DNA of 29,804 bases from a virus (IMGVR_UViG_3300031951_000871:1-29804), one strand, 5' to 3'; positions 1 through 29,804 are shown, counted from the first letter of the stretch. A program made the numbers and translations. Notes: a model not told the origin generated them from the letters alone.

Positions 1-429
1 GGAATCGGTGAGCTTGCTGGTCAGTGAGACCGCAACACCCGTGACAGCAGACTCCAGGATGTTGAGGCTTGACGCTGCCTCCCCTGCTCCTTTGACGACA
101 GCAGACTTGAAAACATCAACACCGTTCCGCGCCTCTTTGAAGGCCGCTGCGATCTTGCTGCCGCCCTGGCTGATCTTGTCCAGGACTGACGAGGGGATGA
201 TTTCCCCCTTCGCCGTCTCAAACTGAAGCTTGGTGCTGTTGAACCGAACCCCTACATCCTTAGCCGCCTTCTCCGCAGCACTGGTGATCTCATCAAATGC
301 CTTCTTGGCCGCTGGCGTCAGCCTGTTGCGGAAGGCCTCACCTGCCTTGCCACCTTCTGCTTCCAGGGCGCGACGGATCTCATCCTGGTTCTCCAGGAGT
401 AAGGCAATCGAAACCTGAAGATCTGCCAC
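1..429 (-). CDS. Tail tape measure protein, N-terminal part (runs off the left edge)
   Basis: Open reading frame read leftward from a GTG at 429-427 and still open at position 1, giving about 143 residues. It begins V-A-D-L-Q-V-S-I-A and continues as an Ala/Lys/Glu-rich helical sequence with short Gly patches, typical of the start of a tape measure protein, which sets tail length and sits inside the tail tube. An in-frame TAG lies 15 codons upstream and GTG is the only plausible start between them; no ATG is available. The promoter-like word at 455-465 ends 25 bases before the GTG, and a terminator precedes that, so this gene appears to head its own transcription unit. The assignment rests on composition and on position after the tail-tube and chaperone genes; another minor tail protein is possible because most of the gene is outside the window. 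Confidence 0.6.
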   Translation of the reverse strand, partial: MADLQVSIALLLENQDEIRRALEAEGGKAGEAFRNRLTPAAKKAFDEITSAAEKAAKDVGVRFNSTKLQFETAKGEIIPSSVLDKISQGGSKIAAAFKEARNGVDVFKSAVVKGAGEAASSLNILESAVTGVAVSLTSKLTDS

Positions 430-454
430 CCGGCCCGCGTCGCGCTACTGATTG

Positions 455-465
455 GAGTTTTCCCG
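455..465 (-). promoter_or_regulatory. Late promoter-like word, copy 1 (before tape measure)
   Basis: Minus strand reads CGGGAAAACTC, ending 25 bases before the GTG at 429. It lies just after the Rho-independent terminator at 474-503, so transcription of the downstream gene must restart about here. Resembles the -10 of SigB/SigF promoters; no conserved -35 is visible. Confidence 0.65.
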
Positions 466-473
466 TGAGCAAC

Positions 474-503
474 AAAAAACCCCGATCTCCGTCCAGACCG
501 GGG
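474..503 (-). terminator. Rho-independent terminator after the 533-967 gene
   Basis: On the minus strand a 9-base stem CCCCGGTCT / AGATCGGGG (one G-U pair, 6-base loop) is followed immediately by six T. It sits 30 bases after the stop of the 533-967 gene and before promoter-like copy 1. Confidence 0.8.
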
Positions 504-532
504 CCATCTCTCCAACACCTAGGACTTTATGC

Positions 533-967
533 CTACAGCCTGACCACTGCGGTGGGACATGTCCATGTCAAGACATGCTGGCTAAGCCCCGTGGTGAGCC
601 CGTCGATGGTCACGTCGGCTGCGTTGCTGCCAGGGAGGAGCGCCTGAAGGCGGTTGAGCACGGCTTGAACGTTGTAGGCCCCGGAGCTGGCCGGCTCCCA
701 CTGCGTCACCGTGAGGCGAAACGTGGGGTTCTGATAGACCTCTCCGGTCTGTGCTGGCTGCGCTGCAGTGCCCATGGGCGAGCGCCAGACGATGACCTCA
801 ACCCCGCTCGGAATCGTGGTGGCCTCGATGGTTTCCTTCGGGAAGAAGTGGGCCAGGGCCTTCCTGGTGCCGCCTCCCGCGAGGGTGTGGATGCCCATCA
901 GGGGGGTCAGCACGGTGTCGGCTGCCAGGAGGTCGAAGAGGGCGATGGTGGTGGTGGGGAGGGGCAT
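533..967 (-). CDS. Tail terminator / minor tail protein-like, 144 aa
   Basis: Starts MPLPTTTIALFDLLAADTVL. The size (144 aa) and the pattern fit a tail-terminator/tail-completion protein (lambda gpU type): N-terminal helices, beta-rich middle with VEVIVWRSP, then a helix NVQAVLNRLQALLPG and a C-terminal strand. Such proteins cap the tail tube at the end that joins the head. There is no single diagnostic motif, so this rests on size, composition and position next to the tape measure gene. The upstream neighbour is divergent, so the gene needs its own promoter; the only candidate is the CGGGAAAACTG word 5 bases before the ATG, which would give an almost leaderless mRNA. A terminator follows the stop. 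Confidence 0.5.
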   Translation of the reverse strand: MPLPTTTIALFDLLAADTVLTPLMGIHTLAGGGTRKALAHFFPKETIEATTIPSGVEVIVWRSPMGTAAQPAQTGEVYQNPTFRLTVTQWEPASSGAYNVQAVLNRLQALLPGSNAADVTIDGLTTGLSQHVLTWTCPTAVVRL

Positions 968-972
968 GTGTG

Positions 973-983
973 CAGTTTTCCCG
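973..983 (-). promoter_or_regulatory. Late promoter-like word, copy 2 (divergent junction)
   Basis: Minus strand reads CGGGAAAACTG, only 5 bases before the ATG at 967, the shortest spacing of the ten copies. The gene to the right is divergent, so this word is in the only region that can drive the 533-967 gene. Confidence 0.6.
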
Positions 984-997
984 CCCCACGCTGCCTA

Positions 998-1009
998 TCC
1001 TGATCAGGG
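998..1009. repeat. Palindrome CCTGATCAGG at divergent junction
   Basis: TCCTGATCAGGG contains the perfect 10-base palindrome CCTGATCAGG. It lies between promoter-like copy 2 and the rightward gene at 1030. The extended 12-base form TCCTGATCAGGA recurs at 9385-9396, also next to a promoter-like copy at a divergent junction, and at 17572-17583 inside the sigma gene. It may be an operator. Confidence 0.35.
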
Positions 1010-1029
1010 CGCTTCACCGACCCTGTGCC

Positions 1030-1239
1030 ATGCCAGAACCCGACTCCATCACCGGCCAATCCTCGGCGCCCATGGCGTTGACAACAGAGCAGCACTTTGA
1101 GATGGAGCGCCACATGCGCTTGTTGGATGACATCACCGACGTAGCAACCCTGCGGAATCTCTCTAAGCAATTCCTACACCTGTGGATGAGTCAGAAAGCA
1201 GCCACAGCCTGGGCGATGCGCCAGCAGTGGGGGCTCTGA
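1030..1239 (+). CDS. NblA-like small protein (phycobilisome degradation adaptor), tentative
   Basis: Encodes 69 aa from ATG 1030, or 55 aa from ATG 1072 (M-A-L-T-T-E-Q-H-F), which is the usual NblA size. The segment L-T-T-E-Q-H-F matches the conserved NblA start L-S-x-E-Q-Q-F. A D-I-T follows about 11 residues later, where NblA has D-I-S or M-S, and the protein ends R-Q-Q-W-G-L, like the K-H-Q-W-G-L ending of several cyanobacterial NblA proteins. NblA is a small helical protein that links phycobilisomes to the ClpC protease during pigment degradation; some freshwater cyanophages carry it. Neither start has a clear Shine-Dalgarno sequence. It is the first gene of a rightward cassette inserted between tail genes. 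Judged from remembered family features only; it could be an unrelated small helical protein. Confidence 0.5.
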   Translation: MPEPDSITGQSSAPMALTTEQHFEMERHMRLLDDITDVATLRNLSKQFLHLWMSQKAATAWAMRQQWGL

Positions 1240-1243
1240 GGCC

Positions 1244-1417
1244 ATGGCTTGCGGTTTGGTTCGCCTGATCTGTGAAGATCCCTCAGACTCCTGGCAGCCA
1301 CCTGAAGGGCAGCAGGGCAGGCCCCTGGTGGTTGATGTTCGCCCAGAAGATGTAGCCAAGACTCTGGCTAGATTGAAAAGCGACGGATGGCAATTCATCT
1401 CGGAATGGCAGCTATGA
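1244..1417 (+). CDS. Small protein of unknown function, 57 aa
   Basis: ATG 1244 to TGA 1417, starting MACGLVRLICEDPSD and ending FISEWQL. It begins 4 bases after the NblA-like stop, and its stop overlaps the next start as ATGA (1414-1417), strong evidence that it is translated in series with its neighbours. It has a predicted alpha/beta pattern (VVDVRPEDVAKTLARLKSDGW) and no motif I recognise. Confidence 0.7.
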   Translation: MACGLVRLICEDPSDSWQPPEGQQGRPLVVDVRPEDVAKTLARLKSDGWQFISEWQL

Positions 1418-2001
1418 CCTCCACCCCATCGGCCCCTGTCAAGACCACCACAGCAGGCCCACCGATCTGGCCGCCTGGGTTGGTTGGCCCCAAGATCCGG
1501 CCAGCCCTCAAGGCGGGCGATCACCACCTGATCGCCAATGACGGGAACGAAACCCTGCGGGCTTTCACCCATGACGGCCGGCCCCTATGGACGATCCCTT
1601 GTCTCTGCCGTGGGCAGGGTGGGGAGGCTGAATGGCACCGCACGGCCACAGACACGCCCCCTGGCCTTTACCGGATCAACAAAGGCGGGATCTACCGGGA
1701 TCACGAGGACCACCCCTCCAGCAAATACCACTCGGCCAACCGCTGCGCCTATGGCTGGTATTCCTTCGATCTGGAAGGTCTGGAAGGGCAGGAGGGCCCC
1801 AGCAGCAAGCCCTACCGTGACGGGATCATGATCCACGGCGGCGGCAGTGCCTGCGGCTGGCCAGGGGCCTGGGCACCGCGTCAAACGCTCTATCCCACCC
1901 TCGGTTGCATCCGCCTCCACAATCAGGATCTGCAGGCTCGCATCCTGCCCCTGTTGCCGCTGGGCAATGTCTACGTCTCAGTGCTGCAGGAGGCCCATTG
2001 A
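1414..2001 (+). CDS. L,D-transpeptidase-like (YkuD-fold) protein
   Basis: 195 aa from ATG 1414 (ATGA overlap with the upstream gene). The C-terminal half carries the YkuD signature: I-H-G-G-G in the first part, then T-L-G-C-I-R-L-H-N, where Cys is the expected catalytic nucleophile with His and Arg nearby. YkuD enzymes make or exchange 3-3 peptide cross-links in peptidoglycan and act outside the membrane; no signal peptide or membrane segment is visible here. The N-terminal half has strands such as HHLIANDGNETLRAF and a DTPPGLYRI segment typical of the fold entry. In a phage it could act on the wall during lysis or be a virion-associated wall enzyme; this is inference. Confidence 0.75.
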   Translation: MTSTPSAPVKTTTAGPPIWPPGLVGPKIRPALKAGDHHLIANDGNETLRAFTHDGRPLWTIPCLCRGQGGEAEWHRTATDTPPGLYRINKGGIYRDHEDHPSSKYHSANRCAYGWYSFDLEGLEGQEGPSSKPYRDGIMIHGGGSACGWPGAWAPRQTLYPTLGCIRLHNQDLQARILPLLPLGNVYVSVLQEAH

Positions 2002-2306
2002 GCACGGATGCACTGGCCCTGGACGTGGCCCTAGTTCGGGTTCAGCTGGGCATTGACACCATGGAGGCGCAATGCGCTGCCGCCATTGAGCAGGCCCACA
2101 CCAGGGCCGCCGCTGCTATCGAGGAGGCCAGCCAGCGAGCGATGGCGCAGGCAGAAGATCGGCTGAAGGCTGCCTACGAAATGGGCAAGCTGGACCATGA
2201 GCGGGAAGTGTTGCTCTCCATTGAGCAGGAGCTGACGGGCGAGGGCGAAAGCACCCATGCCGCGATGGTTCTGCAACGGCTGAAGCGCAAGATCACCGCC
2301 TCTTAA
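1998..2306 (+). CDS. Coiled-coil protein, 102 aa, TTG start
   Basis: A TTG start at 1998 overlaps the upstream stop (TTGA) and is preceded by AGGAGG at 1988-1993, one of the few good ribosome binding sites in this region. The protein is almost entirely helical and charged (IEQAHTRAAAAIEEASQRAM and onward), compatible with a coiled coil, and ends RLKRKITAS. It has no membrane segment, so a spanin is unlikely. Its place after the YkuD-like gene suggests a role with it, but the function is unknown. An internal ATG at 2061 is an alternative start. Confidence 0.65.
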   Translation: MSTDALALDVALVRVQLGIDTMEAQCAAAIEQAHTRAAAAIEEASQRAMAQAEDRLKAAYEMGKLDHEREVLLSIEQELTGEGESTHAAMVLQRLKRKITAS

Positions 2307-2340
2307 CTGGCCCACATCAGGACACGGGCTAGCCTGGGGG

Positions 2341-2372
2341 CGATGCTTTGGCCTGCTGCCTTGGCATCGTTT
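2341..2372 (+). terminator. Possible weak terminator hairpin
   Basis: CGATGC at 2341-2346 pairs with GCATCG at 2364-2369, followed by only three T. Located in the 148-base gap between two rightward genes. The short T tract makes attenuation or RNA structure equally likely. Confidence 0.3.
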
Positions 2373-2400
2373 GCCCATGGATTTCCTTACCTTCCAGTTC

Positions 2401-2418
2401 TTCAAAGGTTCCTTTGAA
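2401..2418. repeat. Inverted repeat upstream of the 2455 gene
   Basis: TTCAAAGG, two bases, then CCTTTGAA: perfect 8-base arms 37 bases before the ATG at 2455. It could be an operator or a leader hairpin. It would be coding if translation began at the upstream in-frame ATG at 2371. Confidence 0.4.
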
Positions 2419-2454
2419 AAGCTGAATCGTTCCATCACTACCTTTACACGAACA

Positions 2455-2892
2455 ATGTCTGCTCTCGTTACCAAACTCAAGGAAGTCCTTGAGTATCTCG
2501 CCACTGAAAAGGCTGGCATCCTGGCTGAACTGGCCTCCACCAAGGCAGCCCTTGCCGAGGCCCTGGCCAATGATGTTGCCGATGCTGGCACCATCACCGC
2601 CGCTCTGGCTGCTGCTGAGGCTGCTCAGTCTGAAGCCGCTGCTGCTCAGATCAGGATCAGCGAGCTTCAGGCCCTGGCCGATGCTGATCTGCTGGAAGAT
2701 GAGGCCCTGCTGGAGCTGCTCGATGGCGTGATCCCCGTCCCGCCAGCTGAGGAGCCCGTGGCACCCCCTGCAGAAGAACCTGCCCCTGTGGTGGATGAGC
2801 CTGCAGTGGAAGAGCCCGTGGCTGAGGAGCCCATCTCCGAAGAGCCTGCGGCACCTGCCGAAGAGCCTGCCCCTGAGGAGCCCGTATCCTGA
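2455..2892 (+). CDS. Helical protein with acidic Pro-rich tail, 145 aa
   Basis: From ATG 2455 (MSALVTKLKEVLEYLATEKA) the first about 95 residues are Ala/Glu/Leu-rich helix with heptad character. The last about 50 consist of Glu-Glu-Pro repeats (EEPV, EEPA, EEPI), giving a very acidic disordered tail. An in-frame ATG at 2371 would add 28 residues but would run through the inverted repeat at 2401-2418, so the shorter form is preferred. Last gene of the rightward cassette, closed by a strong terminator 46 bases downstream. Function unknown; a trimeric or dimeric accessory structural protein is one possibility. Confidence 0.65.
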   Translation: MSALVTKLKEVLEYLATEKAGILAELASTKAALAEALANDVADAGTITAALAAAEAAQSEAAAAQIRISELQALADADLLEDEALLELLDGVIPVPPAEEPVAPPAEEPAPVVDEPAVEEPVAEEPISEEPAAPAEEPAPEEPVS

Positions 2893-2937
2893 CTCGGATG
2901 GGCTAGGATCTTTTCGGACTAGGACCGGCAATGGGTA

Positions 2938-2970
2938 GGGTCTGCGGGGTGAGAGCTGCAGACCCTTTTT
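2938..2970 (+). terminator. Strong Rho-independent terminator closing the rightward cassette
   Basis: GGGTCTGC at 2938-2945 pairs perfectly with GCAGACCC at 2958-2965, followed by TTTTT at 2966-2970. It separates the converging rightward cassette and the leftward tail-tube unit; the T tract serves only the rightward direction. Confidence 0.88.
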
Positions 2971-2975
2971 CATGC

Positions 2976-3155
2976 CTACTCGTCAACACCCCTGCCCTGG
3001 CTGATGCGAAGGTCGCGGTAGGCCTCCATCAGTACGCGCAAATTGAGGTGCACAAGGCAAGACCCCCCGGAGCAGATGCGCCAGAGGATCCGTCCTTGTG
3101 CGGTGACGACATGCACTTGGCCATCACTGGCCCTGATGCCATCGTCTCCCCCCAC
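2976..3155 (-). CDS. Small protein after the tail tube gene, 59 aa, GTG start
   Basis: GTG at 3155-3153, one base after the stop of the tail tube gene, to TAG at 2978-2976. Sequence starts VGGDDGIRASDGQVHVVTAQ and ends SQGRGVDE. It ends 5 bases before the terminator hairpin, so it exactly fills the gap between the tail tube gene and the converging cassette. The strand-rich first half (VHVVTAQGRILWRI) is followed by a helix. No family recognised. Confidence 0.6.
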   Translation of the reverse strand: MGGDDGIRASDGQVHVVTAQGRILWRICSGGSCLVHLNLRVLMEAYRDLRISQGRGVDE

Positions 3156-3156
3156 C

Positions 3157-4023
3157 TTATGAGTTGTCGAGGATGGTGAACACGGTGCCCAGCACGTTCA
3201 GAGTGGCCGAATACTTCACCAGGGCCCCAGCATCGCCCTCTTCGCTCTTGCTGGCGAAGCGGCCGTAGCACAGCTTTTTCTCAACCGTCCCACCAGGGCC
3301 AACCCGCAGATACTTCACCGCCAGCCGCTCGGCCGTGGCCCGCTCCCTGAGAACTTCCATGACCTTGTGGTCAACGTTCTTGTGAGCGGTCATACCGCTG
3401 AACGCGAAGGAGTGAGTGTCAGTCACGCCCACGGTGATGGCAGAACCCCTGGTCACCTGGTCATGGGTGATCACGGTCTCATCCGAGGTCTCCGTGCTGT
3501 GGGGCGCAGAGGTGACGTTCAGCAGCTGGATTGGGGCGCCGGTTCCATCAAGGGGATAGACGCCGGTGACAACGCTGCCAGCGCTGACGGAGGCCGAGCT
3601 GATGTTGGTCGCTGTCAGCGCGTAGCTCACAGTGAAGGGGGAGGTGGTGGTGACCGCCGTGATGGTGTGAGTCCCGTTCAGGCCGGCGAAGGGGGAGGTC
3701 AGACCAGAGACCGCGATCTTTTCGCCCACCAGGGCGCCAGCTGCAGCGCTCAGGGTCAGGGTAACCACGTTGGTGGCGAGGGCTGCATTGGTGACGCTCA
3801 GCGTGTTGCCAGCCACGAACATCTGAAAGGTTGTGCCAGAGCCAGACGCGGCGACAGAAAGCTGACCACTGATGGCGTTGGCAGCATTCAACCAGCTGGT
3901 CAGAGCCGAACCGCCAGCCGCTGCAGTTTGCGCATCCTCAAGGGTGATGTCACTCATCTTGAGGGGCACGATGTAGTGCTGGATGTCCAGCGCTGCGCTG
4001 TAGTCGATGTTGGTGGTGGTCAT
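3157..4023 (-). CDS. Major tail tube protein with inserted beta domain, 288 aa
   Basis: Start ATG 4023 (MTTTNIDYSAALDIQHYIVP). Residues about 80-160 form a Thr/Ser/Val-rich beta segment (LSVTNAALATNVVTLTLSAA; SGLTSPFAGLNGTHTITAVT) resembling the small beta domains often inserted in phage virion proteins. The flanking segments, including FSGMTAHKNVDHKVMEVLRE and a C-terminal YSATLNVLGTVFTILDNS, look like a tail tube core. About 200 aa without the insert would be normal for a tube protein. The call is by composition and neighbourhood (tail chaperone gene just upstream); a capsid decoration or other beta-rich virion protein is the alternative. Heads a unit with promoter-like copy 3, 27 bases before the ATG. 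Confidence 0.6.
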   Translation of the reverse strand: MTTTNIDYSAALDIQHYIVPLKMSDITLEDAQTAAAGGSALTSWLNAANAISGQLSVAASGSGTTFQMFVAGNTLSVTNAALATNVVTLTLSAAAGALVGEKIAVSGLTSPFAGLNGTHTITAVTTTSPFTVSYALTATNISSASVSAGSVVTGVYPLDGTGAPIQLLNVTSAPHSTETSDETVITHDQVTRGSAITVGVTDTHSFAFSGMTAHKNVDHKVMEVLRERATAERLAVKYLRVGPGGTVEKKLCYGRFASKSEEGDAGALVKYSATLNVLGTVFTILDNS

Positions 4024-4043
4024 CGGGCGGGGTCGGGGAGTTC

Positions 4044-4721
4044 TTATCTGGAGTTTTCCCGCCCTTCGATGGCTAAAACGGCACCCGCTTTTGCGGCGGC
4101 AAACGTCGCTGTTGGCACCGCATCCGCAGGGATAGCCAGGGTCACCACGTCCCCGGCCTCCGAGGCAAACTGCCGCATGGCCCCGGCTGCGCTGGCCTTG
4201 GCAATCAGGAAGCCACCCCAGTGCGCCTGATCCACACGATGAGGGGCCAGCAGGATGGCATCCTCTGCAGCCCAGCAGAGACGCGGGGGAGCTGTTGCGC
4301 CCTTGCCTTGCGCCGATAGATCCTGCACCCATGGCCCGTTGAAGGCGAAGTTGGGCAGCAGGCCTTTCTCCAGTAGCGCGAGCATGGCCGCACCAGCCTC
4401 TGCCGGTGGGCGGGCCTTCTCTGAGACATCCGCCCAGAAGAAGAATTCAGACAGGCTGAACGGCTCGTGCTTTACGTCGCGGTTGCGGTTGATTTCCGCC
4501 TGGTACCAGGCGAGCTGGGCGGTGGTGAGTTCCTCGTGGTGAAGCCGCTGCCGTTCGCTTTCGTAACCCGCTTCGAGCGCTTGGAGGACGTAGCCGCCGG
4601 GGAGTCGCCCGAAGCGTTCGCGGCTGAATTCGGGGGCACCGGGCCAGAGTCGCTTGCATTCCCAGTAGCACCGGACCCAGTTTGGTCGGCTGCAATCAAG
4701 CCGACCTGCCGCAGCTTTCCC
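4044..4721 (-). CDS. Tail assembly chaperone, -1 frame extension (gpGT-like)
   Basis: The -1 frame relative to the 4472-5266 gene is open from the slippery site at 4721-4715 to TAA 4046-4044. Frameshifting would join 184 residues of the upstream gene to 223 residues of this frame, a 407-aa fusion. The sequence looks genuinely coding: PEFSRERFGRLPGGYVLQAL, then RLHHEELTTAQLAWYQAEIN and NRDVKHEPFSLSEFFFWADV. In this frame a TGA lies a few codons upstream of the slippery site, so no independent start fits except the internal ATG at 4385 (113 aa), which would begin in mid-domain. The G and GT forms of such proteins hold the tape measure protein while the tube polymerises. Confidence 0.75.
   Translation of the reverse strand, partial: GKAAAGRLDCSRPNWVRCYWECKRLWPGAPEFSRERFGRLPGGYVLQALEAGYESERQRLHHEELTTAQLAWYQAEINRNRDVKHEPFSLSEFFFWADVSEKARPPAEAGAAMLALLEKGLLPNFAFNGPWVQDLSAQGKGATAPPRLCWAAEDAILLAPHRVDQAHWGGFLIAKASAAGAMRQFASEAGDVVTLAIPADAVPTATFAAAKAGAVLAIEGRENSR
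4051..4061 (-). promoter_or_regulatory. Late promoter-like word, copy 3 (inside the end of the chaperone frame)
   Basis: CGGGAAAACTC on the minus strand, 27 bases before the tail tube ATG. It lies inside the last codons of the upstream -1 frame (encoding R-E-N-S), so its position is tied to the downstream start rather than to an intergenic gap. A GTTTTA lies 13 bases upstream of the GGGAAA, a possible SigB-like -35, but other copies lack one. Confidence 0.6.
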
Positions 4722-5266
4722 AGTTGCTCGTCAAGTAGCTTCATATCCTCCTCTGGCGTGGTGGGCTTATCCATCCCGCGCTCTTCTTCCTGATAAACCT
4801 CACACAGAAGCGCAATCAATTCCTTTGGCAGCTTCCTGGTCTTCTCTTCCTGCCAATGAGGCGCAACACGCTGCACCATGATCGTGGCAGCCCTGATGTT
4901 GATTAGGTTCTGCCTGGTGTTCATCTGATCCAAATAGGATCGAATGATCAGGGAGTGCTTAATACTTATGTCGTCTTCCTCGTCTGTGAAATCAGCCCTT
5001 GCGCCTAGGTTCTTGACATAGTGCCTGGTGAGAATGCTGTAGCAATATCGAGGGCTTAATTCAGAGGCAACGGCTAGTTCGTTGCTCTTGGTCATCGTGA
5101 CCAGATAGGGACTATTGGAGGGGTCCACCTTCGCAATGTCGGTCATCTCATCGACGGTGAGGTAACCAAGGCGCGGGATCCTCAGCACCCCTTCCTTCCA
5201 CTTGATCTCAGCGTGCGCGTCCTTGATGGCCTGAGGCGGTGTTTCCCAAGGGAGCTGATCGAACAT
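4472..5266 (-). CDS. Tail assembly chaperone, zero-frame product (gpG-like), 264 aa
   Basis: ATG 5266 (MFDQLPWETPPQAIKDAHAE) to stop at 4472. The first about 180 residues are well structured (LTVDEMTDIAKVDPSNSPYL, an R-Y-C-Y-S-I-L-T-R-H-Y helix). After codon 184 the zero-frame sequence becomes low-complexity (Ser/Ala/Gly then Arg/Lys/Pro), while the -1 frame becomes protein-like, the pattern expected where a dual-coding tail chaperone gene frameshifts. It is longer than lambda gpG (about 140 aa). It starts at the stop of the preceding gene (5266-5736), so it is translated as part of the same unit. Role, from family knowledge: chaperone binding the tape measure protein during tail assembly, not in the finished virion. 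Confidence 0.75.
   Translation of the reverse strand: MFDQLPWETPPQAIKDAHAEIKWKEGVLRIPRLGYLTVDEMTDIAKVDPSNSPYLVTMTKSNELAVASELSPRYCYSILTRHYVKNLGARADFTDEEDDISIKHSLIIRSYLDQMNTRQNLINIRAATIMVQRVAPHWQEEKTRKLPKELIALLCEVYQEEERGMDKPTTPEEDMKLLDEQLGKLRQVGLIAADQTGSGATGNASDSGPVPPNSAANASGDSPAATSSKRSKRVTKANGSGFTTRNSPPPSSPGTRRKSTATAT
4684..4721 (-). promoter_or_regulatory. Programmed -1 frameshift signal: slippery site plus stem-loop
   Basis: GGGAAAG (minus, 4721-4715) is in the frame G-GGA-AAG of the 4472-5266 gene: GGA is codon 183 and AAG codon 184. This is the same heptamer as in the lambda G-T gene. After an 8-base spacer comes a perfect 8-base stem GGTCGGCT / AGCCGACC (4691-4684 with 4706-4699) with a 7-base loop. 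Confidence 0.85.
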
Positions 5267-5736
5267 CAGGACGAACGGCGCCAGGCGCTGATGAAGGCTG
5301 CCTTAAATTGTGAACGATAGTCATAGGGTTCGATGCCCCCGTAGTTGATCGTTCCCAGCACGGCGGAAGTCCAGGGCCTAGCAGGCAGGTTGACCTTGGG
5401 TCGACTCTTGTCGCCCCATGGGTAGATGTTGGCCCCGTAGTGAGCAGCGGCGGCATAATCCACTGACCATTTGAAGGTGGCCAGGGTGCCGCTGATCTGG
5501 AAGCTGTTTGAGGCCTTGAGGATCCCGGTGTCCACGATGTTCCTAGGGGAGCCGACCTCCTGGCCATTGCTGCGGATGGTGGTGCGGGGCCAGCTCCACA
5601 CCTTTGAGCCAAGGGCATCTTGAAAGGCGCTGTTCAGCTCAGGGAAGACCAACTTGGCGGCACTCTCGGCGGCCTTGCGGGATGTGGCTGAGACATCCAA
5701 ATTCACCTTCACACTGGTCCTAGCGGTGAGCTTCAT
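5266..5736 (-). CDS. Head-tail/tail completion protein-like, 156 aa
   Basis: ATG 5736 (MKLTARTSVKVNLDVSATSR) with an ATGA overlap to the upstream gene; its stop touches the start of the chaperone gene. The pattern (N-terminal strand, long Ala-rich helix, then W-S-W-P-R-T, IVDTGILKASNSFQ, Y-A-x-x-x-H-Y-G and a C-terminal PARPWTSAVL) matches HK97 gp10-type tail completion proteins, whose D-T-G-x-L and A-x-x-x-x-x-G segments recur. These bridge connector and tail. Good fit in pattern and position, no catalytic residues expected. Confidence 0.6.
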   Translation of the reverse strand: MKLTARTSVKVNLDVSATSRKAAESAAKLVFPELNSAFQDALGSKVWSWPRTTIRSNGQEVGSPRNIVDTGILKASNSFQISGTLATFKWSVDYAAAAHYGANIYPWGDKSRPKVNLPARPWTSAVLGTINYGGIEPYDYRSQFKAAFISAWRRSS

Positions 5737-6203
5737 CGCCCTGCGGCAAATGTCCCTGTGAACTCGTCTCCTGCAGCAGCGGCGACGATGGCATCAATCC
5801 CGCCAACCCCAGAGAGGGTGGCCAGGGTGAGCCAACCACGCTCGCCTTCAGTGGTGGCCGGCAGGATGCTGAGCTTGCCCATGAAGGCCTCCAACTTCTC
5901 CCCGCGAGGGAGGCCCGCAGGCCTGAGGCCCGTGGTGTTCCATGCCCAGGAGGTGCCAGCCTGCAACCAGGTGCCACCTGAGGGAACGACAGCCCATCGC
6001 GTGATGTTGCCCTCCACGCTGGCGGCACCGATCGCACGGGCGCCAGCCTCCTGCTCCCCTGAGGGCCCCTGCAGCTCTGCAAAGGCCTCGATGACCACCT
6101 GCTCTGTGGTGGCCCTCATGCCCTCGCGCAGGCTGGTGCGTGCGGCGGTAGGCCGCAGCCAGACCATGCGGAGGTTTGCGAAGGGGGCAAAGGGGGTGGG
6201 CAT
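5733..6203 (-). CDS. Head-tail joining or minor structural protein, 156 aa, unassigned
   Basis: ATG 6203 (MPTPFAPFANLRMVWLRPTA) to a stop overlapping the next gene (ATGA). Mixed alpha/beta composition with a Gly/Trp-rich middle (RWAVVPSGGTWLQAGTSWAW) and an Ala/Gly-rich end. The location, just before a gp10-like gene, suggests a head-tail stopper, but I see no diagnostic motif. Start supported by close spacing (3 bases) after the preceding stop at 6207. Confidence 0.5.
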   Translation of the reverse strand: MPTPFAPFANLRMVWLRPTAARTSLREGMRATTEQVVIEAFAELQGPSGEQEAGARAIGAASVEGNITRWAVVPSGGTWLQAGTSWAWNTTGLRPAGLPRGEKLEAFMGKLSILPATTEGERGWLTLATLSGVGGIDAIVAAAAGDEFTGTFAAGR

Positions 6204-6206
6204 GGA

Positions 6207-6782
6207 TCAGATGGGGCGGCGGATTCTGTTGGGAAGGGGTTTTAGGCCCGCTGTCTTTCTTGCCTTCACCTGCGTCAGCTTTGCCGCTCTTGACCTTGCT
6301 GCATCGCTCTTTGATCTCTTCTGCTTTCTGATCAAGCTGTCATCACCCGAGGCAGTTCGCCGCTGCTTCATGCTCTTGGGAATAGCGGCGCCGGGATCCC
6401 TCTTGGGAATCGTTCCGCGTGGGGCAGACGTTGCAAACACGTTGTCCCTGAGCACCGTGGGTGCCTTCCTTGCCCCCCTGCTGGCAACACCTAACGCTCT
6501 TGCCTGCTGCTTCAGGGTGGGGCTGACCCTTTTGACGATCGGGCCAGACTTGGCGCCCTTCATGCTGCGCATTTCGCGACTGAACTGGTCAATCGAGCGG
6601 CTGTAGGCACGGCGCGAAATTGTGCCCTTTGGCTTTGCCGTTCCTGTTGCCGCGTTGCGCTTCAGCCGGTCTGCCGAGACAGAGGCGCCAGTCTTTGACC
6701 TGATCGCTCGCCGTGCAGACGTTGACGCCCCGCCGCCACCGGCAAAGCGTCCGCGACTGTCACGGCGATAGATGCGGGCCAT
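6207..6782 (-). CDS. Basic protein with N-terminal RDxxGRFA module, 191 aa
   Basis: Starts MARIYRRDSRGRFAGGGGAS, then an Arg/Lys/Ser-rich, strongly basic, probably disordered chain ending NRIRRPI. The start overlaps the stop of the upstream related gene at 6782. The module (aromatic-x-R-D-x-x-G-R-F-A followed by Gly run) is shared with the proteins at 6782-7390, 13153-14670 and 14707-15174. Similar N-terminal sequences occur in other phage structural-region proteins. No fold or enzyme motif in the rest. A DNA-binding internal virion protein is possible given the charge, but that is inference. Confidence 0.65.
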   Translation of the reverse strand: MARIYRRDSRGRFAGGGGASTSARRAIRSKTGASVSADRLKRNAATGTAKPKGTISRRAYSRSIDQFSREMRSMKGAKSGPIVKRVSPTLKQQARALGVASRGARKAPTVLRDNVFATSAPRGTIPKRDPGAAIPKSMKQRRTASGDDSLIRKQKRSKSDAARSRAAKLTQVKARKTAGLKPLPNRIRRPI

Positions 6783-7390
6783 CAGCGGCGACCCTGGCTC
6801 ATGTATGGGCTTGCGCCGTAGCGAACACGGCGACTAGCTTCGGATTGCTGGGTTCGCTTGCTGTCTTGCATTTTGAGATAGCGGCCTTTGCCTGGTTCGT
6901 AGTCTGGCTTCGCTCCTCGCTGTTTTCGGGTCGCCTTACCTCGAAACAGAGAGTTAAACAATTCATCACCAGGCAGTCTTCCTTTTTTAGAAGTAGCTGA
7001 ATTTCCTTTTTCAGCTTCTTGGCGGCCTTTGTTGCGGATCTTGCTGATAGCCGCCATCCTGGCCGCCCTGCCGCCCCTGCCCACCGTGGAGACCTTGGAT
7101 CCCCCCTTGGCCATCTTTTCAGCGGCCTCTAAGCCGCGCTTCTTGAGCCCGCCTGCCCGAGCCTGAGCCGCCTTGCCACCTGAAAAGCCCTTGGCCTTAA
7201 TCCTGTCGCCAAGCGAGACGGTGCCCTTGGCTTTCAGCTCATTGGCGCGAGCTGTGTTCTTAGCCCTGGTGCTGGTCCCCTTGGATGACCCCTTGCTTTT
7301 TCCACCGCCCTTGCTGCTTCCACCGCCCCCGCCACCACCGGCAAACCTGCCGCGTGAATCGCGCTTGTAAGTCCTATTGCCTTTTGCCAT
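6782..7390 (-). CDS. Basic Gly-rich protein with RDxxGRFA module, 202 aa
   Basis: Starts MAKGNRTYKRDSRGRFAGGG followed by a Gly/Ser/Lys tract and a long Lys/Arg-rich chain with Ala helices (RAARMAAISKIRNKGRQEAE). The C-terminal end contains YEPGKGRYLKMQ and ends MSQGRR. First gene of a unit that continues through the chaperone gene; promoter-like copy 4 lies 27 bases before its ATG. A shared N-terminal module with three other proteins in the window suggests a common targeting or virion-incorporation role; function unknown. Confidence 0.65.
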   Translation of the reverse strand: MAKGNRTYKRDSRGRFAGGGGGGGSSKGGGKSKGSSKGTSTRAKNTARANELKAKGTVSLGDRIKAKGFSGGKAAQARAGGLKKRGLEAAEKMAKGGSKVSTVGRGGRAARMAAISKIRNKGRQEAEKGNSATSKKGRLPGDELFNSLFRGKATRKQRGAKPDYEPGKGRYLKMQDSKRTQQSEASRRVRYGASPYMSQGRR

Positions 7391-7417
7391 GGTCGGGGTA
7401 GGGGGTAGCGGTTACCT

Positions 7418-7428
7418 GAGTTTTCCCG
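7418..7428 (-). promoter_or_regulatory. Late promoter-like word, copy 4
   Basis: CGGGAAAACTC followed by AGGTA on the minus strand, 27 bases before the ATG at 7390, directly abutting the TGA of the upstream gene. The AGG(C/T)A extension is shared with copies 8 and 9 (and 5 in part), all before genes for basic proteins. Confidence 0.6.
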
Positions 7429-7557
7429 TCACTTCATCGGCTTGGCCTTCTTTCCGCCCTTAGCAGGAGCCTTAGCAGGAGCTTTCTTCCCGCCCTTGGC
7501 AGGCTTGGGCATGGGGGCCATCTTGCTGCCTCCGTAGGGCATTCCACCTTTGGGCAT
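7429..7557 (-). CDS. Very basic Lys/Pro/Ala peptide, 42 aa
   Basis: ATG 7557 (MPKGGMPYGGSKMAPMPKPA) to TGA 7429. Consists of Gly/Met/Pro then repeated A-K-G-G-K-K-A-P units ending KKAKPMK. It has its own promoter-like copy 20 bases upstream and another immediately after its stop, so it seems to be a separate unit. A histone-tail-like composition suggests nucleic-acid contact, for example condensing packaged DNA; this is inference. A longer in-frame start at 7626 would run through the promoter-like word and is not preferred. Confidence 0.55.
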   Translation of the reverse strand: MPKGGMPYGGSKMAPMPKPAKGGKKAPAKAPAKGGKKAKPMK

Positions 7558-7577
7558 GGGTCTGGGGGTGACTACCT

Positions 7578-7588
7578 CAGTTTTCCCG
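7578..7588 (-). promoter_or_regulatory. Late promoter-like word, copy 5
   Basis: CGGGAAAACTG followed by AGGTAG on the minus strand, 20 bases before the ATG at 7557 and just after the stop of the metallophosphoesterase gene. Confidence 0.6.
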
Positions 7589-7594
7589 CTGGCC

Positions 7595-8464
7595 TCAAGT
7601 CGCCGGCTCAAGGCTGATGTCCACACCCTCGTTCGTTGGGTTGAGCTTGAGCCACACGCCCCCCAGGCTCTTGGGCATCACGATGCGCTCAACTGCCCAG
7701 CCAGCGCCCTCCTCAAATTCCTCCTTGTAGCAACCTGTCTGGACATGCCAGCGTTGGGAAATTCGCTGCTTTCCAGAGCTGTTGAGCCGATAGCAGGGGT
7801 GGCTAACTATAGTCCTCTCATGGTTGTGGCCGTTAACAATTATCTGAGATTCCGGCGCCAGTGAGCTATACCTCATTCCTCCGAGGACGCCCTTACTTAC
7901 AACACCTCCCCAGGCGCCATGATGGAAAAACAACGTACACCGCCTAGTTCCATGCTCCCTGCTGATCCCTGGCCGGTAGAACGTGAACCAGATCCACCCC
8001 TGATAGCGCATGTGTTCAACAGGGGAGCCGTAGCGATCACGCATCAACCGCACAACATTGCCTAGCGGGTCAATCTCCTGGTTCCCGATCACTGCGGTCT
8101 CATGGTTGCCATCAGACATCATCAAGATGGTTGAAGCGAAAGGCGACAGCCATTCAGCGGTCTCGTCAAACACCAGATCGAAGTAGTTCGACCCAAGGTG
8201 CTCAGCCCTGATGCTGCCCTTTGAGCCACGGCGATCCTTCTTGCCTTGCATCAGGCACATCACATCCCCAAAGAAAAGGGCGTTACCGTTGACGCCCTGC
8301 ACTTGCTTGAGATGTTTCTTTAGTAAGTCCCGCCTGCACTTTGGGTTGTCAAGGTGTATATCAGACGCCAGCAAAAAGGTATGGGGTTCAGTCTTGCCAA
8401 TGGGAATCCGTATCTCTAGCAACTCCGGCGAGCGGCGTACAAGCCTTGGCGGGGAGTCGGTCAC
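7595..8464 (-). CDS. Calcineurin-like metallophosphoesterase, 289 aa, GTG start
   Basis: GTG 8464. Carries the metal-binding motifs of the family in order: S-D-I-H-L-D (about residue 34), F-G-D-V (about 65), S-D-G-N-H-E (about 117), F-H-H-G (about 177) and V-N-G-H-N-H (about 211). This supports a dinuclear metal phosphatase, nuclease or phosphodiesterase; the substrate cannot be read from the sequence. It sits alone between promoter-like copies 6 and 5, inside the virion gene block, so it may be made with the structural proteins. No signal peptide or membrane segment. A tandem-hairpin region separates it from the upstream gene. Confidence 0.85.
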   Translation of the reverse strand: MTDSPPRLVRRSPELLEIRIPIGKTEPHTFLLASDIHLDNPKCRRDLLKKHLKQVQGVNGNALFFGDVMCLMQGKKDRRGSKGSIRAEHLGSNYFDLVFDETAEWLSPFASTILMMSDGNHETAVIGNQEIDPLGNVVRLMRDRYGSPVEHMRYQGWIWFTFYRPGISREHGTRRCTLFFHHGAWGGVVSKGVLGGMRYSSLAPESQIIVNGHNHERTIVSHPCYRLNSSGKQRISQRWHVQTGCYKEEFEEGAGWAVERIVMPKSLGGVWLKLNPTNEGVDISLEPAT

Positions 8465-8489
8465 GGGTCAGGAAAGCGAGTGCTTGCAA

Positions 8490-8500
8490 CAGTTTTCCCG
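8490..8500 (-). promoter_or_regulatory. Late promoter-like word, copy 6
   Basis: CGGGAAAACTG on the minus strand, 25 bases before the GTG of the metallophosphoesterase gene and downstream of the tandem hairpins at 8566-8609. Confidence 0.6.
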
Positions 8501-8565
8501 TGTTTTGCAACAATGATGACAATTCGTAAACAGCTCAACTATCTGGAGATCCTGGATGGTTCAGC

Positions 8566-8609
8566 TACCGAGGAATCCTCGGTAACTCAACCGTCAAGGA
8601 ATCCTTGAC
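8566..8609 (-). terminator. Two tandem hairpins, possible terminator or RNA-processing region
   Basis: TACCGAGG-AAT-CCTCGGTA (8566-8584) and GTCAAGG-AAT-CCTTGAC (8593-8609): two perfect hairpins with the same loop and the shared core AGGAATCCT. They start 3 bases after the stop of the 8612-9121 gene on the minus strand. No T tract follows, so termination is uncertain; stabilising the 3' end is an alternative. Confidence 0.45.
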
Positions 8610-8611
8610 AG

Positions 8612-9121
8612 TCAGCTCCTCTGCAACATCCCCGCGCCAACCCCACCACGGGCCATGCGTTGCACGTTCAAGGTGGTCGCAATCCTGCTGATCAGCAGTT
8701 CAATCCGCTCGTCGCGCTGCCCCTGCGCCGTGGCCCTGGCGCCACTGCCGAAGCGATAACGGGCTTTGAGCAGGCTGGTATCCCACGTCAGCTTCCCGGC
8801 CTGGCTGAGCTGTGCATCGCGGTTGGGAGACGTGCCAGGGATGGGGCCCTCATATTCTTCGGCGTTGCCCAGGTGCGCCGTGCCGCTGTCCACTTCATCG
8901 GCCTGGGTTTCCTCAAGCGTGCCGATCTCATCCACCCACCCCTGAACCTGCGTGACGCTCGCGGGGGAGAGCTTGGCGACGGTGTTCATCTGTTGGATCA
9001 ACTCCGTCAAGCTGCCGTCGCTGGCGGGCCAGCCAATGTGCATCCGGATCAGGGCCAGATCATTGACCGTGGCGCTGCCGCTGTTGGGCCGCCAGAGGGT
9101 GTTCAGGGTTGGCAGGGTCAT
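8612..9121 (-). CDS. Possible head-tail connector protein, 169 aa
   Basis: ATG 9121 overlapping the upstream stop (TGATG). Begins MTLPTLNTLWRPNSGSATVN and contains a helix-rich chain (DLALIRMHIGWPASDGSLTE), an acidic loop (TQADEVDSGTAH) and a basic C-terminal helix (DERIELLISRIATTLNVQRM). Length and helical character fit phage connector/adaptor proteins that bind under the portal, and the position between head and tail genes agrees. No definitive motif. Confidence 0.45.
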   Translation of the reverse strand: MTLPTLNTLWRPNSGSATVNDLALIRMHIGWPASDGSLTELIQQMNTVAKLSPASVTQVQGWVDEIGTLEETQADEVDSGTAHLGNAEEYEGPIPGTSPNRDAQLSQAGKLTWDTSLLKARYRFGSGARATAQGQRDERIELLISRIATTLNVQRMARGGVGAGMLQRS

Positions 9122-9354
9122 CAGGCCGCCTCAGGTTGCTGGAGGCCCACCCGGTCACCATGAAGGGAGCCCAGCCAGAAGCGCTCCTGCGGGGTCAGGT
9201 TGCGGCAGAGCTGGCGCAGGATGAATTCCCCCTCGCGGTCATCGCATTCCTGGCTGATCATCCTGAGGCCCTGGCAGGCACCCACGGAATCGCGCAAAAG
9301 CACGCACACCGCAAGGGCTTGCAAGAGGCGAAGGGTGGGAGAGCGTGTGGGCAT
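9121..9354 (-). CDS. Small protein of unknown function, 77 aa
   Basis: ATG 9354 (MPTRSPTLRLLQALAVCVLL), with the next gene overlapping its stop. Helical, with four Cys residues and a central REGEFILRQLCRNLTPQERF. The N-terminal LLQALAVCVLL is moderately hydrophobic but short for a membrane span. First gene of a two-gene unit opposite a divergent cassette; promoter-like copy 7 is 19 bases upstream. Not recognised. Confidence 0.6.
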   Translation of the reverse strand: MPTRSPTLRLLQALAVCVLLRDSVGACQGLRMISQECDDREGEFILRQLCRNLTPQERFWLGSLHGDRVGLQQPEAA

Positions 9355-9373
9355 AGGTGGGGCAGGCCTGACC

Positions 9374-9384
9374 CAGTTTTCCCG
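9374..9384 (-). promoter_or_regulatory. Late promoter-like word, copy 7 (divergent junction)
   Basis: CGGGAAAACTG on the minus strand, 19 bases before the ATG at 9354. The neighbour to the right is transcribed the other way, so the two-gene unit needs a promoter here. Immediately preceded by the palindrome TCCTGATCAGGA. Confidence 0.65.
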
Positions 9385-9396
9385 TCCTGATCAGGA
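9385..9396. repeat. 12-base palindrome TCCTGATCAGGA
   Basis: Perfect palindrome abutting promoter-like copy 7 at a divergent junction; repeated exactly at 17572-17583 and with one change at 998-1009. Possible operator. Confidence 0.35.
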
Positions 9397-9568
9397 TACG
9401 GGTTACAGCATGTGAACTGTCTGGGGTGGGATGGGGTGGGGCGTTACGCAGTGGCTAAGATCGTGTGCATGGGGGAGGGAACACCCTCCTCACGGGGTTT
9501 AACCCCTGGCCCGCCCGGAGCCTGCCAAGTAGTCGGCAATCCGGGCAATCCAAACCAGCACTTTGGCA
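9397..9568. other. Leader of the rightward small-gene cassette with two hairpins
   Basis: Non-coding stretch before the gene at 9569. It holds GGAGGG-AACA-CCCTCC (9474-9489) and GGGG-TTTAA-CCCC (9494-9506). A weak -10-like TAAGAT is present near 9456, without a convincing -35. No longer ORF in this stretch looks coding. Confidence 0.35.
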
Positions 9569-9727
9569 ATGAATCACACCGCACAAGCGCTTATGGCGCT
9601 GGCCCTACTCCGCTCGCTCCCTAACTGGGAGCGAATCTCTCAGATCTACGGAGACATCGACGAGCACCTCACGGACCTGGCCGGTGATCTCGCCAACTAC
9701 CCATGGGAGGAACTGGAACGCGATTAA
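9569..9727 (+). CDS. Small protein of unknown function, 52 aa
   Basis: ATG 9569 to TAA 9727: begins MNHTAQALMALALLRSLPNW, ends YPWEELERD. Helical and acidic. No clear Shine-Dalgarno. First of five small rightward genes that interrupt the leftward virion block; supported by codon use and by close packing with the next gene. Not recognised. Confidence 0.55.
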   Translation: MNHTAQALMALALLRSLPNWERISQIYGDIDEHLTDLAGDLANYPWEELERD

Positions 9728-9777
9728 TCACGGCCCGCCGGGAGCCCATCCCGGCACTGTCCCATTGCATCACCACC

Positions 9778-10113
9778 ATGGCCCGCGAACACACCTACGC
9801 CGAAATTGCCAGCAGCTTTGAGCTGTGGCAGGAATTTGTAGATCGCCAAGGCGCGATGAGCCGCGAAGAATTTGACGCCATGAGCCACGCTGATCGAGTG
9901 GCCATCCAGATCGGGGTGTTCGGCCCAGAAGATCTCGTCCCCACCGTTGCCGACCTGCTGGAGCAGACCGCCATCAGCAACGGGCTCCACCGCTGGGCCG
10001 TCGAAGGCGGCTCCATCGAAGTGCCAGCCGATGTGCTGCGCCCCATCCTGGAAGACGCCTGCGACCCCTCCATGCCCAACTGGCCCGCCATGGTCGAGAT
10101 CGACTATGCCTGA
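9778..10113 (+). CDS. Hypothetical acidic protein, 111 aa
   Basis: ATG 9778 (MAREHTYAEIASSFELWQEF) to TGA 10113, overlapping the next start. Helical first half (DRQGAMSREEFDAMSHADRV) and an acidic second half ending WPAMVEIDYA. An upstream in-frame start at 9703 would overlap the previous gene and adds a poorly protein-like stretch, so it was not chosen. No recognised domain. Confidence 0.65.
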   Translation: MAREHTYAEIASSFELWQEFVDRQGAMSREEFDAMSHADRVAIQIGVFGPEDLVPTVADLLEQTAISNGLHRWAVEGGSIEVPADVLRPILEDACDPSMPNWPAMVEIDYA

Positions 10114-10339
10114 CCCCCTAACCCTCGAACGCGAAGCCGCCACCCGCCGCGCCCATGACCTAGACCGCTGGCAGCGAGAGGCAGAGCAACGGGTCTGGCG
10201 TCGCGCCTATCGCGTCACCACAACCCTGAGAACCATCACCGTGATGGCCCGCACCCCTGCTGATGCCATCCGCACTGGCCTAGAGCTGGCTGGCCCTGGT
10301 GCTCAGCTGCTGTCCTGCCTGCAGGAGGGGGAATGGTGA
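10106..10339 (+). CDS. Hypothetical basic protein, 77 aa
   Basis: ATG 10106 overlaps the end of the previous gene by 8 bases, and its stop overlaps the next ATG. An Arg-rich helical start (MPDPLTLEREAATRRAHDLD) is followed by R-V-W-R-R-A-Y-R-V-T and T-P-A-D-A-I-R-T-G-L. The end resembles small proteins that process repeated phrases in phage accessory regions, but no family is recognised. Confidence 0.6.
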   Translation: MPDPLTLEREAATRRAHDLDRWQREAEQRVWRRAYRVTTTLRTITVMARTPADAIRTGLELAGPGAQLLSCLQEGEW

Positions 10340-10527
10340 CACCTTGGAACACCACTACCCCACCCTGCGAAGCCAACGCCGACAGCAACGGCAATGTCCT
10401 AATTGCTGTCTACGAAATCAAAAACTTCCAGGGCCCGTACAAGCTAGAGCTGCACCCCTGGCAGCACATTGCGGCCCTCTATGGCTGGGGGCCGAAGGTG
10501 CCTTGGTTGGTGGCAGGGGATGCCTGA
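10333..10527 (+). CDS. Hypothetical protein, 64 aa
   Basis: ATG 10333 in an ATGGTGA overlap with the previous stop; ends TGA 10527, overlapping the next start. Starts MVTPWNTTTPPCEANADSNG; contains a strand-like VLIAVYEIKNF and W-Q-H-I-A-A-L-Y-G-W-G. Position in a translationally coupled chain supports it; function unknown. Confidence 0.6.
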   Translation: MVTPWNTTTPPCEANADSNGNVLIAVYEIKNFQGPYKLELHPWQHIAALYGWGPKVPWLVAGDA

Positions 10528-10750
10528 CCCCCCATCCGAACGCCAGCGCCGCTACAGGCTGCGCCGTGCTGGCCTGCTGCCGCCTGCTGTGCGCCCTCAG
10601 TGCCAAGCCTGCGGGAAACTGCATCGTGGGGCCCATGGCGCCCTGTGCGCAGCCTGCTGGCGGATGTTGACGCCTGAGGGCAGGGGGGATCGGGCTAGGA
10701 GGAGTCGGGAGGCTCAGGGGAGGAGGAAGGGGAGAACTCACTTAGCTTGA
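10520..10750 (+). CDS. Small zinc-ribbon-like protein, 76 aa
   Basis: ATG 10520 (MPDPPSERQRRYRLRRAGLL) to TGA 10750. Two pairs of cysteines, C-Q-A-C and C-A-A-C, 15 residues apart with a His between, look like a zinc knuckle. The ends are strongly basic (RRYRLRR; RRSREAQGRRKGR), suggesting nucleic-acid binding. The last gene of the five-gene rightward chain. The upstream in-frame ATG at 10469 lies within the previous gene and is not preferred. Confidence 0.55.
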   Translation: MPDPPSERQRRYRLRRAGLLPPAVRPQCQACGKLHRGAHGALCAACWRMLTPEGRGDRARRSREAQGRRKGRTHLA

Positions 10751-10806
10751 GGATGGCCGGGCAGGACCCCGAATACAAGACCCGCAAGGGGAATAAGGGG
10801 CGGGGT

Positions 10807-10828
10807 GGAGAGTTGCTTTGGGCTCTCC
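10807..10828 (+). other. Hairpin in the gap before the KilA-N promoter
   Basis: GGAGAG at 10807-10812 pairs with CTCTCC at 10823-10828. No T tract. It may end transcription from the small-gene cassette before the KilA-N promoter. The 200-base gap 10751-10951 otherwise holds the promoter and no gene I trust. Confidence 0.25.
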
Positions 10829-10861
10829 TGAAACTCCATCGGAGGCCCGGCTTAAACATGG

Positions 10862-10892
10862 TTGACAAATATGCGCAGACTCGCCCTATGAT
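10862..10892 (+). promoter_or_regulatory. Sigma-70-type promoter of the KilA-N gene
   Basis: TTGACA at 10862-10867 and TATGAT at 10887-10892, spacer 19 bases. The -35 is perfect and the -10 has one change; the spacer is slightly long. Transcription would start about 10899, some 50 bases before the ATG at 10952. Confidence 0.6.
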
Positions 10893-10951
10893 TGGGATAC
10901 CTCGGCAGCGATGCCGGGACACAAAGCGCCCCGCCCCGAGCGGGAATCATT

Positions 10952-11707
10952 ATGAAAAACGCGCACAGCGGCCCTGCCCTGTTGTCTGCTGGCATTGAAG
11001 CCAGAGCCTGGAACGGTTGCGCAATTCAGCGGCGTCAATCCGATGGATTCGTCAATGCCACGGCCATGTGCCGGGCCGGTGGGAAGCGGTGGACCCTCTA
11101 TTCCGCCAACGATCGGACACGCCAGTACATCTGCGCCCTTGCCGGGAGCTTGGGTCTCCAGATCCCTTGCGCCGCAGCCGAGGTCGGATTTCCGACTTCG
11201 GGAATCCCCGGCCTGATCCAGGTCATCAAAGGCGGCCAGCCCGATCTCCAAGGCACCTGGATTCACCCTCGCCTTGCGGTTGACCTGGCCCGCTGGATCT
11301 CCCCATCGTTCGCGGTGTGGATGGATGGCTGGTTCCTGGAGGCCCTCGGCGTCCTTTCGCCCTTGCCCACCCCAGCTCCCGTCGTCAGGAGCAAGCCGGC
11401 CCCCACGCCCCAGTCAATGAGTGATCAGCAGCTGCAGAGCACCTCCAGCCTTCTGCCTTCACTTCTCTGCCAAAGGCGGCAGGGTGATTTCATGGCCAAC
11501 GATCTGATCCGCTCCTTCGCGAGCCACCTCCTGTTGAGCTGCGACCAAGCGCTCATGGGTGATGAGCTTGCCGATTCGATGGTGGATTGGCACCTGGCGC
11601 TTCGCCGGAGAACCGGCCCGGCATGGGAGCAGGCGATGATCGCCACCGGGAAGACGGTGCATCAGGCAAGGAGGAGGCAAAGGGCAAGGCTTGTGGCTGG
11701 CTCATAA
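10952..11707 (+). CDS. KilA-N domain protein
   Basis: 251 aa from ATG 10952 (MKNAHSGPALLSAGIEARAW). The KilA-N domain spans about residues 20-135: I-Q-R-R-Q-S-D-G-F-V-N-A-T-A-M-C-R-A-G, then K-R-W-T-L-Y and T-W-I-H-P-R-L-A-V-D-L-A-R-W-I-S-P-x-F-A-V-W. KilA-N is a DNA-binding domain in phage and large-virus proteins, often with variable partners; here a Pro-rich linker leads to a helical C-terminal region ending in a basic stretch (QARRRQRARLVAG). An earlier ATG at 10892 lies in the promoter -10 and is rejected. With its own host-type promoter and a hairpin after the stop, it forms an independent unit opposite to the surrounding virion genes, as in phage morons. Confidence 0.85.
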   Translation: MKNAHSGPALLSAGIEARAWNGCAIQRRQSDGFVNATAMCRAGGKRWTLYSANDRTRQYICALAGSLGLQIPCAAAEVGFPTSGIPGLIQVIKGGQPDLQGTWIHPRLAVDLARWISPSFAVWMDGWFLEALGVLSPLPTPAPVVRSKPAPTPQSMSDQQLQSTSSLLPSLLCQRRQGDFMANDLIRSFASHLLLSCDQALMGDELADSMVDWHLALRRRTGPAWEQAMIATGKTVHQARRRQRARLVAGS

Positions 11708-11720
11708 TTGAACCGATAGA

Positions 11721-11750
11721 GCCCAGGCCCCTGCTTCTGCACGCCTGGGC
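11721..11750. terminator. Hairpin between converging genes
   Basis: GCCCAGGC at 11721-11728 pairs perfectly with GCCTGGGC at 11743-11750 (14-base loop). Lies between the stops of the KilA-N gene and the converging 11753-12097 gene. No T tract either way, so a terminator in function is probable only by position. Confidence 0.5.
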
Positions 11751-11752
11751 CA

Positions 11753-12097
11753 TCAAATAATCGTCTTTGTCTGCTCCTGCGGCTCCACAACCCTCTTCGA
11801 CGGCGGCACCCACCCCCACCAGCCCAGCCACTGCCTCAGCGCATCCCCTGAGGGCGTACCTGCCGGGAGCTTTGATTCTTGCCGCACTTCATCAGGCCCC
11901 TCGACATAGCGGCTCATCCCATCGCGATAGATCAGCCACTGGCCTGATGGGGTGATCGCAGCCCTGAACTTCCCAGGCCCCTCGAAAGACCTTGGGCGGC
12001 CCTCCTCAGCAGGGGTGATGTCCAGGGCCCTGAGCACCGTGGCCACGGTCGCGTCGTAGGGGATCGCTGAGAACTGCTTCCAGGATGGGGCGCTCAT
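11753..12097 (-). CDS. Hypothetical protein after the head morphogenesis gene, 114 aa
   Basis: ATG 12097 (MSAPSWKQFSAIPYDATVAT) in an ATGA overlap with the Mu gpF-like gene; ends at the convergent hairpin. Contains AEEGRPRSFEGPGKFRAAIT and G-Q-W-L-I-Y-R-D-G-M, a strand-turn-strand pattern. Last gene of the unit started by promoter-like copy 8. It sits where scaffold or capsid genes usually start, but it is much too short to be a capsid protein. Not recognised. Confidence 0.6.
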   Translation of the reverse strand: MSAPSWKQFSAIPYDATVATVLRALDITPAEEGRPRSFEGPGKFRAAITPSGQWLIYRDGMSRYVEGPDEVRQESKLPAGTPSGDALRQWLGWWGWVPPSKRVVEPQEQTKTII

Positions 12098-13149
12098 GCG
12101 ACTGGCTCCGGTGCCCGCTCCATCCCTGGATACTGCCGCCGTTCGGAGGGGGAGGGCTTGAGGATGGCTTGCCCTAACACCTTCGACGCCTTGACAAACG
12201 GCCATTTCCTTTCAGCGGCAAACTCTTCAATCATGTTATCCCTTGCATTATCCCAATAGTCTTGGCGTAGTAGTTGCTTGCGAAGTTCAGGATCCTTTTC
12301 TTCTACAGCGTCAGCAGATACAGGAGATAGACTACACCTGCACCTCGGATGTGCAGTTCCCACAACGTCATCAATCCGATAGATCTTGCCGTGTCTTGAC
12401 GCACAGACCGGGCAGGTGCGCTCATCTTTGGTGGCGATCCAGCGGAGATAGGTGTAACCATTCCTCGCCGCTGCTGCCTTCTGCGCCCCGACATAGGCAT
12501 TAGCCAGCTCAGAGCGTGCGATCAGCTCAGCCCGTTGCTTGAGGCCCATCTTCGCGTTGAGGCCATCAGGATCCTTGGCACCCTGCAGCGCGATGCGGAT
12601 GTCTTTTTCCAGCGCCCTGGGGCCTTTCCCCCTGCCGATGCCATCAGTGACGATTCTGGCGATGTTGTCGCGGAAGCTTTCAACCTCTCCCCTGATGTAG
12701 GCGCTTGCGGTCTTTGCTGCAGCCTCTACAGCAGCCCTGGAAGCCCCCACGAAAGGGGCGCGGGCTTTTGCCTGGGGATCCACCTCCTGCGCCAGCTCCT
12801 GCCCCAGCTCGCCACCTAGGGCCACAGCATCGGTGAAATCCTGAATGAACCGTTGCTGCAGGATCTTCAGCTGCTCTTCAGGAAAAAAGTCCTGGCTGAT
12901 CCTCATCAGCTCTTTGAATTTGGCGCTGCTGTCTGCGATCGAATAGCTGCCAGGCCTACGGGTCACACCATCGGCGCTCTTGGTGGCAGGTAGCTCGGGG
13001 TCAATGAACTGCCCATAGAACTTGCGGAGCTGCTTCATGGTGCGCAGCATGGATCTAGCCAATGCCCTGGTGGTGTTCTCTGTGGCCCTGCTGGCGATGC
13101 TGTCTAGGGCTTCGGCGTAGTCGTCGGCTAGTTGGAGTTCGGAGGGCAT
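12094..13149 (-). CDS. Mu gpF / SPP1 gp7-type head morphogenesis protein, 351 aa
   Basis: ATG 13149 (MPSELQLADDYAEALDSIAS). The C-terminal half carries the family signature: I-A-R-S-E-L-A-N-A-Y, then R-W-I-A-T-K-D-E-R-T-C-P-V-C-A-S-R-H-G-K, a V-G-T-A-H-P-R-C-R-C-S motif at about residues 240-285. The Cys/His set likely binds zinc. Proteins of this family associate with the portal and are minor components of the head, affecting DNA ejection or assembly. The N-terminal half is helical. It starts 3 bases after the stop of the large basic protein and ends in an ATGA overlap. Confidence 0.88.
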   Translation of the reverse strand: MPSELQLADDYAEALDSIASRATENTTRALARSMLRTMKQLRKFYGQFIDPELPATKSADGVTRRPGSYSIADSSAKFKELMRISQDFFPEEQLKILQQRFIQDFTDAVALGGELGQELAQEVDPQAKARAPFVGASRAAVEAAAKTASAYIRGEVESFRDNIARIVTDGIGRGKGPRALEKDIRIALQGAKDPDGLNAKMGLKQRAELIARSELANAYVGAQKAAAARNGYTYLRWIATKDERTCPVCASRHGKIYRIDDVVGTAHPRCRCSLSPVSADAVEEKDPELRKQLLRQDYWDNARDNMIEEFAAERKWPFVKASKVLGQAILKPSPSERRQYPGMERAPEPVA

Positions 13150-13152
13150 GGT

Positions 13153-14670
13153 TTATGGCTTGCGTTTGCGGCGGATGGGTTTCTGGCCCTTGAGGCGCAA
13201 CTGAGGGAGCCCCCTTGCTTCGCGGTAAGCATCCATGACTTGATTGTCATACTTCCTGCCCGTGCGACGGCCGGCGTAGGTTTCGGCAATGAACTCGGAA
13301 GGATTTGTTGTTGCATAACGACTGACACGACGAGATAGCTTTGACATTTCCGTAGCTCTTTCTGCTCTCTTTTTATCGCTTGATCCCTGACGCGTGGCCA
13401 AGATCCACATCTCGCCAAATGGCCCTTGGCGATTGCGGATACTTTTATCTCTTGCGTGACCAAGTTCGTGGTAAAGAACGTGCATTGGTGATGAACTGGA
13501 AAATTGTCCGGCTGCACGACTTCTTCTTGCCGCACTGCCTGGATTTATCCAGTTAGCGTGCGACCTGTTTATGCTAATTTCTTTAGTTGCTAGATTGTAG
13601 CTGGCAATCGTTGATCCGCGTTTATTGCTGGAAAACTTGACCTTTAACCCTTTAGACTCAAAGAAATCCTGTGCCATTTTTGCATTGCCAAGACGAGCTT
13701 TTTTATCGTCGCTTGAAGCAGAAATCACGGTATTAGTTTTGCCTTTTCCCGATTGATAAGGATCTTTCCCTTTGGCAAATTTCCCTGTTACGTTCTTTGG
13801 CCTAAAGTTTCCTCGATAAAACTCACCGGGCCTAAAGCCGCCCACATCAGATTTGGCCTTCGCGGCTGGTTTTCCGTAGGAGACGCCTTGCATTCTTTTG
13901 AGGCGCTTGGTCTGTCCTGGTCTGAAGCCGCCTGCCGGCTTTTTGCTCATGGAAGCACCTGGCTTCAACCCCTTGGGCTTTGCAACGGTGCTGGGCGGTC
14001 TCGCCTTAGAGATTGCCTTATTAGGCTGTGCATATTTGCGCAGAGTTTCAGCTGTCAATCTGCGTCCGGGCTTTGGATTAGCCAGAACTACCCCTAGTTT
14101 TTTGGCTGAGTATTGAATTGATTTATTCATGGATGCAACTTGCCCTGGGCTCAGCCCTTTGCGCTTGTTAAAGTTTGCGCGGAGTATTGTCATTCCTTCT
14201 CTGATGCCCTGCCTTGCAGAAGCTCCACGTCCGCCAGAGGCAAGGGCATCGGTCTCAGATCTTTTTGCAATTCTTTCAGCTCTCCGCGTTTCTTTGGGGA
14301 GCGATTTAAGGAATTTCGCTTCTTTAGCCCTATCCTTAGCAAAATCAACTCTTTCTTTTCTTGCCTCTGGTGACTGAAGCTGTTTCTTAGCCTTTGGCTT
14401 CCCATAACTAACCCCCTGCATCGTCTTCAACTTCGCAACCTGCCTGCCCCTGAGATTCCCTGCCGCCGTCTTCAATCTCCCGCCCCTGACCGTTGCACCG
14501 TCCCCGCCTTGGCTGGTGATCTTGCCCGCGTTGTCTCGCGTCAGGCGATTAGGGCCACGCTTGACGGCCTTGGTTGCTGGCCGCTTCGGGCCGCCGCCTC
14601 CTGGGGTGCTGGCAAACCTGCCGTTGGCGTCCCTGACATAGGTTCGGCGGGAGCTACCTCGGCGGGCCAT
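13153..14670 (-). CDS. Large basic protein: RDxxGRFA module plus HELGH zinc peptidase-like domain, 505 aa
   Basis: ATG 14670 (MARRGSSRRTYVRDANGRFA). The N-terminal about 300 residues are Lys/Arg/Gly-rich and include two near-copies of the phrase M-Q-G-V-S-Y-G-K-P and repeated G-F-R-P-G. The C-terminal part is more globular: a segment KLGVVLANPKPGRRL, then about residues 390-410 H-V-L-Y-H-E-L-G-H-A-R-D, a classic HExxH zinc-peptidase helix, followed by an R-Y-A-T-T-N-P-S-E-F-I-A-E-T-Y-A segment in which the E of xSEFIAE could be the third zinc ligand or support it. Codon use is locally more A/T-rich around 13550-13800 than in neighbours. It heads the unit with promoter-like copy 8. Perhaps an injected or internal virion protein. 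Confidence 0.7.
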   Translation of the reverse strand: MARRGSSRRTYVRDANGRFASTPGGGGPKRPATKAVKRGPNRLTRDNAGKITSQGGDGATVRGGRLKTAAGNLRGRQVAKLKTMQGVSYGKPKAKKQLQSPEARKERVDFAKDRAKEAKFLKSLPKETRRAERIAKRSETDALASGGRGASARQGIREGMTILRANFNKRKGLSPGQVASMNKSIQYSAKKLGVVLANPKPGRRLTAETLRKYAQPNKAISKARPPSTVAKPKGLKPGASMSKKPAGGFRPGQTKRLKRMQGVSYGKPAAKAKSDVGGFRPGEFYRGNFRPKNVTGKFAKGKDPYQSGKGKTNTVISASSDDKKARLGNAKMAQDFFESKGLKVKFSSNKRGSTIASYNLATKEISINRSHANWINPGSAARRSRAAGQFSSSSPMHVLYHELGHARDKSIRNRQGPFGEMWILATRQGSSDKKRAERATEMSKLSRRVSRYATTNPSEFIAETYAGRRTGRKYDNQVMDAYREARGLPQLRLKGQKPIRRKRKP

Positions 14671-14689
14671 CAGGCATCAGTCTCTGCCT

Positions 14690-14700
14690 GAGTTTTCCCG
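14690..14700 (-). promoter_or_regulatory. Late promoter-like word, copy 8
   Basis: CGGGAAAACTC then AGGCAG on the minus strand, 19 bases before the ATG at 14670, six bases after the upstream stop. Its extension matches copy 9, which could mean that the two paralogous genes were duplicated with their upstream regions. Confidence 0.6.
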
Positions 14701-14706
14701 TGTTGC

Positions 14707-15174
14707 TTACTTCTTCTTCGCCGGAAGCTGCCCCGTAGCAATCAGGATCCTGCGGGCGATCGGGTCGAGGAACCTATTGCGCTTGACCTTCGCCTGAGGC
14801 GCGGTGGCTTTCTTGGCCCTCCTCTCAGCCAGTGCGCCAGGCTTGAGGCCTTTAGGCTTGCCCACGGTGCCCTTCTTGCCGCTGATGGCGAGCGCCTTGG
14901 TGGATTCCCTCTTGGCTGCCTTGAGTGCCTTCTTTGAGCGTGTCACCACCCCTTTTTGAGCACTGCGCGACTTGCTGCCCTTGATCGAATCATCGGCTGG
15001 ATCCTTGGCCGCGAGCTTGGCCTTGGCCTTCTTAAGGGCTGAACGCTTGCCCAGGGTGCCGCCAGTCATGGCGCTTTTCTTCCTGCCCTTTGAGCCACCG
15101 CCACCGCCAGGGGTTGAGGCGAAGCGCCCATTCCCATCGCGCACATAAGAACGTCTACCCCCACCCTTGGCCAT
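14707..15174 (-). CDS. Basic protein with RDxxGRFA module, 155 aa
   Basis: Start chosen at ATG 15174 (MAKGGGRRSYVRDGNGRFAS), matching the starts of its paralogues; an ATG two codons upstream (15180) is possible. After the module and a Gly tract the chain is Lys/Ala/Arg-rich (KAKAKLAAKDPADD; SKKALKAAKRESTKALAISG) and ends with a short hydrophobic-basic segment R-I-L-I-A-T-G-Q-L-P-A-K-K-K. It shares the phrase P-K-G-L-K-P-G-A with the 505-aa neighbour, evidence of common descent. Unknown function; a DNA-contacting virion protein is one idea. Confidence 0.65.
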   Translation of the reverse strand: MAKGGGRRSYVRDGNGRFASTPGGGGGSKGRKKSAMTGGTLGKRSALKKAKAKLAAKDPADDSIKGSKSRSAQKGVVTRSKKALKAAKRESTKALAISGKKGTVGKPKGLKPGALAERRAKKATAPQAKVKRNRFLDPIARRILIATGQLPAKKK

Positions 15175-15194
15175 GCTCAACCCAGCTACTGCCT

Positions 15195-15205
15195 GAGTTT
15201 TCCCG
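15195..15205 (-). promoter_or_regulatory. Late promoter-like word, copy 9
   Basis: CGGGAAAACTC then AGGCAG on the minus strand, 20 bases before the ATG at 15174, directly abutting the portal TGA. Confidence 0.6.
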
Positions 15206-16714
15206 TCAGCTCAGCTCGTCCTCTTCCAGCTCCTCTTCCGGGTCATCCCCTGCCAGCTCATTAGGGCCCGGTGTCGGCGGGTTGAACAGCCGCTCCTCTT
15301 TCTCGGCCTCCTCCTCCAGTTGCTCAGCCTCTTTGCTGCCATCCACCCCAGGCCGCAGCATCCCCCGCTTCTGCGCCAGGTGGGTCACGGTCTCGCGCAT
15401 CAGGAGGCCCTTGTCGTAGAGCGTGCCTGCCAGGGTGAGCAAGGCATCATCCACAGGCTTATCGGTGACACCCGGCAACAGATCCAGACCGGCACCAGCC
15501 TGCGGGAAGTCGCCGGTAAAGGCCCCCCACAGTTGGAACATGCTCTCCCAGCACGAGCTTTTGGCCTCAGCCATCGCCGTGATGTTGGCCTGGATCTGTG
15601 CGCTCTCCAGCTCGGCCTGAGTTGCCGTGCGCTCCCCACCGCCTGAGAACAGGAAGCTGAGGGTGCTCCTGTCAATCAGCTTTTCGATCCCCTCCAGGTG
15701 CGCTAGGTGCTTGTCCAGGCTGCTGCCCGTGGGCTCCGCGAAGGTGAGGCTCCCATTGGGGTCTTTGATCTCTACCAGGCTGTTTGGCCCGAGCGTCAGG
15801 GGCTGTCCTGGGGCCCTTCCAGCGTCCTTGAGCACCGTCACCGGCAGAGCGCAGCGGTGGAGCAGCTCCTTCAGGTCGGAGTATTCGCGGAACCAATCCA
15901 AGGTGAGATTGGCGAGACTCAGTAGGGGCAGCCCGCCTTCCCCGAACCCATCCCGCGTCGCTGAATACCAGACCACGGGGGGCGAGGCCAGGGGCTGGCC
16001 ATCAGCGCCAAGGAACTGGCCCTCTTCCACCAGGCTGACCGAGTAGCTGGCGGTCTTGCCCCTGCTGCCGTCCCCCTCGATCTTCATCAACATCCACTCC
16101 CCGCCCTTCATCACCCGATAGCGAGGCTCCAGCTTTGAGCCGAAGTCGCCATCTTCCACCTCATGCCACTCCAGAACCGTCACCAACGTTGGCACCTTGC
16201 GCCGGCCCACCTTCTGCAACTTCCAGTTCAGAACGTTGCGCCGCTCAGCCACGGAGAACACAGGCCGGCGGCCTTGGGCCCGCTCCTCTGCCCTGCTCTC
16301 AGGGCTCCCCTGAGGCATGTCCACCATCAGCAGGCAGCCGCCGTCCCTGAGGGCCAGCGCATCAGCAGCCATGCCCCAGGCCTTCAGGCTGTTGCCCTCG
16401 CCGTCGATGTCATTGGAGCCATCCAACAGGCCCTTCTGCACCCCTCTCAGCTCATACCGGCTAAGCACCCCGGCGAAGGCGTGGATGCCATCGCGGTAAA
16501 AGCTGGGATAGGAGGAACGCCTGACCCGCGATGCGTAGGCCTTCTCTGGCTCCCCCTCTTCCTTCGGCAGGTGGCGCTTTTTTGCATCCCCACGCAACAG
16601 CTCCCAGCAGTCCGCAACCAATTCCAGATCAGCCATCACCTCGGTTAAGACCGGATGGCGGAAACTCGGCAGATCGCCCTTATTTGATGGATGGCTGATT
16701 GCCTGATGCCGCAC
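15206..16714 (-). CDS. Portal protein (DUF4055-like), 502 aa
   Basis: ATG 16714 (MRHQAISHPSNKGDLPSFRH). The early section K-K-R-H-L-P-K-E-E-G-E-P-E-K-A-Y-A-S-R-V-R-R-S-S-Y matches the start of DUF4055-type portals, and the middle contains a long helix-rich region (SLANLTLDWFREYSDLKELL) and E-S-A-Q-I-Q-A-N-I-T-A-M-A-E-A-K, as seen in portal stems. The last about 50 residues are strongly acidic (EEEAEKEERLF; DDPEEELEEDELS). A portal is the dodecameric ring through which DNA enters the head. The gene starts inside the 3' end of the sigma gene (35-base overlap), and promoter-like copy 10 is 24 bases before its ATG. Confidence 0.82.
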   Translation of the reverse strand: MRHQAISHPSNKGDLPSFRHPVLTEVMADLELVADCWELLRGDAKKRHLPKEEGEPEKAYASRVRRSSYPSFYRDGIHAFAGVLSRYELRGVQKGLLDGSNDIDGEGNSLKAWGMAADALALRDGGCLLMVDMPQGSPESRAEERAQGRRPVFSVAERRNVLNWKLQKVGRRKVPTLVTVLEWHEVEDGDFGSKLEPRYRVMKGGEWMLMKIEGDGSRGKTASYSVSLVEEGQFLGADGQPLASPPVVWYSATRDGFGEGGLPLLSLANLTLDWFREYSDLKELLHRCALPVTVLKDAGRAPGQPLTLGPNSLVEIKDPNGSLTFAEPTGSSLDKHLAHLEGIEKLIDRSTLSFLFSGGGERTATQAELESAQIQANITAMAEAKSSCWESMFQLWGAFTGDFPQAGAGLDLLPGVTDKPVDDALLTLAGTLYDKGLLMRETVTHLAQKRGMLRPGVDGSKEAEQLEEEAEKEERLFNPPTPGPNELAGDDPEEELEEDELS

Positions 16715-17636
16715 CCTTTCTGCCTATCCCTGCTGTGGGAGTTTTCCCGGTTTTTTTGGGGGTTACTTCCTGGGGCGCTTCGGCAAGTAGGGCGAGCTGC
16801 TCAGCGACCATCAGGATCTCCTCCGCGCTCTTTCCATCCAAGGGCAGGCTGGGCTGATCAATGATCTGCGGATCCGGCCAGGCCGCACCCAATCGGATGA
16901 CCCCCTTGGCCTTGGCCAGGAACTGCCCGTAAGGCAGGCGAGCCAGTTGCCGCTTGCATGGCTTCGGGGCAATCCAGGTGAATTCCAGCATTGCGCGATC
17001 AGCAAACTTCAGCGAAGCGTGCGCCAGATCCGCAATCCTCAAAGCCTCAGCCAGATTGTCATGGGCCTCTAGGTCGTCCCACGGGTCGGGGTTGGTGTTC
17101 TCCCCCACGGCAAAGTCCTGATCCTCTGGGTCCAGAACCTGCGTTGCACCCTGCGCTTGCAGGATGCCTTCCACGTCATCAGAGGAAAGGCCTGTGGCGG
17201 TGATGACCTCCTCCAGGGTGGAGCCCTTGGCCGCCATGCGCCGAACAATGGGGGCCTTGTCGCGCCACCTGTCCGGGAACTTCACCCCGCTCGTGTGGCC
17301 ACGATCCCGCAGCCAGTGGAACATCGCGCCCCGGATGTAGGGCACAACGCAGGTGGAGAGCCGGTAGGGCTCACCCGTGCCTGGATTGATCCGCTCCGGG
17401 TCGTAGATACGGCACCCCTTCAGCAGGCCCTGGGCGGCCACCAGGTAGAGGTCATCAAATGGCATCCGCGTGGTCCTGGCCAGCCTGGAGGCCATGGAGC
17501 GTGCTAGCTGGAGGTTCTCTGCCGCGAGCTGCTCAGACCATGCCGTAGGTGCAGGGAAGCTGCCCAGGCGCTCCTGATCAGGACAGGGATCAGCCTGGGG
17601 TCGAACCCTGGTGCTCCTGGCCCTGGTGGCTGTCAC
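16680..17636 (-). CDS. Phage RNA polymerase sigma factor (SigB/SigF-like region 2), 318 aa
   Basis: ATG 17636 overlaps the terminase stop (ATGA). Region 2 spans about residues 38-115: E-N-L-Q-L-A-R-S-M-A-S-R-L-A (2.1), then F-D-D-L-Y-L-V-A-A-Q-G-L-L-K-G-C (core-binding 2.2), then Y-D-P-E-R and Y-R-L-S-T-C-V-V-P-Y-I-R-G-A-M-F-H-W-L-R-D-R-G-H (2.3-2.4, -10 recognition), closest in pattern to SigB/SigF group factors. A region-3-like helical part follows (LEEVITATGLSSDDVEGILQ). No clear region 4 helix-turn-helix is visible; a divergent candidate is at about residues 215-260 (ADRAMLEFTWIAPKPCKRQL). That would fit promoters with a -10 but no -35. The gene lies just before the first of ten GGGAAAACT words. 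It contains the TCCTGATCAGGA palindrome at 17572-17583. Confidence 0.85.
   Translation of the reverse strand: MTATRARSTRVRPQADPCPDQERLGSFPAPTAWSEQLAAENLQLARSMASRLARTTRMPFDDLYLVAAQGLLKGCRIYDPERINPGTGEPYRLSTCVVPYIRGAMFHWLRDRGHTSGVKFPDRWRDKAPIVRRMAAKGSTLEEVITATGLSSDDVEGILQAQGATQVLDPEDQDFAVGENTNPDPWDDLEAHDNLAEALRIADLAHASLKFADRAMLEFTWIAPKPCKRQLARLPYGQFLAKAKGVIRLGAAWPDPQIIDQPSLPLDGKSAEEILMVAEQLALLAEAPQEVTPKKTGKTPTAGIGRKGAASGNQPSIK
16739..16749 (-). promoter_or_regulatory. Late promoter-like word, copy 10 (inside the sigma gene end)
   Basis: CGGGAAAACTC on the minus strand inside the last codons of the sigma factor gene (encoding G-K-T), 24 bases before the portal ATG. Rightmost copy; none was found to its right. 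Confidence 0.65.
17572..17583. repeat. 12-base palindrome TCCTGATCAGGA inside the sigma gene
   Basis: Exact repeat of the palindrome at 9385-9396, about 55 bases after the sigma start codon (encodes D-Q-E-R). It could be a site that regulates sigma expression, or chance in coding DNA. Confidence 0.25.
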
Positions 17637-19270
17637 CTGCGAATCTGCCCATTCTTTAGTGCCATGATCGCAGATTCACCCCATCCCTGTTGTCTTAACA
17701 GGTCAGCATCAACAGGCGGTGGGCTGGTGCCGTGGCCCCAGGAGACGGTGCCAAATGACATGGGGCCAGAACCTGAAAGGTAGATGAGTAGCTGGCTTGT
17801 GCTGTCAACAATGTCATCAAAGGTGCCGGCAGGGAACTGCAGGAGCTGTTGTACAACGGTGTTTGACCAGGGGGCAGAGCGAGGAAGGAACACCCTGCCG
17901 TTGTTGAACTCCACGCTTGCGGCATTGGCCCGTGATTCCTTGCTTCCCATGTCGCCCACCCCAGCAGCAACAACGCGATAGCCATGAGCCCCAAGGGTCA
18001 GGGTTTTGATCACCCCCGCCCCGTTGGCCTTTTTCTCAATCACCAGCTCCCCGAAGCCATGGCGAACGTGCATGGATTGGATCATGGCGACCGTGACGGG
18101 AAAGTCGAGTCGCTCATTCACCAGATCCAGCAGCCAGGCTCCCTCCGTGGTCTGCCCCCAAAGGGTCATGGCCACCATGTCAGAGCCTGCGGTGTCATCG
18201 AAGGTGCAGTCAACCGACAGCATGGTGCGGATGAAGTGGGCCGGCAGGAGCGCATCACCCTCTTGGCCTGGCCACTGAGGGCAGCCATAGAAGCGCATCC
18301 GATCCAGGAAGAAGACCGTGCCCTTGCCGGCGCTTGGGCGCTGCTGATAGATCGACTCCCAATCCCTTTCGGGGGTGTTGGCCCGCTTCCGGCGTATCCA
18401 CCGCTCGTCAAAGCGATCACGGTCTAGGGCCTCCCCAGGGCTGCGCGGGTCGGCTTCGCGGGTGACGGTTGCTGGGAGGGGTTTGATGTCATTGGCAGGC
18501 ACCGCCTCGATGGGCAGGCTCACCACATGCCAGCGCTCACAGTCCCTTTCGAGGCCCTCCTTTTCAAGCTCCAGATTCTTGCCCAGCAGATAGCCGATCA
18601 GGTCAGCCTCATGCCAGCGGGTATGAACCACAACCACGCTGTTACCTGGCTCTTCCCTGGAGGAGAGCACCGAATCCCACCAGTTATGAACCTGCCGCCT
18701 GAAGGCCGCTGATTCGGCCTCTTCGCGGCCCTTGATCGGGTCATCAACAAAGAGCCAATGGCCAGGCTTGCCGGTGCCCTTGCCGATGCCAGCGGTCCAG
18801 ATGCTGCCGATCCCATCCCCTGCCCCCCACTCTTCCTTCCCTGCCTTTGAGGGGTTCAGGAGCCCACCGCTGGCAACGTAGTAATCCCTGGCAGCTTCTG
18901 AGAAGCCCGTGGCCAGCTCCTGGGTCTGGCAACAGATGCCCCCGGAGCGATCGGGGTAACGCCTCAGCACATAACCCGGCAGGAATCGGCTGAAGATCGT
19001 TGATTTCCAATGCCTAGGAGGCAGCTCAACCATCAACCTGGGAAGCTCCCCATCGGCAACACGCTGAGCCAGATCAATCAGGCGCAACGTGTGAGGGGTA
19101 AAGGGGAAGCGAGGGTAGGACGTAGCAATGAAGTCGCGAAACGGTGTTGTGTATGGCTCAACCGTTGCGGCCATGACCACCCTTTCTGCCCTCTCCCGCT
19201 CCTCAAGCGCCGCTAACACAGGGTGTTTTCCCTGAGAGTGCGACGTGATGGAGCTAAGGATGTGGGGCAT
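17633..19270 (-). CDS. terL: Terminase large subunit, 545 aa
   Basis: ATG 19270, eight bases after the dCTP deaminase stop. ATPase motifs: Walker A variant L-P-P-R-H-W-K-S-T at about residue 83 (the usual Gly of P-P-R-H-G-K-S is Trp) and Walker B W-L-F-V-D-D-P at about 175. The C-terminal nuclease region starts near L-S-V-D-C-T-F-D-D (about 345), with V-I-E-K-K-A-N-G further on and a final acidic D-D-I-V-D-S, the usual RNase H-like metal site. It cuts and pumps DNA into the head through the portal. The gene order terL, sigma, portal is unusual because of the sigma gene between the two. A second in-frame ATG (19174) is possible but less well spaced. Confidence 0.92.
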   Translation of the reverse strand: MPHILSSITSHSQGKHPVLAALEERERAERVVMAATVEPYTTPFRDFIATSYPRFPFTPHTLRLIDLAQRVADGELPRLMVELPPRHWKSTIFSRFLPGYVLRRYPDRSGGICCQTQELATGFSEAARDYYVASGGLLNPSKAGKEEWGAGDGIGSIWTAGIGKGTGKPGHWLFVDDPIKGREEAESAAFRRQVHNWWDSVLSSREEPGNSVVVVHTRWHEADLIGYLLGKNLELEKEGLERDCERWHVVSLPIEAVPANDIKPLPATVTREADPRSPGEALDRDRFDERWIRRKRANTPERDWESIYQQRPSAGKGTVFFLDRMRFYGCPQWPGQEGDALLPAHFIRTMLSVDCTFDDTAGSDMVAMTLWGQTTEGAWLLDLVNERLDFPVTVAMIQSMHVRHGFGELVIEKKANGAGVIKTLTLGAHGYRVVAAGVGDMGSKESRANAASVEFNNGRVFLPRSAPWSNTVVQQLLQFPAGTFDDIVDSTSQLLIYLSGSGPMSFGTVSWGHGTSPPPVDADLLRQQGWGESAIMALKNGQIRR

Positions 19271-19277
19271 GGGTGAT

Positions 19278-19868
19278 TCATACCCTCGCCAAAGTCACAC
19301 CAGCCGCCTGGTTCTGATACTTCCCATCCCCATAAGGCGTTTCGCAAGGATTGCCACGGAAGAACAGGGCTTGACAGATCCCCTCCTTAGCGTAGATCTT
19401 GCAATCTGCGCCAGATGAATTGCTGATTTCAAGGGTTAGATAGCCTTCCCAACCTGCCTCACCTGGCGTAGTGTTGACGATGATTCCACACCTTGCAAAT
19501 GTACTCTTCCCAATAAAGAAAGCCGTAACATCTGGAGGAAGTTTCAAATACTCTTCAACAACACCTAGCGCATAGGTGTGAGCAGGGAGGATGAAGTAGG
19601 AGCCGGTTTCATCGGTGTAGAGCGGAGCTGGCGCAAGGCATCGGGCATCAAAGGCTTTCGGGTCAACGATCAGGCCAGGGACATGGCGGAAGATCCTGAA
19701 GTCCTGCAGAGAAAGCCGCAGGTCGTAGCCGTAGGAGCTGCTGCCGTAGCTGATCACCGGCAGCTCTCTGGGGCCCTGCATCAGGACTTTGCGCACCTTT
19801 GTGGGCGTGTAGGGGGCAATCATGCCCGCCTCAGCTAGGCCCCTGATCTCAGCATCATTCAGCAGCAT
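19278..19868 (-). CDS. dcd: dCTP deaminase, 196 aa
   Basis: ATG 19868 (MLLNDAEIRGLAEAGMIAPY), 14 bases inside the previous gene. Conserved dCTP deaminase features: S-S-Y-G-Y-D-L-R-L near residue 46, G-K-S-T-F-A-R-C-G about 125 and the active-site segment G-W-E-G-Y-L-T-L-E-I-S-N about 145, with the catalytic Glu. The enzyme turns dCTP into dUTP, feeding dTTP synthesis, and phages often carry it to shift nucleotide pools. Length is usual for the family. A longer reading from 19952 would cross the start of the upstream gene and adds a Thr/Pro-rich sequence, so it was rejected. It leads into the terminase gene and is probably in the same transcript. Confidence 0.92.
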   Translation of the reverse strand: MLLNDAEIRGLAEAGMIAPYTPTKVRKVLMQGPRELPVISYGSSSYGYDLRLSLQDFRIFRHVPGLIVDPKAFDARCLAPAPLYTDETGSYFILPAHTYALGVVEEYLKLPPDVTAFFIGKSTFARCGIIVNTTPGEAGWEGYLTLEISNSSGADCKIYAKEGICQALFFRGNPCETPYGDGKYQNQAAGVTLARV

Positions 19869-20022
19869 CGGTGGTCTCCTGTGGGGTGGGTGTGGTGTTG
19901 ACGAGGCCTGTGTAGAGGCAGTGCAGGGGGTGGCTCTTGTCGTCCCTGCCATCGGCCAGGTAGAGAGCCTCTAGGTGGTCTTGGCGGGCCTGTTGCTCTG
20001 TGGGGTTGATGTCGTAGGTCAT
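19855..20022 (-). CDS. Small protein, 55 aa, coupled to dCTP deaminase gene
   Basis: ATG 20022 in an ATGA overlap with the upstream stop; ends overlapping the dcd start. Starts MTYDINPTEQQARQDHLEAL, then A-D-G-R-D-D-K-S-H and a Thr-rich end. Double coupling strongly supports translation. Not recognised. Confidence 0.65.
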   Translation of the reverse strand: MTYDINPTEQQARQDHLEALYLADGRDDKSHPLHCLYTGLVNTTPTPQETTDAAE

Positions 20023-20381
20023 GGCCTCCACAGCCTCGGCCGTTGCCCTGTCGCCAGACTGCGGCGCCTCCTGCTGTTGACCAGCCGATCGGCGGGGGTG
20101 TCTACAGCCTGCTCCTGGTGACGTGCCAGCCGGCGAAGCTCGCGGTGGGCTCTGGCCTTGAGGCGTGGTGGGATCTGCGAGGGGAGGGCCTCCACCCATT
20201 CGCCATCGGCCCATTCCGCCTGGTGGTTCATGGCGATGACGCCCAGGTCGTAGTGGCGGAATGCGGCGCGGCAGGGCTCACCCCGCCAGAGGTGAACGAC
20301 CCAGCGTTGATCGGCTTGCCTGCGGATACCGGGGATGGCGATCATCAGATCTGGGTGAGGCAGGGCTGTTGCTGCTGTCAT
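20019..20381 (-). CDS. Hypothetical basic protein, 120 aa
   Basis: ATG 20381 in an ATGA overlap with the upstream gene and the same at its end. The first half looks folded (DLMIAIPGIRRQADQRWVVH, then AAFRHYDLGVIAMNHQAEWA), and the second half is Arg-rich (RLKARAHRELRRLARHQEQA; RRRRSLATGQRPRLW). The composition suggests DNA or RNA contact. No family recognised. Confidence 0.6.
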   Translation of the reverse strand: MTAATALPHPDLMIAIPGIRRQADQRWVVHLWRGEPCRAAFRHYDLGVIAMNHQAEWADGEWVEALPSQIPPRLKARAHRELRRLARHQEQAVDTPADRLVNSRRRRSLATGQRPRLWRP

Positions 20382-20548
20382 GTGGTGGGGTGGTAGATGA
20401 TTCGGCCCTGGTGGTGCGCCACTTCCTGCAGGCCTGCCCAGATGCAGGCCTCATGGCCTGGAGGGCAGACCAGGAACTGACGCCCCTTGGGGCCTGTCCG
20501 GGTGTCGAGGGGCTGGAGGAGGCCCCAACCGGGGATCTTGTGGGTCAT
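20378..20548 (-). CDS. Small protein, 56 aa
   Basis: ATG 20548 to TGA 20378, in an ATGA overlap with the next gene. Starts MTHKIPGWGLLQPLDTRTGP and contains F-L-V-C-P-P-G-H-E-A-C-I-W, a Cys-His-Cys cluster that could be part of a metal site. The upstream gene stops 4 bases earlier. Too small for a clear family. Confidence 0.6.
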   Translation of the reverse strand: MTHKIPGWGLLQPLDTRTGPKGRQFLVCPPGHEACIWAGLQEVAHHQGRIIYHPTT

Positions 20549-20552
20549 CGTG

Positions 20553-20924
20553 CTAATCGTGACACGGGCTAGGGGTGGTGGCGAACAGCACTGAGGCTGT
20601 GCGGCCTGATCGGGTAAGGCGGAGGATCTCCTTCCCTGTGGTCGGATCCATCCGCCTCTCTAGTTTGCCCATCAGCACCAGCTCGCGGCACCTTGCGGAG
20701 GCGGTCTGATGGCGCATGGACAGGGCCAGCTCAACCTCGTCACAGGTGGCGCCGTGGGGCCTGGCGGAAACGCAATCGAGGACATCACGCCTGAGGCCGC
20801 TGATTGTCTTTTCCATGCTCTCGGCTGCCAGCTCTGATGTGTGGCTGCCTTTGGCGTAGGGGATGGTGCCGTTGTAGAGGAAGGTGTCTAGGAAGGTGTC
20901 TAGGTCTTGGGTTGGGGTGATCAT
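20553..20924 (-). CDS. Winged-helix DNA-binding protein, 123 aa
   Basis: ATG 20924 (MITPTQDLDTFLDTFLYNGT) in an ATGA overlap. Residues about 45-100 show a winged-helix pattern: R-R-D-V-L-D-C-V-S, G-A-T-C-D-E-V-E-L-A-L-S-M-R-H-Q-T-A-S-A-R-C-R-E-L (recognition helix), and a wing ending K-L-E-R-R-M-D-P. It may regulate the small-gene operon or another phage promoter; no target can be named. The start repeats DTFLDTFL. Confidence 0.65.
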   Translation of the reverse strand: MITPTQDLDTFLDTFLYNGTIPYAKGSHTSELAAESMEKTISGLRRDVLDCVSARPHGATCDEVELALSMRHQTASARCRELVLMGKLERRMDPTTGKEILRLTRSGRTASVLFATTPSPCHD

Positions 20925-21169
20925 TCGCCCCTCTCTGCGCGGTCGGCCTCTTTGGTGAGGATGGCGCGGAGGTCTTGGCGTTGATCACGCAACGGGGTTG
21001 CCATCTCTGGACAGGGCGCCTCCTCCGGCACCAGCCAATCCCGCAGGGCGAGGATTTCGGCGGCAAGAAGCTGTTCGTCTGTTGCGGATGGGTAATAGGC
21101 GGCCATGGCAGCGTCAGCTCTCCGCTGCATATCCCGCCACAGCGGTGGGCGGTTGGGGGTGTCAGTCAT
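20921..21169 (-). CDS. Hypothetical acidic protein, 82 aa
   Basis: ATG 21169 (MTDTPNRPPLWRDMQRRADA), overlapping the stop of the upstream gene, and with an ATGA to the next. Helical: AAYYPSATDEQLLAAEILAL, then R-D-W-L-V-P-E-E and a Lys/Glu end. A longer frame from 21268 overlaps the neighbour fully and was rejected. Unknown function. Confidence 0.6.
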   Translation of the reverse strand: MTDTPNRPPLWRDMQRRADAAMAAYYPSATDEQLLAAEILALRDWLVPEEAPCPEMATPLRDQRQDLRAILTKEADRAERGE

Positions 21170-21494
21170 TGGTGGAATCCTCCTGTGTTTGATACTTCGG
21201 CAGCCAGTTGCCGCTGGCGTCAGTGAACCCCGCCTCGTGCAGGAACCGGCGGGCCGCAGAGACATCACCTCTCATGGCGCGGTCGAGGAGACTGGGGGCT
21301 TCCAGGGCGTCAGCCAGGGATTCGAGGGTGCGGGCTGGAATGGCGCCCCAGGACTCGGGGTCTCCCTCGGTAACCGCGATGTGACGCAGTAAGGCGGCGA
21401 TGCCGTGGCGGATACTGAAGCCACCGGCAAATAAGACGGCTCCTTCTTGAAACTCATCCACCAGGCGCTGGGCGCGGGATCGGCTACTGGTCAT
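21162..21494 (-). CDS. Hypothetical protein, 110 aa, with good ribosome binding site
   Basis: Start ATG 21494 (MTSSRSRAQRLVDEFQEGAV) because AAGGAG lies seven bases upstream, whereas the ATG two codons earlier is only one base from it. Helical, with FAGGFSIRHGIAALLRHIAV and a C-terminal A-R-R-F-L-H-E-A-G-F-T-D-A-S-G. Overlaps both neighbours in the chain. Not recognised. Confidence 0.65.
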   Translation of the reverse strand: MTSSRSRAQRLVDEFQEGAVLFAGGFSIRHGIAALLRHIAVTEGDPESWGAIPARTLESLADALEAPSLLDRAMRGDVSAARRFLHEAGFTDASGNWLPKYQTQEDSTND

Positions 21495-21651
21495 TCCCAT
21501 TCTCCTTATAAAGAAAGTCTGGAATCCACGGCGCCACTTGGTCAACATGGGCCAGCAGCCAGCGGCCCACACGGATAGCGAGGGGCTTGGCGACGGCTTC
21601 CATCACGACCAGGGCGGTGAAGGTGTCAAGGGTGATGTTGAGGTCGGTCAT
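21484..21651 (-). CDS. Small protein, 55 aa
   Basis: ATG 21651 to TAG 21484. MTDLNITLDTFTALVVMEAV, then A-K-P-L-A-I-R-V-G-R-W-L-L-A-H and I-P-D-F-L-Y-K-E-N-G-N-D-Q. ATGA overlap with the upstream stop at 21648-21650; its last codons contain the AAGGAG used by the next gene, a clear case of coupled translation. Function unknown. Confidence 0.65.
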   Translation of the reverse strand: MTDLNITLDTFTALVVMEAVAKPLAIRVGRWLLAHVDQVAPWIPDFLYKENGNDQ

Positions 21652-21896
21652 TGGTGGCCCTCCAGTTCGGTAACGATGGCAAGGAACTTGGCGCGGACAC
21701 TCATCCGATTCAGGCGAATCGCTTCATTCGTGAAGCTAATCGCCTCCGTTGGGACATGCGGCACCACCTGATCCACAGCAGCACGCAGGGCGGCCGTGGC
21801 ATGGGCAAGGGCCAGGAGCTGCTGGGGCCCGCTCAACTCGCCCATATCAAGAGCATCCCAGACAAACTGAGCAGCGGGGGAGAGGGGTTGGGTCAC
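21648..21896 (-). CDS. Hypothetical helical protein, 82 aa, GTG start
   Basis: GTG 21896 in a GTGA overlap with the upstream stop. Starts V-T-Q-P-L-S-P-A-A-Q-F-V-W-D-A-L-D-M, then a long helix (LLALAHATAALRAAVDQVVP) and E-A-I-S-F-T-N-E-A-I-R-L-N. The longer frame from 21983 runs deep into the neighbour and begins with a Gly/Arg-rich non-homologous stretch, so it was rejected. Confidence 0.6.
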   Translation of the reverse strand: MTQPLSPAAQFVWDALDMGELSGPQQLLALAHATAALRAAVDQVVPHVPTEAISFTNEAIRLNRMSVRAKFLAIVTELEGHQ

Positions 21897-22216
21897 TGCT
21901 GCACCCCCCCCTGGGGCATGGCGGCGCGGGCGTTGTCCACCACCATCTGCAGCGAGTCGCAGCCCATGACGGGGTTCCACCACTCGCCGTCTACTAGCTG
22001 GGCACCTTCGGCAATCTCCTCTCCGGTGATTTCGTAGGCGGGGTTGAGCAGGGATTTGATCGTGACGGTGGGTGGACCCTCCCCCTGCTCCTCAGCCAGG
22101 GCGGCTTTGCCGGCGGCGATGGCGGCCCAGGTGCGGTCCAGATCCTCGCCGCCTTTGGCTAGGTACTCGGTGTCTTTGATCAACCGCTCCAGCGCGGCGC
22201 GGATGGGGTCACTCAT
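21893..22216 (-). CDS. Hypothetical protein with MSDxxRAALERL start, 107 aa
   Basis: ATG 22216 (MSDPIRAALERLIKDTEYLA), overlapping the upstream stop as ATGA. Its N-terminal phrase is shared with the next gene (MSDSYRAALERL), showing a duplicated module. Middle K-A-A-L-A-E-E-Q-G-E-G, then T-V-T-I-K-S-L-L-N-P-A-Y-E and W-W-N-P-V-M-G-C-D-S-L. Similar short proteins occur in several copies in phage accessory regions, but I cannot name a function. Confidence 0.65.
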   Translation of the reverse strand: MSDPIRAALERLIKDTEYLAKGGEDLDRTWAAIAAGKAALAEEQGEGPPTVTIKSLLNPAYEITGEEIAEGAQLVDGEWWNPVMGCDSLQMVVDNARAAMPQGGVQQ

Positions 22217-22458
22217 GCCTGCACCTCCTCAGAAAGCAACCCGCGAAGTTGCTCCATTGCTCCGTCAATATCGCAATCGGCGTCCCATAGCTGAAGGATC
22301 TCAACGCAGTGCTTCCTTAGTGGGTCAGGCTTGGCCAGGGCAGCCTGAGCAGCAGCCATAGCATCACACCATTCCTTGCACCAGACTGGTGATGTCTCGC
22401 CAGCGCAGCCATCCAAAAAGACCAGCCGCTCTAAAGCAGCGCGATATGAATCACTCAC
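22213..22458 (-). CDS. Hypothetical protein with MSDxxRAALERL start, 81 aa
   Basis: ATG 22458 (MSDSYRAALERLVFLDGCAG). Contains five Cys, P-V-W-C-K-E-W-C-D-A-M-A-A-A-Q-A-A-L-A and an acidic D-A-D-C-D-I-D-G. Paralogue of the next gene by its first 12 residues and by the A-x-A-A-L-A helix. ATGA overlaps at both ends. Confidence 0.65.
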   Translation of the reverse strand: MSDSYRAALERLVFLDGCAGETSPVWCKEWCDAMAAAQAALAKPDPLRKHCVEILQLWDADCDIDGAMEQLRGLLSEEVQA

Positions 22459-22706
22459 AACACCACCCCCTCTTCATCCGCGTTATAGAAAGCCGCTGCA
22501 ACATGCGAGCACTTATTAACAAGTTTGACAGCCGCTGCATATTGCCTAGGCGAAAACGGCGACTTTTCACGGGGCCAGAATCCATGGAGCTGCACAAAGG
22601 CCTCTTCCAGGTTCTCAAGGGCCTTTTCAAAATCAAAGGGATCTGCCGGCGGATTGCTGGCAATCTGGACAGGGACAGCCACCAGTGCGGCGGATTGGGT
22701 AGCCAT
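22455..22706 (-). CDS. Hypothetical protein, 83 aa
   Basis: ATG 22706 (MATQSAALVAVPVQIASNPP), ending in an ATGA overlap. The middle A-L-E-N-L-E-E-A-F-V-Q-L-H-G-F-W-P and C-terminal F-S-P-R-Q-Y-A-A-A-V-K-L-V-N-K-C-S-H form two helices. Starts 27 bases after the upstream stop. Unknown function. Confidence 0.6.
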   Translation of the reverse strand: MATQSAALVAVPVQIASNPPADPFDFEKALENLEEAFVQLHGFWPREKSPFSPRQYAAAVKLVNKCSHVAAAFYNADEEGVVL

Positions 22707-22733
22707 AGGGTTTGCTGGTTCAACGTCCGTATC

Positions 22734-22979
22734 CTACCCCATTCCATCCGTATCAGGATCAGGATTCACTATCTCTTCCCGCATCGTTGGCTTTTTGTTA
22801 CGCCAGGCCCGAAGCCGCACCGGCAAGACATACTCAGGCTCCTGGGCAGTCCAGAAGACCTCAAAGCAGGCCTTGCAACGCCTGACCCGAACCCGCACCC
22901 CGTTGGGATCCAGCCCGGTTTCGCAGCACTGAGAAGCAGGGCCCCGGCAGTAGGGGCAGTTGATGGCGTCTGTTTTCAA
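22734..22979 (-). CDS. Zinc-ribbon protein resembling the NrdR N-terminal domain, 81 aa, TTG start
   Basis: TTG 22979 overlapping the upstream stop (TTGA). The first about 45 residues have C-P-Y-C, then D-P-N-G-V-R-V-R-V-R-R-C-K-A-C-F-E-V-F-W, very like the NrdR zinc ribbon (C-P-Y-C ... R-R-R-x-C-x-x-C-x-x-R-F). The ATP-cone that follows in NrdR is absent; instead there is a short basic part (RLRAWRNKKP) and an acidic end. NrdR represses ribonucleotide reductase genes; whether this truncated form does so is unknown. It may be a small DNA-binding protein. Confidence 0.6.
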   Translation of the reverse strand: MKTDAINCPYCRGPASQCCETGLDPNGVRVRVRRCKACFEVFWTAQEPEYVLPVRLRAWRNKKPTMREEIVNPDPDTDGMG

Positions 22980-23182
22980 GCCTGACCGTCCTTGCCAGGC
23001 TCGCGCAGGCTGGGGTTATAGGTGGCATAACCTTTCTCGTAACCCAGCTTCACAGCAGGGCCCAGGCCCATCACGGCCATGGCTGTATTCCACCGCTCTG
23101 CTGTCCAGCCGCCAGTACCGGCGATCGTTAGGCCGATGATCACGGGCATCAGCAGCTCGGCCCAGGCCCTGGCTTCAGTCAC
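22976..23182 (-). CDS. Small protein with one possible membrane segment, 68 aa, GTG start
   Basis: GTG 23182, overlapping the end of the upstream gene. Residues about 9-25 (L-L-M-P-V-I-I-G-L-T-I-A-G-T-G-G) are hydrophobic enough for a weak membrane span; the rest (ERWNTAMAVMGLGPAVKLGY) is mixed. Overlaps its neighbour as TTGA. Not recognised. Confidence 0.55.
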   Translation of the reverse strand: MTEARAWAELLMPVIIGLTIAGTGGWTAERWNTAMAVMGLGPAVKLGYEKGYATYNPSLREPGKDGQA

Positions 23183-23342
23183 GATCGGGATAGGGGTTGG
23201 TGGTGAGCAGCTTAGCGGCTTGGGCGCCTGTGATGACCTTCCCAGTCAACCCCTGCAGATAGAGGGCCAGGGTGTAGGGATGCTTGCCAGGGTGCTTTAG
23301 GGCAAGCTCCTGGAGGAGGGCTGCGGTTTCTTGCTGGGTCAT
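23175..23342 (-). CDS. Small protein, 55 aa
   Basis: ATG 23342 to TGA 23175: MTQQETAALLQELALKHPGK, then P-Y-T-L-A-L-Y-L-Q-G-L-T-G-K-V-I-T-G-A-Q-A-A-K-L-L. A helix-turn-helix-like arrangement is possible (T-G-A-Q-A-A-K-L-L as a helix), but too short to decide. Starts 4 bases after the stop of the small-terminase-like gene. Confidence 0.6.
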   Translation of the reverse strand: MTQQETAALLQELALKHPGKHPYTLALYLQGLTGKVITGAQAAKLLTTNPYPDRD

Positions 23343-23346
23343 TGGC

Positions 23347-23994
23347 TCACCCATAAACCCGCTTCAGCAGCTCAGAGATGCCCGTGGCGTTGCCCCAGTG
23401 GGTGGAGGCGTCATTGGCCAGGCCACGCACAGCTTCGCAGTAGCGCCAGAAGCATGGCGTCATGTCGAGAATCCCCTTGCAATAAAGGTTCGCTGCTGCA
23501 ATGTCCCCGGCGTCCAAGGCCTTCTGCCTTAGCTCCCAGGACTTCTCCAGATCGGCATGGGCCATCTCGGCTAGCTGCTGAGCCTTGTCAGATAGGGCGA
23601 GCATTGCGGTGCCCTTGTCTTTGAAGGCGTCGCGATAGGCGATCATCTGATCCTTGTGGTCTGGCACCGGGTTGGTGCGGATCGTCTCCACCACTTCCGG
23701 TTCAATGGCCCTGTTCAGGTCGAGCGACTGTGGCGGTGGTGGTGGCTTCTGGACCTTCTGAGGCTTGGGCGGTGGCGGAAGCGCCTTTGATGGAACACCA
23801 CCAGAGGCGTCCCAAGCTGCAGCACGGTTATTCCAATCAAATTTGTTGGATAAGTATCTAAGACCTTCTGCAGTTACATTTTTTTGTCTAGCCAGCTCAG
23901 AAAGACTGCGAAATGGCCCTAGCTGAAGGAAGGCCAAAAATTTCTCATAAGGGGCCTTCCTCTCGCTTGGTAACTGGTCCCAGACCTCGGCCAC
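23347..23994 (-). CDS. Terminase small subunit-like protein, 215 aa
   Basis: ATG 23994 (MAEVWDQLPSERKAPYEKFL). The opening W-D-Q-L-P-S-E-x-x-x-x-Y-E-K-F-L-A-F-L-Q-L-G-P-F-R-S-L-S-E-L-A followed by Y-L-S-N-K-F-D-W-N-N-R-A-A-A-W-D is characteristic of phage DNA-packaging HTH domains annotated as small terminase: it recognises the packaging site and feeds it to TerL. A Pro-rich linker (PPPPKPQK; PPPPPQSLD) separates it from a helical C-terminal region. It is about 4 kb from terL with a chain of small genes between, an unusual distance. The A/T-rich 23820-23990 part differs from its neighbours. Confidence 0.6.
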   Translation of the reverse strand: MAEVWDQLPSERKAPYEKFLAFLQLGPFRSLSELARQKNVTAEGLRYLSNKFDWNNRAAAWDASGGVPSKALPPPPKPQKVQKPPPPPQSLDLNRAIEPEVVETIRTNPVPDHKDQMIAYRDAFKDKGTAMLALSDKAQQLAEMAHADLEKSWELRQKALDAGDIAAANLYCKGILDMTPCFWRYCEAVRGLANDASTHWGNATGISELLKRVYG

Positions 23995-24056
23995 CTATCT
24001 AAAAACGTTTGATCTTGACAGGGATGATAGAACCCTCTCGCAAAAAGCAGCCAAAA

Positions 24057-24099
24057 TTTTTGCCAAGGCGAAGCCCCCAGCCGAGACCAGGGGCAAAAA
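24057..24099. repeat. Inverted repeat between 24121-24366 and 23347-23994 genes
   Basis: TTTTTGCC at 24057-24064 matches GGCAAAAA at 24092-24099, with inner GCCCC / GGGGC possibilities and A-runs to the right. On the minus strand no clean T tract follows the hairpin, so its role as a terminator is unsure. Confidence 0.3.
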
Positions 24100-24120
24100 A
24101 CAAAAAATCAGACCAACAAC

Positions 24121-24366
24121 CTAGAGCAGCCAAAGCATGTCAGGCTCGACCCACTGCCGCTCAAGGATTCTCAGCTTGGCCTTGGCGCTGTCCAGGTGGG
24201 CTCTGATCTGAGCGGCGGTCTCACGGAGGCGTGGGGTGTCAGCAGCTTGGATGGTGTCGATAACGGTAAACCAGTTGTCCAGATCACCAGGGAGATCCCA
24301 GCTGGGAAAATCCGCAATGATCTGGTCAACATCAACAGCCGGAGGCTGGGGGGCGGATAGGGACAT
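24121..24366 (-). CDS. Hypothetical acidic helical protein, 81 aa
   Basis: ATG 24366 (MSLSAPQPPAVDVDQIIADF). Then P-S-W-D-L-P-G-D-L-D-N-W-F-T-V-I-D-T-I and a long helix (RLRETAAQIRAHLDSAKAKL) ending L-W-L-L. First leftward gene after the divergent control region, with an extended -10 promoter and an operator-like dyad directly upstream. That position suits an early regulator or host-directed protein, but there is no DNA-binding motif I can see. Confidence 0.6.
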   Translation of the reverse strand: MSLSAPQPPAVDVDQIIADFPSWDLPGDLDNWFTVIDTIQAADTPRLRETAAQIRAHLDSAKAKLRILERQWVEPDMLWLL

Positions 24367-24382
24367 TGGTTTGTCTACGGAT

Positions 24383-24405
24383 GATGTCTGACATCTCTGC
24401 CAGAC
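24383..24405. promoter_or_regulatory. Operator-like dyads in the leader of the 24366 gene
   Basis: GATGTC-T-GACATC (24383-24395) is a perfect dyad; overlapping it GTCTG (24386-24390) and CAGAC (24401-24405) form a second dyad with a 10-base gap. Both lie between the promoter and the ATG at 24366, where a repressor would block transcription. Confidence 0.45.
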
Positions 24406-24411
24406 CTCCCG

Positions 24412-24420
24412 ATCATATCA
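24412..24420 (-). promoter_or_regulatory. Extended -10 promoter for the leftward early genes
   Basis: Minus strand reads TGATATGAT, that is TG-n-TATGAT, an extended -10 without need for a strong -35. Transcription would start about 24404, roughly 40 bases before the ATG at 24366. No SigB-type word is present here. Confidence 0.5.
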
Positions 24421-24585
24421 CTACCAATGGAACCGGGCCTTCGATACGGTTGCAGAGCTAGCCCGTAGAAACCAGCTCACCGCGCCCCCCTTACGGATGT
24501 TGGGCCGACCCGGCAGGGAAAGGCTAGGTCAATGATTGCAAACCCTGTCCAGACTTGCGCGAAAAGAGCTACAGTGCGTGTTCGG

Positions 24586-24623
24586 AGGCCCAACGCAGAA
24601 AGCCCCGGCTTTCGCCAGGGCCT
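24586..24623 (+). other. Structured leader hairpin upstream of the replication genes
   Basis: Outer arms AGGCCC / GGGCCT and inner AAAGCC-CC-GGCTTT (24599-24612) form a long hairpin 83 bases before the ATG at 24706. The 339-base divergent gap 24367-24705 holds this, the leftward promoter and the dyads; I see no convincing rightward promoter. Confidence 0.4.
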
Positions 24624-24705
24624 CTACGGACCTTCTCCCCGATGCCGCCAAGCGAAGGGAGGGGTCTGAGCTAATCCACCAACACCAGTCACCCCCGAAT
24701 TTTAC

Positions 24706-25200
24706 ATGACCGAAGCTAAAGTTGTCGCGCCCATCTCCAATGAGTTGGCGGAAGAACTGATCATTGGGCAGATCCTGGTGGACCCTGAGGCCATTGGAAA
24801 GGTGATGCCCACGCTGTTGCCGGAGGCCATCACGAATGAGCACCTTCGGGAGATCTATCGCACGGCCCTGATGCTGCAGTGCCAAAACGCAGCCCCCACG
24901 GTCGAAGCGGTTTCAGCCTGGCTGATGGCGCTGGACCTTCTCAGCGACGAGATGAAGAGCGTCCTGCAGGACTGCCACAACGTCGCCCACGCAGTTTCTG
25001 GCGAGATCCTCCTGCCTGCCTTGCGGCTGGTAATGACCAAGTATCTGCGGCGCATCGCAGCTTCCATGGGCGAAAAGCTGAGCGAGATGGCCGAAGACTT
25101 CTCCCTCCCTATCGAGGAGCTTGTCAGTCGCGCTACATGGTCGGCTCAGATGCTGCAAAAGCTGCTCCCTGACTGCGTTGAGCAGTCCACCGAGGCTTGA
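24706..25200 (+). CDS. Freestanding DnaB N-terminal domain protein, 164 aa
   Basis: ATG 24706 (MTEAKVVAPISNELAEELII). The segment E-E-L-I-I-G-Q-I-L-V-D-P-E-A-I-G-K-V, L-L-P-E-A-I-T-N-E-H-L-R-E-I-Y-R-T-A-L, V-E-A-V-S-A-W-L and the later L-R-L-V-M-T-K-Y-L-R-R-I-A follow the DnaB helicase N-terminal domain and the start of the linker. The protein stops where the RecA-like ATPase would start: no Walker A or B is present. In complete DnaB this domain forms the collar that binds primase and loaders. Next to an initiator gene, this protein could recruit or adapt the host DnaB, or be a loader; inference. Confidence 0.65.
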   Translation: MTEAKVVAPISNELAEELIIGQILVDPEAIGKVMPTLLPEAITNEHLREIYRTALMLQCQNAAPTVEAVSAWLMALDLLSDEMKSVLQDCHNVAHAVSGEILLPALRLVMTKYLRRIAASMGEKLSEMAEDFSLPIEELVSRATWSAQMLQKLLPDCVEQSTEA

Positions 25201-25209
25201 GGCAAGACG

Positions 25210-26313
25210 ATGAAAAAATCACTGACACGCACAGCGTTCGCCTTGGTTCCCATTGAGCTACTGGAAAAGCTCGGCGACAAGAAGGGAGCAATCGTGGTTT
25301 ATTGCTGGCTCTGGCATTACGCCGGCAGGGATGACCAGGCTTTCCCTTCAGTGGAGCGACTGGCCGCAGAGTGCCGGATGAAGCCTGACGGGGTGAGGGC
25401 GTGCCTGAAGTCCCTCGCTGCTGAGGGATGGATTTCAAGGGTTGATCGCCCTGGTCAAACCACCCTGTTTCACGTTCGCAGCGAGAGTGTGAACCCCTCC
25501 CCCAAATGGGGTACCCCTCCCCCAAATGGGGGATCCCCCGAACAGGGGAGTACACCCCTCCCCCAAACGGGGGACCCCACCCCTCCCCCAAATGGGGGGC
25601 CTAACAATAAGCACTTAACAAAAAGCACTTACCAAGAGGTTTTAGAACCCCCCTTACCCCCCAAGGGGCAACGCCGCGACAAGCGCGACGACACCGACCC
25701 GTATCGAGACCGGGATGGCTTCCTGGTAAATCCGGATCACCAGCCCCAAGCCACCGAGGCCCAACCACAACCCACCCAGCCGGTCAAGCCATGGGAGAGC
25801 CCACAGCAGCCCAAACCCGAAACCCCTCCCGAACCTCAACCGGCCCTGGCCACGGTCCCTGTCGATCCACAGCCCAAGTCGCGAAAGGCTGGGTTCACGC
25901 CCACTGAGGGAAATGTTCCGGCGGCGCTGCTGCCGGTGGTTTCAGAACTGCTGGAGTTTTGGGCCTCGAAGGGCGGGAAAAAAACAGAGCGGGCATGGAC
26001 TGCGCAGCTCGGGCAGCTGAACCAGATTCAGGCCGATCCCACAGGGGGCACCGAAGCGGCCCGCGCTCAGCTGCTCGCAGGGGTGCAGGCAGCCACCTTC
26101 GGCAAGGCCTGGTGTGCGGTCACATACGCGAACTGGCAGCGCTACGGCCGAAGCAGGACACCTATCGGCGGGACGGGCTTCAACCGGCGCATGACCCAGG
26201 ACGAGCACGCGGCAGAGGCCCTGGCTTTCATCCGCGAGCGTGACGCCAAGCGAGCTGCTGAAGCCGCCGCCCAGGAGACGCAGGGCGACCTGATCCTCGC
26301 GGAGGTGGTCTGA
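25210..26313 (+). CDS. Replication initiator-like protein with N-terminal helix-turn-helix, 367 aa
   Basis: ATG 25210 (MKKSLTRTAFALVPIELLEK), nine bases after the DnaB-N stop. Residues about 10-95 form a HTH_36-like winged helix: A-I-V-V-Y-C-W-L-W-H-Y-A-G, Q-A-F-P-S-V-E-R-L-A-A-E-C-R-M-K-P-D-G-V-R-A-C-L-K-S-L and E-G-W-I-S-R-V-D-R. A Pro/Gly-rich linker is encoded by iterons (25494-25599), then a long Pro/Gln/Glu region, then a globular C-terminal part (PAALLPVVSELLEFWASKGG; AKRAAEAAAQETQ). The arrangement, an initiator gene containing its own iterons and an AT-rich stretch, mirrors the lambda O gene. The protein would bind the iterons and open the origin. The stop overlaps the next start (TGATG). 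Confidence 0.7.
   Translation: MKKSLTRTAFALVPIELLEKLGDKKGAIVVYCWLWHYAGRDDQAFPSVERLAAECRMKPDGVRACLKSLAAEGWISRVDRPGQTTLFHVRSESVNPSPKWGTPPPNGGSPEQGSTPLPQTGDPTPPPNGGPNNKHLTKSTYQEVLEPPLPPKGQRRDKRDDTDPYRDRDGFLVNPDHQPQATEAQPQPTQPVKPWESPQQPKPETPPEPQPALATVPVDPQPKSRKAGFTPTEGNVPAALLPVVSELLEFWASKGGKKTERAWTAQLGQLNQIQADPTGGTEAARAQLLAGVQAATFGKAWCAVTYANWQRYGRSRTPIGGTGFNRRMTQDEHAAEALAFIRERDAKRAAEAAAQETQGDLILAEVV
25494..25599. repeat. Four iterons inside the initiator gene (probable replication origin)
   Basis: CCCCTCCCCCAAATGGGG at 25494-25511 and 25514-25531, CCCCTCCCCCAAACGGGG at 25555-25572 and CCCCTCCCCCAAATGGGG at 25580-25597. A degenerate copy-like CCCCCGAACAGGGG lies between the second and third. Unit starts are 20, 41 and 25 bases apart, so the copies fall in different reading frames and encode different peptides: the sequence is conserved as DNA, not as protein. 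Confidence 0.8.
25601..25645. other. AT-rich stretch next to iterons (likely DNA unwinding element)
   Basis: Directly after the last iteron the GC-rich sequence becomes AT-rich for about 45 bases and contains AAGCACTTA twice (25609-25617 and 25623-25631). As in lambda ori, an AT-rich region beside the iterons suits strand opening. Confidence 0.6.
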
Positions 26314-27017
26314 TGATTCACGCCGATGATTTTCAGGCCGCGATGACAGGCCTGCTGCAGATGCTGCCGATGCAGCGCCAACTGACCGGGCCGGCCCTGG
26401 TGATGGCCTGGGATTCGTTCCCGCTAGCCGCAAAGTCGGAGCTGAATGATTCAATGCTGGCGTGGGCCTGCAGCCAGCGCCTCAAGGATCCTGAACCGCC
26501 AAAGGAGATGGCGACTCATATGAGCCTGTTGCGGTATCTCTACCCGCTTGAAAACGATCGCCCGGTGGTTGAGCGCGGCCTGCGCCCTGATCTGGCAGAG
26601 CGCATGGCAGACCCTGACCGCTTCCACAACCCAGCCCCAGCCCGCGAAGATCTCAAGCCCGTCAAGCGCCTCCCTGAGAGCGGCTTCTGGCACCCCAGCC
26701 AGATGACCCCGGAGGAGCGACGCGACCACCTGGAGGCCATCGCGCAGCAGCTGGAGCGCATCCTGGCTGAGCCCACGGATGGCAACTACGGGCAGGCGCA
26801 ACTGCAGCAGGGCAAGGCGTGGTTCGAGCGTGCGCTGCAAGGCTTCTGGAGTCTTAAGCCCGACTTGCCGCCTGGTGGTGGGGGGATCTGCCGTGCCTGG
26901 TGCCAGAGGAACGCCAAATGGGCAAGGGATCTCCTGGAGGCGGCCATGGCCACTGATGCCCCGCCGCCACCAGCTGCTGATGCAGGCATCGCAGACTTTC
27001 TCGCGGGGGCTTGGTGA
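26313..27017 (+). CDS. Hypothetical replication-block protein, possible helicase loader, 234 aa
   Basis: ATG 26313 overlapping the initiator stop (TGATG). Starts MIHADDFQAAMTGLLQMLPM; N-terminal helices with W-D-S-F-P-L-A-A-K-S-E-L-N and a conserved-looking W-A-C-S-Q-R, then a Pro-rich linker, a helix ERRDHLEAIAQQLERILAEP and C-terminal A-G-A-W. The position, after an O-like initiator, is that of lambda P or DnaC-type loaders, but no ATPase motif is present. A loader is a positional guess. TGATG overlap with the next gene. Confidence 0.55.
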   Translation: MIHADDFQAAMTGLLQMLPMQRQLTGPALVMAWDSFPLAAKSELNDSMLAWACSQRLKDPEPPKEMATHMSLLRYLYPLENDRPVVERGLRPDLAERMADPDRFHNPAPAREDLKPVKRLPESGFWHPSQMTPEERRDHLEAIAQQLERILAEPTDGNYGQAQLQQGKAWFERALQGFWSLKPDLPPGGGGICRAWCQRNAKWARDLLEAAMATDAPPPPAADAGIADFLAGAW

Positions 27018-27769
27018 TGCCTGTCACGATCAGGGACGGATGGATGAGTGGCGATGCCACCCCGGTTCCGGCCGAGGGCCTCTACCTGGGCCCTGAGGGG
27101 CCAACTCAGATCCTGATGCCCACGCGGCAGTACGCGGTCGAGGCGTACCGGGCCCCTGCGATCCCCGAGCGCTGCAAGCTCACCCGTGGGGCCGTGGCGA
27201 ACTATGCCCGCTCGAAGTGGGGGCCTGCTGCTACGGACACGCCCTGGAGCCCTGCAGGGCCTGCCTACGACGCGGTGAGGGGGCAGCTGGAGGCTCTGCT
27301 GTCGCACAAGTTCTGGGGGCGCTTTGAGGTGATCGGGAGCCTGGTTCATCTGGCCCTGCCACGGCAGGAGGCGGCGGTGACCATCGACCTGGTGGTCAGG
27401 TTTGATGACGGGGGTGGGCTGGGTCTGGTGGATGTTTGGCCAGGGCCACCCAGGAAAACCACTGAAGTGCCCCAGGCCTGGCGCGAACGTGCGCAAGGGA
27501 GCGAAGGGCTGACCGAAGCGTTGCGGCTGATGGATCAGGCGATCAGCAAGGCCCCACAGGAGCAGCGGGCCGCTTGGGCCGAGCTGGGGGCAGGGGTGGC
27601 AGCCCTGGCTGATGCACGGATCCCGGTGGAAAAGGCCGTGGTGGTCTGGTCAGGCCCTACGGGGGTTCAGCTGGAGGCCAAGCCAGCTCAGGAGGCCCTT
27701 GACGCTTGGGTCGATGCGGTGAGCCTGGCCAGGGCGTATCGGCTGGGGTTTGGGAGAAAGAACACATGA
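27017..27769 (+). CDS. Hypothetical protein, 250 aa, faint nuclease-like pattern
   Basis: ATG 27017 in a TGATG overlap (TTG and GTG slightly upstream are alternatives). Starts MPVTIRDGWMSGDATPVPAE. A central region R-F-E-V-I-G-S-L-V-H-L-A-L, then V-T-I-D-L-V-V-R-F-D-D-G-G-G-L-G-L-V-D-V-W-P resembles the beta pattern of PD-(D/E)XK nucleases, but the D-x-K/E-x-K motif reads V-D-V-W, so key residues are missing or the resemblance is false. The rest is helical. Ends in an ATGA overlap with the RusA-like gene, suggesting a shared role in replication or recombination. Confidence 0.55.
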   Translation: MPVTIRDGWMSGDATPVPAEGLYLGPEGPTQILMPTRQYAVEAYRAPAIPERCKLTRGAVANYARSKWGPAATDTPWSPAGPAYDAVRGQLEALLSHKFWGRFEVIGSLVHLALPRQEAAVTIDLVVRFDDGGGLGLVDVWPGPPRKTTEVPQAWRERAQGSEGLTEALRLMDQAISKAPQEQRAAWAELGAGVAALADARIPVEKAVVVWSGPTGVQLEAKPAQEALDAWVDAVSLARAYRLGFGRKNT

Positions 27770-28290
27770 GCCCCTGTCACGATCGCCACCAGAGCCACGA
27801 GGATGCCCCTAGGAGCTGCGAAAGGGGGGTTTCTGGTATGGAGATGGCAGGAGGGGGGCTAGAGGGGCCTTCTGCGGTCACCTTCAGGGTGGAGGGGATG
27901 GAGCCTGCGCCGCAGGGGTCGAAGGTATGGCTTCCAAATCACCGGATGAAGGAATCCTGCCCTCGCGTCAAGCCCTGGCGCATCCTGGTGGCTCAGTCAG
28001 CGGTGGCGGCAGGGGTGCCCCTGCTCCGGGGCCCTGTGCGGATGTCCATCGTGTTTGTGTTCACCCGCCCTGCTGGTCACTTCCGCAAAGATGGCAGCCT
28101 CAAGCCCTCGGCCCCGCGTCATCACTGCGTCAGGCCGGATGGGTCAAAACTATTGCGAAGCACAGAAGATTCGCTGAGCAAGTTGGCGTTTGAAGATGAT
28201 TCCAGGATTGTGGGCTGTGCCTGGGAGAAGCGTTATGCGGTGGGGCAGGAGAGGCCGGGGGCGCTGATTACGGTTATTGCGGTGGGCTAG
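27766..28290 (+). CDS. rusA: RusA-type Holliday junction resolvase
   Basis: 174 aa from ATG 27766 (ATGA overlap); a start at 27838 (M-E-M-A-G-G-G) would give the shorter usual RusA length. Signature: V-E-G-M-E-P-A-P-Q-G-S-K-V-W at the start, then G-P-V-R-M-S-I-V-F-V-F-T-R-P-A-G-H-F, and the catalytic R-P-D-G-S-K-L-L-R-S-T-E-D-S-L followed by F-E-D-D-S-R-I-V. The acidic residues at P-D and E-D-D are the expected metal ligands. RusA cuts four-way junctions, processing phage replication intermediates before packaging. The first 45 residues are not typical and may not be translated. Confidence 0.85.
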   Translation: MSPCHDRHQSHEDAPRSCERGVSGMEMAGGGLEGPSAVTFRVEGMEPAPQGSKVWLPNHRMKESCPRVKPWRILVAQSAVAAGVPLLRGPVRMSIVFVFTRPAGHFRKDGSLKPSAPRHHCVRPDGSKLLRSTEDSLSKLAFEDDSRIVGCAWEKRYAVGQERPGALITVIAVG

Positions 28291-28391
28291 TAATTCTCAG
28301 TCAAAGACATCACCAACAAAAGCGCAGCAATAACAACCACCCCAATCAGAGGATCAGGGTGGCTCGCTGATGGGCAGGTGAGCAGGATCAC
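28287..28391 (-). CDS. Possible single-span membrane peptide, 34 aa, GTG start
   Basis: GTG 28391 in a GTGA overlap with the upstream 28388-28687 gene; TAG at 28289-28287, antisense to the RusA stop. Sequence V-I-L-L-T-C-P-S-A-S-H-P-D-P, then L-I-G-V-V-V-I-A-A-L-L-L-V-M-S-L, a membrane-span-like segment, then T-E-N-Y. The overlap and the hydrophobic segment argue it is real; length alone does not. Confidence 0.45.
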   Translation of the reverse strand: MILLTCPSASHPDPLIGVVVIAALLLVMSLTENY

Positions 28392-28687
28392 TCCCCCTCT
28401 TCTTCAATCTCAACAGAGTCGAGAATGTCGCTGGCGGCTTCCAGGCGACCGATGGCCATCCAAAGCTCGACCACCTCATCTTGAGGCAGGGCTTCGGTCT
28501 GCTCGCACAGTCTGTTGACCACGGAAGCGAGGCAGCACTGAGCAAGCTCCAGGGTCTCGCTGATGTTCAGCCCACGCTCTGAGGCGACCGAAAGCACGTC
28601 AAGGACAACCGGCGAAATCTCCTCTAGGTCCAGATCCTCTTCCGATTCCAGCTCGTCGGGGCGCTCGGCAAGGGGTGGGAAGTCCAT
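28388..28687 (-). CDS. Acidic helical protein, 99 aa
   Basis: ATG 28687 (MDFPPLAERPDELESEEDLD). Very acidic N-terminus, then helices E-I-S-P-V-V-L-D-V-L-S-V-A-S-E and T-L-E-L-A-Q-C-C-L-A-S-V-V-N-R-L-C-E, ending E-I-E-E-E-G-E. Could mimic DNA charge or bind a basic partner; no family recognised. Divergent from the 28826 gene across a shared control region. Confidence 0.65.
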   Translation of the reverse strand: MDFPPLAERPDELESEEDLDLEEISPVVLDVLSVASERGLNISETLELAQCCLASVVNRLCEQTEALPQDEVVELWMAIGRLEAASDILDSVEIEEEGE

Positions 28688-28729
28688 GTCTGTTTGTGAC
28701 TCTTACCCATTATGCAGGTCCGGATCAGG

Positions 28730-28759
28730 TTTACAGATACCTATATCCGGGTCTATGAT
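28730..28759 (+). promoter_or_regulatory. Sigma-70-type promoter for the 28826 gene
   Basis: TTTACA at 28730-28735 and TATGAT at 28754-28759, spacer 18 bases. The same -10 hexamer is seen at the KilA-N promoter and the leftward early promoter. Would give a leader of about 60 bases. Confidence 0.55.
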
Positions 28760-28825
28760 CAGCTCACGGCGATAGCCGCTGGCCCTACGAAAGGCAGCCG
28801 TCGCCCCAAAACCAGCACTTAAACC

Positions 28826-29179
28826 ATGAAATCCTTTCTGCAATCTGACTGGGGCCCTTCGCTACGGCGGGTGGCCCGCACCATTGGCCACACCCTGGCC
28901 CTTGTCTGGACTCTGGCCGTGATGGGCCGCGATGCTGTGATGCTGATCAATGACGAGCTAGCTACCTGGTGGGTGGCTGCCCTGGGGGTGGCCCCTGCTC
29001 CGGTGGCGGTGGCTGCCCCAGTGGTGCCTCCTGCAACGCCATCAAAGCCCCCACGCCCCGTGCGCAAGGCTGCTGCCGTGGCTGTGGCCCCTGCAAAGCC
29101 CATGCCGGCGCGGCGGCGGAAGGCTAAGGCTGCGGCTGTTCTGGTCCCTGTCTTGTCGCTGCGGGGGGTAGCGGCATGA
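28826..29179 (+). CDS. Hypothetical protein with basic Ala/Pro-rich tail, 117 aa
   Basis: ATG 28826 (MKSFLQSDWGPSLRRVARTI). Residues about 18-55 contain hydrophobic stretches (HTLALVWTLAVMG; ELATWWVAALGVAPAP) that may be membrane-associated or amphipathic, followed by an Ala/Pro/Val region and a Lys/Arg-rich part (KPMPARRRKAKAAAVLVPVL). A host-type promoter lies upstream. Not recognised. The antisense frame 28819-29289 is a shadow of this gene. Confidence 0.55.
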   Translation: MKSFLQSDWGPSLRRVARTIGHTLALVWTLAVMGRDAVMLINDELATWWVAALGVAPAPVAVAAPVVPPATPSKPPRPVRKAAAVAVAPAKPMPARRRKAKAAAVLVPVLSLRGVAA

Positions 29180-29216
29180 GCTTTTACTTGCCTCGCTAAA
29201 TCTTGCGGGGCAAGGC

Positions 29217-29804
29217 ATGACGGCAACAACAAAAACACAGCAACCCTTATCCATGGCAACAACATCAACACGCGTCGTAATGGCGCCAAAGATCAAAGCA
29301 CCAGACTTTCGGCGCATTGAACTAACCATTAAGGGCACATCGCCTTTAGTGATTCACCGTTTCAGCGCGAAAGCCATTCAGCAGATGCGTGAAACACAAG
29401 AAGCTGGAAGCACTGCGCGAAGCAAGAAAGCTAAGGAGCCGAAAGACTTTGATGCGCTTTTTGAAGGTGCAAAACACATCAGCGAAGAGGGCTGGGAAGG
29501 CCTTCACGCTGCAGCCTTTCGCAATGGGGCGATTAGCGCCTGCAGGCTGGTGGGATTCAAGATGACCCTAGCCAAACTGGCGTTCAAGGTTGAGGCTGAT
29601 GGTTTCGACCGGGTTGATGGTGCGCCATTGGTTCGGCTAATTAATTCGGAGGCTGAGCAATGGGTAACCCCAGTTAGGCTCAAGGCTGCCGGAACTGTTG
29701 ATCTCCGCGTGCGCCCGTTGTATCGAGAATGGGGCGCAAATGTACGGATTCAGTGGGACAACGAAGTGTTTACCGCTGATGATGTTGTGAACCTTATTCG
29801 CAGG
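29217..29804 (+). CDS. Conserved phage protein of unknown function, N-terminal part (runs off the right edge)
   Basis: ATG 29217 and open to the window end, 196 residues. Starts MTATTKTQQPLSMATTSTRV, then a folded-looking part: I-E-L-T-I-K-G-T-S-P-L-V-I-H-R-F-S, K-A-I-Q-Q-M-R-E-T-Q-E-A-G-S, A-A-A-F-R-N-G-A-I-S-A-C-R-L-V-G-F-K-M-T and D-L-R-V-R-P-L-Y-R-E-W. This resembles a conserved protein found in other phages, recalled without certainty; no catalytic motif is visible. Codon use is more A/T-rich than in the replication genes. Later internal ATGs at 29253 or 29280 could also be starts. Confidence 0.7.
   Translation, partial: MTATTKTQQPLSMATTSTRVVMAPKIKAPDFRRIELTIKGTSPLVIHRFSAKAIQQMRETQEAGSTARSKKAKEPKDFDALFEGAKHISEEGWEGLHAAAFRNGAISACRLVGFKMTLAKLAFKVEADGFDRVDGAPLVRLINSEAEQWVTPVRLKAAGTVDLRVRPLYREWGANVRIQWDNEVFTADDVVNLIRR

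Follow-up and report, generated by a model that had tools for sequence, protein, structure and literature searches.

Ten exact copies of one ten-base word, CGGGAAAACT, precede minus-strand genes in a viral DNA stretch of 29,804 nt (IMGVR_UViG_3300031951_000871:1-29804, hereafter the window), which also encodes a phage sigma factor. This raises the question of whether that sigma factor reads the word as a promoter and, if so, what holds it on the DNA. The original prediction was a late-gene switch with the logic of T4 gp55, built on a SigF-type factor, and it is supported here: strand bias, promoter form, co-occurrence and co-divergence of word and sigma all held. Judging from sequence comparisons, we consider it probable that the word is a −10-only late promoter used by a SigF-derived phage sigma whose tail tethers it to the sliding clamp; the comparison with T4 is stronger than first proposed because of a motif in the sigma tail and a clamp gene carried by one lineage.

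A repeated word precedes the leftward virion genes

CGGGAAAACT is the commonest 10-mer in the window. All ten exact copies are on the minus strand; the plus strand has no exact copy and one with a single mismatch, of which the minus strand has none. Allowing up to one mismatch, the 11 observed matches compare with a mean of 1.33 and a maximum of 6 in 100 shuffles. Every one of the ten minus-strand copies originally listed was thus recovered in place, and exact search upheld the claim that the plus strand and the DNA rightward of sigma are free of them. The gap between the 10-mer and the start codon is 20–28 nt for nine copies and 6 nt for the tenth, equivalent to the 19–27 and 5 bases given earlier for an 11-base word.

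24706..28290, plus strand: early replication genes (DnaB-like, O-like initiator, RusA; family matches), with no word
17633..19270, minus strand: terminase large subunit (PHROG, 9.1e-74), directly upstream of sigma, word-free upstream
16740..16749, minus strand: CGGGAAAACT, exact match, 25 nt before the portal start, in frame within the sigma 3′ end
15206..16714, minus strand: portal protein (PHROG, 2.6e-67), first gene under the word
15196..15205, minus strand: CGGGAAAACT, exact match, 21 nt before gene 14707-15174
14691..14700, minus strand: CGGGAAAACT, exact match, 20 nt before gene 13153-14670 (505 aa)
9375..9384, minus strand: CGGGAAAACT, exact match, 20 nt before gene 9121-9354
8491..8500, minus strand: CGGGAAAACT, exact match, 26 nt before exonuclease-like gene 7595-8464 (PHROG)
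7579..7588, minus strand: CGGGAAAACT, exact match, 21 nt before small gene 7429-7557
7419..7428, minus strand: CGGGAAAACT, exact match, 28 nt before gene 6782-7390
4052..4061, minus strand: CGGGAAAACT, exact match, 28 nt before a tail-protein gene (start ~4023; PHROG tail protein, 1.6e-18)
974..983, minus strand: CGGGAAAACT, exact match, 6 nt before the ATG of gene 533-967
456..465, minus strand: CGGGAAAACT, exact match, 26 nt before gene 1-429 (cut by the window's edge), downstream of a terminator-like stem

Genes on the minus strand run in the order TerS, dCTP deaminase, TerL, sigma, portal and then the virion genes, so that the sigma gene, itself without a preceding word, stands immediately ahead of the first copy. 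As the original prediction had it, a GC stem with a T run precedes the 456 copy, and two copies lie within the 3′ ends of upstream coding sequences (the 16740 copy in the sigma gene, and 4052-4061 in an upstream frame). The frame 3157-4332, which contains the tail-protein gene, is an over-long ORF. Two further repeats in the window, CCTGATCAGG and ACCCCTCCCCCAAA, were judged unrelated to the word.

The word resembles a −10 element without a −35

Alignment of 56 non-redundant word sites revealed no conserved −35 and no meaningful conservation at upstream positions as far as −50, in agreement with the claim that the flanks share no −35 element, and it added a fixed downstream purine. A G-rich stretch follows the word; position +6 is A at 36 of the 56 sites and position +7 a purine at 54, beyond which conservation nearly stops. 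This pattern resembles a −10 element, from which we infer a transcript start about 7 nt downstream. The phiEco32 sigma factor gp36 offers a parallel: it is a phage sigma that uses a single highly conserved element, tAATGTAtA, with starts 6–8 bp downstream (PMC8948821), the sigma and the word both being different from those described here.

Across 118 leaders from the ten largest records, the distance from word to start codon varies from about 4 to 42 nt, and Shine-Dalgarno-like 4-mers occur in 32 of them, not above the background of 0.24. In several records of a second clade (clade B), the related word GGAAAGCT lies 5–6 nt before the ATG, as does the window's 974 copy, from which a near-leaderless transcript would result. 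The proximity of the word to start codons and the unremarkable Shine-Dalgarno count might suit an RNA-level element (a translation enhancer, a processing site or a leader) in place of a promoter. We regard such a role as highly improbable: copies 5–6 nt from an ATG would yield near-leaderless messages and so argue against an RNA leader, the distance to the start is variable, conservation ends sharply after the +7 purine, and the word changes along with the sigma clade (see below).

The phage sigma is SigF-like with no detectable region 4

16680..17636, minus strand: phage sigma gene encoding 318 aa from a GTG start, flanked by TerL and portal (PHROG sigma, 6.8e-19 and 8.8e-17)
17133..17534, minus strand: sigma regions 2 and 3, residues 35-168 (SigBFG profile; helices predicted with low confidence)

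Residues 34–168 of the window sigma align to positions 5–138 of the 227-position SigBFG profile (NCBIfam, 1.6e-7), and the NCBIfam SigF profile PRK07408 matches at 1.6e-12, below its curated cut-off. Among 20 diverse members of the family, PRK07408 matches all 20 (best 2.3e-23), as do the SigF/SigBFG profiles over regions 2–3, and Sigma70_r2 is found in 19 (best 9e-10). PDB profile searches matched S. aureus SigB, a SigF-type structure and SigA, while Foldseek returned sigma factors and nothing beyond. Region 4 was not detected in the window sigma; it went undetected in 17 of 17 members and in 19 of 20 of the diverse set, the remaining member giving a weak match (E 0.018). PHROG and NCBIfam profiles confirm the description of this protein as a SigB/F-like factor, and no clear region 4 was seen in it, as first described. 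Because AlphaFold models of the sigma are poor (mean pLDDT 55–58), the missing region 4 is argued from sequence, and a degenerate copy could lie concealed in the stretch beyond residue 170.

The family resembles Bacillus SigF/SigB and cyanobacterial SigF in its best profile matches, which cover regions 2–3, and in its −10 pattern: GGGAAAACT is presumably compatible with a SigF-type −10, as the original prediction noted. Unlike these factors, the family has neither a detectable region 4 nor a −35 element, and carries a tail with a candidate clamp motif instead.

Word and sigma gene occur together

A scan of viral contigs with the window sigma returned 28 loci at 44–89% identity. In 27 of them the exact word is present on the same strand as the sigma, and the other one (L012) breaks off within the sigma frame. 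In the ten largest records with the word, copies on the strand of the sigma outnumber those on the opposite strand by 120 to 2. Conversely, a scan with CGGGAAAACTNNGGCAG, in which no protein was used, found at least 119 stretches, compared with 25 for a letter-reversed control. Among the matches listed (118 word-only loci), every one of the 56 that hold at least two copies comes from this phage family, and their copies divide 216 to 1 between the strands; some family protein also occurred in 5 of the 25 control loci.

When the sigma was searched for in 18 word-bearing records, it was present in all six longer than 50 kb. Six shorter records with the word and no sigma count as fragments because the adjacent portal gene is missing from them too (four others, of 9–13 kb, were left out of this comparison); the sigma-less records examined for portal are fragments that stop short of the sigma–portal junction. 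In another record (G039) the portal is present and only the tail of the sigma is left, at the contig edge. No word without a sigma was seen among the records found to span the junction, so the co-occurrence anticipated for related phages holds in both directions, and words in sigma-less relatives, which would have spoken against the pairing, were confined among those checked to fragments also devoid of portal.

In a relative of 61.6 kb (G018), the genes with a word in front of them include portal, tail, tape measure and scaffold, and none precedes the integrase, exonuclease VIII, replication initiator or TerS genes; 1 of its 17 words falls outside the virion-gene region, ahead of an ORF of 88 aa close to the left end. 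A wider profile scan of viral contigs gave 110 sigma relatives, of which 80 were kept, down to ~33% identity. Two scans of genome contigs yielded no cellular or prophage homologue of the sigma, and the host is for that reason inferred from cyanophage kinship alone.

The word changes with the sigma clade

In a clade at ~35% identity (L107–L138), GGAAAGCT is enriched upstream of genes in the same places and at the same spacings as the window's word, and the full word of the window is not enriched. A third clade (G022) has mainly GGAAACCT. The group 3 sigmas of the cultured marine cyanosiphoviruses P-SS2, S-CBS2 and S-CRES1–3 are homologous to the window sigma (26–27% identity over the alignment), and their gene lies directly after terL as in the window; these phages belong to the same system as distant members. 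They differ in a second, RpoD-like sigma and in a looser word, GGNAWNCT, which lies 17–32 nt before annotated starts at 15 sites in S-CBS2, 14 in S-CRES1 and 10 in P-SS2. Permuted patterns (n=1500) gave means of 0.7–0.9, and the observed counts were reached by 0, 1 and 0 patterns, respectively; as GGNAWNCT was partly suggested by these same phages, S-CBS2 above all, the result is support and not a blind test. The authors of the P-SS2 genome proposed that its sigma serves a particular regulon, for which no sites were named (PMC2784084).

CGGGAAAACT is absent from S-CBS2, S-CRES1, P-SS2 and the Bacillus phage Slash. Slash was rejected as a relative, its sigma being 29% identical over 100 residues only and its genome having no such word, and AGAGGAAC, GCGGTAGA and CTCCCTTT were rejected as cyanophage words, as they lie in unsuitable places or in repeats.

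Placed on a tree of the sigmas, the words track the clades and need four changes, many inner branches being weak, and the orthologous position ahead of portal is occupied in each clade by that clade's own form of the word. Taken at the level of sequence, the pairing of promoter and phage sigma is well supported. Two other readers of the word were weighed against it. A host group 3 sigma (SigF) would suit the compatibility of GGGAAAACT with a SigF-type −10 and the ranking of SigF as the closest profile, leaving the phage sigma to some other job; it is very unlikely to be the reader, as the word tracks the phage sigma lineage, the sigma gene is there in every record found spanning the site, and the word comes without the −35 that a complete SigF should contact. 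That the word is an operator, or a site for another phage transcription protein, is barely conceivable: the annotations of P-SS2 gp085 and S-CBS2 gp034 mention RNA polymerase-like proteins, but with fewer than 200 aa neither is large enough to be a single-subunit polymerase, and the +7 purine and the co-divergence with sigma would be left unexplained.

The sigma tail carries a candidate clamp-binding motif

16785..16799, minus strand: QLALL, residues 280-284, a clamp-binding-like motif that aligns with QLDLF, QLALF and QPSLF in relatives

A beta-clamp-binding-type motif in the tail of the sigma is the new element of this analysis. QLxLF near the C-terminus corresponds to the published beta-clamp-binding consensus (PMC4549789). 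Beyond region 3 the tail diverges strongly and its flanks are hardly alignable between clades, yet this short motif persists: Q280 and L283 are invariant in a 17-member alignment, and a strict motif of this type occurs in the tails of 14 of the 16 sequence clusters, where shuffled tails would give 0.6, the clusters sharing ancestry and so not amounting to 16 independent trials. Its setting differs between lineages. A low-GC lineage ends in QLDLF at the extreme C-terminus, the wider clade of the window has QLALF, QLVLF, QLDLF or QLGLF, and clade B has QPSLF or QSSLF within a tail rich in proline. The clade A tail runs on beyond the motif across the portal promoter, with the word read in frame as GKT. 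The S-CRES1 and S-CRES3 sigmas terminate in QGSLF, and in S-CBS2 the deposited gene stops early while another frame terminates in QGSLF. Imperfect versions are found in the window (QLALL) and in L001 (QAALL), L083 (QLVLI) and L087 (QLGIF); in L110 the motif is missing from the aligned position, and P-SS2 has none at all.

A DnaN is encoded in all four large records of the lineage with QLDLF ends (G012, G015, G016 and G031), including G031, whose sigma is cut by the contig end with its tail unseen; in G012 all three beta-clamp domains were confirmed. No DnaN was found in the other records searched, the window included, many of which are fragments; the near-complete records among them would have to use the host clamp.

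On the strength of the motif, the tail would tether the sigma to the clamp. The main rival keeps the same pair of promoter and sigma and dispenses with clamp use, the long −10 word giving specificity by itself. The imperfect motif of the window and its absence from P-SS2 would fit this reading, and phiEco32 gp36 manages with one conserved element, no clamp link being mentioned in the available portion of that report (PMC8948821). We consider it unlikely, given that QxxLF is retained at the tail in nearly all clusters despite flanks that can hardly be aligned, and that the QLDLF-end lineage encodes its own DnaN.

A proposed T4-like logic assembled from other parts

In the mechanism that we favor, clamp-assisted use of the word, the phage sigma would join host core RNA polymerase and read CGGGAAAACT as a −10-only late promoter. 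The sigma would descend from a SigF/SigB-type factor, having kept regions 2 and 3 and no recognizable region 4. Since it has no −35 contact, its tail peptide, predicted to bind the beta sliding clamp left by replication, probably keeps it on the DNA, so that late genes would then fire on replicating phage DNA. The clamp would be that of the host in most lineages, including the window's, and the phage's own DnaN in one.

T4 gp55, acting with gp33 and gp45, has region 2 and no region 4, uses −10-only late promoters and carries a clamp-binding tail on a linker, with the clamp tying it to replication (PMC7892883, PMC2988020). Sequence tests place the window family beside it in region 2 homology, undetected region 4 and −10-only late promoters; the conserved beta-type tail motif would be a further likeness if it binds the clamp as predicted, the window's copy being imperfect. 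Unlike the T4 system, the family is SigF-like with a region 3, its word CGGGAAAACT is GG-A-rich in place of an AT-only −10, and its tail motif is of the bacterial beta type, suited to a clamp that is host or phage DnaN. No gp33-like coactivator was recognized, and many of the small late genes match no family. Profile matches were to SigB, SigF, SigA and PHROG sigma families only, with no kinship to gp55; as both sequence kinship and promoter sequence fail, the window sigma is, on this comparison, not a gp55 family member.

It is rather likely, if somewhat less so than the mechanism itself, that clamp-coupled late transcription has a second origin, separate from that of T4: region 4 of a SigF-type sigma would have been cut and a beta-clamp tail added, most phages using the host clamp and one lineage a DnaN of its own, with the word shifting stepwise along with the sigma. 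Among open-licence papers, we found no report of a clamp-binding late sigma outside T4-type phages. If true, a separate origin in cyanosiphoviruses would make clamp activation a repeatable way of tying late genes to replication, and the group 3 sigma of P-SS2 and S-CBS2 would gain a regulon. It would also predict ~10–17 late promoters per large high-GC genome in the window's clade and provide a natural series of sigma/−10 pairs for specificity studies, and cultured phages of this family exist for direct tests.

Sigma tails and phage-encoded clamps

At window positions 16710-16760, the reading frame of the sigma tail covers the late promoter word of the portal gene, in frame, giving T-GKT; the tail past the clamp-binding-like motif seems to be read-through across this promoter. 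Large records of the lineage with QLDLF-ending sigma factors encode a beta sliding clamp (DnaN) of their own:

L054:6218-7345 (G012), DnaN
G015:15534-16661, DnaN

DnaN genes also occur in G016 and G031, and that of G012 is opposite in strand to the late genes and flanked by late words.

Sigma genes of cultured cyanophages

L038:26833-27450, S-CBS2 sigma gene (NC_015463), annotated rpoS

As deposited, this gene appears to have its frame broken close to the 3′ end, and an alternative frame terminates in QGSLF, like S-CRES1 and S-CRES3. A second, RpoD-like sigma adjoins ssb in S-CBS2 (L038), S-CRES1 (L037) and P-SS2 (L039); relatives of the window have at most one sigma each, as judged by Sigma70_r2.

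Other features of the window

The palindrome CCTGATCAGG is found at positions 999, 9386 and 17573, with two of the three copies immediately upstream of late words; the near relative G002 also has three copies, and few or none occur elsewhere. Within the leftward virion region lies a plus-strand reading frame:

9703-10113, plus strand, ORF matching phrog_17406 (PHROG, 7.3e-13)

Four near-identical repeats of ACCCCTCCCCCAAA (25493-25592), within the replication initiator gene (25210-26313), are perhaps origin iterons for an O-type initiator.
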